64,000 nucleotides of DNA from Bacteroidaceae bacterium (GTDB taxonomy: Bacteria; Bacteroidota; Bacteroidia; Bacteroidales; Bacteroidaceae), in assembly GCA_017555585.1 (NCBI GenBank), contig JAFZGA010000002.1:62001-126000 (forward strand). Direction: 5' to 3'. The position numbers were made by a program, and so were the translations under genes. Shown one piece after another: positions 1 to 64,000 of the stretch (position 1 is its first letter; each line of letters opens with the position of its first letter). Under the pieces are notes generated by a model, which was not told the origin of the DNA, searched no databases, and saw only the letters and a list, made by a program, of their open reading frames with translations.

Positions 1-963
1 AGTAGCGGTACATCATTATTCATTGGCGGAGGCGGCAAAATAGGAATAGCCATACCGTTCAATGCATATAATACAATATCGTTCGGAGGCGGTTACGAAT
101 GCCGTACTCCGCTTGCGTGCAATGCATTCTTGGCTCCACGCATGCGCAATGACTTTGTCATTGGGCTTACCAACGAGAAACTCATGAATGCCGAAGCTTC
201 ATACAAATTCAAATACGGACCGGTGATGGCACAAGCTACTGCATACTGTACAAAGTTCAATGACATTGTAGAACACAATACATTCTACAACGACCGTCTG
301 TCGCAGTACACATTCCTGACCATGACCGGTATAAGCAAGTTGCATTATGGTATTGAGGCGGCGGTAACATATGATATTACACCATCACTATCTATAAACG
401 CATTGGCCTCGATCGGGAATGCCGAATACATAGGAAATGCCAATGCATTTCTCATGAACGAGAGCGAAGAGAGCGTTACAAACGATAAAGCATATATTGA
501 CGGAATAAAGGTTGGCAGTACACCTCTTACGGCATTGAGCATAGGAGGTATCTATAAAATCAAAGGCTGGTACATCTGCGCAAATATAAACTACTATGAC
601 AACATATACGTAAATGCCTCGGGTTATGCACGCCTTGCAACCGTATTGGAAAATCCTGTCATTGACCAAACAACAGGTGAAGAAGTTTTTGATATTCCAT
701 CACAATACAAAGGCAAAGGCGGTTTAATGGTCGACGCTTCCATCGGCAAGAGCATTAGTTTTAAAAACAAAAAAAGAGTTGATATCAACCTGAGTCTTGA
801 CAATATCCTAAACAACCGCAAGATGATCACAGGAGGATATGAACAAAACCGCAAAGAAAGCAAGAGTGATGATGGAAAACATATATACAAGTTCTCAGAA
901 AATCCATATCTCTATTACGCAAATGCCTTTAACGCATACCTCAATATAGGCATAAACTTCTGA
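1..963 (+). CDS. TonB-dependent receptor, C-terminal part (5' end outside window)
   Basis: The frame is open from base 1, so the gene starts upstream of the window; about 320 C-terminal residues are visible. The protein consists of alternating aromatic/polar beta strands and glycine-rich turns, and ends in an amphipathic strand with a terminal phenylalanine (NIGINF), the usual outer-membrane beta-barrel C-terminus. This matches the barrel half of a Bacteroidetes TonB-dependent receptor that would import a ligand across the outer membrane. A surface lipoprotein gene follows 20 bp downstream on the same strand, suggesting a receptor/lipoprotein pair. The substrate cannot be inferred because the plug and N-terminal domains are missing. 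Confidence 0.82.
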   Translation, partial: SSGTSLFIGGGGKIGIAIPFNAYNTISFGGGYECRTPLACNAFLAPRMRNDFVIGLTNEKLMNAEASYKFKYGPVMAQATAYCTKFNDIVEHNTFYNDRLSQYTFLTMTGISKLHYGIEAAVTYDITPSLSINALASIGNAEYIGNANAFLMNESEESVTNDKAYIDGIKVGSTPLTALSIGGIYKIKGWYICANINYYDNIYVNASGYARLATVLENPVIDQTTGEEVFDIPSQYKGKGGLMVDASIGKSISFKNKKRVDINLSLDNILNNRKMITGGYEQNRKESKSDDGKHIYKFSENPYLYYANAFNAYLNIGINF

Positions 964-983
964 AAATCATCCAATCTTTTACT

Positions 984-2702
984 ATGAAAGCCTTTAGATC
1001 CATTTTAAGTATCATTGTACTGTTCACACTATGTGCATGCGACTTCGTCCCGGAAGCACCGTATACTCCACCAACAAACGTGAACGACAGCATATACATC
1101 AACGAGACATTTGATGAAAGTTTTGGAGTATTCACGCCAGTAGTAACTGACGGCAATTTCCACTGGAGAATAGATAACAAGGCAGCACAAGTAACATCAT
1201 CGGATGAGAACGGGGACAACCCTGCCAAAAGTTGGCTGATATCATCAAGAATTGATTTCACTGACGAGACAAAGGCGCACATATCATTTGAATATATAAT
1301 CCGGAATTCCAATACTGCAAACATTGCAAAACACCATCAGCTGCTTATAAGTTCCGACTACGATGACGATGCAAAAACAGCAACATGGTTTGATATCCCA
1401 TACAACGCCATAGGAAGCGACAGTTGTGACACATTCCACAAAGCAGATGTCGCAATCCCGGCTGAATATATGTACAAGAATAATGTTGTTGTGGCGTTAC
1501 GTTATACTGCAACTACCGAATCAAGCACATGGAGAGTCAAGAATTTCAAGTTGGTTAAAGGTGTACCTGAAAATGAGAGCAAAGAGGAGAATGAAGGAAA
1601 TGAAAGCGACGGAGATGAAGAGAATAAAGACGACGAAGGCAACGTAGACAATGATGATGACGTAAACGAAGATAATGAAGAAAACGACCAGCCTGATGAA
1701 GTACCGGAATACTCCGTAGCAGAAGCTATTGATGCATTTTCAAATGGCAAAACTGGACGCGTTATTGTCAAAGGCTACATTGTAGGAACAGTAAAGGATT
1801 ATTATGATAATTGTATATTCAGCAACAATACAACTGTTGATAGCAATATTCTCATAGCAGACGACGCCAACGAAACGGACAGGGAGAATTGTATTCCTGT
1901 AATGTTATCCGGCGAAGAGATGCGCAAGAACATAAACCTCAAGAATAATCCACAGAATTACAGAAGAGAGATAACTGTCGCAGGAGAACTTACATTATAC
2001 TTAGATGTTGCAGGAATAAAGAATATAACAGAATATACATTGGGTAAAATTTTACCACCTGACACACCAGGTACACCAGAGACACCCGACACGCCTGACA
2101 CTCCTGACACACCTGACACACCTGACACGCCAGACACACCTGACACACCTGACGAGCCAGATACACCCGACACACCTAATAAGCCAGATATTCCGGCATT
2201 GCCCGAAGGAGAAGACATCATTTCAAATGGAAGTTTTGAAGAATGGGACAATGGAAACCCAGCAGGTTGGGCAACATTCACCGAATCCAATTCTGCAACA
2301 ATTTCACCAAGCGACGATGCTTTTGAAGGTAACTGTTCTGTAATGATAGAGGGATATAGTGGTATGAAAAAGAACAAGGTCTTGTATTCAAGATACTATA
2401 AACTAAAACCCGGAACATACAATCTTATTGTCCATGTAAAAGCAAATGGAGAAGAATTCGGATATTGCCGTATAGGCTACTGTTATGCATCACCCAATGA
2501 CGAAATTAAGGAGTATGAATACGAAGACAGGGAAGCAAGTGCAGTCACCGACAATTGGGAACAGCGAAAATATCAGTTCACAGTCGATAGAACGAAGTAT
2601 ATTTCACTAATAATCGTAAACCACAAAAACGGTGGCGGTGCTTCATTCCTTGTAGACAATGTCAGTCTGATTACCACAGACGGCGGAGTTGTAACCAAAT
2701 AA
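984..2702 (+). CDS. Multidomain surface lipoprotein with DUF6359-like domain and PDT-repeat linker
   Basis: A 572-residue lipoprotein. The signal peptide ends in a LCAC lipobox (lipidated Cys near 19). Residues about 38-190 look like a jelly-roll (choice-of-anchor-J-like) domain; about 195-250 is an Asp/Glu-rich linker; about 250-355 resembles DUF6359 (AIDAFSNGKTGRVIVKGYIV... region, OB-fold-like); about 358-405 is a Pro-Asp-Thr repeat linker; the rest, opening with NGSFEEWDNGNPAGW, resembles a carbohydrate-binding module. It lies 20 bp after a TonB receptor end and is probably its exported partner for binding ligand at the cell surface. The domain names are from pattern recognition, not a search. 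Confidence 0.78.
   Translation: MKAFRSILSIIVLFTLCACDFVPEAPYTPPTNVNDSIYINETFDESFGVFTPVVTDGNFHWRIDNKAAQVTSSDENGDNPAKSWLISSRIDFTDETKAHISFEYIIRNSNTANIAKHHQLLISSDYDDDAKTATWFDIPYNAIGSDSCDTFHKADVAIPAEYMYKNNVVVALRYTATTESSTWRVKNFKLVKGVPENESKEENEGNESDGDEENKDDEGNVDNDDDVNEDNEENDQPDEVPEYSVAEAIDAFSNGKTGRVIVKGYIVGTVKDYYDNCIFSNNTTVDSNILIADDANETDRENCIPVMLSGEEMRKNINLKNNPQNYRREITVAGELTLYLDVAGIKNITEYTLGKILPPDTPGTPETPDTPDTPDTPDTPDTPDTPDTPDEPDTPDTPNKPDIPALPEGEDIISNGSFEEWDNGNPAGWATFTESNSATISPSDDAFEGNCSVMIEGYSGMKKNKVLYSRYYKLKPGTYNLIVHVKANGEEFGYCRIGYCYASPNDEIKEYEYEDREASAVTDNWEQRKYQFTVDRTKYISLIIVNHKNGGGASFLVDNVSLITTDGGVVTK
2058..2190 (+). repeat. In-frame minisatellite encoding Pro-Asp-Thr repeats
   Basis: A 9-bp unit (variants of cctgacaca) is repeated about a dozen times inside the lipoprotein gene, giving a flexible, acidic PDT linker between two domains. 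The unit length is a multiple of three, so slippage would change linker length without frameshift. Confidence 0.85.
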
Positions 2703-2713
2703 TCAAATGGATA

Positions 2714-2756
2714 TCAACAATAAACGGCAATGAATTTCATTGCCGTTTATTGTTGA
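2714..2756. terminator. Bidirectional terminator
   Basis: A 21-bp perfect inverted repeat with a 1-nt centre lies between two convergent genes (lipoprotein, plus; M28 peptidase, minus). Stem flanks are A/T-rich on both sides, so it can serve both strands. Confidence 0.75.
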
Positions 2757-2773
2757 TGGTGAGCTGTCGGTTT

Positions 2774-4489
2774 TTATTTTTTGCCGGTCAGATACATATC
2801 AGCAAGCGGAATGATTGCCAGTAGATCTATTAGAGCAAGCATAAGTACAGCACCGAAAGCACCGATAGTTAGTGCCATACTCAATGCATACAGGAACGAT
2901 AAAGCATGTAACAGTATCAATGCTACAGCAATCAGGAACCACACCCTAAGTTTTGTCAATCGACAGAGTGCCATAGCCAAAACCGAAGCAAAAAGAGGGA
3001 TAAAGAACATCAGATTCTCGTTGATGGTTACAAGCAATATAGCACTTGCGAACATCATGAACAAGAGTGTTCCGTACAGTTTGTCTGTCGCATTCGTCAT
3101 GACCGCAGTGACCGATTTTGCACGCAACGAATCGGCAGAACCACAAAGCACTTGCTTGCGTTTGCGCATATATAGAAAAACTACAACCACAACCATCAAT
3201 GCAACAGCAGTCATCATTGCCACATTGTCGAACATGATGCCCTGCACTACTCCAAAAAGTTTGAATTGCGTACCGGCAACGACACTGCATACATAAGCAA
3301 AGAGTTCACCGGCTACAAGTGCTGCAATAGCCGAAAGCATCACTTTCATTGCACCTGACAATATCTTTTTAACATGTACACGTCTGCGGAACACATCAAC
3401 TGCAACAACAGCCATAAAGAGAATGAATATCGCAATATTCAATGCCCGATATCCTGCTTTAGAGAAATTGAAAAGACCAAGAAGCGGCAATGTAAAGTTA
3501 ATGGTATCAGAATCCGATTTCAGGCTGTTGCGTTCCGAATACTGTGCGCCGGTCAGATATTCATGTACAACAGGAACAACCTGAGAACCATAGTGCTGAA
3601 TAGATGCTTTATTTATGTTAGAGAAATTGTCAAGGTGGGTATGATAGTGGTTTATATCTGCTATTGTCGAGAAATTCAAGCCGGGTATTTCATCTTTCAC
3701 TATGGTGAAGTCAGTATAGTTCGGCATGAACTTGTACACAACAGTTGTCAAAGAGTATGTGAATGGGTATTCTGCTGCCGATTGATACAGATCCATAAGT
3801 TTCTCATTTCCTGCAGATGTCTCAAACAGCAATGCCGGTCCATACGGACCACGCGCTTCAATGTTTATCATCAGACCAACATCATTGAATTCCTCACGGT
3901 TCTCCTTCCACATAGTCTTCATACCCATCATTGCAACCTCTTCGGCATCAGTAAACAGCACTTTGACTCCCTGTTTCCATTTCTCCCGATATTTCAAGGC
4001 AAGATTGACAGTTTCAAGTATGACTCCAATTCCATAACCATCGTCAGCCGCACCGTACGACCACACCGTATCTCCTTTTGCAAAAGGTTGTGAATAGCGC
4101 GAATCGTAATGTGCAACCAGCAATAACGATGTATGCTGCTCAGCCTCCTTTTCCGGTGCAAAAGTCGCAAGGATGTTTGTCGCATCAAAGGTGTAGGTTA
4201 CATGTTTTTTCTCAGGTCCTGTCAACGCCTTGTATTCAAAAAGCATTACCGTGTCCGCTCCAAGTTCCTGCAGTCTTGAGACAAGATAATTACGTACCTC
4301 TGCCCTTTCGTCGGGATGGGCAACCGAATGGTGCTTTCGTGAAATATTCCTGATGTCCTCTGCAACACGTTCTGCCGAAAACGAAGAGGATTCGGCATTT
4401 TCAACCTGCGGACGGCTTCCTAACCCGAAAGCTACACATGCAACAAGCAGTACGACAACCGCAAATATGCAAATTCTGATTCTATTCAT
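2774..4489 (-). CDS. M28 family zinc peptidase with membrane domain
   Basis: A 571-residue protein. An N-terminal hydrophobic segment (residues 5-24) anchors or exports it. The M28 aminopeptidase domain spans about 40-315 with the metal ligands in order: AHYDS (His127), AADD (Asp149), the catalytic EE pair (183-184), Glu211 and a late HTHLD His near 280. The C-terminal 220 residues contain about six to eight membrane segments, as in large membrane-bound M28 peptidases. It probably removes N-terminal residues from exported peptides on the periplasmic side. It stands alone and is convergent with the upstream lipoprotein gene. Confidence 0.88.
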   Translation of the reverse strand: MNRIRICIFAVVVLLVACVAFGLGSRPQVENAESSSFSAERVAEDIRNISRKHHSVAHPDERAEVRNYLVSRLQELGADTVMLFEYKALTGPEKKHVTYTFDATNILATFAPEKEAEQHTSLLLVAHYDSRYSQPFAKGDTVWSYGAADDGYGIGVILETVNLALKYREKWKQGVKVLFTDAEEVAMMGMKTMWKENREEFNDVGLMINIEARGPYGPALLFETSAGNEKLMDLYQSAAEYPFTYSLTTVVYKFMPNYTDFTIVKDEIPGLNFSTIADINHYHTHLDNFSNINKASIQHYGSQVVPVVHEYLTGAQYSERNSLKSDSDTINFTLPLLGLFNFSKAGYRALNIAIFILFMAVVAVDVFRRRVHVKKILSGAMKVMLSAIAALVAGELFAYVCSVVAGTQFKLFGVVQGIMFDNVAMMTAVALMVVVVVFLYMRKRKQVLCGSADSLRAKSVTAVMTNATDKLYGTLLFMMFASAILLVTINENLMFFIPLFASVLAMALCRLTKLRVWFLIAVALILLHALSFLYALSMALTIGAFGAVLMLALIDLLAIIPLADMYLTGKK

Positions 4490-4514
4490 AATATGTTTTA
4501 TTTAATATTGGCCA

Positions 4515-4545
4515 CGAATGTAGTAAAAAAACAGTCAAATATAAA
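4515..4545 (-). promoter_or_regulatory. Candidate promoter of the M28 peptidase gene
   Basis: On the minus strand TACATTCG (-7 box, 4522-4515) is preceded by TTTA after 19 bp. This is a one-base variant of the Bacteroides -33/-7 pattern seen at other genes in the window; the start codon is about 25 bp downstream. Confidence 0.4.
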
Positions 4546-4739
4546 ATTTACCTAACATTTTCATAGCAGGGACATCTATATTAACTATTAAATACCAATA
4601 TATTATAACTGGTTTTCAATATATTACAAAGCAGAAGTTTTTTGCTATGAGATAGAACCCTAAATACACTTTTTTCAATAAACATGCCAAAAATCAAACA
4701 CAAAAAACTATCTTCGCAAATAATATTAAAAATACAATC

Positions 4740-5486
4740 ATGAAACTATTAGAAGGAAAGACTGCTCTTGTAACAGGAGCTACACGAGGAATAGGCCGTG
4801 CCATTGCCGTAAAATTAGCACAAGAGGGCGCAAATGTTGCATTCACATACAGGCAGATAAACAATAATGCCGAAGAACTTATAAAGGAGATAGAATCACT
4901 TGGAGTAAAATGCAAGGGATATGCAGCAGATGCATCTGACTTTGCAGCCACAGACACCGTGGTAAAAGAGATACTTGCCGATTTCGGACGTATAGATATT
5001 CTTGTAAACAATGCCGGAATAACAAAGGACGGACTTATATTGCGCATGAGCGAGGAGCAGTGGGATTCCGTAATTACCACAAACCTCAAATCGGCTTTCA
5101 ATTTCACACGTGCAGTGGTTCCTGCAATGGCAAAGCAACGTTCAGGCAGCATCATCAACATGTCATCGGTTGTCGGCATAAACGGAAATGGTGGCCAATG
5201 CAACTACTCGGCATCAAAAGCCGGACTTATCGGCCTTTCCAAATCAATAGCAAAGGAGATGGGACCACGCGGTATTAGAGCCAACTGCATAGCACCGGGA
5301 TTCATTGTTACCGACATGACATCGGCCATTCCGGAGGAGATGCGTACTGAATGGGCCAAGACGATACCGCTACGAAGAGCCGGCACTCCCGAAGATGTTG
5401 CAAATGTCGCACTCTTCCTTGCAAGCGACATGTCGGCATACGTCAGTGGACAGGTAATCAACTGCTGCGGAGCAATGAGTTGCTGA
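4740..5486 (+). CDS. fabG: 3-oxoacyl-[acyl-carrier-protein] reductase
   Basis: A 248-residue short-chain dehydrogenase of the usual FabG length. It has the NADPH-binding motif TGATRGIG at 12-19, NNAG at 90-93 and the catalytic triad Ser143, Tyr156, Lys160 (YSASK). It reduces 3-oxoacyl-ACP to 3-hydroxyacyl-ACP in fatty acid elongation in the cytoplasm. The gene is transcribed alone and ends in a strong hairpin. TATCTTCG about 25 bp upstream may be the -7 box, but no clear -33 element is seen. Confidence 0.93.
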   Translation: MKLLEGKTALVTGATRGIGRAIAVKLAQEGANVAFTYRQINNNAEELIKEIESLGVKCKGYAADASDFAATDTVVKEILADFGRIDILVNNAGITKDGLILRMSEEQWDSVITTNLKSAFNFTRAVVPAMAKQRSGSIINMSSVVGINGNGGQCNYSASKAGLIGLSKSIAKEMGPRGIRANCIAPGFIVTDMTSAIPEEMRTEWAKTIPLRRAGTPEDVANVALFLASDMSAYVSGQVINCCGAMSC

Positions 5487-5491
5487 AAATA

Positions 5492-5523
5492 AAAAAATCA
5501 CATCGCATGCGATGTGATTTTTT
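5492..5523. terminator. Bidirectional terminator after fabG
   Basis: A 16-bp perfect palindrome (core acatcgcatgcgatgt) flanked by A- and T-runs lies between convergent fabG and the DUF5606 gene. Confidence 0.8.
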
Positions 5524-5542
5524 CTTCGTACGCCAGATTGGC

Positions 5543-5953
5543 TTATTCAGCCTCCTGCTCTTCAACTTTGAACTCGACAATACCGTTCTCTACGAGGATA
5601 TTGTACCATGAGTACATTTTCTTGATGTGTGTCAGATAAACGCGCTCTCTGTCGTAATCAGGCAGAATACCCTCAAAATACTCAACCAACTCCTCGGGTG
5701 TAGCCATTTTAAGGTCAAGAGAGAGAACACCATTCTCCTTTTCATAAATTTTCGCAAAGATCTCGCGCAAAGGCATCTCTTCTGTATCAGTATAAATTGC
5801 AATATCATCAAGCATAACCACCTTGTCAGTGTTATGTACCGGAATACGTTTCTTTGTAGCATCGATTACCTCAACGATAACCATATTACGACCGCTTGAT
5901 AAAAGTCGATAAAGACCGGGTTTTCCCGATATTGTAAGAACTCTTTCGAACAT
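5543..5953 (-). CDS. DUF5606 domain-containing protein
   Basis: A 136-residue soluble protein recognised as the Bacteroidetes-specific DUF5606 family from its opening (FERVLTISGKPGLYRLL) and the conserved middle (TDKVVMLDDIAIYTDTEE). Function is not known. It is acidic at the C-terminus and has no membrane segment. It follows coaE on the same strand after 62 bp but has its own promoter-like sequence inside that gap and the coaE end, so it may be expressed separately from the nusB operon. Confidence 0.85.
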   Translation of the reverse strand: MFERVLTISGKPGLYRLLSSGRNMVIVEVIDATKKRIPVHNTDKVVMLDDIAIYTDTEEMPLREIFAKIYEKENGVLSLDLKMATPEELVEYFEGILPDYDRERVYLTHIKKMYSWYNILVENGIVEFKVEEQEAE

Positions 5954-6002
5954 AGATTTAAATATTAATCGTTAATTTTATGTTTATTTGTAAAAAACTG
6001 TG

Positions 6003-6033
6003 CGAATATAAATTTTCAATTCGAGACATCAAA
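6003..6033 (-). promoter_or_regulatory. Promoter of the DUF5606 gene
   Basis: On the minus strand TTTG (6033-6030), a 19-bp spacer and TATATTCG (6010-6003) fit the Bacteroides housekeeping promoter with C in place of T at the seventh base of the -7 box. It overlaps the 3' end of coaE. Confidence 0.6.
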
Positions 6034-6630
6034 ATTTGAAATATTTTTTAACTCTTCAATAATGCCGATAACCTGTGGCAACAAAGGTTCATCTCCATCA
6101 TTGTACAATGAATAGTCTGACATGAGTAGCAGTTCATCGACACCCATCTGATTATTCATACGGTTTTCGACCTGCACACGATTCATACCGCTACGTTCCA
6201 TAGTACGTTCGATGGCAGTCTCCTTTTCGGCCCACACAACAAGAACCTTATCTACAGATTCCACCATGCCCGATTCATAAAGGATTGCAGTCTCAACCGC
6301 AACTACATTTGAATTCTGCCTTGTTGCCCACTCTTCAAAATCGCGTTTGACGACAGGATGAACAAGTGCATTCACACGGTTAATATTCCCCTTGTCGGTA
6401 AATATGCGCGAAGCCACGTAACGACGGTTCAGTGTCCCGTCATCATCGTAACACTCCTCACCGAACATACGTTTCAGTTCGCTTATTATGAAAGCATCTT
6501 CGGTCATCAGTCTCTTTGCATTGCTGTCGCAATCATATACCGGAACTCTCAGCACGTTCATCATGCGGGAAACGACACTTTTACCACTGCCAATGCAGCC
6601 TGTTATTGCAAGTTTTATTGTTCCACTCAT
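6016..6630 (-). CDS. coaE: Dephospho-CoA kinase
   Basis: A 204-residue P-loop kinase with Walker A GCIGSGKS at 11-18 and the family DCDxxAKRL region (YDCDSNAKRL, about 32-41). It phosphorylates the ribose 3'-OH of dephospho-CoA, the last step of coenzyme A synthesis. Its start overlaps the stop of the upstream YbbR-like gene by 4 bp (ATGA), indicating translational coupling. It is the last gene of the nusB-yajC-ybbR-coaE operon. Confidence 0.93.
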   Translation of the reverse strand: MSGTIKLAITGCIGSGKSVVSRMMNVLRVPVYDCDSNAKRLMTEDAFIISELKRMFGEECYDDDGTLNRRYVASRIFTDKGNINRVNALVHPVVKRDFEEWATRQNSNVVAVETAILYESGMVESVDKVLVVWAEKETAIERTMERSGMNRVQVENRMNNQMGVDELLLMSDYSLYNDGDEPLLPQVIGIIEELKNISNFDVSN

Positions 6631-7568
6631 AGCTGATTCCCCACAACGACTTTAGACGGTTTCAACACAACATTCCTCACCAACGGCGACGAATACACAA
6701 GTTTCAATGGGACGTAGCCTCCATTCGCAGAAATCACATCCTTATAATCGATATGTACGGCAAAATCACTTGGACCTATAATTTCATAATTTGTATCGGA
6801 AACCTCAAAAGAGAGTTCAACCTCACTGGGCAGACTGACGGTATAAGGAGATTTCGGGAAATTTACCGGTGTCACAGGAACGTACACCTTCTTTACCTTC
6901 AATGGCGATACCGATACATTGACATTGACAACAGAAGGCTCAACAGTCATGAAAGCATCAGCAACAACATTCACCTGAAAACTCCTATCGTTCTTCAGAT
7001 ACTTCTTTACGACATATTCCGTCGCAACAGACTCCATCTCATCAAGCTTTTCAGGAGTTGCAGAAACCATAACATCAACAGGATCAAATGTCACACCTGT
7101 TATTTCATAATGTTCGGCTGCATCAATTTTTCCGTTAAGTACAACCGGTAACAGTTTTCTGTTCTGCACCACCTGTACATACAATGTATCATCATGATAC
7201 TGTACTACCGATGTCGTTGCCTCCACAGCTTCTATAATCTGTTTCTTCAAATGCGATATAGGCAGGCTCAATGTTCCGCCACGCTGCTTGAACTCTGAAA
7301 AATCGACATTGATGGAGTGCGATTTTCCAAGCTTGTATCTGGCAAGTACTGTACCTCTGTCGCTAAGCCTTACAGGTATCTCCACCTCATCACCATCGAC
7401 AAGTTCGATACCTTCGGGCATATTGAGTACAGATACACTGAAAGGAATATCGGTCTCGTAATCTTCGTTAAGCACCTGCAATAACCAAAGACAACACGAG
7501 ACCAATAAAAAGAACAGGAAAGTAAATAATTTGTTTCCTTTTAGTCTTTCGAAGAAATCTTTTGCCAA
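6627..7568 (-). CDS. YbbR-like domain protein (CdaR-like)
   Basis: A 313-residue protein with one N-terminal membrane helix (about residues 12-30, FTFLFFLLVSCCLWLLQVL) followed by repeated beta-rich YbbR domains. In Firmicutes YbbR/CdaR regulates the diadenylate cyclase; in Bacteroidales the same gene neighbours yajC and coaE, and its role is less clear. No cyclase gene lies nearby. It is in an operon between yajC and coaE. Confidence 0.85.
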   Translation of the reverse strand: MAKDFFERLKGNKLFTFLFFLLVSCCLWLLQVLNEDYETDIPFSVSVLNMPEGIELVDGDEVEIPVRLSDRGTVLARYKLGKSHSINVDFSEFKQRGGTLSLPISHLKKQIIEAVEATTSVVQYHDDTLYVQVVQNRKLLPVVLNGKIDAAEHYEITGVTFDPVDVMVSATPEKLDEMESVATEYVVKKYLKNDRSFQVNVVADAFMTVEPSVVNVNVSVSPLKVKKVYVPVTPVNFPKSPYTVSLPSEVELSFEVSDTNYEIIGPSDFAVHIDYKDVISANGGYVPLKLVYSSPLVRNVVLKPSKVVVGNQL

Positions 7569-7598
7569 AATTTCTACTATTTATAATTGTATCCTCTA

Positions 7599-7916
7599 TT
7601 ATTTACCCTGCTGCATAGCATTTGGGGTAGCAAAAACAGTAGAGATATCAACGCGGATATTTACATTGTGAGCAATTTCGAGCACAACAACACCATCGTT
7701 TACCTCCTTGATTTTACCATAGATACCACCGCTGGTAACAACCTCCACACCCGGCTGAAGGCCACGACGGAAGTTATCGATCTCCTTCTGACGCTTACGC
7801 TGTGGACGTATCATCATGAAGTACATAATTGCGATGATAATCACAAACATGAAAATAGGGCTACCCAATATACCTGCTACACCGGTAGGAGCAGGAGCTG
7901 CATTCAAAAATACCAT
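7599..7916 (-). CDS. yajC: Preprotein translocase subunit YajC
   Basis: A 105-residue protein with one membrane helix (about residues 18-38, IFMFVIIIAIMYFMMIRPQ) followed by the typical RPQRKRQKE basic stretch and a small beta-rich cytosolic domain (GGIYGKIKEVNDGVVVLEI). It is an accessory of the SecDF-YajC complex in protein export. It sits 22 bp after nusB in the same operon. Confidence 0.93.
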   Translation of the reverse strand: MVFLNAAPAPTGVAGILGSPIFMFVIIIAIMYFMMIRPQRKRQKEIDNFRRGLQPGVEVVTSGGIYGKIKEVNDGVVVLEIAHNVNIRVDISTVFATPNAMQQGK

Positions 7917-7938
7917 AAATTTCTATTATTAAAAGTTA

Positions 7939-8862
7939 TTACTTGTTTATCTTGTTTTCCTGACGCAATCTCTTTGTAATAGTATCAAGCATACCATTCA
8001 CAAAAGATCCGCTCTTTACAGTGCTGTAATGCTTTGCAATCTCTACATATTCGTTCAATGTCACCGAGAGAGGCACATCGTCGAACGACATTATTTCGGC
8101 AAGCGCAACCTGCATTATCACCACGTCCATAAAAGCAAGGCGTGACATATCCCAATTCTTTGAGCTTGTGCCCATCAATTCGCGATACTGGTCGGCATTG
8201 GCAATGGCATTGCGGAACAGTTTGCGTGCGAACTCCATATCGGCAACATCCTTGTATTCGGGAAGCAACTGCTGTGCGGCACCGTTCTTCTCCTCGAAAC
8301 GTTTGATTGTCTTGAGCACAAAAGAATCCACAATCGACTTGTCATCATTCCAATAAAGGCTCTGTTCCTCCAGCAAAGAGTCAAGTTCCTCGTTATCAAA
8401 GATGAATGCCTTGTACAACTTGCGCCATACCTCTTTATCCTCTTCGTACGACGAAGTCTCAGAAGCCATATATTCCTTATAGATATCACTCTCTTCGATA
8501 GAATCGAGCAGACGACGCAACAAATCGGAATTGTCTACCCAGTTGAGTTTGCTCTTCTCGGCAAATTTAGCAAGTTGCTCATTGCTTTCAAGCTGGGCGA
8601 TAAAACGGTTGTTTACAAATTTGAGATTAGGATTCCTGTCGCTTTCGGTAGGACGTATCTTCATGCTTAGGAAAGAGATACGGTCTGTAGCATAATGGGT
8701 AATTCCAACCATAAGCAACAGCATGTAGTTATAAAGATCATAAGCCTTCGACAGGCTGAAAAAAACCTCGTCCTCGGTTGCTTTGATGGTTTTTCCACTA
8801 TTCTTGTAATATGCATAAACGATCTGCACGACCTTTAGACGGATAAGAACTCTATTAATCAT
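7939..8862 (-). CDS. nusB: Transcription antitermination factor NusB (long Bacteroidetes form)
   Basis: A 307-residue protein, roughly twice the length of proteobacterial NusB. The C-terminal 100 residues carry the NusB core (VVIMQVALAEIMSFDDVPLS... EYVEIAKHYS... FVNGMLDTI); the N-terminal half is the extension typical of Bacteroidetes. NusB with NusE binds boxA RNA and suppresses termination in rRNA operons. It is the first gene of the operon with yajC, ybbR-like and coaE. Confidence 0.92.
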   Translation of the reverse strand: MINRVLIRLKVVQIVYAYYKNSGKTIKATEDEVFFSLSKAYDLYNYMLLLMVGITHYATDRISFLSMKIRPTESDRNPNLKFVNNRFIAQLESNEQLAKFAEKSKLNWVDNSDLLRRLLDSIEESDIYKEYMASETSSYEEDKEVWRKLYKAFIFDNEELDSLLEEQSLYWNDDKSIVDSFVLKTIKRFEEKNGAAQQLLPEYKDVADMEFARKLFRNAIANADQYRELMGTSSKNWDMSRLAFMDVVIMQVALAEIMSFDDVPLSVTLNEYVEIAKHYSTVKSGSFVNGMLDTITKRLRQENKINK

Positions 8863-8886
8863 AAAAACGCTTTTTCAGATAATGCG

Positions 8887-8917
8887 CAAAGTTCGCATTT
8901 TATCACGACACTGACAA
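8887..8917 (-). promoter_or_regulatory. Candidate promoter of the nusB operon
   Basis: On the minus strand CTTG (8917-8914), 19 bp, then GAACTTTG (8894-8887); each box has one mismatch to TTTG/TAnnTTTG. The nusB start codon is 25 bp downstream of the -7 box. Confidence 0.4.
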
Positions 8918-9199
8918 GTAAAAAATAAACTTTCTTTTTCCATTTTTGGCATTAAGCACAACAAACAATAAAAGAAATTGTTCTTGACATATATAAAAAT
9001 CAGGAGTTCACGAGAGCCGTATGGCATGAAACAAACAAGCAAAATGAAAGAAAAGATGTTTTTTTTGTAACATTTTTATTGGATTATAAAAAAAAATCAT
9101 CATATTTGCAGTTAAGCGTGAGATTTATACAACCGTTGTCCAACAAGGAATACGGTTACAGGCACGGAAATGATTGTTTCATACAAACAGACTATTATA

Positions 9200-9568
9200 A
9201 TGGAAGACAACAGAAAAAGCGAAAACGAGAAGGAGATAGTATTTTCTCAAGCAGTCAAGGCCGGAAAAAGGATATACTACATTGATGTAAAGAAGAACAG
9301 AAAGGACGAGATGTATCTTTCCATCACCGAAAGCAAGAAAAACGTTTCGGGCGAGGGTGACAACGCTACTGTAACATTCGAGAAACACAAGATATTCCTA
9401 TACCGTGAAGATTTCGCGAAATTCGCAAACAGTTTGAACGAGGCAATAAATTACGTCATTGCAGAGCAAGGCGAATACAAGCCCATGTACACCGAGAATG
9501 CAGAGCCTGCAGAGCCCGCAGAACCCACAAAAGGTGACGACAAGCTTATAATAGACATTGATTTTTAA
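9200..9568 (+). CDS. DUF3276 family protein (PUR-alpha-like nucleic-acid-binding)
   Basis: About 122 residues, opening MEDNRKSENEKEIVFSQAVK, matching the Bacteroidetes DUF3276/PurA family with its conserved VKAGKRIYYIDVKKN and FEKHKIFLYREDF stretches. Members of this family form PUR folds that bind single-stranded DNA or RNA. The ATG at 9200 is preferred because family members begin a few residues before the conserved block; an in-frame ATG at 9170 would add ten residues. The last 15 residues are an acidic, Glu-Pro-Ala-rich tail. Confidence 0.82.
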   Translation: MEDNRKSENEKEIVFSQAVKAGKRIYYIDVKKNRKDEMYLSITESKKNVSGEGDNATVTFEKHKIFLYREDFAKFANSLNEAINYVIAEQGEYKPMYTENAEPAEPAEPTKGDDKLIIDIDF

Positions 9569-9605
9569 AATCGGCATTGATTTGTAAATTGCAAAAGCAC
9601 AAATA

Positions 9606-9637
9606 TTTGCAAATTCCAAAAATAAAGTGTACCTTTG
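9606..9637 (+). promoter_or_regulatory. Promoter of rplY
   Basis: TTTG (9606-9609), 20-bp spacer, TACCTTTG (9630-9637): a perfect match to the Bacteroides housekeeping consensus TTTG/TAnnTTTG. Transcription would start near 9644, leaving a leader of about 73 nt before rplY. Confidence 0.75.
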
Positions 9638-9716
9638 CGTCCGCTTTTAAGACATCGTGTGATGGCGAATTAAGCAAAATTCATTTAATCTTAATTTAGA
9701 GTAACACATTTAAACA

Positions 9717-10295
9717 ATGAAAACAATCAGCATCAACGGTTCAGCTAGAACCGAGGTTGGTAAGAAAGCTACCAACGCACTTCGCAATGCAGGTCTTGTA
9801 CCATGTAACCTTTACGGTGTAGAGAAAGAAGCTAAGGCATTCTGCGTTCCTACAGAGGGTCTTCGCAAGCTCGTTTACACTCCAGACATCCACGTTGTTG
9901 ACCTCACAATCGACGGCACAACAGTTAAGGCTATCATGAAGGACATCCAGTTCCACCCAGTTAAGGACACTATCCTTCACGTTGATTTCTATCAGGTAAC
10001 AGAAGAGAAGCCTATCGTTATGGCAGTTCCTGTTAAGCTCGAAGGTCTTGCAGAGGGTGTACGTGCCGGTGGTAAGCTCGTTCAGGTACAGCGCTACCTC
10101 AAGGTTAAGGCCCTCTACACAGCTATTCCTGAGATTTTGACAGTTGACGTAACAGCACTCGGCCTTGGCAAGTCTATCAAGGTAGGTGAGCTTTCATACG
10201 AAGGTCTCGAGCTCGTATCAGCTAAGGAGTCACTCGTAGCATCAGTTAAGACTACACGTGCATCTGCAGCAGCAGCTGCGGCAGCAAAAAAGTAA
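9717..10295 (+). CDS. rplY: 50S ribosomal protein L25/general stress protein Ctc
   Basis: A 192-residue CTC-type L25 with the N-terminal 5S-rRNA-binding domain (RTEVGKKATNALRNAGLVPCNLYG) and the C-terminal TL5-like beta domain, ending in an Ala/Lys-rich tail (about ten alanines). Codon use is strongly biased to frequent codons, as expected for a ribosomal protein. It is followed 11 bp later by pth and shares a strong promoter. Confidence 0.95.
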   Translation: MKTISINGSARTEVGKKATNALRNAGLVPCNLYGVEKEAKAFCVPTEGLRKLVYTPDIHVVDLTIDGTTVKAIMKDIQFHPVKDTILHVDFYQVTEEKPIVMAVPVKLEGLAEGVRAGGKLVQVQRYLKVKALYTAIPEILTVDVTALGLGKSIKVGELSYEGLELVSAKESLVASVKTTRASAAAAAAAKK

Positions 10296-10306
10296 TTGGC
10301 TGAAGC

Positions 10307-10897
10307 ATGAAATATCTGATTGTCGGTTTGGGTAATATCGGATACGAATACGAAGGAACCCGCCACAACATTGGATTTACAGTATTGGACGCTTTTGCAA
10401 AAGCGTCCAATACTTCTTTTCAGGACAAACGATACGGCTTTGTCGCTGAAGCATCGGTACGTGGCCGCAAGCTAATACTGCTCAAACCATCTACTTATAT
10501 GAACCTGAGCGGAAATGCAGTACGCTATTGGATGCAACAGGAAAAAATTCCTTTGGAGAACGTGCTTGTCATTGTTGACGACCTTGCACTACCCGTCGGC
10601 GCACTGCGTCTGAAAGGCCAGGGAAGCGACGGAGGACACAACGGACTCAAGCATATTGCCGCGACACTTGGCACAACATCGTACGCACGCCTGCGTTTTG
10701 GCATAGGAAGCGATTTCGGCAAAGGACACCAAGTAGACTTCGTACTCGGCTCATTCGACAGCGAAGAGCAGAAAATCATTGGAGAACAATTGGAGACAAC
10801 CAACGAAATCATAAAGAGTTTCTGTTTTGCAGGCCTTGCACGCACCATGAACCAGTTCAACAAGAAAGGAAACGGAAAACAACCGGACAATGAGTGA
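10307..10897 (+). CDS. pth: Peptidyl-tRNA hydrolase
   Basis: A 196-residue protein of standard length with the active-site residues Asn10 (VGLGN), His20 (TRHNIGF) and the central Asp in IVDDLALP. It cleaves the ester bond of peptidyl-tRNAs released from stalled ribosomes. It lies between rplY and an S4-domain gene whose start codon overlaps its last 8 bp, giving a translation-quality operon. Confidence 0.95.
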
Positions 10898-11309
10898 TCA
10901 GGCACGCATAGACAAATGGCTGTGGGCAGTACGCATATACAAGACACGCAGTATAGCTGCCGAAGCATGCAAGAAAGGGCATATAAGCATCGGTGACCGC
11001 ACCGCCAAACCCGCGCACAACATACGCGTCGGTGATATCATCAACGTAAAGAAAGCCCCCATAACATACTCGTTCAGAGTGCTCAAATGCGCCGAGAACC
11101 GCGTGGGAGCAAAACTTGTACCGGAACTGATGGAAAATATAACTTCACAGGAGCAGTACGAGATACTTGAAATGAGCAAGATCAGCGGATTCATCGGACG
11201 CCAGCGCGGAACAGGCCGCCCGACAAAGAAAGAACGTCGCGACCTCGACACTTTTGTAGAAGAGACATACTACGACAACATCGAAGAATTCGACTTCGAC
11301 GAATTATAA
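10890..11309 (+). CDS. S4 domain RNA-binding protein (Hsp15-like)
   Basis: A 139-residue protein with an N-terminal S4 domain ([25 protein letters not shown] region, about 5-60). In the Hsp15 family this domain binds 50S subunits that carry stalled peptidyl-tRNA. Overlap with pth by 8 bp suggests translational coupling and a shared role in ribosome rescue. The C-terminus is basic then acidic (EEFDFDEL). Confidence 0.9.
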
Positions 11310-11344
11310 AACAAGATTGACCGGCATGCCGGTCAATCTTGTTT
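11309..11344. terminator. Bidirectional terminator after the rplY-pth-S4 operon
   Basis: An 18-bp perfect palindrome centred on 11326/11327 (core gaccggcatgccggtc) with flanking A- and T-runs, between convergent genes. Confidence 0.82.
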
Positions 11345-11345
11345 T

Positions 11346-11531
11346 TCAGTTGAGGACTAGTTCCCTTATATCGCCTTCAACACCCTGCTGTACTTTGAAA
11401 TTCCTTGCGAAATTCCTTATAAACTCAAGCGAAGCGGCACAAGGCTTAGGGAATTTTTCTGTTTTAAGAGCCTGTCTTATAACAGAGCCGTCAAATTTGA
11501 ATTCAGGAGTAGAAGTTTTATCCATAGGCAT
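11346..11531 (-). CDS. Small conserved hypothetical protein
   Basis: A 61-residue soluble protein (contains SVIRQALKTEKFPKPCAASL and FIRNFARNFKVQQG). I recall similar short proteins near the same position in Bacteroidales, but no function. It has no membrane segment. A terminator lies directly after it and another directly before its start, so it is a single-gene unit, which supports it being real. Confidence 0.6.
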   Translation of the reverse strand: MPMDKTSTPEFKFDGSVIRQALKTEKFPKPCAASLEFIRNFARNFKVQQGVEGDIRELVLN

Positions 11532-11570
11532 TATTTATTATCTAATATATTAACGCTGCAACTACATAAA

Positions 11571-11613
11571 TAGTATATCCCCTCAAGAAAATTTTTCTTG
11601 AGGGGATATACTA
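11571..11613 (-). terminator. Terminator of the ECF sigma factor gene
   Basis: A 17-bp inverted repeat (tatcccctcaag paired with cttgaggggata) with an A/T loop, just after the sigma factor stop on the minus strand. Confidence 0.75.
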
Positions 11614-11623
11614 TTTTGTCCAA

Positions 11624-12217
11624 TTACTCCAATACCAGCGAAATAGACTTCTCGGCAGCAATACGACGCATATTCAAAACGGCATAACGCATACGTCCAA
11701 GAGCTGTATTTATGCTCACTCCCGTCATTTCCGCAATTTCCTTGAACGAAAGATCCTGATAATAACGCATAAAAACCACCTCGCGTTGACAGTCAGGCAA
11801 CTCATCAACAAGCGCACGCACATCCTTGAGCACCTGCTCGTTCACCATTTTGTTCTCTATGGTACCCTCAGCAAGCTTCGCATCGTTCAAAAGATCAAAT
11901 TCAGCTTCGTCATTCGATACGGCATTTTCATTCCGCTCGACACGAAACTGGTCAATGACAAGATTATGCGCAATACGTGTTATCCATGCTGCAAACTTGC
12001 CGTCATTCTGATAACGGCCTTGCTGCAATGTAACAATAGCCTTGACAAAGGTTTCCTGAAAGATATCCTCTGCCACCTCGCGTGAGCGCACCAAGAAAAA
12101 AATATAGTTGAATAACCTGTCCTGATGACGATTCAACAAAATATCGAATGCTGAATTATTGCCTTCCAAATAAAGTGTGACCAACATATCATCGGTCATC
12201 TGCTTTAGTTTCTCCAT
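11624..12217 (-). CDS. RNA polymerase ECF-type sigma factor
   Basis: A 197-residue sigma-70 family protein with region 2 (FNYIFFLVRSREVAEDIFQETFVK and AAWITRIAHNLVIDQFR) and region 4 (LPDCQREVVFMRYYQDLSFK, then a helix-turn-helix EIAEMTGVSINTALGRMRYA). It directs RNA polymerase to a regulon that cannot be named here. No anti-sigma factor gene is adjacent: the next upstream feature is a long A/T-rich gap leading to the divergent susC-like gene. Whether it controls that operon is unproven. Confidence 0.9.
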   Translation of the reverse strand: MEKLKQMTDDMLVTLYLEGNNSAFDILLNRHQDRLFNYIFFLVRSREVAEDIFQETFVKAIVTLQQGRYQNDGKFAAWITRIAHNLVIDQFRVERNENAVSNDEAEFDLLNDAKLAEGTIENKMVNEQVLKDVRALVDELPDCQREVVFMRYYQDLSFKEIAEMTGVSINTALGRMRYAVLNMRRIAAEKSISLVLE

Positions 12218-12553
12218 TATGTCTTCCTTTTTAATTTTGAAGTAGAGATGTTTCTATAGGCAATTATTTTTAACAGGTTTGTAGATAAAATTCATTATAA
12301 CAGTTGCAAAGAAAATAAATTTATCATTCAATTCCAAATATTTAACAAGAAAAGTGCTTCAATGCACAATAATACAGAGCATCAGACGTTAGCCCTATCC
12401 TTCATTTTTTTTGACCATCCGCAAAGCATTATGGCATTTAATATAGTAGTTTGCCAGGCGCACCTCCGCCAATGCTATCCATACAGAGAGAATGTTGCGA
12501 ATAAGTGAGTTCAGAATCAAGTTTACTTGAATTATGCCAAGTGCAAGCAACTT

Positions 12554-12580
12554 CGCTGAAAGCAAAGCGACGAGGAATCT
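12554..12580 (+). repeat. Short interspersed repeat (first copy)
   Basis: Sequence ending agcgacgaggaatct, with an internal small hairpin (ttcgct / agcgac). Intergenic, like its second copy at 20753. Confidence 0.4.
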
Positions 12581-12894
12581 TTAAATTTCTTTAATACTAC
12601 TATATATAATAAGGTATATACAAAAACACTGTTTTTAGACAAATGAACACACTTTTTACCCATGAAACAAAAAAATGTCAATCTTTTCCTGATTTTTACA
12701 ACAACAAAATTGTATTTTACATTTTGTCAAAAAAGCACAACAAAAAAGATAAAAAACAAAAATTTAAGCAAAAATTTAAGTTATTTAGAGAAAAAACAAA
12801 CAAAATGTATAAAAAATACACTTTTTAACAGTAATATTATGAAAACAAATCCTAAAATTTAACACAAATTGTTCAAAAATACTTCAAAAAATAT

Positions 12895-12925
12895 TTTAAT
12901 ATTTATTCACATTGTTATATCTTCG
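12895..12925 (+). promoter_or_regulatory. Candidate promoter of the susC-like operon
   Basis: TTTA (12895-12898), 19 bp, TATCTTCG (12918-12925); a near match to the TTTG-N19-TAnnTTCG pattern found at other genes here. The leader would be about 70 nt. Confidence 0.45.
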
Positions 12926-13003
12926 CCGTCTCATTGTAAAAAATGAAAGTTTTTAAAAACAAGTATTAATTCAAACTATTTATTAACTTAAATTTTCATT
13001 GCT

Positions 13004-16000
13004 ATGAAAAGAGTGCTATTTCTATTGACCTTTATCTGTTTAGGTATTGGTATGGCAACAGCGCAGACTCAGAAAGTCACTGGTAAGGTTATATCAGAGA
13101 CAGACGGTGGCGCTGTTATCGGAGCCTCAGTTCTCGTAGTTGGCACACAGACAGGTGTTTCAACCGACATTGAGGGTAATTTTACAATTGAAAATGTACC
13201 ATCTTCAGCAACTACACTTCGTGTATCATATATAGGTATGACAACACAGGAAGTGAAGATTGTTAAAGGTAAGGCTATGAAGATTGTCATGGTTGAGGAC
13301 GCCAAGGTTCTTGACGATGTCATGATTGTAGCTTACGGTACAGCAAAAAAATCACAGTTTACCGGTTCTGCAGCCGTTGTAAAGTCTGAGGAGATCGGCA
13401 AGATCCAGACATCAAACGCAACACAGGCATTGCAGGGTAAGATGGCCGGTGTGCAGTTGACCAACGCTTCTGGTCAGCCTGGTGCAGCATCACCATCTAT
13501 CCGTATCCGTGGTATCAGTTCAATCAACGCAGGTAACGCACCTTTGATCATTCTCGACGGTGTACCTTTCGACGGTGACATGAACAACATCAACGCACAG
13601 GATATCGAGTCTATGACCGTTCTTAAGGACGCTGCTTCAAATGCTCTTTACGGTGCACGTGGTGCTAACGGTGTCATCATGATTACAACAAAGAAGGGTT
13701 CTTCAGGTACTGCACAGGTGAACTTCGATGCCAAGTGGGGTGTAAACACACGTGCTACACAGGATTACAACTACATCAAGGATCCAGGACAGTACTATGA
13801 GATGTACTATGCTGCTTTGAAGAACTACTACATCAGCAAGGGCGAGAGCGAGGCTCAGGCACACATCTCTGCCAACAACGGTCTTATCAATGGTAGTACA
13901 GGTTTGGGTTACAATGTATATACAATCCCTACAGGCCAGTACATGATCGGTACTGACGGCAAGCTCAACCCTAACGCATCACTCGGTAATGTTGTTACAT
14001 ACAAAGGACAGCAGTACACACTTGCACCTGACAGCTACATCGACGAGGCTTACAACAACAGCTTGCGTCAGGAATACAACTTCAGCGTAACAGCAGGTAA
14101 CGACCGCTCATCATTCTACACATCTGTAAACTACCTCGACAACCAGGGTATCACTGCAAACTCTGACTACGAGCGTTTGACAGCACGTTTCAAGGGTGAC
14201 TACAAGGTAAAGAACTGGATGAAGGTTGGTGCCAACATGGCATACACACACTACGATGCAAACTCACTCGGTGAGGACGGTTCATCAGGTTCATCAGGTA
14301 ACATCTTTGCTTACGCTACACAGGCTGCTCCTATCTACCCACTTTACATCCGTGACGGTAAGGGCAACATTTTGAAAGACGACCGCGGTTTCTTGCGCTA
14401 TGACTACGGTGATGGCGACAACGCAGGTTTGGAGCGTCCATTCCTCCCAGGCGGTAACCCTTACTCTGCTAACCAGCTCGACGTTAACCACTCTGAGGGT
14501 AACGCATTCAATGCTAACGGTTTCGCAGAAATCACATTCTTCAAGAAGGTTAAGTTCATGTGGACAAGCGGTGTTGACCTCAGCGAAGGCCGTGGTACAA
14601 GCACAACCAACCCATACTATGGTTCTTATGCAAGCTCAAACGGTATCGTTTCAAAGTCACACACACGTACACTTTCATACAACCACCAGCAATTGTTGAC
14701 ATGGGATGATTCATTCGGAAGCAACAACATCAATGTTATGATCGGTCATGAGTACTACAGAAGCAAGGGTTACTCACTTTCTGCAACACGTAACAACCAA
14801 TTCGATCCAAACAACACTGAACTTGCCGGTGCTATCACAGAGAACGGTAGCAACTCATACACAACAGACTACAACACAGAAGGTTTCTTCGGACGTGTAA
14901 TGTACGACTTCGACGAAAGATATCACGTTTCGGCTTCTTACCGTCGTGACGCATCTTCTCGTTTCCACCCAGAAAACCGTTGGGGTAACTTCTGGTCTGC
15001 AAGTGCTGCTTGGGTTATCAACAAGGAGAACTTCTTCAACGCAAGTTGGGTTAACCTTTTGAAGATCAAGGCTTCTTATGGTGAGCAAGGTAACGACCAG
15101 ATTGGTAACTACCGTTATATCAACACTTACGATATCGTAAACTCAGCAGGTCACCCAGCAGCAGTACCTTCTGCTATGGGTAACAAGGAGATCACATGGG
15201 AAACACAGGGTAACTTCAATACTGGTGTTGACTTCGAACTCTTCCGTAGCCGTTTGAACGGTAACATCGAGTACTTCTACCGCAAGACATCAGACATGTT
15301 GTTCTTCTTCCCACTTCCACCTTCATTCGGTTACACAGGTTACTATGCAAACGTAGGTGACATGGCAAACCAGGGTGTTGAAATTGAGTTGAATACTACA
15401 CCTATTAGATTCAAGGGCTTTGAATGGAACATCAACTTGAACTACACTTACTACAAGAACAAGATCACAAGACTTCCTGAAGAGCGCAAGACTATGACTG
15501 TTGACGGCGTTAAGGGTTACCAGAGCGGCAGCTACTTCTATGGTGAAGGCGAATCTCTCTACACATTCCACATGAAAGACTATGCTGGTGTAAGCGAGAC
15601 CGGTGAATCACAGTGGTGGATGAACAAGGAGCAGCAGAAGGTTGACGCTAACGGTGTAGGTGTTGTTGACGAGAAGGGCAACCCCGTAATGGAGACTGTA
15701 AAGGTTAAGACTACAACATACGACGATGCAAGCTACTACCTCTGCGGTACTGCACTTCCTGATATGTATGGTGGTTTCGGTACTTCATTGTCATGGAAAG
15801 GCTTCGACTTGTCAGTTGACTTTGCATACCAGATCGGTGGTCAGGTATATGACAGCGACTACGCTTCATTGATGAAAAACCCAACTTCAAGCTCAAAGGG
15901 TACAAATATCCACGCTGACATGTACGGCGCATGGGTTGAAGGTAGCGACAGCAACATTCCACGTTGGCAGTTCGGTGACTCATACTCAGCATCTTCTTCA

Positions 16001-16246
16001 AGCCGTTTCTTGACAGACGCTTCATACTTGAGCTTGCAGAACATCAACTTCGGTTACACATTGCCAAAGAGCGCTACAAGAAAGATCGGTGTTGAAAGAC
16101 TACGTTTCTATGTTGCAGCTGACAACATTTGGGTATGGTCTAAACGTCAAGGACTTGATCCTCGCCAGAGCATCAGCGGCGGTGCAACAGCTTCATACTA
16201 CGCACCTATCCGCACTGTTTCAGGTGGTTTGACATTAACATTCTAA
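13004..16246 (+). CDS. SusC/RagA-type TonB-linked outer membrane protein
   Basis: 1080 residues. A signal peptide (cleavage after about TAQA, residue 20) is followed by a carboxypeptidase-like regulatory domain (VTGKVISETDGGAVIGASV, about 25-105), a TonB plug (about 115-230, including GVQLTNASGQPGAASPSIRI and DGVPFDGDMNNIN) and a 22-strand barrel ending SGGLTLTF. It forms the TonB-driven outer-membrane channel of a SusCD transporter. The start of a SusD gene 22 bp downstream confirms the pairing. Substrate is unknown: no glycosidase gene is linked. Codon bias is strong, suggesting high expression. Confidence 0.95.
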   Translation: MKRVLFLLTFICLGIGMATAQTQKVTGKVISETDGGAVIGASVLVVGTQTGVSTDIEGNFTIENVPSSATTLRVSYIGMTTQEVKIVKGKAMKIVMVEDAKVLDDVMIVAYGTAKKSQFTGSAAVVKSEEIGKIQTSNATQALQGKMAGVQLTNASGQPGAASPSIRIRGISSINAGNAPLIILDGVPFDGDMNNINAQDIESMTVLKDAASNALYGARGANGVIMITTKKGSSGTAQVNFDAKWGVNTRATQDYNYIKDPGQYYEMYYAALKNYYISKGESEAQAHISANNGLINGSTGLGYNVYTIPTGQYMIGTDGKLNPNASLGNVVTYKGQQYTLAPDSYIDEAYNNSLRQEYNFSVTAGNDRSSFYTSVNYLDNQGITANSDYERLTARFKGDYKVKNWMKVGANMAYTHYDANSLGEDGSSGSSGNIFAYATQAAPIYPLYIRDGKGNILKDDRGFLRYDYGDGDNAGLERPFLPGGNPYSANQLDVNHSEGNAFNANGFAEITFFKKVKFMWTSGVDLSEGRGTSTTNPYYGSYASSNGIVSKSHTRTLSYNHQQLLTWDDSFGSNNINVMIGHEYYRSKGYSLSATRNNQFDPNNTELAGAITENGSNSYTTDYNTEGFFGRVMYDFDERYHVSASYRRDASSRFHPENRWGNFWSASAAWVINKENFFNASWVNLLKIKASYGEQGNDQIGNYRYINTYDIVNSAGHPAAVPSAMGNKEITWETQGNFNTGVDFELFRSRLNGNIEYFYRKTSDMLFFFPLPPSFGYTGYYANVGDMANQGVEIELNTTPIRFKGFEWNINLNYTYYKNKITRLPEERKTMTVDGVKGYQSGSYFYGEGESLYTFHMKDYAGVSETGESQWWMNKEQQKVDANGVGVVDEKGNPVMETVKVKTTTYDDASYYLCGTALPDMYGGFGTSLSWKGFDLSVDFAYQIGGQVYDSDYASLMKNPTSSSKGTNIHADMYGAWVEGSDSNIPRWQFGDSYSASSSSRFLTDASYLSLQNINFGYTLPKSATRKIGVERLRFYVAADNIWVWSKRQGLDPRQSISGGATASYYAPIRTVSGGLTLTF

Positions 16247-16268
16247 TAAACTCAAAAAACAGAATATC

Positions 16269-17867
16269 ATGAAAACTAACATAACAAAAATGTTTGTAGG
16301 CATGTTCTGTGCAGCAAGCTTGTTCACAACAACAAGCTGTATTGAAGAGACATTCCCTACAAGCGCAGCAACCGAATCACAGCTTCAAGAAGCAGGTGCC
16401 AAAGGTACAGAGTCCCTTTTGTGGGCTATGCCTGCCTTCTTGAACAACTTCAACACTCAAGGTAGCGAGAGCCACTACGACTGGGGTTACGGTGCAATCA
16501 TGCACATCCGTGACGTAATGACAGGCGATATGACTGTTCCGGCAACAGGCTACGACTGGTTCTCAAACTGGGCACTCAACCAGTATCAGGGCGAGAGCTA
16601 TGCATATGCACAGTTCATCTGGAACTACTACTACCAGTTCATCCAGACATCGAATAACCTTTTGACAGCTGTTGACACTACAACCGCAACAAAGGACGAG
16701 CTTGGTATGATTGGTGCAGCATACGCATACCGTGCACTTGCTTACCTTGATGCAGCACAGATGTACGAGTTCTTGCCTAATGACAGAACCGACAGCATCA
16801 ACGCTGCAGGAAACAACGTAATGAACCTTACTGTACCCATTGTACGTGAAGGCATGACAGAAAGCGATGCACGTTTCAACCCACGTGCAAAGCGTGATGA
16901 GATGGCTAAGTTCATCCTCGAGGATCTTGACAATGCAGAAAAGCTCATCGGCAACCTCAAGATTTCAACCAAGACAATTCCACACTTGGACGCTGTATAT
17001 GGTTTGAAGGCACGTTGCTACATGTGGCTTGCAGATTATGAGAATGCCAAGAAGTATGCACGTCTTGCTATCGACAACAACACTGGTGACGTGATGACAG
17101 AGAGCGACTGCTTGAACACAACTACAGGTTTCAACGAACCAAGCAAGTGGATGTGGGCATGTACACAGCAGAAGGAGGACGATGTTGTAAGCACAGGTAT
17201 CTTGAACTGGACATCATGGATGTCACCTGAGGCACAGTACGGTTACAGCGCAGCCGGCGCAACATCACTGATTGACGCAGCAATGTACAACCGCATCAGC
17301 AACAACGACTTCCGCAAGAAGATGTACAAGGCTCCAGAAGGCGGTGCACTCGAAGGTCAGGAGGTATTCATTGATGCTGATTTCGCAAAGGATCTTCCAG
17401 AATACGCAGGTGTGAAGTTCCGTCCTAACGAGGGTAACACACAGGAGTATTCAGTAGGTTCATCATCAGCTTATCCTTTGATGCGTATCGAGGAGATGTA
17501 TTTCATTGAGGCTGAGGCTGCTGAGCACTTGGTTCCAGGCGAGGGTATCGCATTGCTGAAGGACTTCATGGTTACATACCGTAATGCAAAATACAACTAC
17601 GTATCAGTTGATGGCGACAATGGTGTAGAGGAAATCGTATTCCAGAAGCGTGTTGAACTTTGGGGCGAAGGTTTGTCATTCTACGACTACAAGCGTCTTG
17701 ACATGTCAGTTACACGTGACTACGAAGGCACAAACGTTGATTCTAAAAGAGCTTTCAACACAGACGGCCGTCCAGCATGGATGAACTTCTGTATCGTACG
17801 CTCTGAGAAGAACAACAACTCTGCATTGGTAGGATATGAGAACCCTGACCCATCAGATTTGTACTAA
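16269..17867 (+). CDS. RagB/SusD family nutrient uptake lipoprotein
   Basis: 532 residues with a lipobox TTSC (Cys24) and TPR-like alpha-helical SusD architecture: AYRALAYLDAAQMYEF and GLKARCYMWLADYENAKKYA repeats, and the C-terminal signature around FYDYKRLD. It sits as a lid over the SusC channel on the outer face and binds substrate. The gene is 22 bp after susC and 34 bp before the third lipoprotein of the operon. Confidence 0.95.
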   Translation: MKTNITKMFVGMFCAASLFTTTSCIEETFPTSAATESQLQEAGAKGTESLLWAMPAFLNNFNTQGSESHYDWGYGAIMHIRDVMTGDMTVPATGYDWFSNWALNQYQGESYAYAQFIWNYYYQFIQTSNNLLTAVDTTTATKDELGMIGAAYAYRALAYLDAAQMYEFLPNDRTDSINAAGNNVMNLTVPIVREGMTESDARFNPRAKRDEMAKFILEDLDNAEKLIGNLKISTKTIPHLDAVYGLKARCYMWLADYENAKKYARLAIDNNTGDVMTESDCLNTTTGFNEPSKWMWACTQQKEDDVVSTGILNWTSWMSPEAQYGYSAAGATSLIDAAMYNRISNNDFRKKMYKAPEGGALEGQEVFIDADFAKDLPEYAGVKFRPNEGNTQEYSVGSSSAYPLMRIEEMYFIEAEAAEHLVPGEGIALLKDFMVTYRNAKYNYVSVDGDNGVEEIVFQKRVELWGEGLSFYDYKRLDMSVTRDYEGTNVDSKRAFNTDGRPAWMNFCIVRSEKNNNSALVGYENPDPSDLY

Positions 17868-17901
17868 GAATAATAAAAAACTATTTTAAAAGAATATAAT
17901 C

Positions 17902-19752
17902 ATGAAAAAGTTATTTTTAAATAGTTATTTCGTACTGCTATCAGTACTTGCACTGGGTTTCAGTGCATGTACCGAGGAGGTAGAATATACTCCTGCTGAA
18001 AAACCGGCATCGGATCAGGTATATTTCTCTCAGGAAAACAGTACAGAAATCGAGCTTAAGAAAGAAGCTACAGAATTCAGCATATGTCTTATGCGTCAGA
18101 ACGCCGAGGAAGAGTTGAGCGTTCCTGTAAAGTTTGTTGCTGACGAACTTGCACAGACATTGTGTACATTCCCTGAATCTATCAAATTCGAGAAGTATTC
18201 AAAAGTTGCATTGTACACAATAAAACTTAACGGCCTTTCAGACTTCATCGACAATGAGAACGGCTATGACAAGAGGTTCAACATTACTTTGAGCATCGAT
18301 GACGAGAACGGCAAATATACAACTCCTTACGGTAACAACACATTCACATTCAGTGCGTATGTTCCAGCACCTTGGTCTGAGTGGACAGAGATGTCAGGTG
18401 TATACAACTTCAGCTTGTACGTAAGCGGTGCATACCCAATCCCTGTTTACTACAGAGAGCACATGTTGGACAAGACAAAGGCTCAGTTCCTTTTGGGAGT
18501 TACAGAAATCGGTACTTTGGCAGACATCACTGTTGACTATAACAAGGAAACAGGTGCATGTCAGGTAGCTCCAGTACCATTCCTCACCAACTCAAATTAT
18601 GGTCCTGTATATGTAGCAGACTTGCCACACTACCCTCACCAGCCAGGACTCAGCTACGAGAACTACCCATGTACATATGACAAAGAGACAGGTTTGTTCA
18701 ACTTGACACTTATCTACTTCGTAAGTACAGATTTGGGTGGAGCAGCTAATGGTCAGTTTGCAAACGGTGTTGAGACAGTACAGCTCGACGGTTTCACACA
18801 GTACGACTATAACTTTGCATTCAACTATGCAGGTTACTATGTTGACCAGAAGAACAACTGCAATGCAGTTATCTCAACAGCAATGGGTAAGGACCTTACT
18901 CAGGTTGCAATGACAATGGTTAAGGCTGAGGACGACATCGAAGCTGCATTTGCAGGTATGATCGACGGTACACTCGCTTGCGATACATTGAAGCAGAGCG
19001 GTTACATGGCATACCCTGTAAGCGAATCAGGCAACTATGTTGCACTCGCTGTTTCATACGACAAGGACGGTAAGGTACTCGATTCATACACAACAGAGTT
19101 CGAGTTCTTCATGCCTGGCCAGAGCTCACCTTGGAAGTCTATCGGTATGGCAACATACACTGATGATATTATAACAACATTCTTTAATGTTCCAAATGAG
19201 ACATACTTGGTAGAGGTTTTGGAAAACACTGAGAATCCAGGTTTGTATCGTGTAATGAACGCATACGGTGCAGCATATCCATACAACGAAGATGGAGATT
19301 ATGATACATCAAAAGATTACTTCTTTGAAATCGATGCAACTGATCCTGAAGCTGTATATATCCCAGGTTTATATGGAACAGGAATGAATTGGGGTTACGG
19401 AGAGTTCGAGATTACCAGTATGGCATACTATTACATGGCAACACAGGGAATTACTCTTGAACAGGCAAAAGAGGCTGGACTTTGCGGAACTTTAGTTGAC
19501 GGTGTAATTACTTTCCCTGTAAAAGGTCTAGCAGTATTTATGGGAGACTATAGTGGTAATGCAAACGCCAACGGCGCATTTAAACTTGATTTAAATCCAG
19601 CTGTAGAAAAAGTTCAAGATGCACAGAGAAGTACAGCTTCAAGAATGTTCAACAAGGAACTTAACGCTGAGGAGAACGCAAAACTTCAGAATATTAATAA
19701 CAAAGGTAAGTTCTTTAAGAACCGTCCTGAAATCGTTTTGAACAAGTTCTAA
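17902..19752 (+). CDS. Surface lipoprotein of the SusCD operon
   Basis: A 616-residue lipoprotein with lipobox GFSAC (Cys23) and no catalytic signature that I recognise. Its position directly after susD is that of SusE/SusF-like or other surface ligand-binding proteins. The N-terminal part (about 35-145) looks like a beta-sandwich domain; the remainder is rich in Tyr, Gly and acidic residues. It probably binds the transported ligand, but the family is not identified. The operon ends in a hairpin 20 bp downstream. Confidence 0.8.
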   Translation: MKKLFLNSYFVLLSVLALGFSACTEEVEYTPAEKPASDQVYFSQENSTEIELKKEATEFSICLMRQNAEEELSVPVKFVADELAQTLCTFPESIKFEKYSKVALYTIKLNGLSDFIDNENGYDKRFNITLSIDDENGKYTTPYGNNTFTFSAYVPAPWSEWTEMSGVYNFSLYVSGAYPIPVYYREHMLDKTKAQFLLGVTEIGTLADITVDYNKETGACQVAPVPFLTNSNYGPVYVADLPHYPHQPGLSYENYPCTYDKETGLFNLTLIYFVSTDLGGAANGQFANGVETVQLDGFTQYDYNFAFNYAGYYVDQKNNCNAVISTAMGKDLTQVAMTMVKAEDDIEAAFAGMIDGTLACDTLKQSGYMAYPVSESGNYVALAVSYDKDGKVLDSYTTEFEFFMPGQSSPWKSIGMATYTDDIITTFFNVPNETYLVEVLENTENPGLYRVMNAYGAAYPYNEDGDYDTSKDYFFEIDATDPEAVYIPGLYGTGMNWGYGEFEITSMAYYYMATQGITLEQAKEAGLCGTLVDGVITFPVKGLAVFMGDYSGNANANGAFKLDLNPAVEKVQDAQRSTASRMFNKELNAEENAKLQNINNKGKFFKNRPEIVLNKF

Positions 19753-19770
19753 TAAAACTTCTTTAACAAT

Positions 19771-19805
19771 AAAATCGCGACTTTGTCTTCAAGGTCGCGA
19801 TTTTT
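19771..19805 (+). terminator. Terminator of the SusCD operon
   Basis: Stem aaaatcgcgac paired with gtcgcgatttt with a T-run, 18 bp after the stop codon. Confidence 0.8.
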
Positions 19806-19897
19806 GTTTACTTTTTACGCAGCTGGTATATTTTCCTATAAAAATCACCCTAAAAAGGGTGCGTTCTCCTAAAATACAGCAAATTCCGTGCATAAAT

Positions 19898-19928
19898 TTT
19901 GTCAATCCAAGAAACCGCATTACATTCG
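19898..19928 (+). promoter_or_regulatory. Promoter of the LicD-like gene
   Basis: TTTG (19898-19901), 19 bp, TACATTCG (19921-19928), 20 bp before the start codon. Confidence 0.6.
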
Positions 19929-19948
19929 CATAATTAAAGAAGAAGGAG

Positions 19949-20737
19949 ATGCAGCCTATTGGCATAGATGAACTAAAAAAGATACAAAACGAGATTCTTG
20001 ACGAGGTTGTAGCTTTTTGCGAAGCGCACGGAATACGTTATTGTCTTGCTTACGGCACACTGCTCGGCGCGGTGCGCCACAAGGGATATATTCCTTGGGA
20101 CGACGACATTGACATACATATGCCACGCCCCGACTACGAGAGATTCATTGAACTGTACAACCAAAAGGAGAACAGTGAGTACAAGGTTGTCACGCACGAA
20201 CTCGACAGACGATACCATGTGCCTTTTGCCAAGATATACCGCAAGGGAACTATTGTAAATGAATTCTTCTACAAACAGAGCGTGTTCGGTGCGTATGTCG
20301 ACATATTTCCACTTGACGGAATTAAATCGAAGTGGCAGGCATATATTTGCGGACAGTGCATACGTTTCATGTACATAAAGACAATGATATTCTGCAACCG
20401 CCAGACACTTGCACGCAAGGCAAGACTGCTGGCAACCAAACTGATACTGCTGCCATTCACATCGCATTTCATTCTCAAAAGCATGAGACGCATAGCCACA
20501 ATGCACGATTACGAGAAGTGCAAGCATGTATGCAGCTTCGGTTCGCGCACAGCAATGCGTGAGATTCTGCCACGCGAAGTTTTCGATGACAGCACTACCG
20601 TAACATTCGAAAGCAGTGAATACCGTGCGCCAAAAGGCTTTGACCGATACCTGACTCAAAAATATGGCAATTACATGCAGTTGCCACCTGAGGATAAACG
20701 TGTATCGTCGCACGATTCACAAGCATATTACTTATAA
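19949..20737 (+). CDS. LicD family phosphotransferase
   Basis: 262 residues of the LicD nucleotidyltransferase-fold family, with LAYGTLLGAVRHKGYIPWDD and the metal-binding DDDID motif (about residues 51-55). LicD enzymes transfer phosphocholine or similar phospho-alcohols to surface glycans. No licA/licC choline genes are linked; a short remnant resembling the start of a cytidylyltransferase lies 51 bp downstream, which would fit a former CDP-alcohol pathway. Confidence 0.88.
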   Translation: MQPIGIDELKKIQNEILDEVVAFCEAHGIRYCLAYGTLLGAVRHKGYIPWDDDIDIHMPRPDYERFIELYNQKENSEYKVVTHELDRRYHVPFAKIYRKGTIVNEFFYKQSVFGAYVDIFPLDGIKSKWQAYICGQCIRFMYIKTMIFCNRQTLARKARLLATKLILLPFTSHFILKSMRRIATMHDYEKCKHVCSFGSRTAMREILPREVFDDSTTVTFESSEYRAPKGFDRYLTQKYGNYMQLPPEDKRVSSHDSQAYYL

Positions 20738-20752
20738 GATGTAATTTCACAA

Positions 20753-20771
20753 GAGCGTAGCGACGAGGAAT
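20753..20771 (+). repeat. Short interspersed repeat (second copy)
   Basis: gagcgtagcgacgaggaat; shares agcgacgaggaat with 12554-12580. Lies just after the LicD stop codon. Confidence 0.4.
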
Positions 20772-20788
20772 AAAACACATTATACATA

Positions 20789-20896
20789 ATGAAGAAAGTA
20801 ATCACATACGGCAAGACAGTAATACACCGTTTTGCAACCATAGAGAAAGTTGTCGAGACGTATAGGTTCTGCATTGAAAACCCGTTCGTCAACTGA
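20789..20896 (+). pseudogene. Possible remnant of a glycerol-3-phosphate cytidylyltransferase-like gene
   Basis: A 35-codon frame beginning MKKVITYG, the characteristic start of bacterial CTP:glycerol-3-phosphate cytidylyltransferases, but the following TFDLxHxGH nucleotide-binding motif is absent and a stop follows. Given the neighbouring LicD gene, a decayed cytidylyltransferase is plausible; chance similarity over eight residues cannot be excluded. Confidence 0.3.
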
Positions 20897-20947
20897 AGCC
20901 TTATCAAGGTAAACGGAGGATACAGCTATAAATAAGAGATAAAAAGT

Positions 20948-21664
20948 ATGAGTGAGAACAAATCAATCAGTTGCTACAAAAAGCAAGGTTCCGGAATATT
21001 TGTAATGATTGGACTTGTTGCATTAGGTCTATTCATTGGCAAAGGACTCACAAGAATAGCCAACCAGGAACAGTATGTAACAGTAAAAGGCCTTGCCGAG
21101 CGTGAGGTTATGGCAAACAAGGTCGTTTGGCCGCTTCCTTACAAGAGTGTAAGTAACGATATGCAGGAACTGTATGACGGTATAGAGAAGAATAAGAATG
21201 TGATATTGTCTTTCTTGAAGAGTGGCGGTATAACAGAAGATGAAATAATCGTTTCGGCACCGGCTGTTACCGACCGTCTTGCACAAAGCTATGTTCCCGA
21301 CAATGTCAAATTCCGTTACCAGTCCGAAGCTGTCATAACAGTGATATCTCCACAGGTGGAAAAGGTTATAGAACTTATGGGTAAGCAAATTGAGCTTATG
21401 AAGGATGGTGTTATAATAAGTAACGAATATAACTACCAGACTCAGTTTGAATATACCGCTTTGAACGACATCAAACCTGAAATGATTGAGGAGGCTACGC
21501 GTAATGCACGTGCAGTAGCACAGAAGTTTGCCGAGGATTCCGGTAGTAAACTCGGAAATATCAAGCAAGCTTCACAAGGACAATTCAGCATAAGCAGTGA
21601 TGAAACAACTCCACAAATTAAAAATATCAGAGTGGTGACAACAATCAAATATGCACTTGAGTAG
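20948..21664 (+). CDS. SIMPL domain-containing protein (DUF541)
   Basis: 238 residues. One N-terminal membrane helix (about 15-33, IFVMIGLVALGLFIGKGL) is followed by a SIMPL domain: the conserved VTVKGLAEREV start (about 50-60) and a C-terminal AxxKAxxxA-like helix (RNARAVAQKFAEDSGSKLG). Members are periplasmic, membrane-anchored, oligomeric proteins of uncertain role, often linked to oxidative stress. Single-gene unit with its own terminator. Confidence 0.88.
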   Translation: MSENKSISCYKKQGSGIFVMIGLVALGLFIGKGLTRIANQEQYVTVKGLAEREVMANKVVWPLPYKSVSNDMQELYDGIEKNKNVILSFLKSGGITEDEIIVSAPAVTDRLAQSYVPDNVKFRYQSEAVITVISPQVEKVIELMGKQIELMKDGVIISNEYNYQTQFEYTALNDIKPEMIEEATRNARAVAQKFAEDSGSKLGNIKQASQGQFSISSDETTPQIKNIRVVTTIKYALE

Positions 21665-21702
21665 AACAGAAAAAGGCACCCAAAGGTGCCTTTTTCTGTT
21701 CT
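21663..21702. terminator. Bidirectional terminator between SIMPL and DedA genes
   Basis: Perfect 18-bp stem (core aaaaaggcacc / ggtgccttttt) with a 4-nt loop, between convergent genes. Confidence 0.85.
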
Positions 21703-21713
21703 ATTGATAATGA

Positions 21714-22346
21714 TTATTTTTTCTTCATTCCCTTGTATGCAAGGTATGCAACGACAAACACAGCTACAACAATGAACACAATGCCTATCTCGCTGCTGTA
21801 CTCCTTCACCTTGTTCATCACAGCCTCCTCGGTCTGCAAGCCGGGGATGTATGCCATGTAATAACCAAGCGCTGCAAGAATCACATTCCAGATACCGGCA
21901 CCGATTGTTGTATAAAGTACAAAACGGCCAAGCCCCATGCGTGCAAGACCGGCCGGGATTGAAATGAGCTGACGCACTACCGGTACCAGACGGCCAATGA
22001 GAGTAGATACCACACCGTGCTCGTCGAAGTACTTCTCGGCCTTCTGCACTTTGGCCTCATCAATAAGACACATATGGCCAATGCGGCTGTTGGCAAAACC
22101 ATAAACTATTGGACGACCGAACCACAATGCAATAAAGTAGTTTATCAATGCGCCCATGAGTGCGCCGAGTGTCGCAAACAGGACAACCAGAACAACATTC
22201 ATATCACCGCTCACGGCAGCTTTCCATGCGGCAGGGGGAACAACCGCCTCCGATGGGAATGGGATAAAAGAACTCTCAATAGTCATGAACAGCATCACTG
22301 TCCAGTAATTCAAGTGGTCAAGACAAAATTGAATCAATGTTTCCAT
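21714..22346 (-). CDS. DedA family membrane protein
   Basis: 210 residues with four to five membrane segments and DedA hallmarks: the early FIPFPSEAVVPPAAW re-entrant loop (residues 27-41), FARMxGxxR-like region replaced by LIGRLVPVVRQLISIPAGLARM (about 118-139). DedA proteins act as lipid (undecaprenyl phosphate or phospholipid) transporters/scramblases. It follows the P-type ATPase gene by 48 bp on the same strand. Confidence 0.92.
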   Translation of the reverse strand: METLIQFCLDHLNYWTVMLFMTIESSFIPFPSEAVVPPAAWKAAVSGDMNVVLVVLFATLGALMGALINYFIALWFGRPIVYGFANSRIGHMCLIDEAKVQKAEKYFDEHGVVSTLIGRLVPVVRQLISIPAGLARMGLGRFVLYTTIGAGIWNVILAALGYYMAYIPGLQTEEAVMNKVKEYSSEIGIVFIVVAVFVVAYLAYKGMKKK

Positions 22347-22394
22347 AAAGTTTTATTTTTTGTTTGTTATTTCATTTCAATAATATCAGCGCGG

Positions 22395-25067
22395 TCATTT
22401 TCTACAGAAAAGACGTATTGCTTCGCCAATCCAGAGCACGAGCGATGTCGAAGCGATGATGATGCCCCAGCTCTTGGCTGTCAAAGGCTCTACATTGAAC
22501 ATCTCGCCACCAAATGTAACGATAAGGAACTGACCTATCAGAATGACACCGCACACAAACAGGAATGACGTATCGGCAAACAGACCTTTGAATGCCGATT
22601 CTCCTGTCATATAAGCCTTAGCATTGAACATATTCCAGAATTGTAGCATAACAAAGAAGGTGAAGAACTCAGACTGCTCATACCTTGACATGCCACCGCT
22701 ATTGTCGAACCACACCAATAATGCTAGCTGCACTGCAACAAATAATACTCCTACGACAAAGATGTTCCATGCCATTGATGCAGTAATGATGAAATCACCG
22801 TTTGCACCACTCTTGCGCGGTTTATCCTTCATCACCGACCAGCTTGGAGGCAACGAAGCCAACGCTCCTGCCGCAAAGGTATCCATGATAAGATTTACCC
22901 ACAACATTTGAGTAATGGTCAAAGGAGATTCTGTACCAATCAGCGAACCGAGCATGACGATTATACATGCTGCCACATTTATCGTAAGCTGGAAAAGCAG
23001 GAATCGCTGAATGTTCTTGTATAGCGAACGGCCCCACATGACAGCACGTGTTATGCTGCTGAACGAGTTATCTATAATGGTTATGTCGCTAGCTTCCTTT
23101 GCAACAGATGTACCGTCACCCATCGACAATCCCACCTGAGCCGCCTTCAGAGCCGGTGCATCATTTGTTCCGTCACCAGTAACGGCAACCACAGCGTCCT
23201 GCTCCTGCAACAGCCTTACAAGACGTTGCTTGTCCATTGGACGTGCACGGCACATGATCTTCAACCCCATTACACGCTTGGCAGCCTCATCATCTGTCAA
23301 AGCCTCGAATTCAGGACCTGTGATAATTGCTTCGGTAGGAGTATTCCTGTCGCATATACCTATCTGTCGGCCAATCTCACGCGCTGTTCCGGGAGTGTCA
23401 CCTGTCACAATCTTCACATCGACACCAGCCTGCATACAACGTCCTACAGCCTCAGGAACATCAGCACGTACAGGATCGGAGATTGCCACAAAACCCACGA
23501 ATGTGAGGTCTGTTCCATGCAGACGGCCATTCTCGTATGGCGCAACATCAGCATTATCGTCGAGTATCTGATAAGCAAAACCGAGTGTACGCATTGCCAT
23601 GCTCTGATATTCGAGGAGCTTTGCCTCTATTGATTCGCGGTGTTTGCCAACAGTTGTTTCTCCGTTCTCTGTCATCATTCTCTCGCAATGGGCAAGTACT
23701 ATTTCGGGTGCGCCTTTGACATAAAGTACCTTTTTCCCGAGCAATGGAGAATCGACCACGGTTGCCATATACTTGCGCTCTGTAGAGAATGTCAACTGAC
23801 TGAGCACCTTTGCTTCGTCACGCAGCTGCTGATAGTCGACGCCCTGTTTATCAAGCCACAGCAGAAGTGCAGCCTCGGTGGGGTTACCTATTGTCTTTAC
23901 TGCACCCTCTTCCTTGTTGAGGTTTGCCGTTGAATTTACAGCCATACCCTCCTTGACTACGACACTTGCCGAACCGCTTCCCAAAACCTGATCCTTCAAG
24001 GCAAAGAAGTTTGTTTCGTGTACCTGCATTCTGTTCTGGGTGAGCGTACCTGTCTTGTCGGTACAAATGACGGTTGTCGCGCCCATTGTCTCGCATGCAT
24101 GCATCTTACGTACAAGATTGTTTGTCTTAAGCATACGGTTCATACTCAACGCAAGGCTCAATGTAACCGACATTGGCAATCCTTCGGGAACAGACACCAC
24201 GATGAGAGTCACCGCAATCATAAAGCTGTTGAGCAACGACGAGACAACATCCATTGTGTCCAGAGGATTGTCCTGCATGAACACCTTCAACGACAACAGC
24301 ACGAACGTTACGGCAGCTACCACATAACCAACCTTGCTTATCAGCCCTGCAAGACGTTTCAACTGCATCTGCAATGGAGTATCAAGTTCATTATCTATCA
24401 ATGCACCCTGATTGACCTTGCCGTATTCAGTAGCGTCACCAACAAGATCCACCTGCATTATTCCATGACCGTCGACAACAGTTGTGCTACGTAACGCCCT
24501 GTTTGAAGGGTATGTAGCCTCATCGTCGAAATCGGCCTCGACGGTTGTCTTTGATATCACAGGTTCACCGGTAAGTGTCGATTCGTTTATCTGCAACGAA
24601 TGGCTCTCGAGCAACACACCGTCGGCAGGCACCTCGTCACCGGTATTGAGCATTACAATGTCTCCGACAACAATCTCCTTGCGCGACACCTCCTGCACCT
24701 TTCCGTTACGCATTACCGTAACCATTATATCGTCGTTAACGGTATTGAGCACCTCAAAGGCACGTGCAGCCTTTACCTCGAATATAAAGCCTATGGTGCT
24801 GGCAAGTATTATAGCGAAGAAAATGCCGAGTGGCTCAAGGAAAGCGGCAAAGCCTTCCTGCTCCGGGCCCCAACAGTGAACACCAGATATTATCATCGAC
24901 AACACCCACGCAAGCAGAAGAATGCGTATTATAGGGTCCTCGAACTTCTCCATAAACTGCGTCCATAGCGACACCCTTTTGGGAGGTGTCAGCACATTCT
25001 CGCCAAAAAGACGACGGCTCTCTTCGACCTGTTCGGTGGTCAGACCTGTAATTTTATTTTCCGACAT
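22395..25067 (-). CDS. Calcium-translocating P-type ATPase, PMCA-type
   Basis: 890 residues with all P-type ATPase signatures: TGE in the actuator domain (ESTLTGEPV), PEGLP in M4 (SVPEGLPMSVTLSLALSMNR), the phosphorylated DKTGTLTQ, KGAPE in the nucleotide domain, TGD and VTGDGTNDAPALK in the hinge. Ten membrane segments are expected. The type II pattern indicates Ca2+ export from the cytoplasm. Ends upstream of DedA and starts 23 bp after metH ends, so metH, this gene and dedA could be one transcript. Confidence 0.93.
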   Translation of the reverse strand: MSENKITGLTTEQVEESRRLFGENVLTPPKRVSLWTQFMEKFEDPIIRILLLAWVLSMIISGVHCWGPEQEGFAAFLEPLGIFFAIILASTIGFIFEVKAARAFEVLNTVNDDIMVTVMRNGKVQEVSRKEIVVGDIVMLNTGDEVPADGVLLESHSLQINESTLTGEPVISKTTVEADFDDEATYPSNRALRSTTVVDGHGIMQVDLVGDATEYGKVNQGALIDNELDTPLQMQLKRLAGLISKVGYVVAAVTFVLLSLKVFMQDNPLDTMDVVSSLLNSFMIAVTLIVVSVPEGLPMSVTLSLALSMNRMLKTNNLVRKMHACETMGATTVICTDKTGTLTQNRMQVHETNFFALKDQVLGSGSASVVVKEGMAVNSTANLNKEEGAVKTIGNPTEAALLLWLDKQGVDYQQLRDEAKVLSQLTFSTERKYMATVVDSPLLGKKVLYVKGAPEIVLAHCERMMTENGETTVGKHRESIEAKLLEYQSMAMRTLGFAYQILDDNADVAPYENGRLHGTDLTFVGFVAISDPVRADVPEAVGRCMQAGVDVKIVTGDTPGTAREIGRQIGICDRNTPTEAIITGPEFEALTDDEAAKRVMGLKIMCRARPMDKQRLVRLLQEQDAVVAVTGDGTNDAPALKAAQVGLSMGDGTSVAKEASDITIIDNSFSSITRAVMWGRSLYKNIQRFLLFQLTINVAACIIVMLGSLIGTESPLTITQMLWVNLIMDTFAAGALASLPPSWSVMKDKPRKSGANGDFIITASMAWNIFVVGVLFVAVQLALLVWFDNSGGMSRYEQSEFFTFFVMLQFWNMFNAKAYMTGESAFKGLFADTSFLFVCGVILIGQFLIVTFGGEMFNVEPLTAKSWGIIIASTSLVLWIGEAIRLFCRK

Positions 25068-25090
25068 ATCCGTTCGTTATATGAATCAAC

Positions 25091-27823
25091 TCAAAAAAGT
25101 TTCAATTTATTTCCACGTGCTTCATCGAGCGAACGCAATGGTTTTTCGCTCCTTGAAGACACACTGTTACGCAAAGCCTCCTGCTCGATCTTCAGTTTGC
25201 CTACAAATGCCAAACGGCGCTCGCTGCCACCAAGAAGCTCTGCTGCAACAACAACATTCTGCGACACGTCCTTAACGTGTATCACCGGTGCCGAATAGTG
25301 CGGTGCAATCTTTAACGCTGTATGCAACGGACTTGTTGTGGCTCCGGCAATCATCACCGGGATATCGAGCCCTTGAAGCTCCATCTCCTTGACCACAGAA
25401 ACCATCTCGTCGAGCGACGGTGTTATAAGACCGCTCAACACCACAATATCGACATTGTTACGTTTTGCCTCGGAGACGATACGTTCCTGAGGAACCATCA
25501 CGCCAAGATCTATGACATCGTATCCGTTACAGCCCATCACCACTCCTGCGATGTTCTTTCCGATATCATGGACATCGCCCTTGACAGTAGCATGCAGTAC
25601 CTTGCCTGCCGACTGTCTCATCTCGCTACGCTCACCCTCGATGAGTGGCTGAAGTATGGCAACAGCCTGTTTCATGGTACGTGCAGTCTTTACCACCTGC
25701 GGAAGGAAAAGCTTTCCTTCGCCGAAAAGATTGCCTACAACGCCCATGCCATCCATGAGAGGACCGCCGATGACATCAACCGCAGTGCCGTATTTCTCGA
25801 CTGCCTCAGCAAGGTCACACTCGAGCCAGTCGCCTATACCCTTGAGCAGTGCCCATTCAAGACGTTTTTCGACACTCTCATTGCGCCAAGCATCGTCAGT
25901 GACACTCTGCACAGCCGTTCCCTGCGACTTCAGTTCTTCGGCAATGGCGATAAGTTTCTCTGTTGCACCTTCGTGGCGGTTGAGCACCACATCTTCCATT
26001 GCCTCACGCACCTCGGGTGCAATGTCATTGTACTGCACCTGTGTCTGAGGGTTAACAATACCCATATCCATACCTGCCGATATGGCATGATATAGAAAGA
26101 CTGCATGCAAGGCCTCGCGCACATAGTTGTTACCCCTGAACGAGAAAGATAGATTGCTTACACCGCCGCTCACATGCGCACCCTTTAGATTTTCTCTTAT
26201 CCATGCGCATGCCCTTATGAAATCAAGACCATACGATGCATGTTCCTCAATGCCTGTTGCAACAGCAAGGATATTAGGGTCGAATATTATCTCGAAAGGT
26301 TCAAAACCGGCCTTCCCGGTCAACAGACGGAAAGCCCTTTCACACACAGCAATCCTGCGTTCGTATGTTGTTGCCTGACCTTCCTCGTCAAAAGCCATGA
26401 CTACAACAACAGCACCGAGACGTCTGGCCTCGACAGCACGTTCTACAAATAGTTCCTCACCCTCTTTCAATGAGATTGAATTTACTATGGCACGCCCCTG
26501 TATGCACTTCAAGCCGGCACGTATCACCTCCCAATCGGAAGAATCCACCATCAACGGCAAACGCGCAATCTCAGGTTCACCTGCAAGCATATTAAGGAAG
26601 TTGACCATCTCTGCTTTTACGTCAAGCAGACCATCGTCCATGTTTATATCAAGTACCTGGGCACCATCCTCGACCTGCTGACGCGCAATCTTCAGTGCCT
26701 CGGTATAATTCTTTTCGTTTATCAGTCGCAAGAACTTGCGCGAACCGGCGACATTACATCTCTCGCCGACATTCATGAAGTTGGAACTGCTGTTAAGCAC
26801 CACCCTTTCAAGACCTGATAGCCACAGCTCGGAAGGTTTGGCAACGGGAACACGCGGTACAACACCATCGACCATCGGCGGGAACAGTGCTATGTATTCG
26901 TCGGTTGTACCGCAACAGCCACCAACAATATTGACAAGTCCCTCGTTGATATATTCGCGCACGATAGCGGCCATCTCTGCCGGTGTCTGGTCGTACTCGC
27001 CAAGAGCATTGGGCAAGCCGGCATTGGGATATACACTTATATAGAAAGGCGCAATCTTGGAAAGACGCTTTAGGAATGGCTTCATCTCCCTTGCACCAAA
27101 CGAGCAGTTCAAGCCCACCGACAGCAACTTGCGCCCAGCAACCGAAGCAAGGAAGGCCTCTATTGTCTGGCCCGAAAGAATACGTCCCTGAGTATCGGCA
27201 ACGGTAAACGAAAGCATCACCGGCACTTCGCGACCGGCAGCGGCCATAGCCTCGTCCGATGCATAAAGAGCAGCCTTGGCATTGAGAGTATCGAATATTG
27301 TCTCGCACAGCAACACATCGACACCGCCCTCAATGAGTGCTATCATCTGCTCCTTATAGGCCTCGACAAGCTCGTCGAATGTGACATTGCGGAAAGCCGG
27401 ATTCTCGACATCGGGGCTCATGGAGCATGTACGCGATGTAGGCCCCACCGAACCAGCAACAAAACGGGGCTTATCGGGAGTAGAGAATTCATCGGCTACC
27501 TTACGTGCCAATTCTGCCGCACGGCGGTTTATTTCCCCGCACAGTGCCTCGCACTTGTACTCCGCCTGCGAGATTCTGTTGGCGTTGAACGTAGATGTCT
27601 CGATTATATCGGCACCGGCAGCAAGATATTTGGCGTGTATCTCGCGAATGATATCAGGGCGGGTGAGCACCAATATATCATTATTGCCCTTGAGCAAAGT
27701 CGAGTGCCCGGCAAACCTATCGCCACGGAAATCACTCTCATTAAGGGCATACCTCTGTACCATTGTACCCATTGCCCCATCAAGAACGAGTATCCTCTCT
27801 TTGAGTATATTATGCAATTCCAT
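25091..27823 (-). CDS. metH: Cobalamin-dependent methionine synthase without reactivation domain
   Basis: About 910 residues. Homocysteine domain at the N-terminus with zinc cysteines in VGLNCSFGA and VGGCCGTT (about residues 230-310); pterin (methyl-tetrahydrofolate) domain in the middle; cobalamin cap and Rossmann domain at the end with the His ligand motif GDVHDIGKN. It makes methionine from homocysteine. The C-terminal S-adenosylmethionine-binding reactivation domain (about 300 residues in E. coli MetH) is missing, as I recall for other Bacteroides. Start chosen at MELHNILKER; an ATG at 27844 would add seven residues. Confidence 0.94.
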   Translation of the reverse strand: MELHNILKERILVLDGAMGTMVQRYALNESDFRGDRFAGHSTLLKGNNDILVLTRPDIIREIHAKYLAAGADIIETSTFNANRISQAEYKCEALCGEINRRAAELARKVADEFSTPDKPRFVAGSVGPTSRTCSMSPDVENPAFRNVTFDELVEAYKEQMIALIEGGVDVLLCETIFDTLNAKAALYASDEAMAAAGREVPVMLSFTVADTQGRILSGQTIEAFLASVAGRKLLSVGLNCSFGAREMKPFLKRLSKIAPFYISVYPNAGLPNALGEYDQTPAEMAAIVREYINEGLVNIVGGCCGTTDEYIALFPPMVDGVVPRVPVAKPSELWLSGLERVVLNSSSNFMNVGERCNVAGSRKFLRLINEKNYTEALKIARQQVEDGAQVLDINMDDGLLDVKAEMVNFLNMLAGEPEIARLPLMVDSSDWEVIRAGLKCIQGRAIVNSISLKEGEELFVERAVEARRLGAVVVVMAFDEEGQATTYERRIAVCERAFRLLTGKAGFEPFEIIFDPNILAVATGIEEHASYGLDFIRACAWIRENLKGAHVSGGVSNLSFSFRGNNYVREALHAVFLYHAISAGMDMGIVNPQTQVQYNDIAPEVREAMEDVVLNRHEGATEKLIAIAEELKSQGTAVQSVTDDAWRNESVEKRLEWALLKGIGDWLECDLAEAVEKYGTAVDVIGGPLMDGMGVVGNLFGEGKLFLPQVVKTARTMKQAVAILQPLIEGERSEMRQSAGKVLHATVKGDVHDIGKNIAGVVMGCNGYDVIDLGVMVPQERIVSEAKRNNVDIVVLSGLITPSLDEMVSVVKEMELQGLDIPVMIAGATTSPLHTALKIAPHYSAPVIHVKDVSQNVVVAAELLGGSERRLAFVGKLKIEQEALRNSVSSRSEKPLRSLDEARGNKLKLF

Positions 27824-27908
27824 ATTGTACTTTCTTAAAAACATCTACTCTACCCTTCGCATTACCGAAAGATAGAGCATCGTATAAATCAAGGATAAGC
27901 ATGAGGGA

Positions 27909-28370
27909 TCAATAATCCTTTCTTATTCTGTCCATTTCGCGTTTATCGTCGCGTTCCTTTATCGACTCTCGCTTATCATATTCGTGCTTACCGCGTGCGA
28001 GGGCTATCACAAGTTTTGCCAAACCCTTCTCGTTTATAAACAGGCGCATAGGCACTATTGTAAAACCGGGATTCTTGACTGTTTGCTTGAGTTTTCGTAG
28101 TTCGTTACGCTGAAGCAGCAACTTGCGGTCGCGACGTGCCACATGGTTATTGTACGAACCGTAGAAATACTCTGCCACATGCATGTTCTTTACCCAAAGT
28201 TCATCGGCAATGAATGTACAGTATGTATCGACAAGGCTAGCCTTTGACTGCCTTATCGATTTTATCTCCGTACCGGTGAGTACAATTCCGGCAGTGTATG
28301 TGTCGACAACAATGTAGTCGAACGACGCCCTGCGGTTCTTAATATTGACGTTAGAAACTCTCTTCTCCAT
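27909..28370 (-). CDS. smpB: SsrA-binding protein
   Basis: 153 residues with SmpB hallmarks: [20 protein letters not shown] (residues 12-31), GTEIKSIRQ and the C-terminal basic tail ([20 protein letters not shown]). It binds tmRNA and delivers it to stalled ribosomes. Starts 2 bp before the stop of the upstream NigD-like gene region, so it is probably co-transcribed with it. Confidence 0.95.
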
Positions 28371-28372
28371 GA

Positions 28373-29119
28373 TCAGTTATGTAACGGATTGACATATTCG
28401 CCAGCATAGATGCCACATGCGACATCATACAGTTCGCCTGTCACCTTCTTGTTCTTGCGATATATTCTGAATGTCAGTTTCTCATATTCCCTCAAAGCCG
28501 ACTTTTCCTCGTCGGTAAACATTTCGGTAATGTTCTTTATGTCATACGAGAGAAGTTTTGAATTCACAGTGTCGCTTGGCAAAGTTGTCTTGGCAAGGAT
28601 ATCCAATCTTACAGTATCCTTCTCGACACCGCGCAATGCCATGACAAAATCGGTTGCTGAAGGCTTTGCCGCAAATGAGACATTGATGTTCAGTCGGTTG
28701 TCCCATATCCATGTAGGATAAGTATTGGCAGACAACAACTTATATGAATAAAGCCCCAACGGCAACCCGTAATCGCCGGCATCGACACTGCCACGTGGCA
28801 TAATCGGCAACGTAGCAATCTCCTCTACATTAGAATATATATTCAGTTCACCACCTTTACCGTTGTATGCATCAAAATAATAGTGAAGAATCAAATGGGC
28901 ACGGTCACCCGGCTCAAGACCGAACTTACCGAAATCGCCTACATTGTTTACACGATACAATGTATCCTCAAACTCAGGAGCAAGCTTCAGATCCTCGGTT
29001 ATGGTGTATATATTGCTCGAATATGAGCTTACCACATAGGTAGGCTGAACGGGTTCACAAGATGTAAACAACAGCACAGCTGCCACAATTGCAGAAAATA
29101 TTCCTTTAAGTTTGTTCAT
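28373..29119 (-). CDS. NigD-like lipoprotein
   Basis: 248 residues with a lipobox LFTSC (Cys21). The body resembles NigD-like proteins of Bacteroidales (N-terminal OB-like domain with [14 protein letters not shown]-terminal beta-sandwich). NigD was first named in the nigerythrin/bacteriocin-type nig region, but most homologues are of unknown role. It is divergent from the NifU-like gene and directly followed by smpB. Confidence 0.8.
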
Positions 29120-29269
29120 AGTATATACATATTTTAGAAACTAAATGCGAAGATACAAACAAAAAGGCAAACAACGTACCTGAAACACCAAATATATACA
29201 ACTATTATATATTTTTTAGCACATATAGGGTAAGTATGCGACTTTTTATAAACATTTTTTATTGCTACT

Positions 29270-29300
29270 TTTGTTCTACACATAATTTTCATTATCTTCG
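29270..29300 (+). promoter_or_regulatory. Promoter of the NifU-like/GGGtGRT operon
   Basis: TTTG (29270-29273), 19 bp, TATCTTCG (29293-29300), 46 bp before the start codon. Same architecture as the promoters at 6003 and 19898. Confidence 0.65.
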
Positions 29301-29345
29301 CAGAGCGAAATAGTCTATGTTTCACATTTTAAACATATAAAAATT

Positions 29346-30047
29346 ATGGTTTATTCACACGAAGTAGAAAACATGTGTGTAGTAAAGAAAGGTCCTAACC
29401 ACGGTCCTGCTCCAATACCCGAAGAGGGCAAATGGATCAAGGCTAAAGAGGTTGCCGACATTTCAGGTTTCACACACGGTATTGGTTGGTGCGCTCCTCA
29501 GCAGGGTGCATGTAAGCTTTCATTGAACATCAAGAACGGTATCATCCAGGAAGCTCTTGTTGAGACAATCGGTTGCTCAGGTATGACACACTCTGCAGCT
29601 ATGGCTTCAGAGATTCTCCCAGGCAAGACTATTCTTGAAGCTTTGAATACTGACCTTGTTTGCGACGCTATCAACACAGCTATGCGCGAGTTGTTCTTGC
29701 AGATCGTTTACGGTCGTAGCCAGTCAGCTTTCTCAGAGGGCGGTTTGATCATCGGTGCAGGTCTTGAGGACCTCGGTAAAGGTCTCCGCAGCCAGACAGG
29801 TACTCTCTATGGTACTTTGGCAAAGGGTTCACGTTACTTGGAGATGGCAGAGGGTTACATCACTCGCCTTGCACTCGACAAGGACGACGAGATCTGCGGT
29901 TACGAGTTCATCAACCTCGGCCAGCTCATGGACGAGATCAAGAAAGGCACAGACGCTAACGAGGCTGTCAAGAAGTTGACTAAGTCTTACGGTCGCTTCT
30001 CAGAGGAGGCAGGTGCTGTTAAGTATATTGACCCACGTAAAGAATAA
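29346..30047 (+). CDS. NifU/IscU-like iron-sulfur scaffold protein, partner of GGGtGRT
   Basis: 233 residues. The N-terminal half resembles the IscU/NifU scaffold fold with cysteines in GWCAPQQGAC, ETIGCSGM and TDLVCDAIN, positions that could hold an Fe-S cluster; the second half (from about residue 130) is specific to this family. It is always seen paired with the GGGtGRT gene in gut Bacteroidales and Clostridia as far as I recall. The partner gene starts 13 bp downstream. The precise target of any cluster is unknown. Confidence 0.85.
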   Translation: MVYSHEVENMCVVKKGPNHGPAPIPEEGKWIKAKEVADISGFTHGIGWCAPQQGACKLSLNIKNGIIQEALVETIGCSGMTHSAAMASEILPGKTILEALNTDLVCDAINTAMRELFLQIVYGRSQSAFSEGGLIIGAGLEDLGKGLRSQTGTLYGTLAKGSRYLEMAEGYITRLALDKDDEICGYEFINLGQLMDEIKKGTDANEAVKKLTKSYGRFSEEAGAVKYIDPRKE

Positions 30048-30060
30048 GGAGGAAAAAGCT

Positions 30061-31071
30061 ATGATAAGACCCGTAAAATTTGAAAGTCAGGATCGTCGTA
30101 TCAAGCAGATCCTCGCTGTACTTAACGAGAACGGTATCGCTTCTATCGAAGAGGCAAACGAAATTTGTGAGCAGTACGGTATCGACCCTTACAAGATCTG
30201 TGAGGAGACACAGCCTATCTGTTTCGAGAATGCAAAGTGGGCTTACGTTGTAGGTGCTGCTATCGCATTGAAGAAGGGTTGCTCAAACGCTGCTGACGCA
30301 GCAGAGGCAATCGGTCTTGGTTTGCAGGCATTCTGTATCCCAGGTTCAGTAGCTGACGACCGTAAGGTAGGTATCGGCCACGGTAACCTCGCAGCACGTC
30401 TTCTCCGCGAGGAGACAAAGTGCTTCGCATTCTTGGCAGGTCACGAGTCATTCGCAGCAGCTGAAGGTGCTATCAAGATTGCAGCTAAGGCTGACAAGGT
30501 ACGTAAGGAGCCACTCCGTTGTATCTTGAACGGTCTTGGTAAGGACGCTGCACAGATCATCTCACGTATCAACGGTTTCACATACGTACAGACAGAATTC
30601 GACTACTTCACAGGTGAGTTGAAGGTTGTACGCGAAATCGCTTATAGCGATGGTCCTCGTGCAAAGGTACGTTGCTACGGTGCTGACGATGTTCGCGAAG
30701 GTGTAGCAATCATGTGGAAGGAAGGCGTTGACGTATCAATCACAGGTAACTCAACTAACCCTACACGCTTCCAGCACCCAGTTGCAGGTACATACAAGAA
30801 AGAGCGCGTTCTCGCAGGCCAGAACTACTTCTCAGTAGCTTCAGGTGGTGGTACAGGCCGTACACTTCACCCAGACAACATGGCTGCAGGTCCAGCATCT
30901 TACGGTATGACAGATACTATGGGCCGTATGCACTCAGACGCTCAGTTTGCAGGTTCTTCTTCAGTTCCAGCACACGTTGAGATGATGGGCTTCCTCGGTA
31001 TCGGTAACAACCCAATGGTTGGTGCTACTGTTGCTATCGCAGTGGATATCGCTGGTGCATTGAGCAAGTAA
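30061..31071 (+). CDS. GGGtGRT protein; its 3' end is the attachment site of the island
   Basis: 336 residues of the GGGtGRT family, named for the motif seen here as SGGGTGRTLHP. Function unknown. The start at MIRPVKFE is chosen because AAGGAGG lies 7 bp upstream, one of very few strong Shine-Dalgarno sites in the window; an upstream in-frame start would overlap the NifU-like gene. The last 54 codons (from Met at 30907) recur three times downstream, so the present 3' end was probably supplied by element A. The reading frame is intact. Confidence 0.92.
   Translation: MIRPVKFESQDRRIKQILAVLNENGIASIEEANEICEQYGIDPYKICEETQPICFENAKWAYVVGAAIALKKGCSNAADAAEAIGLGLQAFCIPGSVADDRKVGIGHGNLAARLLREETKCFAFLAGHESFAAAEGAIKIAAKADKVRKEPLRCILNGLGKDAAQIISRINGFTYVQTEFDYFTGELKVVREIAYSDGPRAKVRCYGADDVREGVAIMWKEGVDVSITGNSTNPTRFQHPVAGTYKKERVLAGQNYFSVASGGGTGRTLHPDNMAAGPASYGMTDTMGRMHSDAQFAGSSSVPAHVEMMGFLGIGNNPMVGATVAIAVDIAGALSK
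30907..31071 (+). repeat. Attachment-site repeat, copy 1 (functional GGGtGRT gene tail)
   Basis: 165 bp coding for the last 54 residues plus stop. Homology to the other copies starts exactly at the ATGAC here (30907); the sequence to the left is unrelated between copies. It ends GCATTGAGCAAGTAATAT, shared with copy 4, unlike copies 2 and 3. Confidence 0.9.
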
Positions 31072-31627
31072 TATTCTTGATTTAGAATAGATTAGAGAGT
31101 TATCCTTTTTAGGGTGACTCTCTTTTTTGTTGCCCTATTCAATGACACCAAACCATAAACTTCAACACCACTACCCTAATGAAAGTTGTAATTTAAGGCT
31201 CAATTTTTCTTGTGACGGTATTAGCAGATTATACCATTATTTAACTCTAAAAATGCCACAAAAACAGATATTTTGTGACGGTTTTGTGACGGACTCAGAC
31301 ACCGTCACAAATGTGTAATGCACTCCTTTTTATATCTAATGAACGACCTCCTTTCTCTTTTGGTTAGCTTTGGCAAAAATAACCATTCATGCATTATCAA
31401 GCAATTTAATTAAATCCAACTTGATAACAATACTATATCTTTTTTAAGCATTTCAACTTACTGTATATTGTGGTATTTTGCAGGTTTTAAAACACCTAAA
31501 AAACAAAAATAAGAAATCTATTAACATAGAATATCCAACCATTATAATTCTTCATTTGGCAATGCATTAATCGCATAGTATAATATCAGCAGATGATATT
31601 ATTGTATAAATCTTTAAAACATGCTTT
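31072..31627. other. Left end of element A with arm-site-like repeats
   Basis: No gene. After the terminator comes a block (31130-31260) that recurs after copies 2 and 4. TTGTGACGG occurs three times in direct order (31210-31218, 31273-31281, 31284-31292) and once inverted (31301-31310). Such clusters are expected for arm-type binding sites of tyrosine integrases. The remainder to 31627 is A/T-rich. Confidence 0.65.
31093..31129 (+). terminator. Terminator after GGGtGRT gene (copy 1 type)
   Basis: Stem agagagt / actctct with inner tcc/ggg pairing and a T-run. Copies 2-4 of the gene tail each have a terminator at the same place. Confidence 0.7.
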
Positions 31628-31819
31628 ATGGAGAAATTAACGAAAAGAAAAAATGCAAGGTCAAAGGGTTACACACAACTTAAACCTAAAAGACGTAACG
31701 AGAAGCAAGAAGTTGCTTACATTCTCACTGATATAAAAGAAACTGTTGTTACTGAAAACTTCTACCAACCAATTCCTGTAAGTATTCTAAAGTATTATAT
31801 GCCTAAAGGGATGCTCTGA
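31628..31819 (+). CDS. Small basic hypothetical protein
   Basis: 63 residues, Lys/Arg-rich in the first half (MEKLTKRKNARSKGYTQLK). Not recognised. It is the only plus-strand gene in element A and is followed at once by a convincing terminator, which supports it as a real gene. Confidence 0.45.
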   Translation: MEKLTKRKNARSKGYTQLKPKRRNEKQEVAYILTDIKETVVTENFYQPIPVSILKYYMPKGML

Positions 31820-31860
31820 AAAAAGCCAACTTACCGTTATATGGGTAGGTTGGCTTTTTG
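31819..31860. terminator. Bidirectional terminator
   Basis: Stem aaaaagccaacttacc / ggtaggttggcttttt with one mismatch, between the small plus-strand gene and the convergent YiiX-like gene. Confidence 0.8.
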
Positions 31861-31863
31861 TGA

Positions 31864-32478
31864 TTATTTCACGTCTTCTAAGAAATCTGAATTGAATATA
31901 TCTACAGGAGCAACCGCATATTGTGCTTTGGTGATTCCTCGCTTCTTCATTGCCATTTCAATCTTTGGCAGTTTGTCTGTCCAAAGAATTAGATAGTCGC
32001 TCACTTTCTTGGGCTTGCACAACTCAATGCCTAATTGATTTTTATAGATGTCGTATATCAATTCTGAACAATAGTACTTGTCATTATCAAACCTAAAAGC
32101 CAAATCATAAGGTTTTCCAAGGTAACTTTTATATTTAATTTTGATGTTCTCTTTATTGGAACGCTTCAACCAATATTTGCTATCTACCCCACGAGCAATG
32201 AACTTATCCAATGGAGTAAGTACCAATGTTTTCAATGTTTCAAGAACATAAGGTTTCCCGTTCTTCATTACAATAATTCCGCAATGAGTAATTTTAGAAC
32301 GAGTAGCAATTTGAAGCAATGGAGATTGTTCTGATTGTGATGTTTGAAAAATCACATCCCCCTCTCTTATGTCCTTTATCGATTCTGTTTGGGCTGTAAA
32401 CGTTTCTGTTAGCATTGAACTAAACGGTAACGCAAGTATCAGTAAAATTATTCCTAATATTATAAGTATCTTTTTCAT
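31864..32478 (-). CDS. YiiX/YebB-like cysteine hydrolase (NlpC/P60 superfamily)
   Basis: 204 residues. N-terminal signal or anchor helix (residues 3-20), then a permuted papain-like domain with IREGDVIFQTS, the His in THCGIIV and the catalytic Cys in YYCSELIYDIY. YiiX-type enzymes cleave amide bonds in peptidoglycan peptides or lipids at the envelope. It is the last gene of a minus-strand series in element A, after a membrane protein and a TPR lipoprotein. Confidence 0.82.
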   Translation of the reverse strand: MKKILIILGIILLILALPFSSMLTETFTAQTESIKDIREGDVIFQTSQSEQSPLLQIATRSKITHCGIIVMKNGKPYVLETLKTLVLTPLDKFIARGVDSKYWLKRSNKENIKIKYKSYLGKPYDLAFRFDNDKYYCSELIYDIYKNQLGIELCKPKKVSDYLILWTDKLPKIEMAMKKRGITKAQYAVAPVDIFNSDFLEDVK

Positions 32479-32526
32479 AATTTTGTGTTATGCAAATAAT
32501 CAATAAAATTCAAGTAAAAACTTTTG

Positions 32527-33021
32527 CTATGCGTGTTTTTTGATAGTTCGTTTTATCAACCAATTAGTAAACAGAGCCAACAGATAAAGTACCACAAAAA
32601 TAATAAGATTTACAATATAGTACTCAGTCCAGCCTTTTTTATAATATGGCATATTTGTTGGAATGTCAAGATGTGTGCTTAAAGCATTAAGGTCATCAAA
32701 GCAAATTGCAAATGCTGTATCGCAATCCATATTGCCATATCTGTTGAACAAGAAAATGCCCAATAGCACAAACGGTACATTGTACAAAACAGTCAATATA
32801 AGCACCGCTTGCCTACGTGTTGTAATCCCTTGCCTCATTTTCTTTACCGCTACATAAATAACCGATAATGCAGATAGCATTAGCACTGCATATTGTAGGT
32901 ATAGATTGATGTAAACACAAGCTTCGTTGTATGTCCATCCAAACAGTTTGCCAAGCAGTGACATTATCTCACAACAGGCGAAAAAGATTAACGATACTAT
33001 GTAGAAAAGAATGTTTGTCAT
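32527..33021 (-). CDS. Four-helix membrane protein, unknown
   Basis: 164 residues with four predicted membrane helices (about 3-20, 35-58, 68-90, 130-152) and a short basic C-terminus. A loop with two cysteines (DCDTAFAICFDD) lies between helices three and four. No family recognised. Lies between the TPR lipoprotein and YiiX genes on the same strand. Confidence 0.65.
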   Translation of the reverse strand: MTNILFYIVSLIFFACCEIMSLLGKLFGWTYNEACVYINLYLQYAVLMLSALSVIYVAVKKMRQGITTRRQAVLILTVLYNVPFVLLGIFLFNRYGNMDCDTAFAICFDDLNALSTHLDIPTNMPYYKKGWTEYYIVNLIIFVVLYLLALFTNWLIKRTIKKHA

Positions 33022-33044
33022 TTATCTAAATAATCAATAGGATT

Positions 33045-33668
33045 CTAATATTCATTCTCTGTTGCATAGTAAAGTATAAGGTAATTCTCCAATTCTATAT
33101 TTGTTGAGTCTAATTGTAATGCTCTATTTGCATAATATCCCATTTCTTTATAAAAATTGTTTTCGTGGAACAAACGCACCGCACTCAAATAATTGTTTAC
33201 AGCCAAATCTTTTTTGCCTTGTTCCTCGAAAATCTCGGCAAGCCAAATATAGGGACGTGCATAACAAGGATTGCACTTGATAGCTTCGTTGTACGCATTG
33301 ATGGCTTCTACAGTATCTCCTTTAAATAAGAATAAACTTCCCATTTCTTGGTACAGTAATTGTGGCTTTTCTGATGATTGAATGCTATTTTTTAGCAATT
33401 GAATAGCTTTGTCATATTCCCTTTTGAAACCGTATGCTGTTGCATAGGAAAGTGCCATATTGTTCATTTTTACTTCCAAAGATTTCAATGAATCCAATGC
33501 AGAAAGCATCGCATCTCCCTCTTGCCTTTCTTGATGAAAAAGCAATGTGTCAATCATTTCTTGAATGAGAGTATCTTTATCTACGATGATTTTTTCTTTG
33601 TTACACGAAGCAAAAAGCGTACAGGCAAGTAGTGCGATTGTTAGTGATTTAAGTGTGTTTGTTCTCAT
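33045..33668 (-). CDS. Tetratricopeptide-repeat lipoprotein
   Basis: 207 residues with lipobox LFASC (Cys22) and about three TPR-like helix pairs (YDKAIQLLKNSIQSSEKPQLL, GDTVEAINAYNEAIKCNPCYARPYIWLAEIF, KDLAVNNYLSAVRLF). Probably an envelope-facing scaffolding protein. Forms a short minus-strand series with the membrane protein and the YiiX-like hydrolase (gaps of 23 and 48 bp). Confidence 0.75.
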   Translation of the reverse strand: MRTNTLKSLTIALLACTLFASCNKEKIIVDKDTLIQEMIDTLLFHQERQEGDAMLSALDSLKSLEVKMNNMALSYATAYGFKREYDKAIQLLKNSIQSSEKPQLLYQEMGSLFLFKGDTVEAINAYNEAIKCNPCYARPYIWLAEIFEEQGKKDLAVNNYLSAVRLFHENNFYKEMGYYANRALQLDSTNIELENYLILYYATENEY

Positions 33669-33894
33669 ATTTGTTTATTTTAAGCAATCTAGTGGTGTTG
33701 AATAGAATATATTAAAAAAAACCGTGGTATAAGAAATCCTACCAAGATAATTGATAGGATTCCTATAATGGTTCTTTTAATACATTTTTTCATATAATCA
33801 CTCTCCTCCACAATAGCCAATATGTTGATAAATGTTTTTCATTTAACAAAACCATAAGTTCAAATAAGTTAAATAGAGGGTTGCCACTCTTATT

Positions 33895-34260
33895 TTACTC
33901 AAGAAAATTTCTACCAATACGCAATGCTTCGTTTAGTGATATATTAGGTAATTTACATGCTTTACATACAAGCGTCCAATAGAAGGTTTCATTAGGAGAA
34001 ATATCTCCATCTACCCCCATCATAAAAACTAAGAGAGAAGCAAACAGTTCTTTTTTCTCAAAGTTCATTGATGATATAATTGGAGTTGCTTTATCGACAT
34101 CATATTCGGAAGATAAGTTCATTTCTTCTTCAGTAATACCAATTTTTGCCCCAATTATTGCTCCTAATTGAATTTCTGAATTTTCAACAACTCCGTCTGC
34201 CAATGCCATGTGTGAAAAATAATAATACATTGCAGCTTTTTCTTCTTTTGTGAAATACAT
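33895..34260 (-). CDS. TerB-like domain protein
   Basis: 121 residues, acidic and helical, with two acidic loops typical of TerB folds (MALADGVVENSEIQLG and FMMGVDGDISPNETF). TerB domains bind metals and occur in tellurite-resistance and phage-defence associated proteins. No other ter genes are near. Confidence 0.6.
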   Translation of the reverse strand: MYFTKEEKAAMYYYFSHMALADGVVENSEIQLGAIIGAKIGITEEEMNLSSEYDVDKATPIISSMNFEKKELFASLLVFMMGVDGDISPNETFYWTLVCKACKLPNISLNEALRIGRNFLE

Positions 34261-34343
34261 AATAATAAATTTTATTTCTTTGAAATGCTCAAAAAATGTT
34301 AGTAATTATTTTTAATTGAAAAGATAAATTCAAGATACAATAC

Positions 34344-34640
34344 TTATACTTTTAACATTAATACCTTAAAAACTTCATTATATATCTCCATATCTTTAAT
34401 TACGGGATTTTCTATTCCAACATACGTTAAACTTCCGTCGCGGTCATAAACAATACCGTTTGGGGCATGCCTACATACTCCCACAAGTAAACCAAATTTA
34501 TAAAAGTTTATTTTTTCAGCATCAATAACAACTTTTCCTATAGGGCATTGTTGTTTATAACCGTAAATTAATTCTTGTAACCAGACACAAGTACGTTGGT
34601 CTGAATATTGTACTCCTTCTGTTTTCTTTATCGTAATCAT
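34344..34640 (-). CDS. Hypothetical protein
   Basis: 98 residues, soluble, not recognised. It precedes a gap of 83 bp to the TerB-like gene on the same strand and follows the next upstream unknown gene by 4 bp, which suggests the two are co-transcribed. Confidence 0.5.
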   Translation of the reverse strand: MITIKKTEGVQYSDQRTCVWLQELIYGYKQQCPIGKVVIDAEKINFYKFGLLVGVCRHAPNGIVYDRDGSLTYVGIENPVIKDMEIYNEVFKVLMLKV

Positions 34641-34644
34641 AATA

Positions 34645-35040
34645 TTAAGAGAATTTAGGGTAAATCATATTAAATATTTCAATATTGTCTGGAACAGTGG
34701 GAGCAAAGATACCTTGATAGTCCAATTCCTTACCCCAGAAAGAACATTTGTAAGCTGAATCGTAGTAATAAATAAGATTACCATATTCTATATAGAAATT
34801 AGGTCCGAAATTGGGTATATAAGAATAGATACATCCTGAATATCCTTGTAACATAGGATTATAACATTTCCCAAATTCGATTTTATTCTTAAATATCTTG
34901 ATGCTTGGATTCTCGTTCTGAGCTAATATAATCCCATTTTCAATAGAACCAGAAAGGCACATTGCAGCAACCCTCGTAATAGACTTTACGGAAGAATCCA
35001 ATTGGATATTTATAGAATTAAGATAAAATCCGCCATTCAT
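34645..35040 (-). CDS. Hypothetical protein, possibly 5'-truncated
   Basis: 131 residues from the ATG at 35040; an in-frame TTG at 35064 is an alternative start, and the frame stays open to about 35100 without an ATG. Rich in Tyr, Asn and Gly with several cysteines (NIQLDSSVKSITRVAAMC), no recognised family. The unusual upstream inverted repeats directly abut its start. Confidence 0.45.
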   Translation of the reverse strand: MNGGFYLNSINIQLDSSVKSITRVAAMCLSGSIENGIILAQNENPSIKIFKNKIEFGKCYNPMLQGYSGCIYSYIPNFGPNFYIEYGNLIYYYDSAYKCSFWGKELDYQGIFAPTVPDNIEIFNMIYPKFS

Positions 35041-35064
35041 AGTATTCAATGTTATGCTCCCCAA

Positions 35065-35499
35065 TTCCCAGATGAAAGCGGATAAAAAAATAAGGTGTGG
35101 GAACTATATTTGCTTTATCCTTAGATTAGGTCTTCGCATTACCTTTAGCATAGATAAAACAATAGCAACCCACACCAAAGGTTATGTCAAAAGCCAATAA
35201 TGGCTGTACATACCAATGATGTGGTGCTACCGCTATCATCTTCATGCTAAAATTAAAGTTGCGAAGTTTAATCTAAGAAGATAATCTCAATAACACCTTT
35301 TTATAAAAAAGTCTTTCATACCGCCACTGCGGTACTGAATTATTGCAAATATAGATAAAAAATGGATAACCCAATCTAAATACAGTAATTTCTGTTTTTA
35401 ATCCTAATTCATGTCAATATCTATTACCGATAGATTACAACATTCGTTAGCATAAAAAAAACAAAGTGGCTAATCACTGAGAAAAGCCACTTTATAAAA
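35065..35499. other. Structured region with nested inverted repeats next to a small tyrosine recombinase
   Basis: No gene. ggtgtggg (35094-35101) pairs with cccacacc (35169-35176), extended by imperfect pairing. The next bases (35120-35137, cttagatta...cttcgc) pair with 35261-35277 (gcgaag...taatctaag). On the minus strand the first hairpin is followed by a T-run. It may be a terminator/small RNA or recombination sites; see findings. Confidence 0.5.
35463..35493 (-). terminator. Terminator of the small tyrosine recombinase gene
   Basis: Stem aaagtggct / agccacttt, followed on the minus strand by gtttttttt, 7 bp after the stop codon. Confidence 0.75.
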
Positions 35500-36087
35500 T
35501 CAGAAACTAAGACTATCATAAGTTTCTAAAATTTCTTCTTGCCTTAACCCTAAATATCGTTTAGTTATAGCAACAGAACTATGATTAAATAATTCCATGA
35601 GTTTAACTAATGCAAGTTCAGAATTTTCATTATTCATATTATAAACCTGTCGCCCAAATGTTTTTCTAAGTGAGTGGCAAGAAAAGTTATTTATCTTAAG
35701 CCGATACCTTTTCTTTATTTCCTTAAAAATAACGTTAATTCTTTGAATAGAAAAAACCGTTCCTTTTTGACTTACCAATATAGGTGCTTTATCCCCTATC
35801 GGCTTTATATGTTTATAACATTCTTCAATATGCTTCTGTAATTGCTGATTCAAACGAATGATTCTTTTTTTACCTGTTTTTTTCTCAAATATTGTAAATT
35901 CATTAGTCTTTAATATCTGATTCCAACGTAAAGCAAGAATATCAGATATTCGTAATCCTGTGAAACAGCCAAGTGCAACAAGAAGCGACATTTTATAATT
36001 TTCATCTTTTGCCAATTTCCTTATAAGGCTCATAGCAATTTCCCATTCTAAAAAATCGGCTGTTGTTGTAGAATATTTCAGTCCCAT
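35500..36087 (-). CDS. Small tyrosine-type recombinase (catalytic domain only)
   Basis: 195 residues, essentially only the catalytic domain. All active-site residues are present: Arg46 (TGLR), Lys70 (EKKTGKK), His138 and Arg141 (HSLRKTFG), His169 (LFNHSS), Tyr178 (KRYLGL). The length and lack of an arm-binding domain resemble FimB/FimE-type invertases rather than element integrases. It could act on the inverted repeats just downstream at 35094-35277, or be a resolution enzyme of element A. Confidence 0.85.
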   Translation of the reverse strand: MGLKYSTTTADFLEWEIAMSLIRKLAKDENYKMSLLVALGCFTGLRISDILALRWNQILKTNEFTIFEKKTGKKRIIRLNQQLQKHIEECYKHIKPIGDKAPILVSQKGTVFSIQRINVIFKEIKKRYRLKINNFSCHSLRKTFGRQVYNMNNENSELALVKLMELFNHSSVAITKRYLGLRQEEILETYDSLSF

Positions 36088-36116
36088 AATATTCAGTTTT
36101 GAAGATTAAAAAATAA

Positions 36117-36178
36117 AAGTGAATGTTCTTAAAAGCATCATCTTATTAAAGCATTGATACTCAACAGAACATTCACTT
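36117..36178 (-). terminator. Terminator of the DUF3871 unit
   Basis: 13-bp perfect inverted repeat (aagtgaatgttct / agaacattcactt) with a T-rich run on the minus-strand 3' side. Confidence 0.65.
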
Positions 36179-36184
36179 TGTTAA

Positions 36185-36313
36185 TTAGCGAATATTTGTA
36201 AAAACAATATACGCGATAAGCAACACCAAGAAAAAAGGCGGAAATGCGAAACACAAAACTACAACCGCTAAAATAATGATAACGGCTTTAATAATTAATA
36301 CAGTATCTTTCAT
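36185..36313 (-). CDS. 42-residue hydrophobic membrane miniprotein
   Basis: Opens MKDTVLIIKAVIIILAVVV and is almost entirely hydrophobic (VLCFAFPPFFLVLLIAY), ending TNIR. One long or two short membrane helices with a PP turn. It starts 2 bp after the DUF3871 stop codon and is followed by a terminator, so it is placed like a real translated gene. No family recognised. Confidence 0.5.
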   Translation of the reverse strand: MKDTVLIIKAVIIILAVVVLCFAFPPFFLVLLIAYIVFTNIR

Positions 36314-36315
36314 AA

Positions 36316-37338
36316 TTAATCAATGAACCATTTGTATTTTTCGTCACCATGTAATGCCATGTTTATGCCTACCGCCATTTCTGTAGCGTTTAAAGAACGG
36401 TCTAAGAACGAATCTATATAACTGCTCTTATTAGCACCTGTTAGAAGATTGTAGAACTTCCACATATTTAGTTCTCCACCTGTGCCACAGAAATTTTCAT
36501 CGTTTATATACGATTTAGCAACAGAATTTATTTGTGTATCTGTCAGCAACATTCTTGGCAATCGTTTTTGCATAATATTAGGCAAACATTGATATAACCT
36601 CATTCTACCTAAAATTTGGCAAAATTGGTGTTCGCTCATCGTTGTATTCCCAAGAGTTTGCAATAAATGGATTTGTTTGGCTGGGTTAAAGTTGTTAAAT
36701 AGTTCCAATGCACCATTATAGAGTTCTGAGACATTGGAAACTTTCAAATCGTCCTTATATCCGTCCGTAAAAATGCACATATTGCAACACACTTGATTTT
36801 TAAAGCCTATAGCCAATTTAAAAAGTTCTGGACTTTTCTTAGAATAAAGATTCATTTGGTTATAGGCTCTTACTCCAACTATTGAAAGGTTGAGTTTATT
36901 ACCCTCAATCGTTTCATAAATGGTTGGTACATCAATACTGAAAGCACATCTTTCATAATAAATAGTTTTTTCACTCTCCAACAGTTCATTTGCTTTCTTA
37001 TGAATAGCTTCGGGGGTTCTTCCCTTAATCACATGCGATACGCGGATTTTTGGAGAAGACACAGTTTCACCATTGAAGAAATCATTTGTAGCATCACAAA
37101 CCGCATCAATAAATTGGGAATGGTTTATTGTCAATTCATTATCTTTGGCAAATACAGGAGTTATACACTCATTAGCTAAATGGTTAATCCCCACTTCCAC
37201 TGTATTAGCTTCAATAAAATGCAAATCCTTTGGTAAGCATTGGTTATTTTCTTCCAAAACAACTGTTGCATCGTCTGCGAATTGAGCTAAATTCACTTTT
37301 TCTCTTGCCTGTACAGGCATTAAAATCAAATCTCTCAT
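36316..37338 (-). CDS. DUF3871 family protein
   Basis: 340 residues recognised as DUF3871, found on Bacteroides mobile elements, from its overall pattern (RVSHVIKGRTPEAI, AIGFKNQVCCNMCIFTDGYK, EHQFCQILGRMRLYQ). Resembles DUF932-like phage/plasmid proteins in layout; function unknown. It forms a unit with the 42-residue membrane miniprotein. Confidence 0.75.
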   Translation of the reverse strand: MRDLILMPVQAREKVNLAQFADDATVVLEENNQCLPKDLHFIEANTVEVGINHLANECITPVFAKDNELTINHSQFIDAVCDATNDFFNGETVSSPKIRVSHVIKGRTPEAIHKKANELLESEKTIYYERCAFSIDVPTIYETIEGNKLNLSIVGVRAYNQMNLYSKKSPELFKLAIGFKNQVCCNMCIFTDGYKDDLKVSNVSELYNGALELFNNFNPAKQIHLLQTLGNTTMSEHQFCQILGRMRLYQCLPNIMQKRLPRMLLTDTQINSVAKSYINDENFCGTGGELNMWKFYNLLTGANKSSYIDSFLDRSLNATEMAVGINMALHGDEKYKWFID

Positions 37339-37698
37339 AATGATAAAATTTAATAGTTAATAATTCTTTTTATATCAAATATGAGGAGGGGAATAAAAGG
37401 GTAATGCACCACCAAGTTAAAGTATCTATGTAATTTTAGAGGATAGATAATTAAAGGAGGGGGGATTGAATAAAGTACCTCGGTGTTATTTTCTGTAAAA
37501 CTGTAAATAGATAATGTTGGTAATAAGTACGCATATTATCAGTAACTGCTAATGAGGTATGAATTTTCAGTTGGGGTTATATGTACCTTAATTCAGATGA
37601 TTTTTTACAGGATTCCAAATCAGTCATTAACAGGCGATATTTTCCTGTACCCATTAGAAGGTAAGAGCCATAAGTAATTGCTTACCTACGGCTCTTTA
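37339..37698. other. Gap between DUF3871 and HTH genes
   Basis: 360 bp without a supported gene. It carries purine-rich ggaggggg-type tracts around 37382-37396 and 37455-37466 of unknown meaning and, at its right end, the terminator of the HTH gene. Confidence 0.5.
37664..37695 (-). terminator. Terminator of the HTH gene
   Basis: Stem agagcc / ggctct with inner taag/cttac pairing, 4 bp after the minus-strand stop codon. Confidence 0.6.
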
Positions 37699-38361
37699 TC
37701 AGTCCACAATAATATCTAATTTGGCTGGCTGTACGGCTTTGGCTTCCCTTTTTCGGAAATCTGGTCGAGGTGCATTAGGTATTAGGAAGATGTCATTTCT
37801 CAGAATATGTATGCCTTTTTGGTCTCTACGGATGTAGCCTTTAGATTCCGCTTCGGATAGATAATTTGAAATGGTGGATTTGCCTATCTTTAGCTCATTA
37901 GCTAATTGGTTTTGACTGTAAAGGGTGGTGTTTGTACCGTTCAGACACTTGCATTTCAGCAATATCAGAAATCCTTTAAGCTGTCTGCTTATGGGTTCAT
38001 TATGTAATAACTCGGTAATAAAAACATAATGCTCGGTGTTGAGTTTATATCTACACCTTTGGAATCTTCCATATCGTCCTTTAATGTTGCTCTTAATAAC
38101 TGTAAGTAGCCCACAAGATTGGAAATGATATAGCCAATCACTTATTTGGTCTGTGTCTTTTATTCCGTACTCATTAGCTAAAGTCTCTTGCTTTATGTCT
38201 GAGTAATAGGTTTTCAAATCTGCGTTGAGTGCAAGACAGTAGAACAGGTAAGCTTCTTTAGGCTTCAATTTGCCAGCAATGTGTTCGGTTATTCTGATGT
38301 ACTTTGGCATTTGAGTTGAGTTGTTTTGGTAGGCATTGGAGTCTCCTCTATAATTTTCCAT
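37699..38361 (-). CDS. Helix-turn-helix protein, replication-initiator-like
   Basis: 220 residues with two winged-helix-like units: ETLANEYGIKDTDQISDWLYHF (about 62-83) and NQLANELKIGKSTISNYLSEAESKG (about 145-170). The two-domain layout resembles element-borne replication initiators or regulators of the DnaD/RepA-like class. Located between DUF3871 and a conserved element protein, as in other Bacteroides elements. DNA binding is inferred; its target is unknown. Confidence 0.65.
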   Translation of the reverse strand: MENYRGDSNAYQNNSTQMPKYIRITEHIAGKLKPKEAYLFYCLALNADLKTYYSDIKQETLANEYGIKDTDQISDWLYHFQSCGLLTVIKSNIKGRYGRFQRCRYKLNTEHYVFITELLHNEPISRQLKGFLILLKCKCLNGTNTTLYSQNQLANELKIGKSTISNYLSEAESKGYIRRDQKGIHILRNDIFLIPNAPRPDFRKREAKAVQPAKLDIIVD

Positions 38362-38502
38362 AATAGGTATTAGTATTTAGGTATTAGTAAGTAACCCCTC
38401 TGAATAGAACACCCCACACCCCCTAATTTGAACACTGCCTTTTAGCGTATTATAGGACGGTTTTGGGGATTCTATCAGCCTTTAATAATCAATATAGGTC
38501 AA

Positions 38503-38555
38503 ACCAAAGTTGGAGAAAACAGAAGCCTACCTCTCACATAGGCTTCCGCTTTGGT
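38503..38555 (-). terminator. Compound hairpin after the 38559 gene
   Basis: Inner stem gaagccta / taggcttc and outer accaaag / ctttggt; it sits 4 bp after the minus-strand stop codon. Confidence 0.6.
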
Positions 38556-38558
38556 TCA

Positions 38559-39500
38559 TTAAGCAGCCGGAGCAAACTGTCTATTGCGTTCCAATTCCTT
38601 TATCCAAGATATAAGAACGGTTACAATGCAGGTTTCTTTCTCACCGCAACGCATAAGCTTTGTTCGCTCAACGTCATTAGCAGGGATTGTGTCTAATGCC
38701 TTATGAAGCTGTACAAGGGTATATCCCTCAGCCTTTTGCAAGTAGTTAAGTGCTCTGATTGTATATCTCTTCTTAGCCTCATTAACACCAAAGGTTAAGC
38801 AAACTTTCTGATGAAGCTCTTTAGCTTCTGCGTAGCTTCTTCCGAGAGTACACATATCCTTAGGCTTGTAGCCTGTGGTCATCATGCTGGTTGTTACACC
38901 CTTAACCTGTACATCAAGATAAAGCTGTGCAGTGCTCGCTGGCATGTTTGTTTCTACAGCCAAGTCGTAGATAGCATTACAAACCTCATCGTTTGTTGCA
39001 AGGGCAGCAACACCCATTTTTTCCTTTGAGGTCAAGCCCCTGCTGAACAGGTTGGTTGTGCCTGTTACCTCGGCAAACTCCTGTACATCAGCAAATGAGT
39101 GTACTTCTACAGTCTTGAGTACCTCATCTATCGAGAAGCGATAATAGGTGTCTGCTGTTTCTACAGGAATGTAGACATTGGGTGTTCCTGTTGGGATTTC
39201 ATTACCTTCGTAGTCAAAAAGAGCAATTTCTGCTGAGTAAAAAATTTCAGATGTTGAAACGTGGTAGATTACGTTCAACATTTTCGACTTATCAATCATC
39301 TCAAGTTGCTTCATCTGAGAAGCCTTAAGGCAGTCCATAGAGTATTTATGGCGAGCAAGGATAATCTCCTGTACTTCGCCTTTAATCTTGGCTTTAAAAG
39401 TCTTGAACTGAACCATTTCTACACTTGCAGTAGCTACTGCGTTATTGCTCACTGTTGCGATTGAGTTCGCAGGTTTTGCTTTTTTTTCGTTTTCCATTTT
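38559..39500 (-). CDS. Conserved element protein, unknown
   Basis: 313 residues from MENEKKAKPANS; an ATG at 39533 would add 11. N-terminal 25 residues are low-complexity Ala/Asn/Val. No family name recognised, though such proteins are frequent next to HTH genes on Bacteroidales elements. Soluble, no catalytic signature. Its upstream region (39501-39843) has no gene and holds GTACGCA repeats. Confidence 0.6.
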   Translation of the reverse strand, partial: KMENEKKAKPANSIATVSNNAVATASVEMVQFKTFKAKIKGEVQEIILARHKYSMDCLKASQMKQLEMIDKSKMLNVIYHVSTSEIFYSAEIALFDYEGNEIPTGTPNVYIPVETADTYYRFSIDEVLKTVEVHSFADVQEFAEVTGTTNLFSRGLTSKEKMGVAALATNDEVCNAIYDLAVETNMPASTAQLYLDVQVKGVTTSMMTTGYKPKDMCTLGRSYAEAKELHQKVCLTFGVNEAKKRYTIRALNYLQKAEGYTLVQLHKALDTIPANDVERTKLMRCGEKETCIVTVLISWIKELERNRQFAPAA

Positions 39501-39843
39501 ATTAAACTTTTTAATGATTAAACTTCTTATCAATCTCCAAAGGGCGCCCTTGTTGTTGATTGGTGGTGCAAGCTCATTGTTTGGGATTGATGGTTCTTGA
39601 TTCCCACTTACTGTTCTTCGGTGTGAACTCCTCTTGCTTCTTTGGAATGAATCTTCAACTCACCTTTTCAATGATAACTTGTCCTTTTGACAATGCAAAG
39701 GTACTGCTACATCAATGTGTAGCAAAGGATTTTTCTTGAAGCCCATGTGTGTAGAAAAAGTAGCATTTTTCAGTACGCAAAAAAATGCGTACCAAAAGTT
39801 TCACCTTTTCAGTACGCATTTATATTATAAAATATTACTTAGA
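39501..39843. other. Gap with GTACGCA repeats
   Basis: 343 bp without a supported gene. GTACGCA at 39773-39779 and 39812-39818 and its inverse TGCGTAC at 39786-39792; the second and third form a terminator hairpin, the first and second a 20-bp palindrome that could be an operator of the leftward gene. Confidence 0.5.
39784..39820 (-). terminator. Terminator of the 39844 gene
   Basis: Stem aatgcgtac / gtacgcatt with a seven-T run on the minus-strand 3' side. Confidence 0.75.
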
Positions 39844-40788
39844 TTAAAGCATATAGTGACCAGCTGTAAGCATTGGAAAATCTTCTTTAATATATCTTCT
39901 TAACAAGTTTGATAACATCCTGTTTGGATTGCCCTCGTTGTCATGAGATTCATTATATCGCTTACCATCGTATCCTACCGTATATATAAGTCGTGAGATA
40001 AACAACATCTTATCTTTTGACACATTATATATCGAGTTTTTGGGTACTATTGCTTTTCTTTCTTTCAAAAAGTAGAGGAATATTTCTGCAAATTTCCATT
40101 TCTTATATGATATGTCAAGATATGACCTATCTTTAAAATTAAGAAAACAAGCATCACCAACTATTGAACTATTAATGTCGTTCAGCCTTTCTACTTCTCC
40201 ACTATTTATAATTTCATTATAGGATTTAATATAATGCTGTATAGCAACCTGTACGATTTTGATTGTATCCTCTTTTTCCACAGTATAACTTTTTCTATTG
40301 CTTTTCTTCAAGATTATACTTGTAGCTTCTGATAATTTTTCCGCAAAATCGTTAAAATCTTGCAATGTACTTTTACCAATCGCTGGAGAATTATTTCCTA
40401 AATCTTCGATATAATCATGCACGAATAGGAGCAAATACCATAATTTGCTAACATTAAGCCCAAACGCGGAAATGGTATTTTGTAAACACTCATTATTCAA
40501 ATATCGTTCTTTAAAATTAGATTTTAATGGCTTATTATCAGTTTTTAAGTAATCATCAAAAGATATATTAGAAAGATAAAAATTCTTGTGCCGTTCATAT
40601 CTTTCTTCGATTGGCAAATATCGCTGATGGTATCTTTCGCAAAAAATCGCAGGAGCTTTAGACATAGCACCATCAATATTAGGCAGAAAATGGTCTGCAA
40701 CTTCCCAAACATAATCAAGAAGTTCTATATCTTGATAGTTGTCATAATCTTCGATGGTCTGTTTTATATCTGGTAATTCTTCTATCAT
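39844..40788 (-). CDS. Hypothetical protein next to the integrase
   Basis: 314 residues, soluble, rich in Asn, Tyr, Lys and Glu; not recognised. It lies downstream of the integrase on the same strand, separated by a terminator, and is A/T-rich like typical accessory cargo. Helical content (IEDLGNNSPAIGKSTLQDFN) but no motif; could be a cargo defence or regulatory gene, without evidence for either. Confidence 0.55.
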   Translation of the reverse strand: MIEELPDIKQTIEDYDNYQDIELLDYVWEVADHFLPNIDGAMSKAPAIFCERYHQRYLPIEERYERHKNFYLSNISFDDYLKTDNKPLKSNFKERYLNNECLQNTISAFGLNVSKLWYLLLFVHDYIEDLGNNSPAIGKSTLQDFNDFAEKLSEATSIILKKSNRKSYTVEKEDTIKIVQVAIQHYIKSYNEIINSGEVERLNDINSSIVGDACFLNFKDRSYLDISYKKWKFAEIFLYFLKERKAIVPKNSIYNVSKDKMLFISRLIYTVGYDGKRYNESHDNEGNPNRMLSNLLRRYIKEDFPMLTAGHYML

Positions 40789-40817
40789 TACATTAGTTAT
40801 TTATTGGCAAAAATAGA

Positions 40818-40857
40818 AAGAAATTCTCGCTTGTAGTAATACAGGTGAGAATTTCTA
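40818..40857 (-). terminator. Terminator of the integrase gene
   Basis: 10-bp inverted repeat (agaaattctc / gagaatttct) followed by a T-rich run on the minus strand. Confidence 0.65.
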
Positions 40858-40879
40858 ATATTAGCAATTATAAATAATT

Positions 40880-42091
40880 CTAATCACACGAATATGTATT
40901 CATCAACTTATCCATTTCTTCGCCAATGCAATTATCTACTAACTTTGCATAATGCTCTGTCATTCGTACATTAGAATGACCTAACATTTTTGAAACAACT
41001 ATCAATGATACATTATTCGCCAATGTAACTGTACTTGCAAACGTGTGTCTTGCTGTATGATAGGTTATACGTTTATCTATATGACACAATATTGCAATAT
41101 CTTTCAGATAAAGATTAACCTCCTTATCTGAATAAATTGGCATCAATGTTTCACCACCAGCATACTTATCCAACAACATTTTTGCACTTGGTAATAATGG
41201 AATACGAGAGAGAACACCTGTTTTCACACGCTTCTTCTTTATCCACATTCTTCCCTGATTATCACGTTCCAGATGTTCAGCCTTTAAAGTTTTTACATCT
41301 ATATAAGATAATCCTGTATAGCATGCAAACAAAAACATATCACGTGTACGCTCTAATCTGGGTAAAGGCGAATTAAAGTTGATAATCTTACGAAGTTCAT
41401 CTTCCGTCAGAAAGTCTGGAGAAACGATTTGTCTTTCTAATCTAAAATTTGCAAATGGATTAAAAGCCATCTTGTTATTAGCGACAGCACGATTAATGAC
41501 CTTTTTTAATAATGCAAGATACTTCACTGCACCATTATGTGACAAGCGATGCTCTGCTAAAAGCCAGACACGAAATTCCTCAATAAAATCACGGTTCAGT
41601 TCACGCAAAAAAACATCATTACGATTGTATTTTTCTTGAATAAACTTTTCTAAAAGTTCAAGACCATGTTTTGAATTAGCGTACGTTCCTTTAGATACTC
41701 CAAGACCAATTTGTTTATATTGCAATTCATTATGTTTTCTATAAACACTCAATATGGTTTCTTCTTTAACCAATTCAACCTTATTCATTAGAGCATCGCG
41801 TAACAATGTAGCGGTAACAGCAAATCCATGTTTTACCAACTTTATTTCTTCTTCATATATACGAACACGAATACTTTTTAGAAATTCATTCAAGACCACT
41901 GCTTCTGAATTTACACCGCGTACACATTGTTTGTCTTTGTTCCATAATTCTATAGCTATAAGCTTACCTGTTGAAAACACGACACGCTCATCCCCAAGAG
42001 AAATCAATACCTCAATAGGTGCTTTACCTGTCTTATTTACTTTGCTGGCTCTTACTATAAAGGATAGATTATAATTACTTTTATTAAACAT
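40880..42091 (-). CDS. Tyrosine integrase, IntDOT-like, of element A
   Basis: 403 residues from MFNKSNYNLS, the usual start of Bacteroidetes integrases (arm-binding domain about 1-90, core-binding about 110-215, catalytic about 225-400). Catalytic residues: Lys290, His345 and Arg348 (HTARHTFAS), His372 (LGHSN), Tyr381. The first Arg is replaced by Ser262 (TGLS instead of TGLR), as in the CTnDOT integrase. A longer frame to 42196 overlaps arm-like sites and is rejected. It lies 131 bp from gene-tail copy 2, the expected place for the integrase of a site-specific element. Confidence 0.9.
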   Translation of the reverse strand: MFNKSNYNLSFIVRASKVNKTGKAPIEVLISLGDERVVFSTGKLIAIELWNKDKQCVRGVNSEAVVLNEFLKSIRVRIYEEEIKLVKHGFAVTATLLRDALMNKVELVKEETILSVYRKHNELQYKQIGLGVSKGTYANSKHGLELLEKFIQEKYNRNDVFLRELNRDFIEEFRVWLLAEHRLSHNGAVKYLALLKKVINRAVANNKMAFNPFANFRLERQIVSPDFLTEDELRKIINFNSPLPRLERTRDMFLFACYTGLSYIDVKTLKAEHLERDNQGRMWIKKKRVKTGVLSRIPLLPSAKMLLDKYAGGETLMPIYSDKEVNLYLKDIAILCHIDKRITYHTARHTFASTVTLANNVSLIVVSKMLGHSNVRMTEHYAKLVDNCIGEEMDKLMNTYSCD

Positions 42092-42222
42092 ATACTTTTT
42101 GTGTGACGTCTCAGTGACGAACACCGTCACAAAGATTTTAATTAGAAACTTCAAAAAGCATAATCTACTAATATTCAAACACTTAAAGGCTGTCAAACAA
42201 ACATGACATGAACGAGCGATTT
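42092..42222. other. Right end of element A with arm-like sites
   Basis: gtgacg occurs twice (about 42113 and 42115-42120 region) and accgtcacaaa at 42124-42134, the inverse of the TTGTGACGGT sites at the left end. Confidence 0.55.
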
Positions 42223-42387
42223 ATGACAGATACAATGGGCCGTATGCACTCAGACGCTCAGTTTGCAGGTTCTTCTTCAGTACCAGCACACGTTGAGATG
42301 ATGGGCTTCCTCGGTATCGGTAACAACCCAATGGTTGGTGCTACTGTTGCTATCGCAGTTGATATCGCTGGTGCACTTTCTAAGTAA
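42223..42387 (+). repeat. Attachment-site repeat, copy 2 (displaced GGGtGRT tail)
   Basis: 165 bp that encode the same 54 residues and stop as copy 1. Differences are synonymous only (ACT/ACA, GTT/GTA, GTG/GTT, TTG-AGC/CTT-TCT). It has no start of the gene upstream and is a silent tail. Followed by a terminator. Confidence 0.92.
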
Positions 42388-42412
42388 TTAGCTAATAACT
42401 AATTCTTTATAC

Positions 42413-42443
42413 AGAGACATCCTTTCGGGGATGTCTCTTTTTT
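42413..42443 (+). terminator. Terminator after tail copy 2
   Basis: Stem agagacatcc / ggggatgtctct-T6. The identical terminator follows copy 3. Confidence 0.85.
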
Positions 42444-42635
42444 ATTGCCCTGTTCAATGATACCGACTTATAAACATCAACACCACTACCCTAACAGAAA
42501 CACCTTTTAAAACTCCTGATTTTTCTTGCGACGGTATAAGTTGACTATACCATTATTTAACTCTAAAAATGCCACAAAATTGGATATTTTGCGACGGTTT
42601 TGCGACGGTATTTGACACCGTCCAGAAAATTGACA
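42444..42635. other. Left end of element B with arm-site-like repeats
   Basis: Homologous to the block after copy 1. TTGCGACGGT at 42526-42535, 42589-42598 and 42600-42609, and inverted gacaccgtcc near 42614. Confidence 0.65.
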
Positions 42636-42905
42636 TTAATCGTTGTCACATAATAAATTCATAAGCATCCCTTTGCGGTATTCTCTTGGTAAAATCTCCA
42701 GCAATTCACTCAATTCAATTTCGATACAGAGTCCGCTTCTCAACTCGACTCCGCAATAATTTTCAAGTCGTTCAATATCATTTTTGAATCTCTCAGGTAT
42801 TATAACTTTTGTGCTCGCTTTATCGATAACATCCGGGGCACAATCCGAACGCCCATCTTGTGATTCTGAACCACAAAACAGGTTATACAAATTCTTTATT
42901 AACAT
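42636..42905 (-). CDS. Small element-encoded hypothetical protein
   Basis: 89 residues with a conserved-looking body (ERFKNDIERLENYCGVELRS, LCIEIELSELLEILPRE). Short acidic proteins of this layout are common beside integration modules of Bacteroidales elements, but no function is known. It sits directly inside the left end of element B. Confidence 0.5.
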   Translation of the reverse strand: MLIKNLYNLFCGSESQDGRSDCAPDVIDKASTKVIIPERFKNDIERLENYCGVELRSGLCIEIELSELLEILPREYRKGMLMNLLCDND

Positions 42906-42997
42906 TCTTTGCTATTTATTACACCTATTAGGACTTGGGTGGGAATTGGCTGCGTTTGGCGCATTTCGACAAAGAGGCAGGCAATAAATATAAGAAA

Positions 42998-43021
42998 CCC
43001 CTACAACGCAGGTTGCAGGGG
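42998..43021 (-). terminator. Hairpin, probable terminator
   Basis: Stem cccctacaac / gttgcagggg (one mismatch) followed on the minus strand by tttctta; lies 65 bp after the short frame at 43087. Confidence 0.5.
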
Positions 43022-43086
43022 CTCTAAACTCAATATGTAATATTACAACGCTTTTATAAGGTTTTCAAACACATCAAGGTCTCTTG

Positions 43087-43170
43087 TTATATATTGTCCA
43101 AAATTTTCTCCTGTGCAAAGCCACATACGGTGGCAAATGCGATAATGAGGGTTAAAAATAGTTTTTTCAT
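43087..43170 (-). pseudogene. Truncated secreted-peptide frame
   Basis: 27 codons, MKKLFLTLIIAFATVCGFAQ, a clear signal peptide, then a stop. In another frame the sequence continues as YITRDLDVFENLIKAL and stop, so a one-base change would give a secreted protein of about 42 residues. Read as a small gene with a frameshift or an eroded gene start. Confidence 0.35.
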
Positions 43171-43505
43171 ATAATCTAATTATGTTTTAACAATACACTT
43201 TTACTATAAGACAGACAAACCGCCTGTTTGTTACAAGGGTACATTGATTTCTCAATCTTTCATCTCGGAAGAAAACTTCAACTCAAATGAAAAGTAAATT
43301 TCACCCACGGCAAAAGACTGAATCTAAAAAATGCTCTTTAGATAGACAATAACATAGATGTTGACCCATAGTTATTTTCCCACACGATGCTCGGCTTTGA
43401 TCCCCTTCGGGCAGGACCGTTGGTTCGCTATGCCCAGCATGATAGGTTGCGCAGGGACAACATCCATATTATCACATTTATTGTTTCATGACACAGAAGC
43501 CGCCA

Positions 43506-45842
43506 TCACTCGCGGCGGATGACGTCTGCCGGGTTCACCTTCATTATCAGCTTTATCTTGTGCCATGTGGTGAGCAGCAGCAATCCCAACGTGACAACCA
43601 ATATAAAGACTCCATAAGGGCAATAGTACTCCATAAGACTCCTTTGCATTTTTGCACCTCCTTGTGTCGCCCAGTACATAAGACAGCACAGTAAAGGATA
43701 TACAATGATGAATGTTACCAGATATGTAGTTACATAAGGAAGAATAAAGTGCTTGAGTATATCCTTTTTCCTTGCACCGTTAATCTTTCTCACGGCAATG
43801 TCCTTCTGGCGTGTTTCCGCATCGAGTGAGATTGAGGAGTACACACTCAGCACCAACACGAGCATGCAGATGAAAACGAGAAGATAGGCAAGATGCAAAA
43901 GCGACGTGATTGACTGATGAACCATACGGTGAAGTTCACCAATGGTATTCACCTTTACCTCGAAGCTCTCAGGGACATACTTGCGTATGATGGTCTCTAT
44001 CGATTTCTTCACATCTTCAACCGATGCACCTTTTCTCACCCTGTAGAAGAAATCGGTATGGGCGGCCTCCTCTACACTGAAAACGAATCCGCACAACGGT
44101 ATAAGGCCTTCACCACTAATAAATGCTTCGGACGTGAAAGGGAAGAGTTCATCCTCCATCACACCTGCAATCTGATATTTCCACAAATCACGGCTCACTG
44201 TTCCGTCAAAATTGCCGTTCTGCATAAGCCTCTCATGGAGCACCTTGTCCACGTACATATAGCCTCTATCGGACGACTTGACAAGCTTGCCGTTGACATT
44301 GATATTGAACATCTCAAAGAAATTGGGGTCACCCATGGCAAGCAGACGCGAATATACAGTATCACTACCGACTGCAACCGTGACATACATTTGGACATCT
44401 GATAATATGGTACAGCTATGGGCACTTGCCACGAGTTCGATATCAGGAAGATTCGCAATCTGGGGATGTATCTCATCCCAGAAATTCGTATAACGTGAAA
44501 TTGCTATTATCCTCTCGCGCTCTGCGCCCGAGAGTTGCCTTGGCAACCATCCTTTATCGACTTTATTGCCGAGTACTACGAAACCAAGAAGACATAAAAA
44601 GACTATCGTTATCGCGAACTGCAAGGCGAACATGATGTTCCTTGTCTTTTTTCCTTGGCGACGGCGCACCATTGCGCCCTTCATCTCTACACGGCGCAGC
44701 CTCAGTACGGGGAACAGCACAGCGACAAGTCCCACGGCCAGCGCAATGACCGTAGCCTTCAACTGTAACATAAAGAGCAGCCTGAAATCGACATACATAT
44801 TGAAATCAAGGTTCATATACTTTACGTAGCTCAACGAGAGTTCGCTCACGATACACGACACAAGGAACGACAACAACAGCACCAGCACCACCTCGCTTGC
44901 AAGCAGCGCATAGAGTCCCTTGCTGTCCGAGCCCATGCATTTGCGCAGGGCAATCTCGCGTTGGCGTGTGTAGAACATCTGGACCATGAATTTCATGAAG
45001 TTCACGAAACCGATGATGAATATCAGCCACGAGAAGAGCTTAACGACAACGAGCACCAACCAGTAAGTCATATCACGTTCCCGTGCTGACAGGTAAAAAC
45101 TTAATGGCTCACCGTCGGCAGACGCTCTCCACTGGACGGCATTGAGGTTCTCCTGTGCCTCCTTTACCGAATACCCGTCAATCAGATCGGCCGAGACATG
45201 TACTGCTGTATTGTTCTGCACCAATGGTACATACATCCAGGAGGTGACATCGTTGCCCATGTCAAGCACGCCCACTATGCGATAGGTGGTCGAGAAATAT
45301 TCGTGACCTTCAAAATTCCCTTCATAGTTCACGGCTTTGTTGAGACTGTCGGCTGCCAGCGTGATGCTCTTGCCTATTGCGCTTTCGGTATCGAAGATCT
45401 TCTTTGCAAGCCCCTTGCTTATGATAGCCTCGTTCTTGCCTATGGAATCGCGTCCTTCACGTATCCAGTAGGATCCGTATTGCATTACACCATCGCTGTA
45501 CCTGAAGAAGATGTCTGATATACCGTGGACTCCCACCTGAAACGGAAGTTCCGGTTTGCTTTCGACATAGGCATTTGCACTTATGGGACGTAATGTCACA
45601 CCAACTATATTCTCCAGGCCTTCGACCCCACTGTCCTTGAGCTGAAAGAACTCCGAGGCATGGCTTAATCTGCCGTTGAGATAGATAGTGCATTTGTTCT
45701 CAGGCTCTATTGAAGTCTCAAAAAAGAGGTTCATATAACCGTTGAATGTGAGACCGATTCCCATACACAGCACCGAGACCACGGTGTGGAACTTGTACTT
45801 GAGCAGTTGTCTCACTGCCACTTTCATATAGTGTCCTAACAT
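43506..45842 (-). CDS. FtsX-like ABC transporter permease
   Basis: 778 residues of the Bacteroidetes MacB/FtsX-like permease type: N-terminal helix (about 18-38), large periplasmic domain, three helices (about 270-400), a second helix (about 418-436), second periplasmic domain and three final helices (about 665-765). Typical motifs: YTRQREIALRKCMGSDSKGLY and AETRQKDIAVRKINGARKKDI. It works with the ATPase encoded 20 bp upstream and the HlyD/TolC pair as a tripartite export system. Last gene of the operon. Confidence 0.9.
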   Translation of the reverse strand: MLGHYMKVAVRQLLKYKFHTVVSVLCMGIGLTFNGYMNLFFETSIEPENKCTIYLNGRLSHASEFFQLKDSGVEGLENIVGVTLRPISANAYVESKPELPFQVGVHGISDIFFRYSDGVMQYGSYWIREGRDSIGKNEAIISKGLAKKIFDTESAIGKSITLAADSLNKAVNYEGNFEGHEYFSTTYRIVGVLDMGNDVTSWMYVPLVQNNTAVHVSADLIDGYSVKEAQENLNAVQWRASADGEPLSFYLSARERDMTYWLVLVVVKLFSWLIFIIGFVNFMKFMVQMFYTRQREIALRKCMGSDSKGLYALLASEVVLVLLLSFLVSCIVSELSLSYVKYMNLDFNMYVDFRLLFMLQLKATVIALAVGLVAVLFPVLRLRRVEMKGAMVRRRQGKKTRNIMFALQFAITIVFLCLLGFVVLGNKVDKGWLPRQLSGAERERIIAISRYTNFWDEIHPQIANLPDIELVASAHSCTILSDVQMYVTVAVGSDTVYSRLLAMGDPNFFEMFNINVNGKLVKSSDRGYMYVDKVLHERLMQNGNFDGTVSRDLWKYQIAGVMEDELFPFTSEAFISGEGLIPLCGFVFSVEEAAHTDFFYRVRKGASVEDVKKSIETIIRKYVPESFEVKVNTIGELHRMVHQSITSLLHLAYLLVFICMLVLVLSVYSSISLDAETRQKDIAVRKINGARKKDILKHFILPYVTTYLVTFIIVYPLLCCLMYWATQGGAKMQRSLMEYYCPYGVFILVVTLGLLLLTTWHKIKLIMKVNPADVIRRE

Positions 45843-45862
45843 GATATTGCCGTATTTGAGGG

Positions 45863-46537
45863 TTATTGATGGATCTCTGTGGCTACCTGCCCGTCGAACA
45901 TATTTATCACACGCCCTGCATACGAGGCATCACGCAACGAGTGGGTGACCATAACCACCGTGGTACCCTCACCATTGAGTTGCTTGAGCAGTTCCATGAC
46001 CTCAATACCTTTCCTTGAGTCAAGGTTACCCGTGGGCTCATCGGCGAAGATTATCTTGGGATTGGTGACCACGGCACGCGCAATGGCCACACGCTGTTGC
46101 TGACCGCCCGACAGCTGTTGTGGGAAATGACCCGCACGGTGCGCGATGTCCATCCGTTCCATAGCCTCCTCGACCCTCTTCTTGCGCTCCTTTTTGGGAA
46201 CGCCCATATAAAGCAGGGGCAACTCTATGTTCTCGTACACATTGAGGTCATCGATAAGGTTGAAGCTCTGGAACACGAACCCTATGACACCCTTCCTGAG
46301 TGCCGTGCGCTCGTCCTCGCCAAAGAGAGCCACGTCGGTCCCGTTCAGGCAATAGCTGCCCTCGGTAGGGCTGTCAAGCAGGCCCAATATGTTCATCAAT
46401 GTGGACTTGCCACAACCCGACGGCCCCATAATGGCCACGAACTCACCCTTTGCTACCTCTATGTCCACTCCATTGAGCGCCCAAGTCTCGACGTCCTCGG
46501 TGCGGAACACTTTCCTGATGTTTTCAGTCTTGATCAT
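45863..46537 (-). CDS. ABC transporter ATP-binding protein (MacB/LolD type)
   Basis: About 224 residues from MIKTENIRKVFRTED, the usual start of this family (in-frame ATGs at 46546 and 46558 are possible). Walker A GPSGCGKST, Q-loop VFQSFN, signature LSGGQQQR, Walker B IIFADEPTGNLDS, H-loop VTHSL. Powers the FtsX-like permease encoded next to it. Confidence 0.93.
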   Translation of the reverse strand: MIKTENIRKVFRTEDVETWALNGVDIEVAKGEFVAIMGPSGCGKSTLMNILGLLDSPTEGSYCLNGTDVALFGEDERTALRKGVIGFVFQSFNLIDDLNVYENIELPLLYMGVPKKERKKRVEEAMERMDIAHRAGHFPQQLSGGQQQRVAIARAVVTNPKIIFADEPTGNLDSRKGIEVMELLKQLNGEGTTVVMVTHSLRDASYAGRVINMFDGQVATEIHQ

Positions 46538-46598
46538 CTTTTCCATAATTCTATACAAAATTAAACAAATACATTATATTCCAAAATTCACTCACATA

Positions 46599-47849
46599 CT
46601 ATTTAAGCTTTACCCTTGCGGCATCAATGAACTCCGCGTATGATGATGTTATCACCACATCGCCTGGCTCAAGGCCCTTGATTACCTCCAGCTGCTTGGG
46701 GTTCTGCCGGCCTATTACAACCGGTGTACGCACGGCCACATCGCCGGTCTCGTCAAGGCGATAGACGTAATGCCCGGCCGATACGGAGTAGAAATCACCG
46801 CGTGGTATCATCAATGCACTCTCGGGCTTGCCTAACTCTACCTGAACACGCAGGCTCTTGCCCACACGGATATTGTCGGGTTTCGCTCCGGTGAACTGGA
46901 GCTCTACATCAAATGTCTTGCCCTTGACTTCAGGGACTACCCTTGTTATGAGCAATGGGTATTTCTCATCCTGCCAGGTTGTGGAGGCCGGCAAGCCGGT
47001 GGATATGCGGTCAATGTAATATTCATTCAACGAGGCCTTCACCTTGTAGTCTTCAAGGATCTTGAGCTCGGCGACACGTTCGCCCGCTGATACCCTTTGT
47101 CCTACAGCGAACGACAGGCCGCCCAACTGCCCACGCACAGGGCTCAGCACAACAAGGTTTGCGGCACGGCGCACGACACGCTCATATACACTGCGGCCGC
47201 TTGCCAGCTCATTGTCGAGCAACGAACGCTGCAACACGGTCATCACAGAATCGTAGCGGAGACTCTCGAGCGTAAGGCGGGTGCGCTCCACATTGTACCT
47301 GTACTCATTCTCGGCAACCTCGAGCTGTGCCTTGCTCTTTATACCCATGGCAGCCTCTTCCTTATCAAGGTTATAGCTCTTGGTAAGGCGCGCCATCTCA
47401 TACTCGGCCTGCAGTACCTGCTGACGCAGTGTCAGGCTCTTCTGCTCCATCTGATAGCACTGCTGTGCATGGTTCATCTGCTGTTTCTCCCACAGTATCC
47501 TCTGCTCCTCAATCTCCCTCATGAGTTCAGGGTTATCAATGACAAGGATTGTGTCACCGGCCTCAAGCATGGCTCCTTCACCTGCAACCACGCGTGAGAC
47601 AAAACCTCCCTCACCGCAGTTCACCTGTACGTTTGATATGGGCTGTACCACTCCCTCTACATCAAGATATTCACTGAACTCACCGAGCGTAGCCTCGGCC
47701 ATATCCACCTCCTTAGCCTTCACGTATACCGTGTACGGTGCAAGCAGCATAGGGAGAGTCACGCCAAGTACTGTAACGATTACCAGCCCCAGTAGCATTG
47801 AGTAGGCGTGTCTTACATACCACGGGCGTCTTTTGATTCTAATATCCAT
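46599..47849 (-). CDS. HlyD-type efflux periplasmic adaptor
   Basis: 416 residues: N-terminal membrane helix (about 15-37), barrel-sandwich domain halves around VNCGEGGFVSRVVAGEGAML and VRGQLGGLSFAVGQRVSAGERV, a long coiled-coil hairpin between them (about 115-215), then the beta-barrel and membrane-proximal domain. It bridges the ABC permease and the TolC channel. Order TolC, HlyD, ATPase, permease on the minus strand, gaps 18-62 bp. Confidence 0.92.
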   Translation of the reverse strand: MDIRIKRRPWYVRHAYSMLLGLVIVTVLGVTLPMLLAPYTVYVKAKEVDMAEATLGEFSEYLDVEGVVQPISNVQVNCGEGGFVSRVVAGEGAMLEAGDTILVIDNPELMREIEEQRILWEKQQMNHAQQCYQMEQKSLTLRQQVLQAEYEMARLTKSYNLDKEEAAMGIKSKAQLEVAENEYRYNVERTRLTLESLRYDSVMTVLQRSLLDNELASGRSVYERVVRRAANLVVLSPVRGQLGGLSFAVGQRVSAGERVAELKILEDYKVKASLNEYYIDRISTGLPASTTWQDEKYPLLITRVVPEVKGKTFDVELQFTGAKPDNIRVGKSLRVQVELGKPESALMIPRGDFYSVSAGHYVYRLDETGDVAVRTPVVIGRQNPKQLEVIKGLEPGDVVITSSYAEFIDAARVKLK

Positions 47850-47867
47850 TATTCTTATGTTTTTATT

Positions 47868-49298
47868 TTATTCAAAAACCTTGCCGCCTGTCATACTGCG
47901 CAACCCGTAATACAGGCTCCAAAAATGCTCAATGGCGCTGATGTGGCCACGGTAGGCGGCATCCTTCTCCTGTGTGGCCGTGTTGAAATCGAGAATGGTG
48001 GACTTGCCGAGCATATAAAGGTGCCTTGCGACATCGTAGCGCTGTTGGGCAAGCTGGGCTGTCTTAGCGGCAATCTCCACGCGATAGGCCTGCAGGTTGA
48101 ACTGCCTGACAAGACGGCCAATGTTTATCTCGAAATCCTTGTACTCCTGCTCGACCTGAGTCTCTATGAGCCTTAGATTGGACTCGGCGACCTTTACACG
48201 TCCCTTACCCCTGCCCCAATCAAGTATGGGCAAGGAGATGCCGATGCTTGCATATTCTTGGTTAAGCGGCGAACGGTAACTGCCCGGCAGGTTGTCGGCT
48301 GTCTGTGAAAGACCCAGCTGGAAATAGAGGTCTGCCTGCAGTCCCGAGTTGGCCTTTGCCTGCGCAAGGTTGCTCTGTCCCTCAAGCAGACGCAGTTCAA
48401 AGGAGACCGGATCGGGGCTATACTCACGTGCAAGAGCCAGCACCTTCTCGGGCTCCACATGCAGGCTGGGGACCACGGGATCGACCTTGACTTCGACGAC
48501 AACACCATTGTCAATGGAGAGATAGGAACAGAGAGTCTGCATCGCATCATCAAGCTGGTTACGTGCACTCAGGACATTGGCCTCGGCCGACACTCTGTTG
48601 AGCTCAAGCTGCAACATCTCGCTCTCGGTTATCCTGCCGATATCGTACCGTCCTCGCGCATACCTGTTCAATGTATCGGCCGAAGCGTAGTTGTAGAGTG
48701 CTATTTCAAGTTCTGTCTGCGCCTGTGCCACGGCAAAGAAATAAGTAACCGCGCGCGAGGCTATCAGTTCAAGGCTCTCGTTGTAGCTTTTTTCGGCACG
48801 TGAATAATAGAGCGGCTCAATACGGCGTGACCACTTGAGGGAGTTGTAGCCGAACAGTGTCTGCTGGTAGCCTATCACAACAGGCTGTGAGTTGTAGGCT
48901 ACGGTCTTGTTCTCGAACTCGTCATTGCGCAGGAGCGTGCTCTTTAGGAAGAGCTGTCCACCGGTCAGGGCAATGTTCTGCGTGATGCAGAGTGTCGCGT
49001 TGGTGCTCAGCTGGTTCTGCCTGACAAAGGAGCTTGTGCCATCGGGCAATGTTATCTTGCTTATCGCACGGTTAAGCGCCGGACTCGACGAGAACGTGAG
49101 GCTGGGCAAGTAATTTGCCTTGTAGAACTTGTAGCTCCATTCCGAGGCAAGGAACGAGTGGCGCGCCACCCTGGAATCGGACGAGCGTGCCTGCGCAAAC
49201 ATGATGGCATTGTCAAGGGTAAGCTCAAGGGTGTCGGGCACAGCGGCCGTCGCAGTGAGCGTTGAAGCCATCAGCAGGCAAAAGATAATCTGTTTCAT
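47868..49298 (-). CDS. TolC family outer membrane efflux protein
   Basis: 476 residues with signal peptide (LLMASTLTATAA) and the repeated helical TolC pattern (SASEANVLSARNQLDDAMQTL; ETQVEQEYKDFEINIGRLVRQ). Forms the trimeric outer membrane duct for the ABC efflux system. First gene of the operon; a sigma-54-type promoter lies 51-65 bp upstream and a response regulator is divergent. Confidence 0.93.
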   Translation of the reverse strand: MKQIIFCLLMASTLTATAAVPDTLELTLDNAIMFAQARSSDSRVARHSFLASEWSYKFYKANYLPSLTFSSSPALNRAISKITLPDGTSSFVRQNQLSTNATLCITQNIALTGGQLFLKSTLLRNDEFENKTVAYNSQPVVIGYQQTLFGYNSLKWSRRIEPLYYSRAEKSYNESLELIASRAVTYFFAVAQAQTELEIALYNYASADTLNRYARGRYDIGRITESEMLQLELNRVSAEANVLSARNQLDDAMQTLCSYLSIDNGVVVEVKVDPVVPSLHVEPEKVLALAREYSPDPVSFELRLLEGQSNLAQAKANSGLQADLYFQLGLSQTADNLPGSYRSPLNQEYASIGISLPILDWGRGKGRVKVAESNLRLIETQVEQEYKDFEINIGRLVRQFNLQAYRVEIAAKTAQLAQQRYDVARHLYMLGKSTILDFNTATQEKDAAYRGHISAIEHFWSLYYGLRSMTGGKVFE

Positions 49299-49348
49299 AA
49301 ATCAATTCGGTTTTATTACGTGAATGACACATCGTCACATTCATATAA

Positions 49349-49363
49349 GCAAATTGCGTACCA
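49349..49363 (-). promoter_or_regulatory. Sigma-54 promoter of the efflux operon
   Basis: On the minus strand TGGTACGCAATTTGC matches the sigma-54 consensus TGGCACG-N4-TTGC with one mismatch and correct GG-GC spacing. Transcription would start about 38 bp before the TolC start codon. The divergent gene encodes a sigma-54 activator. Confidence 0.75.
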
Positions 49364-49420
49364 AAGCACTTACTCTATTAGCACACAACAACTTATCAAA
49401 ATTCAACAAAACACAACAGC

Positions 49421-49455
49421 GTGCATTAACGCACAAAAAACGTGCGATATCGAAC
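49421..49455. promoter_or_regulatory. Candidate upstream activator sites
   Basis: gtgcattaacgcac (49421-49434) is an inverted repeat; a related gtgcgatatcgaacac follows at 49442-49457. They lie about 85-120 bp upstream of the predicted sigma-54 start site, the usual distance for NtrC-type activators. Confidence 0.5.
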
Positions 49456-49488
49456 ACTTTTCAATACATTTTTTTAAAAATCAATTCT

Positions 49489-49496
49489 TATCTTTG
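49489..49496 (+). promoter_or_regulatory. -7 box of the response regulator gene
   Basis: TATCTTTG, exact TAnnTTTG match, 25 bp before the start codon; the -33 position is only T-rich. Confidence 0.5.
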
Positions 49497-49521
49497 CGGC
49501 ACGCAGTAAGCCATAACCGAC

Positions 49522-50895
49522 ATGTATAAAGGAAAGGTACTTATCATAGATGACAATGAGGACGTGTTGTTCTCGCTGAACCTGTTGCTTAAGCCACACA
49601 CCCAGGCAATAAGGGTGGCGACAGACCCGCAACGCATCGGGCACTTCATGAAGGTGTTCGAGCCCGACGTGATATTGCTTGACATGAACTTCACACGCGA
49701 CGCCGTGAGCGGCCAGGAGGGTTTCAGGTATCTTGAGCAGATTCTGGAGATAGACAAGGACGCTGTGGTCATCTTCATGACGGCGTACTCCGATACGGAG
49801 AAGGCCATCAGGGCGATCAAGGCAGGAGCCACAGACTTCATCCCCAAACCGTGGGACAATGACAAGTTGCTGGCAACCCTGAAATCGGGAATGGAGCTGA
49901 GGATGTCGCGCTTTGAGGTCACGAGCCTGAAGGAGAAGATTGTTGCGCTTGGCGGATACGGCAGTGCCGAAGGCCCGATACTTATTGGCGAGTCGCCGGC
50001 AATGCAGAGGATAAAGGCAAACATAGGGCGCTTTGCGATGACCGATGCCAACATACTGGTACTTGGAGAGAACGGCACAGGAAAGGACGTGGTGGCACGC
50101 CTCATTCACCAGATGTCGCAACGTAACGAGAACCCGTTCGTGGCGATTGACCTGGGCACAGTGCCCGAAGCGTTGTTCGAGAGCGAACTTTTCGGTTACG
50201 AGAAAGGGGCGTTCACTGGGGCAGGCTCGGCCAAGGCCGGAAGAATGGAGGTGGCATCGGGCGGCACGCTCTTCCTTGACGAGATAGGTAACCTGTCACC
50301 GCAGGCACAGAGCAAGCTGCTAACAGCTATAGAGAAGCGCGAGATAACGCGTGTAGGCGGTACAAAGGAGCGCAATATCGATGTAAGGATTATATCGGCC
50401 ACGAATGCCGACCTGCAGTCAATGGTAAGTGAGGGCACTTTCAGGCAGGACCTGCTCTACAGGGTAAACACCATTGAGATAGAGATTCCGCCACTGCGTG
50501 ACAGGGGTGAGGACGTGATACTGCTTGCCGAGTATTTCCTTGAGAAATTCGCCGGCAAGTACAATAAGAAGATAAAGGGATTCAGCAGGGACTCGAGGAT
50601 TATGCTTGAGAAATACCACTGGCCAGGCAACGTCAGGGAACTGCAGCACGCCATTGAGAGAGCCGTGATAATGGAGGACACGTCATTGATAAGGCCGTAC
50701 AGCCTGATGATTCCGCAGAAGGAGCAGCAACAGAAGGCGTCCGTGCACACTGGCGAGCTGACAATGAACCTTGAGGAGCTTGAGCGTGATGCCATAGAAA
50801 GGGCAATGAAACGCGCCAACGGCAACATAAGCCGTGCGGCTGAGCTATTGGGAATAACAAGATACGCGCTGTACCGCAAATTAGGCAAACAATAA
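49522..50895 (+). CDS. Sigma-54-dependent response regulator (NtrC family)
   Basis: 457 residues. Receiver domain with acidic pocket Asp10/Asp11, phospho-acceptor Asp54 (ILLDMNF) and Lys in PKPW; AAA+ domain with Walker A GENGTGKD (about 178), the sigma-54 contact loop GAFTGA (about 232) and Walker B TLFLDEIG; Fis-type helix-turn-helix at the C-terminus (ISRAAELLGITRYALYRKLG). It should activate the divergent TolC operon from the sigma-54 promoter found there. Followed 14 bp later by its kinase. Confidence 0.95.
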   Translation: MYKGKVLIIDDNEDVLFSLNLLLKPHTQAIRVATDPQRIGHFMKVFEPDVILLDMNFTRDAVSGQEGFRYLEQILEIDKDAVVIFMTAYSDTEKAIRAIKAGATDFIPKPWDNDKLLATLKSGMELRMSRFEVTSLKEKIVALGGYGSAEGPILIGESPAMQRIKANIGRFAMTDANILVLGENGTGKDVVARLIHQMSQRNENPFVAIDLGTVPEALFESELFGYEKGAFTGAGSAKAGRMEVASGGTLFLDEIGNLSPQAQSKLLTAIEKREITRVGGTKERNIDVRIISATNADLQSMVSEGTFRQDLLYRVNTIEIEIPPLRDRGEDVILLAEYFLEKFAGKYNKKIKGFSRDSRIMLEKYHWPGNVRELQHAIERAVIMEDTSLIRPYSLMIPQKEQQQKASVHTGELTMNLEELERDAIERAMKRANGNISRAAELLGITRYALYRKLGKQ

Positions 50896-50909
50896 AAGCA
50901 GACGGTTTC

Positions 50910-52139
50910 ATGAAAAAGGAGTTCATCATAAACATAATACTCATAGCCACAAGCATTACTGTCGCCGCCATTGCCTACATGCATTCTTTGTGGATGTGCG
51001 GTACGGGAGCTTCAATTGCCTGTGTGGCTATTATATGCAGACAGATTATGCTGTACGCAAGGTTCGAGAAGATGCTCGAGAGCGAGAGAAAGCATCAGAG
51101 GCAGCTACAGAAGAGATTGACAGGAAGCGAGATGGAGCTGCACTTCTACAAGCAACTGATTGACAAGGTCGATGCAGCTGTCATTGTGGCTACGGACAAC
51201 GGCCTTGCCGAGTGGCGCAACCGCACAGCAGACAAGCTTATAGGCAACGGGGAGTCAATGCCCAAGGAGATTACCGATGCAGTAAGGGAGAACAGATACG
51301 AGCTTACGATAGACGGTACGGAGTACACCCTGAGCAGCACGCGCATAACAAGCGGAGGCTCGTACCGCAATATTGTAGTGCTGAAGGATATACACAACTC
51401 CATCGAAAAGAGCAAGATCGAGTCCTGGCACAAGTTGGTAAGAGTACTTACCCACGAAATCATGAACTCAATGACACCTATTATCTCGCTGTCGGCTACC
51501 CTGTGCGACAACATAAGGAACAGCACCGTGCTTGACGGAAACGAGGAACTGGAGAGCGTACGCCAGGGAGTTGAGATAATCAACAGGCGCAGCACCAGCC
51601 TTCTATCGTTTGTAGAGAACTACAGGAAACTCACACGCCTGGCAGCCCCACAAAAGAGTTGTTTTACAATAAAGGAGTTTGTGGACGAATTGCAGAGGCT
51701 TTATACCGAGCCATTCATCAAGTTCCGGATAGAGGGATGCGACAACGCTACCATCAATGCCGACAGGACACAGTTGGAACAGGTGGTCATCAACCTTATA
51801 AAGAATGCGCTTGAGGCGTGCGCGGAAAAAGCAATATGCATTGATGAGAGCAGTGAAGGATACGCACAAGAGGTCATCCTCACGTTCGGGATGGACACCG
51901 AGGAAGGAAACCAGAAGGCCATCATTGAGGTAAAGGACAACGGAATAGGAATCATAGCTCCTGCGCAGGAACAGATTTTCGTACCGTTCTTCACGACAAA
52001 GAGAAACGGTAGCGGAATAGGACTGTCACTCAGCAAACAGATTATCGTGAACCACGGAGGAATGATTGACGTGGTATCAAGCGAGGGAGAGGGATGTTGC
52101 GTAATCATCTCGTTGCCGAGGATGATTCCCTTGAACTAA
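50910..52139 (+). CDS. Sensor histidine kinase
   Basis: 409 residues: two N-terminal membrane helices (about 7-25 and 30-48) with almost no periplasmic loop, PAS-like segment (about 75-165), HisKA with phosphorylated His182 (THEIMNSMTPI) and HATPase_c with N box (NLIKNALEAC), DNGIG and GSGIGLSLSK. NtrY-like. The short loop suggests sensing in or at the membrane, for example envelope stress or the efflux substrate. Partner of the preceding regulator. Confidence 0.93.
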   Translation: MKKEFIINIILIATSITVAAIAYMHSLWMCGTGASIACVAIICRQIMLYARFEKMLESERKHQRQLQKRLTGSEMELHFYKQLIDKVDAAVIVATDNGLAEWRNRTADKLIGNGESMPKEITDAVRENRYELTIDGTEYTLSSTRITSGGSYRNIVVLKDIHNSIEKSKIESWHKLVRVLTHEIMNSMTPIISLSATLCDNIRNSTVLDGNEELESVRQGVEIINRRSTSLLSFVENYRKLTRLAAPQKSCFTIKEFVDELQRLYTEPFIKFRIEGCDNATINADRTQLEQVVINLIKNALEACAEKAICIDESSEGYAQEVILTFGMDTEEGNQKAIIEVKDNGIGIIAPAQEQIFVPFFTTKRNGSGIGLSLSKQIIVNHGGMIDVVSSEGEGCCVIISLPRMIPLN

Positions 52140-52255
52140 AGACACTCACCAACGAAGGCGTGGTACATATTGTTGATATCAAACGCAAACGCAAATTCCC
52201 GTTGTTGCATTTTATAGGAAGGATAAAAGGGTAAAACAAGCAATAAAGAAAAATA

Positions 52256-52290
52256 TCCCCAAGGCCACCGCCTATAGGTACTCTTGGGAA
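52256..52290. terminator. Weak hairpin between kinase and serine recombinase genes
   Basis: tccccaag / cttgggaa, seven of eight paired; convergent genes. Confidence 0.35.
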
Positions 52291-52300
52291 ATTGTTGTGT

Positions 52301-52936
52301 TTAGTCACAAAACTCTTTCTTCAATCTCATAACAGTAAAAATTCCAACGCCTTCAATCTTGGCGATATTCCTCACCGGATATCCTCTCTTCAGTAGCTTG
52401 ATAACTCCGGCATACTGCTCCGCTTTCTCTTCTTTCGATTTGCGGTAGCCGGTCTTTCTACCAAGTTTGCCGCCACCTCGTTTATAGAGTTCACGGCCAC
52501 TGTCAAGACGAAATTTTATATTCTCTCGTTCCATCTGGGCTACAGTGCCAAGAATAGCTATAAAGATTGTAAGGAAAGGATGCTCTTTACCTGAATCGTC
52601 AAATATGCTAAGGTTCTCTTTCTGAAAATAGACATTCAGTTTGTGTTCCTTACATAGCATAACGTTTTTGAGTACCTCGTCTACATCTCTACCAAGACGA
52701 GAGAGTTCTGACAAGAGTAGGATTTTTACATTATTGAAAATGCAGTATTCCAAGCATTCAGTGAGAATTGGTCTTTCTGCATTTTTCTTTGCTCCTGATA
52801 TTTTCTCTTCGTATATCTTTACGATTGTGTGGTTTTTCTGTTTGGCGAGAATTTTCAAGTCCTCAATTTGGCGTTCATTACTCTGCCGTTCTCCTAAACT
52901 TGAAACTCTCGAATAGATTACTGCTGTTTTGTTCAT
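52301..52936 (-). CDS. Serine recombinase (resolvase/invertase family)
   Basis: 211 residues with the resolvase catalytic domain: YSRVSS with nucleophile Ser12, SELSRLGRDVDEVL, and the E-helix (FIAILGTVAQMERENIKFRL), then a C-terminal helix-turn-helix (YPVRNIAKIEGVGIFTVMRL). Catalyses site-specific inversion or resolution through a Ser-DNA link. Located between the efflux locus and the ATPase genes, at a change in base composition, which fits a composite-element junction. Confidence 0.9.
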   Translation of the reverse strand: MNKTAVIYSRVSSLGERQSNERQIEDLKILAKQKNHTIVKIYEEKISGAKKNAERPILTECLEYCIFNNVKILLLSELSRLGRDVDEVLKNVMLCKEHKLNVYFQKENLSIFDDSGKEHPFLTIFIAILGTVAQMERENIKFRLDSGRELYKRGGGKLGRKTGYRKSKEEKAEQYAGVIKLLKRGYPVRNIAKIEGVGIFTVMRLKKEFCD

Positions 52937-53119
52937 ATAAATCTTTGATTAAAATGGTTACTGAAATATTGTGTTCAGTAGCGTTATTTGCTATTATTTG
53001 AACACAAAAACTGTTGAACATAAGATATAACAGTATGGGAAATGTGAAAAAATTCAGAAAACAATGGCGGATTATGTGAAAACAAGACCTATTTTAGTGT
53101 GTAATTATGTGAAACTTGT

Positions 53120-53127
53120 TATATTTG
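53120..53127 (+). promoter_or_regulatory. -7 box of the DUF4143 ATPase gene
   Basis: TATATTTG, exact TAnnTTTG match 26 bp before the start codon; no clear TTTG at -33. Confidence 0.45.
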
Positions 53128-53153
53128 CATATCATTATTAATACTTTAGCTGT

Positions 53154-54494
53154 ATGGAGAAGTTGCTTAAAAGAAAGATAGATGCTTATTTGGTTGATTG
53201 GAAGAATAATCCAGATAGAAAACCTCTCATCATAAAGGGTGCACGCCAAATTGGAAAGACGCACTCCATAGAATGGTTCGCCAATAAAAATTACGCAAAT
53301 GTGATACAAATCAACTTTGTGGAACAAAAGAAATACAAAGCGATATTTGATGACGGATTTGAGGTTGATATGATTCTCAAAAACATCTCGCTACTGAACC
53401 CTAAATTCAAATTTGTACCTGGTGAAACAATATTCTTCTTTGATGAATTGCAGGCTTGTCCTAATTGTGCAACGTCATTGAAATTCTTTAAACTTGATGG
53501 CAGATTCGATGTTATCTGTTCCGGTTCTTTGATGGGTATCAACTATAAAGAGATTGAATCCAATAGCGTGGGCTATAAGGAAGACTACGAAATGCATTCA
53601 ATGGATTTTGAGGAGTTCCTTTGGGCAAAGGGATACAATGAGGATTTTATTGAGGACCTTTATAAGCATATGCTGGAAGTAAAGCCTCTTGGACAATTGC
53701 AGATGGATATTCTTATGGAATTGTTCCGTGACTATGTAACTATAGGTGGTATGCCCGAGGTTGTAAACACATACATCAAAAACAAAAACTTTAGCGGCAC
53801 ATTGGCTATTCAAAAGCAGTTGCTAAAAGACTACGAAGAGGACATTACAAAATATGTAGAAGGATTGGATAAAGCAAAAGTAAAGGCTGTATACAACCAT
53901 ATATCAACATTTCTGGCTAAGGAAAACAAGCGTTTCCAAATTACAAAGATTGGCAAGAATGCACGCAACAGAGATTACATCGGTTGTGTAGAATGGCTTT
54001 CCGATGCCGGTGTAATCAACATATGCTATTGTATGAACCAGCCCGAGCTTCCTCTTAAAGGGAACTACGACCCCAAACTATATAAAATATATTTCAAAGA
54101 CACAGGACTTTTGATTGCCTCACTTGACGAGGAAGCTCAAGAAGATTTGAGAGCCAATAAGAATTTGGGCACATATAAGGGGGCTATTTATGAGAATATA
54201 GTAGGAGATATGCTTGTAAAACAGGGATATAACCTCTACTATTATAGCAATGACAGACCTTCAATAGAGATGGACTTTTTTGTAAGAGATGCCGACTCGC
54301 TTATACCAATAGAAGTAAAAGCCAACGATGGAGCAACGGCATCACTGAACAACCTATTGAGAGAAGATAAATATCCCGATGTAAAATACGGTATCAAGTT
54401 GGGATATAAGAATATCGGTTTCAATGGCAAATTCTATACATTCCCATACTTCCTTACTTTCCTGTTAAAGAGGTTTGTAGGAGGAAGGGAATAA
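53154..54494 (+). CDS. AAA ATPase with DUF4143 domain
   Basis: 446 residues: AAA_14 domain with Walker A GARQIGKTH (29-37), Walker B IFFFDELQAC and a C-terminal DUF4143 nuclease-like domain containing the EMDFFVRD...IPIEVKAND motif typical of PD-(D/E)XK-like folds. These stand-alone ATPases are abundant in Bacteroidales; function unknown. Single gene in element B. Confidence 0.88.
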   Translation: MEKLLKRKIDAYLVDWKNNPDRKPLIIKGARQIGKTHSIEWFANKNYANVIQINFVEQKKYKAIFDDGFEVDMILKNISLLNPKFKFVPGETIFFFDELQACPNCATSLKFFKLDGRFDVICSGSLMGINYKEIESNSVGYKEDYEMHSMDFEEFLWAKGYNEDFIEDLYKHMLEVKPLGQLQMDILMELFRDYVTIGGMPEVVNTYIKNKNFSGTLAIQKQLLKDYEEDITKYVEGLDKAKVKAVYNHISTFLAKENKRFQITKIGKNARNRDYIGCVEWLSDAGVINICYCMNQPELPLKGNYDPKLYKIYFKDTGLLIASLDEEAQEDLRANKNLGTYKGAIYENIVGDMLVKQGYNLYYYSNDRPSIEMDFFVRDADSLIPIEVKANDGATASLNNLLREDKYPDVKYGIKLGYKNIGFNGKFYTFPYFLTFLLKRFVGGRE

Positions 54495-54584
54495 TTTGAC
54501 ATAACTTGATACAATTATTATTCGCACATAACTCATTACACGAACAAATAAAATGTTTTAAAACTTTAGCATTCATAATTTATT

Positions 54585-56087
54585 ATGTTTTTTTTTTCAA
54601 AACAAAGAGTCAAAAAGGACATTACGACTAAAGATTTTTATTTTGGGTTTCCTGAAGCTGAGGGAGAGAATATAGAAGGACAATCTTTGACAGATTATTT
54701 TGAAGATTTTTTAGATGTAATGAACGAACTCAGCAAAGGTCGTTTTATATTTATAGGTAGAAAAGGAGTAGGCAAATCTGCTATAGCAAAATATATAAAA
54801 GACATATCAGATATTACAGATAACGCACATGCAGCACTACTAAGGATTAGTGATTTTGATACAGAAAATGTATTGCAAAAAAACAATATTGAAAGTAATA
54901 GTGCTTTAATGTTTGAATGGCTGATACTTATCAATATAGTTAAACTTATAGTCAAAAGCCAAGCGGGTAAATACACGCTAGAATTTCAGAAGCTCGAGAA
55001 ATTTTTAGAGCGAAATACTGGTAGTGTTGAGATTGATAAATTTGAAACAAACGAAGTCTTTATTAAAACAGGGGGAGAAATCAACTTTGAAGTTTTGACT
55101 CATGCATTTGGTGGCATTTTTAAAAAACACTTTGATAGCAAAACTAAGAAAGCACCATATTACCGATTGATTACCCCACTAAAAGAAATCGTAAAGAAAA
55201 TATTATCTTTTGATGTAATAAAAGAACATGAGTTTTGCTTGTTGTTTGATGATTTAGATATTAATTACTCTATAGACAACAAGGAATGCAATGATAACAT
55301 TATAGAACTTTTAAGAATTGCTAGAAACTACAATAACGAAGTTTTTAATGTTGGAAATGCGAAGATTTTAGTATTTATAAGAAAAGACATTAACGACGTA
55401 ATAGTATCAAGATATAACGATTCTGCAAAATTAATTAATAGCTATGGAATTGACATTAATTGGTATTGTAATGATTTTAATGAGAATCGTGTTCCGTTAA
55501 AGAAAATGGCAAATAAAAGAATTGAACTTAATTTCAACAAATTTGCTATTTCATATAATAAAAACGATGCCTGGTCTAGTTTAATCCAAACAAACTGGAA
55601 TGAATATAAGAAATCTTCTTTCAAATATGTTTTGGATTTCACTTTTTATAGGCCTAGAGATATCATTACATTCTTAGACACTATAAGTAAAGATGACTAC
55701 AGCTATCCAATAGATCATTTTACATTAAAAAAAATACTAAAAAAATATATTCAAATAACTACTACTGAAATAAAAAGCGAATTAAGTTTATATTTTTCAG
55801 AAGAAGAAAAAGAACTTTTGTTTTCTCAAGTTTTCTCATTTATAGCAAATAATAATAGTAATATAAAACTGGAAGACATTAAAGATCTTATATCATCGTT
55901 CGGATTTGACATTGCAAGCGAAAAAGTTGTAGATATATTATTGGCATATAATTTATTAATCTACAAGCAAGAAAATGGAAATCTAATAATAAATTATAGA
56001 GAGGATGATTTGGGTTCATACAATAAAGAAAAATTATACATTTGCTTGCATAAATGCCTATACCATTATTATAGACCAATTGTATAA
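54585..56087 (+). CDS. P-loop ATPase, Sll1717-like (candidate defence gene)
   Basis: 500 residues, very A/T-rich. Walker A GRKGVGKS (58-65), Walker B FCLLFDDLDI (about 217-226), sensor-like FIRKDINDVIVSR. The N-terminal FGFPEAEGE and domain length fit the Sll1717-type P-loop ATPases. Such genes occur singly on mobile islands and some related ATPases act in phage defence. Last gene before the right end of element B. Confidence 0.7.
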   Translation: MFFFSKQRVKKDITTKDFYFGFPEAEGENIEGQSLTDYFEDFLDVMNELSKGRFIFIGRKGVGKSAIAKYIKDISDITDNAHAALLRISDFDTENVLQKNNIESNSALMFEWLILINIVKLIVKSQAGKYTLEFQKLEKFLERNTGSVEIDKFETNEVFIKTGGEINFEVLTHAFGGIFKKHFDSKTKKAPYYRLITPLKEIVKKILSFDVIKEHEFCLLFDDLDINYSIDNKECNDNIIELLRIARNYNNEVFNVGNAKILVFIRKDINDVIVSRYNDSAKLINSYGIDINWYCNDFNENRVPLKKMANKRIELNFNKFAISYNKNDAWSSLIQTNWNEYKKSSFKYVLDFTFYRPRDIITFLDTISKDDYSYPIDHFTLKKILKKYIQITTTEIKSELSLYFSEEEKELLFSQVFSFIANNNSNIKLEDIKDLISSFGFDIASEKVVDILLAYNLLIYKQENGNLIINYREDDLGSYNKEKLYICLHKCLYHYYRPIV

Positions 56088-56165
56088 CATACATAAATAA
56101 AACAATAGAGCAAACTTCTAAACATCACATCTGCAGTGAACACGTTACGAAAGGTAAAGGAACTA

Positions 56166-56397
56166 TGTTTGGATACTGAAAAATAAGCAAACGGCAAATA
56201 TATTTTTCATATAGAATTTGTATTTTCAATTCGGTTATTTTTCACTTCAAAGGGTTTCGATTGCCTTACGACGTACCCACTGTACGAGTACTTACATATT
56301 TATCGACCGGTTTTTCTGCAAACCCGGCTTCATACGGGTAAGACGGTCAGTTACTTAGGGTCGGTCAGAATGCATCCGACCCGTTGTAACGACCCAA
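56166..56397 (+). repeat. Right-end repeat of element B
   Basis: 232 bp, same length as and homologous to 60939-61170, both ending at a gene-tail copy. Its last 120 bp contain cgacc/gacggt-type motifs. Confidence 0.85.
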
Positions 56398-56562
56398 ATG
56401 ACCGATACAATGGGCCGTATGCACTCAGACGCTCAGTTTGCAGGTTCTTCTTCAGTACCGGCACACGTTGAGATGATGGGCTTCCTCGGTATCGGTAACA
56501 ACCCAATGGTTGGTGCTACTGTTGCTATCGCAGTTGATATCGCAGGTGCACTTTCTAAGTAA
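56398..56562 (+). repeat. Attachment-site repeat, copy 3
   Basis: 165 bp; encodes the same 54 residues as copies 1 and 2 with only synonymous differences from copy 2 (ACA/ACC, CCA/CCG, GCT/GCA). Confidence 0.92.
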
Positions 56563-56587
56563 TTAGCTAATAACTAATTCTTTATAC

Positions 56588-56618
56588 AGAGACATCCTTT
56601 CGGGGATGTCTCTTTTTT
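56588..56618 (+). terminator. Terminator after tail copy 3
   Basis: agagacatcc / ggggatgtctct with T-run, identical to that of copy 2. Confidence 0.85.
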
Positions 56619-56965
56619 TGTTGAGTGTTGTGGTGGGTATTAGGAGTTGATTAAAACTCATTTAAGACACTTTAGGTCTCCATAAGGCAATTTAACTTAG
56701 TGGTCTTAAATGAGCCCACATAAGCCTATATGATACCATATCGTGCGACCTTTTGCGACCAAAAAGCGACCACCTTTCGGGTGGTCGCAAATAGGCCGTC
56801 TAATCACATTCTACGGAATCTAACATAAGACGGTGCTCTATTTATTCACTTATTGGAAATCGAGCTAAAGTAGACTGTGGCTTATGTATTTTGACGAAAA
56901 TATGCCGAATATTTTACTTTTCAATAAAATTAGTATTCTATAAACTCAACCATTAATATATAACA
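56619..56965. other. Left end of element C with GCGACC repeats
   Basis: No gene. GCGACC at 56745-56750, 56755-56760 and 56766-56771, followed by a hairpin gcgaccacc / gggtggtcgc (56766-56788). Unlike the TTGYGACGGT sites after copies 1, 2 and 4, so a second specificity of end. Confidence 0.6.
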
Positions 56966-57271
56966 TTATGCCTTTACCTTTAACCATGATTTTAGGAAGA
57001 TTTTCTCACTATGGTATTTGTTTTCCGTTTCACGAATCAACCATTCTCGTTCTTCATCTTTCATGGCTAGACTATATAAGACGGCTTTCACAAAACATAC
57101 TACATATTCAAAAACCTCATCAATTGTTCTTTCGCTTATTTCAGAATTAATCCCTTGTAAAAACCATTTGAATTCATCAAATGCCGACTGTCTTATGATA
57201 ACACTTGTTAAAGATTTAACAGCCTCAACATCATCGCTACGAGAAGTTTCAAAAATATTTCTTCTATACAT
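56966..57271 (-). CDS. Small hypothetical protein of element C
   Basis: 101 residues, helical (TIDEVFEYVVCFVKAVLYSL), charged C-terminus, not recognised. It is downstream of another small unknown gene on the same strand; both may be regulators of the element. Confidence 0.5.
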   Translation of the reverse strand: MYRRNIFETSRSDDVEAVKSLTSVIIRQSAFDEFKWFLQGINSEISERTIDEVFEYVVCFVKAVLYSLAMKDEEREWLIRETENKYHSEKIFLKSWLKVKA

Positions 57272-57285
57272 AATATTATTGATTT

Positions 57286-57612
57286 TTAAATTCTACAATA
57301 TGATAGAATTAGATCTGCACCAGTGATAATATCACCTCCTCCAAAAGTTATTTTTATGAAATCATGCTTAATGTTAAAAATATTAGGAATATTCTTTTGT
57401 AATAATTTATAAAACTTCATTAAGCAATCATTTAATGTTTCTTTGGTAAATCCCCAATCATAATAAATATTTACTTTTTTTAGAGAATATGTAATTCTAC
57501 CAGTTTTAACTTCCAATGGAATTTCGTTACCATGGTAACAAACTAAACATTCTTTTTGATAATGCTTTTGAGCACCATCAATAATTTTAATATAAACAAC
57601 GTCTTTTTTCAT
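57286..57612 (-). CDS. Small hypothetical protein of element C
   Basis: 108 residues from MKKDVVYIK; a longer frame to 57660 exists but lacks a better start. Contains ITFGGGDIITGADLILSYC near its end. Not recognised. Pairs with the 101-residue gene 14 bp downstream. Confidence 0.5.
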   Translation of the reverse strand: MKKDVVYIKIIDGAQKHYQKECLVCYHGNEIPLEVKTGRITYSLKKVNIYYDWGFTKETLNDCLMKFYKLLQKNIPNIFNIKHDFIKITFGGGDIITGADLILSYCRI

Positions 57613-58008
57613 GATTATAAAATTTATACAATAGCTATAAAACCATTGCAGATTAAACAAAGGATTAGATTCTAATCCTGAATATTAAAATAATTGATTT
57701 AAGAGAGAATCGATAAGCCAATATTAAAACATCACTATTTTCTGTCTCTATATGGGGAATACCCCCCCATTACAGTATTACAGTCAACTCTATTAGTATC
57801 AATAATAAGCCGGCATCAATAATTTATATACCAACAACAGGGTATTGTTTTTATAATAAGAAATCTGCTAACCTACAATAAGACAATCAGTAAGAAATAT
57901 GCGAAGAACATCATTAGCAGAAGTATTAATGTACATATCAATATATTATCGATATTCTTCTTATGCGTTTTTCATCGACGAAACATTGCGAATATAATAC
58001 AGCTACGA
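57613..58008. other. A/T-rich gap in element C
   Basis: About 395 bp without a supported gene; a short start-less hydrophobic frame on the minus strand near 57870-57950 was noted and not called. Confidence 0.5.
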
Positions 58009-59763
58009 TTATTTCCCAAAAATAAATAAAAGTTTATTAAAGAAATTTGAAATAGGCTTTTCGCGATCATAAATTTCACCTAAAGCAGATAAAGCCTCTT
58101 TGGTTTCAGACTTTTTATACCATTTCACAGCCTCACTATATGAGCGCTTTACCCCTTGTCCAAATCTATAACAGGTCGCTAAACAAAACATTGCATCCTT
58201 GTGTCCGTGTTCTGCAGCTCTGCGATACCATTTAATGGCTTCATCATATGACTGTTCAACTCCATCACCGTATTCAAAACATCTACCTAGTTTATGTTGA
58301 GCTTCTGCACAATCTAATTCAGCAGCTAATTTGTAATATCTAAAAGCTTCATTGTATTGTTTATCTATATATGCACTATTTGCAAAATCCATTATTAATA
58401 AAACATCATCTACGCTGTCGTAAAAAATCAAATTACAAATATTATTAACTGTAGCCAATCCCTTTTTGCTTAATCTGAACTTAATAATGTGAGATATGAT
58501 AATATCGTGATTATAAGTATTTATCTGTAATAGCTTAGCATCACTGAGTGGAATTACATACTCCTTACCTACCGGTACTTCCAGCTGTAAAAGATCTATA
58601 TCTGCATCAATAAATAGCTTATTAAGAAGATTTGTGTTATTATTGTTTTTTACAATTCTATTAAGAATGCTCCAATCCAATGGAATTTCATCACCTTTAT
58701 ATAATGTATCACAAACAGCATATAACGATGTATATATTGTATTTACAAACCCTTTTTTCCAAGTTTTTCCATTATCTTCTGTGACAAGCCCACGTATATT
58801 TGTTGAAAGAGTAAAATCAAGTCTTATAAACTTATTTTTCTTGTTTACAACAACATTCTTAATCTTAAGGTGTGATAATTTCTTATATCCATAATTAATG
58901 AGTTTTTCAACCTTAATATCGAATGGATCGTTATTAATACTAATGTCTGTATTTATACAATCTAAACATTTACAACGATCTTTACCTATTATAACTTGGC
59001 AAGTCCATTCATGACCTTCGACAAATTCTCCTTTAAGAAAAATTTCACTATAACTAACATCTATGTCAAGTAATTTTATGAAACGTTCTGTCTTTTCATC
59101 TTGTTCTTCATTATAAAAGTAAGGTTCAATACATATGTAGAAATTTTTACCAATAGAACACTTTTGAATTAAGTTACCAAAAGTTTCTAGATTAAAATAA
59201 TCGTCTGCTAAATCTATTACATTAGAAAAAATATGAAGAGTAGGGATAGATTCGTCTATGATTATGTCATTTGTTGTTAAATCATCAAAACCTTTAAGAA
59301 TGGTGATTATTTCAGCTTTTGGAAAAAAGCAAGAAACGTGCAAGGCAGCTCTTTTAAGAGCTAATTCAGATGGTTCTATTAATATTACCCTTCGCACGTT
59401 TTGGCTTTTGCCTGTTTCGCGTAAAAAATCCGCATAGCAAATTGTTCCAATTGCTTGACCACAACCATAATCTATAATATCAATAGTCGAATTTTCTGCA
59501 AAGTCTTTGGGAAGATGTTTAAAAGCATGTTGAAGTTTTGCTTCATGCATTAAACCAAGTGCATGGAGATACATATTTAGTTCAGGCTCGCTTTGTAGTT
59601 TGCACACTCCATGTTGAATACTATCATATACCTCTTTGTTTAAATCAGAGGGTAGTCTTTTTGTGAATTCAATAGAAACGGAGCGAATTGAACGAAAATC
59701 AATATTCTTTATTCGTTCAATTGTATATGCATAATTGGTGCCTTTCTCAATATATTTAGCCAT
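58009..59763 (-). CDS. Methyltransferase-Sel1 repeat fusion protein
   Basis: 584 residues. N-terminal class I SAM-dependent methyltransferase domain with motif I DYGCGQAIGT (98-107) and an acidic motif II (VILIEPS, about 126-132); a middle domain of unknown type with the pair of cysteines KCLDC (near 264); C-terminal Sel1-like TPR repeats (about 460-565: YGDGVEQSYDEAIKWYRRAA, FGQGVKRSYSEAVKWYKKS). Starts 2 bp after the upstream DUF1848 gene, so the two are coupled. Substrate unknown; Sel1 repeats suggest protein-protein contacts. Confidence 0.78.
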   Translation of the reverse strand: MAKYIEKGTNYAYTIERIKNIDFRSIRSVSIEFTKRLPSDLNKEVYDSIQHGVCKLQSEPELNMYLHALGLMHEAKLQHAFKHLPKDFAENSTIDIIDYGCGQAIGTICYADFLRETGKSQNVRRVILIEPSELALKRAALHVSCFFPKAEIITILKGFDDLTTNDIIIDESIPTLHIFSNVIDLADDYFNLETFGNLIQKCSIGKNFYICIEPYFYNEEQDEKTERFIKLLDIDVSYSEIFLKGEFVEGHEWTCQVIIGKDRCKCLDCINTDISINNDPFDIKVEKLINYGYKKLSHLKIKNVVVNKKNKFIRLDFTLSTNIRGLVTEDNGKTWKKGFVNTIYTSLYAVCDTLYKGDEIPLDWSILNRIVKNNNNTNLLNKLFIDADIDLLQLEVPVGKEYVIPLSDAKLLQINTYNHDIIISHIIKFRLSKKGLATVNNICNLIFYDSVDDVLLIMDFANSAYIDKQYNEAFRYYKLAAELDCAEAQHKLGRCFEYGDGVEQSYDEAIKWYRRAAEHGHKDAMFCLATCYRFGQGVKRSYSEAVKWYKKSETKEALSALGEIYDREKPISNFFNKLLFIFGK

Positions 59764-59765
59764 GA

Positions 59766-60851
59766 TTATTTGTCTGTGATTGTTTCTGCAAATGGACTTT
59801 TTTTGTGTTGTTGCCAGTTGCTTACTGCAGTTTCCTTACTTGTATTGGCATAGCAGTACTCGCAAAGGTGAGGACAGGTGTTATACTCACCAATATCTTT
59901 TGATTTCATACAGCCACAAAATTCTCTCTGTCCTTTATCTTTGTTACTCTTGTTTATTATTGCATACTCCCCATTATCAAGAAGAATGGCATCTTGTGGA
60001 ATGGCTGGTGATTCTTCCATTGCGAAGAGATCCTGTTGAACAACATGGGGCTGCAATATTTCAGCATTAAGGAATTTCATCAGTTCCGGTGAGCGATAGC
60101 CCAAACGGACTATAAGCTTGTCATCGACACAATGATTGTGTTTAATACCGAATTGCTCAATATCGATCTTTTCGCCACAGGTTGCAAGTTCATACCCCCA
60201 CTTCTTGTTCAACTCTGCAAGTTTTGACGCGAACTCCATCATAGAGGACTCATCCCATTCTTTATATCGGATATTGTTCTTTTCAAGATTTGCCTTCACT
60301 TTACGATATGAAGCAATATCTGCAAAACTGAAAACAAGTTTCTCTGTATATCCATAGAGACTATCACCAATAAATTCAATTTTACGGAGCAAATCATCAA
60401 CACCTATAGTTTCTGTAAGAATAAGAGGATCAAAACGCCATATGACAGCACCTTTGCCAAGTTTCTCCACTAAAAGTTTGAATGTCTCAATTCTTTCCGT
60501 AATAGGCCTGACTGCTTTTTCTAGTCTTTCCTGCTCGTAATCATTGAGAGTGTATTGTATATAGCAAGCAATACCTTTTTTTTTCAAATCGTCTATGTGA
60601 CTTAAAATAGGACGAGGATTCTTTGACCAGAACACAATAAACTTGGTATCTTCATAGGATACATAAGACTTAACCCCATTAAAAGGATTAGTCCAAGCTG
60701 AATACCCCTTATTCAGCCTATGGAAGAACCAATCCGAATAAAATGCAGGTATATCTGTACTGCGACTCGCAGAAACTACAACAGGAAATGTTGCTTTTGC
60801 AACGGTTCCGTTATCGAGTACAATAGTTCTATCTTCTTGTTTTTTCGCCAT
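59766..60851 (-). CDS. DUF1848 protein with C-terminal Cys-rich motif
   Basis: 361 residues of the DUF1848 family, TIM-barrel-like. Conserved features: SASRSTDIPAFYSDW, FIVFWSKNPRP, YIQYTLNDYE, IWRFDPLI; C-terminal cysteines CGCMKSKDIGEYNTCPHLCE-YCYAN that could bind an Fe-S cluster, as in spore-photoproduct-lyase-like proteins. No canonical CxxxCxxC radical-SAM start motif. Start at MAKKQEDRT. Possible RNA or nucleoside modification enzyme; not proven. Coupled to the methyltransferase-Sel1 gene. Confidence 0.82.
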   Translation of the reverse strand: MAKKQEDRTIVLDNGTVAKATFPVVVSASRSTDIPAFYSDWFFHRLNKGYSAWTNPFNGVKSYVSYEDTKFIVFWSKNPRPILSHIDDLKKKGIACYIQYTLNDYEQERLEKAVRPITERIETFKLLVEKLGKGAVIWRFDPLILTETIGVDDLLRKIEFIGDSLYGYTEKLVFSFADIASYRKVKANLEKNNIRYKEWDESSMMEFASKLAELNKKWGYELATCGEKIDIEQFGIKHNHCVDDKLIVRLGYRSPELMKFLNAEILQPHVVQQDLFAMEESPAIPQDAILLDNGEYAIINKSNKDKGQREFCGCMKSKDIGEYNTCPHLCEYCYANTSKETAVSNWQQHKKSPFAETITDK

Positions 60852-61170
60852 ATATTTTATACTCTTACTGCAAATATATCGATTTATTCGATGTAATGAC
60901 AAATGAACTTTAGAAAGTTTTTAATTGGTTTAAATAAATGTTTGGATACTGAAAAATAAGCAAACGACAAATATATTTTTTATATAGAATTTGTATTTTC
61001 AATTCGGTTATTTTTCACTTCAAAGGGATTCGATTGTCTTACGACACACCCACTGTGCGAGTCTTAACTCATTTAGCGACCGTCATTTACGAGTTGCCGG
61101 TTTCTTAGGGATAAGATGGCCAGGTACTTAGGGACGGTTTGAATGCAAACGCCCCACAGTACTAGCCCAA
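60852..61170. other. Promoter-proximal region and right end of element C
   Basis: Contains the divergent upstream region of the DUF1848 gene and the 232-bp right-end repeat; no gene. Confidence 0.55.
60939..61170 (+). repeat. Right-end repeat of element C
   Basis: Homologue of 56166-56397 with equal length; both begin tgtttggatactgaaaaata and abut a gene-tail copy. More diverged in the last 120 bp. Confidence 0.85.
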
Positions 61171-61429
61171 ATGACAGATACAATGGGCCGTATGCACTCA
61201 GACGTTCAGCTAACTTTGTTTTCCTCCTTCTCGCTCGGCAAAACAAGCAAGTTTCTTTTGCGCTCGCTCGTGCGTCGGTTCGCAGGTTTTCTCAGTACTA
61301 CCACACACGCCAAGATGATGGTTCCTTAAGTATCGGTGACAACCTGGGTGGTTGGTGCTCCAAAAAGACAAGGATGCCCAACAGAGTTGGGCTATCGCAG
61401 TTGATATCGCTGGCGCATTGAGCAAGTAA
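61171..61429 (+). repeat. Attachment-site repeat, copy 4, degenerate
   Basis: 259 bp with recognisable ends (start atgacagatac, end GCATTGAGCAAGTAATAT) but with two insertions of about 65 and 30 bp and many substitutions that destroy the reading frame. The 3' end matches copy 1, not copies 2 and 3. Confidence 0.8.
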
Positions 61430-61700
61430 TATGCAAGCGAGTGAGTGAAAATTTATTTTCACACGCAACGAGCGCAGCTATTACTCGCCAAGGCGTAGCC
61501 GAAGGCAGTGTAATTAGCTAAAACCTAATACTTTATAGAGAGTTGTCCCAGTGGGGGTAGCTCTCTTTTTTGTGCCTATATTAAATGCTACTAAACTATA
61601 AACTTCAACACCACTACCCTAATAAAAGTTGTTATTTAAGGCTCAATTTTCCTTGCGACGGTATAAGTTGATTTACCCCTATTTTTACTATAAAATTCAA
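61430..61700. other. Downstream part of copy 4 and a left-end remnant
   Basis: An inserted palindrome-rich stretch (61435-61510) interrupts the tail region, then the terminator at 61537-61566 and a block homologous to the left ends of A and B with one TTGCGACGGT (61653-61662). It looks like the scar of a further element or the original chromosomal end of the array. Confidence 0.55.
61537..61570 (+). terminator. Terminator after tail copy 4
   Basis: agagag / ctctct with inner ccc/ggg pairs and T-run. Confidence 0.6.
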
Positions 61701-61709
61701 AAAAAGTTT

Positions 61710-61940
61710 TCACAAGTACCATACCAGCACCTTTGCAAAGGGCAAGACCCTACTTTTATCAGATTCTCCTGATATAACATCCTCTATCGCTGTATATCTC
61801 TACATGCCCATTTAAGGTTACAGCAATATCACGCCCAACTCATCTTGCTTGGCTTGCATTACCATGAACTATTGTTCTCTGATAGAACCTCTTTCGTCGT
61901 AGAGTTCCACTTTACATAAAGTAATTTTAACGATGTACAT
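61710..61940 (-). pseudogene. Eroded frame, unknown
   Basis: On the minus strand MYIVKITLCKVELYDERGS is followed by in-frame stops and more coding-like sequence (YTAIEDVISGESDKSRVLPF) up to 61710. Too broken to identify. Confidence 0.25.
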
Positions 61941-61971
61941 AGCTTTTTAAATCAATCTACGGATTATTTAA

Positions 61972-62694
61972 TTATATTCTATCAATTATATCACTCACAA
62001 AAGCAAGTGAATTCTCAAGATGAGTAAAAACAGAATATTCTTCAGGTTTATGCGCATTGAAATACCCGCAACTTATATTGCAACAAGAAATTTGTAAGCC
62101 ACGTTCCTTAAGAGCAACGACATCTGTACGACCACCGTCCACACACACATAGTTATACTTTTGAAGTAGGTCGTTAGGAATAAAATCGTTATCACAAAGA
62201 CGAATATTCCCCTTACCAACAGTTACCACTTCATTGTTTCCCTTGCGGTCAACAGCAAGAATATAACGCACATCGTCAAAGAAAGCAAGTGAGCAGGCCA
62301 TAGAGCCACGACAACCGGGCATTTCCCCATCACGCTCCTCCTGAACAAAAAGTGCAACCTTAAGCACCTGTTTCGTGTGTAACAGGTGACTTATTATCCA
62401 CAGACCATTTTTATCATCGGCACCAATGCCAACGTGTTCCCCCTGGTTGTCAACAGCATATATCAAATCACCATCAACAATGATATTCCTTTCCGTTGGA
62501 GCATGCACCTCATCAAAATGCGCTGTTACACAAGGATAACTTCCAGCAATACCTTTTGTTATAAATATATTACCAATGCAATCCTCCTCAATAGTAAGTT
62601 CCAAATCAGCAAGTAGCCCAATAAAAAAACTCTTTATCAGTCCTTCATAGCCCGACTTACTGTTTATTGTATAAAGTGATTTCAGAAGTTCCAT
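61972..62694 (-). CDS. Zinc metallopeptidase, M20/M28/M42-like
   Basis: 240 residues from MELLKSLYTINSKSG; an ATG at 62718 would overlap the upstream gene by 4 bp and is the alternative. Metal and catalytic motifs in order: TAHFDEVH, GIGADDKNG, QEERDGEMPG, VDRKG, consistent with a short co-catalytic Zn aminopeptidase/deacylase. Located directly after the ion-channel gene on the same strand, outside the element array. Confidence 0.8.
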   Translation of the reverse strand: MELLKSLYTINSKSGYEGLIKSFFIGLLADLELTIEEDCIGNIFITKGIAGSYPCVTAHFDEVHAPTERNIIVDGDLIYAVDNQGEHVGIGADDKNGLWIISHLLHTKQVLKVALFVQEERDGEMPGCRGSMACSLAFFDDVRYILAVDRKGNNEVVTVGKGNIRLCDNDFIPNDLLQKYNYVCVDGGRTDVVALKERGLQISCCNISCGYFNAHKPEEYSVFTHLENSLAFVSDIIDRI

Positions 62695-62714
62695 AATCAA
62701 TAGTAAATAAATAA

Positions 62715-64000
62715 TCAATAACCACTCTTCTTTTCCTTTAGCTCAGGAGTATATACCTTTTCCACATCACTTTCAAAATGATGATTAAGAGCATCTGCAA
62801 TAGTTTTTGCAATGGCAATACGTCGCATATCCCACAGACAGGCACTCCAGGCTATGCGAAGGATAATATTATTGCGACAGCCCTTACCTTCTTGAAACTT
62901 GCGTGCAAAAAGATTTTTGGTTGCTGCTGTATGGTAACGTTGATGATCAGATTCCATCTCGAATTTATCCTTGAGTTCAGCAGTCAAATCTTCGTAGAAA
63001 TCACGGTAAGCCGGCATATCCTCTATCACAAGATTATCACCCTCAAAACGTTCATCACCCTTTTCTCCACCTGCCGTAAAATGAAAAATCGTTGGATATA
63101 CAGGCTCGTTCGCACCACTTGCTACCAAAGTTGTAAGTGTCCAACTTCCATCTCTCGATGTCAGACGTTCCAAGTCCTCCATATAAAGAGGAAGATTCTC
63201 TTCGTGATTCACATCAGCAAAGGTATAATACGAACGATAAGGACGTATCTCGCCTATCTCACGGCTTATGTAGTTGAAACCACCGATCATAGCAAGATAA
63301 TACGAAAAGTTGCCTATACAAGGATCGGCAAGGCTCGATGGTGATACAATAGTAATCTTTGAGCCACGATCAATGTAACAGCCATATGGACGATTGACAA
63401 TAAAATGTTCTACTGCCAATTTATCCATAGGATGTTCATCAATTGTTTGAGTAACGGCAAGATTTATCAAGCGAAAATTATTCGATTCTTCCACCGCATC
63501 CATAATATCATCAGCCTTCAGTCCCATTCTTGCTTGTATGTCACATATCGACAGATGTTGCGGTATTATCATAAAACCGGTTGGACGATCAAGTTTCCTT
63601 TCAAAAGCAATCTGCAATTTTAAAATATTCTTCTGATTTTTATCGTTCTGTTTCTCATTCTCCATAGCCTCGGAGAATCCAGAACCAATAAGACCGGCAG
63701 GTACCGCAAACAATGCAATACCAAGCAGACCTATGACGCAGGCAATAAGTCTGCCCACAAAGGTTATTGGCGGAGTGTCGGCAAAGTTGCCGGGGTCACC
63801 TATATACTGTGCAAAAGCCCAGATAACCGATTTAAAACCATTGTCATATACATCGGGTTGAGCATTATGCTCATAAAAGAAGAGCACGAACGAGAGCATC
63901 AGCGTCACAATAGCCAAGAATTGGAACGACACCCACATCTCTTTTGCCTTGGATGAAATGGCTGTCTGCAACAGACGGAAAGAGTGCATGTAGCGGAACA
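62715..64000 (-). CDS. Voltage-gated-type ion channel protein (5' end outside window)
   Basis: At least 428 residues visible; the frame is open to the window edge. S5 (about VSFQFLAIVTLMLSFVLFF), a pore loop (NGFKSVIWAFAQYIGDPGNF) and S6 (LIACVIGLLGIALFAVPAGL) are visible, followed by a long cytosolic C-terminus (about 300 residues) without recognised domain. S6 with PAGLIGSGF resembles K+ channels, but the selectivity motif TVGYG is absent. S1-S4 probably lie upstream of the window. Confidence 0.8.
   Translation of the reverse strand, partial: FRYMHSFRLLQTAISSKAKEMWVSFQFLAIVTLMLSFVLFFYEHNAQPDVYDNGFKSVIWAFAQYIGDPGNFADTPPITFVGRLIACVIGLLGIALFAVPAGLIGSGFSEAMENEKQNDKNQKNILKLQIAFERKLDRPTGFMIIPQHLSICDIQARMGLKADDIMDAVEESNNFRLINLAVTQTIDEHPMDKLAVEHFIVNRPYGCYIDRGSKITIVSPSSLADPCIGNFSYYLAMIGGFNYISREIGEIRPYRSYYTFADVNHEENLPLYMEDLERLTSRDGSWTLTTLVASGANEPVYPTIFHFTAGGEKGDERFEGDNLVIEDMPAYRDFYEDLTAELKDKFEMESDHQRYHTAATKNLFARKFQEGKGCRNNIILRIAWSACLWDMRRIAIAKTIADALNHHFESDVEKVYTPELKEKKSGY

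Follow-up and report, generated by a model that had tools for sequence, protein, structure and literature searches.

The window analysed here, a stretch of 64,000 nucleotides of Bacteroidaceae DNA, raises the question why the end of one protein-coding gene recurs several times downstream of the gene itself. The gene (30061..31071, + strand) belongs to the GGGtGRT family (PF14057, E 3.7e-192), which is iron-sulphur-related, and it follows a NifU-like host gene at 29346..30047 (+) with a Pfam NifU_N match below cut-off and a weak TIGR03419 match. Data on the window and the genus come largely from metagenome assemblies; no solved structure matching GGGtGRT was found. A sequence-only reading of the window had proposed that the 3´ end of the gene is an integration hotspot. 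Our comparisons agree: we put at roughly 93% the probability that this 3´ end is the attB site of dedicated IntCTnDOT-type integrases, whose elements bring a gene tail of their own, displace the old one and stack.

Tail copies and the units between them

Sequence comparison confirmed that the last 165 nt of the gene (tail 1, 30907..31071, +; 54 codons plus stop) are repeated downstream. Tail 2 (42223-42387) and tail 3 (56398-56562) lie, together with their terminators, at 42223..42443 and 56398..56618 (both +) and form the junctions between elements A and B and between B and C, respectively. Tail 4 (61171..61429, +) is a degraded copy interrupted by repeat-like inserts and is followed by a terminator and a further element end (61536..61695, +; TTGCGACGG at 61653), so that a decayed fourth unit stands behind the three tandem elements, of which at least that number had been anticipated. 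Over 165 nt, 157 positions are identical between the gene and the second copy, 154 between the gene and the third and 162 between the second and third; the 3 to 11 differences per pair, in codons 2-54, are all synonymous. The likeness of copies 2 and 3 extends across the terminator (98.6% over 221 nt); copies 1 and 2 also match in another 180 nt of element end (83.7% over about 400 nt). Judged from the alignments, identity across hundreds of bases is not a matter of chance. The three copies share homology from the same ATGAC up to the terminator, as had been noticed, but this start is not a rule, since in relatives the homology begins at nt 2, at roughly nt 14 or approximately 12-16 nt upstream. 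A tRNA attachment site was considered and ruled out, there being no tRNA in the window, and a search of the window against Rfam at gathering thresholds gave no match.

The intervals had been said to carry an integrase and accessory genes. This holds for element A (30907-42222) and fails for B, which has a serine resolvase/invertase (52301..52936, -; PF00239), and for C; the tyrosine-recombinase profile found nothing in either, nor was a recombinase seen among four C proteins scanned. The only full tyrosine integrase of the window is that of A (40880..42196, -), with an arm-binding (PF17293), a SAM-like (PF13102) and a catalytic domain (PF00589), the combination that marks the IntCTnDOT subgroup. 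The start of this ORF is 26 nt away from tail 2, and a first internal ATG follows about 105 nt further in. Arm-like repeats sit at both ends of A and at the left end of B: behind the gene, the terminator and left end of A (31093..31310, +) hold TTGTGACGG at 31210, 31273, 31284 (+) and 31302 (-), the right end of A has one copy at 42124..42132 (-), and the left end of B (42526..42608, +) contains three TTGCGACGG repeats. TTGYGACGG matches the window 10 times against 0.70 expected, and nine of the ten matches fall within element ends.

The remaining genes of A include a backbone and a cargo. To the backbone belong a DUF3871 gene (36316..37338, -), which has homologues at 16 of the 26 distinct integrase loci (several of them truncated), and two genes without family (38559-39533 and 39844-40788, both -); a further gene encodes an HTH or replication-initiation-like protein (37699..38361, -; HTH_36; phrog_270, replication initiation). 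Scans of the proteins of A, two of them without a family, and of 10 proteins from the G120 element revealed no relaxase or conjugation gene. A short tyrosine recombinase with a catalytic domain only (35500..36087, -; PF00589, E 1e-20; phrog_216) was rejected as a general part of the hotspot: among the 21 matches listed for 201 genomes of the family, the one in the window is alone in being close to a listed tail; five others share the tail contig at a distance of hundreds of kb or more, and the remainder are on different contigs from the tail or in genomes for which no tail is listed.

The cargo of A is an array of six co-oriented short genes (31864..35064, -; 98-207 aa; GC 31-35%), one with a Peptidase_C92 and one with a TPR match, preceded by a conserved, covarying structured leader (35062..35360, -). 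The leader has three sub-threshold matches in Rfam and none at gathering threshold. Within the array, intergenic stretches that look alike by eye precede two of the six genes in the window and one of seven in G016. The arrangement resembles recombinase-associated acquired interbacterial defence (rAID), in which a tyrosine recombinase lies upstream of at least two co-directional genes below 41% GC; unlike rAID as described in PMC12247911, this array is carried on a GGGtGRT-targeting element. Pfam yielded no immunity family for the six array proteins. The same paper calls rAID array biogenesis an active research area (PMC12247911).

Element B has at its left end a small ORF (42636..42905, -), whose homologues in three further genomes of the genus (L082, L085, L087) follow either the gene or a tail. 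Its cargo consists of an FtsX/MacB permease, an ABC ATPase, an HlyD-like and an outer-membrane efflux protein (43506..49298, -), a sigma-54 response regulator with a histidine-kinase-like protein (49522..52139, +) and an AAA_14/DUF4143 ATPase (53154..54494, +; PADLOC candidate PDC-S01), whose homologue of 91% protein identity stands immediately behind the gene in a genome of another family (G605). Element C carries a Sel1-repeat and a DUF1848 protein (58009..60902, -), and its right end (60938..61170, +) is 84% like that of B (56165..56397, +). Nine proteins were submitted to PADLOC; the AAA_14/DUF4143 and DUF1848 proteins alone gave strong matches and two more gave weak ones.

Tail-bounded units occur elsewhere in the genus, where they measure about 0.25-2.6 kb and contain no or few genes. 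Five of seven small-unit proteins scanned matched AbiEii, DUF6088, Abi_2, AAA_14/DUF4143 or PD-(D/E)XK-type nucleases; one matched HATPase_c and one nothing. Mobility of these units, as of B and C, is something we infer, because none shows a tyrosine integrase of its own in the stretches read; we propose that B and C are either remnants or units mobilisable by others.

An integrase family that adjoins the tail

Relatives of the integrase of A at 51-97% identity were found at 24 genome loci, and a GGGtGRT tail adjoins the integrase in all 23 that could be tested, with 106-395 nt between tail and integrase match; at the 24th (L122) just 374 nt of contig precede the match. This dedicated association agrees with the proposed hotspot. 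On viral contigs, nine loci reach at least 53% integrase identity and the tail is present in six of the six testable, three of the nine beginning within 27 nt of the match and two of the six tested encoding the very same integrase as a locus counted before. The tail was beside none of nine remote or fragmentary relatives (0/9). At L142, a partial relative of 45% identity, a tail is present.

At least two tails occur in 19 of 20 integrase-bearing genomes searched (from 21 loci) versus 3 of 76 other tail-bearing order-level genomes (Fisher p 5e-16), where the comparison set, 78 genomes less G000 and G487, is not known to carry the integrase and may overlap with the first. The one exception among the integrase genomes is P. 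coprophilus (G631), with a single tail. For Alistipes RGIG7366 (G619), two tails are listed and the whole gene is not. Genes with no listed extra tail exist in other genomes.

The order predicted for such insertions, an intact gene followed by an integrase and a duplicated tail, was found in Bacteroides, Phocaeicola, Mediterranea and Rikenellaceae. Gene and second tail are split between contigs in Parabacteroides and in several further genomes. Identical tails with invariable contents between them would have spoken against insertion; instead, most species of the genus differ in what lies behind the gene, and a common right flank is seen in one form that has an additional tail-bounded insert and in another that lacks it.

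A comparison of L132 and L133, which are almost the same element in two hosts, allowed us to separate what belongs to the element from what belongs to the host. The 600-nt gene heads are 89% identical, the tails 98% and the next 70 nt 100%, with zero differences from nt 34 of the tail onward. By this comparison the element brings along the tail and its terminator, the head of the gene is that of the host, and the completed genes are chimeric. The target gene of the window is likewise read as a host-derived head with a tail brought by A. Element A itself recurs in G016 with 88-92% DNA identity versus 72-77% in the host flank; exceptions in the flank are one 79-nt piece (81%) and the target gene region (88%). 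G016 carries two GGGtGRT genes and is perhaps a mixed bin. Spread across hosts is also evident from the integrases of B. salyersiae, P. coprophilus, Mediterranea and G487 (another family), which are nearly identical; on the integrase comparison, the Bacteroides label needs 7 changes against a shuffled mean of 6.8.

All four aligned integrases have a TGLS motif, whose Ser, as read from the motif, would take the place of the first catalytic Arg, this being absent or shifted. Sites of CTnDOT-type integrases are short or lie within tRNA genes; unlike these enzymes, the GGGtGRT integrase family keeps to one protein gene. In its three domains, and in having Ser where the first catalytic Arg is expected, the family is like the IntCTnDOT subgroup (CTnDOT, NBU1, Tn4555), as PMC8138268 presents it. 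Classification as IntI-type fails (36.6 bits versus a cut-off of 265), and among solved structures the integrase profile matches XerA and IntI4 only, both weakly.

Proposed integration at the gene end and its alternatives

We propose that the attP of the elements would hold a spare copy of the last 54 codons with the terminator. Integration by the IntCTnDOT-type family would join the host gene head to the element's tail, leaving tail 1 as attL of A, and move the old tail to the far end as attR. Protein and terminator would thereby be kept and the gene would survive the insertion; elements would stack because each displaced tail can again serve as a site. Within the tail, strand exchange probably takes place to the right of nt 33-36 or so. 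In the window, A beside the gene was probably the last arrival, with B and C behind it and the broken tail at 61171 marking a fourth unit. Excision of the elements, and mobilisation of B-like units by the integrase of A, may also occur. As a reading of sequence data, integration is well supported overall.

That segmental duplication or homologous recombination copied the tail, with no site-specific recombinase involved, is highly improbable; B, C and the mini-units indeed show no tyrosine integrase of their own, yet within each element class the duplicated sequence always begins at the same left edge, relatives of A's integrase stay at the tail, the intervals between tails are mostly unrelated and arm-like repeats are present at ends of both A and B. 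We give scarcely more credence to the idea that displaced tails are functional, either by encoding a 54-residue peptide that begins at an in-frame ATG or as a reservoir of alternative gene ends, and are kept by selection. Copies 2 and 3 do have intact frames with only synonymous changes, and 11 tail pairs show 89 synonymous versus 8 other changes (L132 and L134, whose second tail runs off the end of the locus, are omitted), but the same pattern is expected if element tails are selected whenever they complete a gene, and in many species displaced tails are broken by repeat-like inserts while some lack the ATG.

A different proposal accepts the tail as a shared site and makes it integron-like, one integrase inserting many small integrase-less units in trans. 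The small units with few or no genes, and the family matches of five of their seven scanned proteins, fit this, as does the presence of a close integrase relative (94% or more) in just 2 of 44 genus genomes; against it, no attC-like site was recognised by eye at the tails and decay of larger elements, as in tandem accretion, explains the small units as well; we regard it as unlikely though worth keeping in mind. Tentative too is the broader speculation that GGGtGRT might be a cassette platform where defence units are inserted in trans, the C-terminus of the gene being swapped at each acquisition, with elements spreading anti-type-VI arrays between families.

Insertion by the dedicated integrases has its closest precedent in prophage e14, which inserts in the 3´ part of a conserved enzyme gene, icd of E. 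coli K-12. According to PMC11148124 and PMC2973815, e14 supplies a 165-bp tail (54 residues) and displaces the old one, the two differing mostly synonymously, at 12 nt and 2 residues. The swap at GGGtGRT has the same size, 165 bp and 54 codons (cf. PMC11148124), and here too the gene is completed by the element's copy with the old tail displaced; an integrase lies next to the junction in A and in the 23 of 23 testable relatives, not in B and C. Unlike e14, the present case concerns another gene and phylum, tandem arrays, several genera and families, and array or defence-like cargo in place of a prophage. Stacked units at one site, the older ones with att sites and no integrase, also recall tandem accretion and CIMEs as outlined in PMC5704250; the differences are a target and element family new to us and the lack of any recognised relaxase or conjugation gene in A. 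The sequence-only reading knew of no description of GGGtGRT as an integration site, and our searches of open-licence papers gave none either. New to us are the choice of target, the dedicated family of IntCTnDOT-like integrases, which has two opposite layouts, the rAID-like cargo and the integrase-less small tail-bounded units across the genus.

For elements common to gut Bacteroidales, named isolates included, GGGtGRT would provide a constant address with natural att sites and a dedicated integrase. Some stacked elements hold genes that look like defence against rival bacteria or phages, and the elements offer a way, open to testing, in which rAID-like arrays could be carried. As a tool, the att pair could provide precise docking in Bacteroidales. 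Counting gene tails is a simple in silico way to find such islands; in the B. salyersiae isolate genome, tails lie in an array at 394394, 406001 and 410598.

Duplicated gene tails and the associated integrase

The GGGtGRT gene (PF14057, E 3.7e-192) runs to 31071, and its final 165 nt, hereafter the tail, recur at 42223 and 56398 with eight and eleven differences, respectively, all of them synonymous, and a terminator accompanies the gene tail and both copies. Together with a broken copy at 61171-61429, all repeats claimed by the sequence-only reading were recovered by sequence comparison. They delimit elements A (30907-42222), B (42223-56397) and C (from 56398 to the broken tail), with a fourth, decayed unit beyond.

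Relatives of the full tyrosine integrase of A were searched irrespective of site, giving 34 loci in the genome collection. At 23 of 24 loci (51-97% identity) a GGGtGRT tail lies 106-395 nt from the integrase match; the remaining contig (L122) starts 374 nt before the match and is uninformative on the tail. Two of the 24 loci, L116 in genome G016 and L124 in G120, were already known. Among remote or fragmentary relatives in the same collection the tail was found in none of nine, and one 45% partial match does have it. Viral contigs yielded 11 integrase loci, nine with at least 53% identity. Three of the nine start no more than 27 nt from the match and all six others have the tail, two of them with integrases identical to ones among the genome loci. 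The L122 contig, binned as Gastranaerophilales with a Bacteroidales integrase, is likely mis-binned.

Counted over whole genomes, two or more tails are present in 19 of 20 genomes with an integrase locus, the exception being P. coprophilus with one. GGGtGRT genes with an integrase and a duplicated tail, which the sequence-only reading had proposed to seek in Bacteroidales, do occur. In an order-wide sample the tail matched in 78 of 393 genomes, and extra copies were found in five (the window's own, G438, G542, G605 and G487).

The integrase of A possesses an arm-binding domain and is of the IntCTnDOT kind, like the group treated in PMC8138268. Prophage e14 in icd is a precise precedent for the GGGtGRT case: PMC11148124 and PMC2973815 give 165 bp, 54 residues and mostly synonymous differences. 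Tandem accretion with integrase-less units is likewise already known (PMC5704250). In agreement with the earlier reading, which knew of no such case, the open-licence literature on GGGtGRT, on DUF3871, on recombinase-associated acquired interbacterial defence (rAID) in connection with integrases, and on Bacteroidales integration hotspots yielded no description of GGGtGRT as an integration site.

Contents and layout of the elements

In A, 26 nt separate the second tail from the start of the full integrase ORF, and a short, catalytic-domain-only tyrosine recombinase is carried in addition. A tyrosine-recombinase profile search of B and C gave no match; of the intervals to which the earlier reading assigned an integrase, A is the one that holds a full tyrosine integrase. 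B contains a serine resolvase; in C the four proteins scanned comprise one with Sel1 repeats, one with DUF1848 and two without family. B may be composite in origin, since it carries mainly an ABC export operon together with genes for a sigma-54 response regulator and a kinase-like protein (43506-52139), and at 44.3% its GC content exceeds the 33.5% of A and the 32.6% of C.

Two layouts were observed. In the window's clade (six loci, 85-97% identity) the integrase lies at the displaced tail, the extra copy at the element's far end, 106-146 nt apart; in the other 17 loci (51-59%) it lies 332-395 nt after the gene or, on one contig, after a tail at the contig's very start. Both occur on one contig of RGIG7712 (L120, L123). 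Integrase-bearing intervals on single contigs are mostly 10-14 kb long, with three of 24.1, 28.1 and 29.9 kb; that of G120 measures 28.5 kb. A comparison of 26 distinct integrase loci, several truncated by contig or locus ends, found the short recombinase in 13 as well. One contig filed as viral (IMGVR_UViG_2898051414_000005; L183/L185) bears two elements one behind the other, both with an integrase of their own.

Behind the short recombinase of A stand six short co-oriented genes of 31-35% GC, an array that by gene layout and GC fits the rAID working definition in PMC12247911; no Pfam immunity family was found among the array proteins. Elsewhere in the family, short recombinases are, among the matches listed, mostly away from the GGGtGRT gene, and the GGGtGRT element is therefore one vehicle among others. 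Cargo of other occupants differs from that of A: among ten proteins scanned in the G120 element are a Sak-type annealing protein, a resolvase, a D12 methyltransferase and two transposases.

A structured leader (35062-35360, strand -), which nine elements conserve, separates the short recombinase from the first gene of the array. All nine retain one helix of 7-9 pairs despite changed letters; arms taken from different elements form on average 3.4 pairs, and the observed sum was reached in none of 100000 permutations. RNAalifold gave 40 other pairs, 11 of them changed on both sides, and no Rfam family matched at threshold. The segment may act as an RNA leader or, in folded form, as a site of recombination.

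Variability behind the gene

Element A is found again in G016, where its shared pieces are 88-92% identical at the DNA level, compared with 72-77% for the host flank (one short piece 81%). Integrase relationships do not track host genus, more than one host change being in itself no proof of transfer. In the window's genus, 29 contigs with the gene tail in place were inspected; in 17 another piece of tail follows downstream (weak in one case, E 0.049), and eight of the other 12 end within 5 kb. Gene content behind the gene varies between most species of the genus; identical tails without insertion variability, which would have spoken against successive insertion, were not what we found. A right flank is common to G012, G016 (contig C31) and G002, and G002 has about 2.6 kb extra before it, edged by tail remnants. 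Five of seven proteins scanned in small tail-bounded units match AbiEii, DUF6088, Abi_2, AAA_14/DUF4143 and a PD-(D/E)XK-type nuclease.

In several species, short inverted-end repeats cut the displaced tails at recurring positions (61210-61510 in the window; L066, L071, L073, L094, L100) and form a MITE-like family accumulating in dead tails; one such repeat often follows the GGGtGRT stop. At L097 and L098 the next tail lies only 90-100 nt beyond the gene tail, in units of about 240-270 nt made of tail, terminator and a short end and nothing else, the end being TGACCGCCTTGTCATAATTTG-like in several species. The G016 assembly contains two full GGGtGRT genes, on contigs C10 (L096) and C31 (L094), and is possibly a mixed bin. 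Contigs break inside the gene in G018:C40, G021:C11, G028:C25, G033:C68 and G037:C65, which the repeated tail could cause.

Gene completion and the probable point of exchange

Where near-identical elements reside in different hosts, the gene head diverges like the hosts, and tail and terminator agree. Identities of head, tail and following 70 nt are 89, 98 and 100% for L132/L133, 80, 95 and 94% for L132/L134, and 77, 93 and 91% for L134/G487; pairs of less similar elements lack the pattern (L132/L131: 90, 86 and 70%). The final tail difference between L132 and L133 is at nt 33. The G016 gene copy equals the G002 and G024 genes over the first 40 nt of the tail, and the displaced tail of G016 shows differences at nt 12, 28-30, 33 and 36. 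Since these differences end there, and homology in the displaced tails inspected starts ahead of the tail or no later than about nt 14, strand exchange most likely takes place to the right of nt 33-36. Eleven tail pairs show 89 synonymous and 8 non-synonymous differences, as expected if element tails face selection whenever they complete the gene.

The arm-like repeat TTGYGACGG occurs ten times in the window (0.70 expected), and nine of these copies lie at either end of A, at the left end of B or in the fourth unit. It is absent from the left end of C. As the left-end repeats of A are also found in B, B, devoid of a tyrosine integrase, could be moved by that of A.
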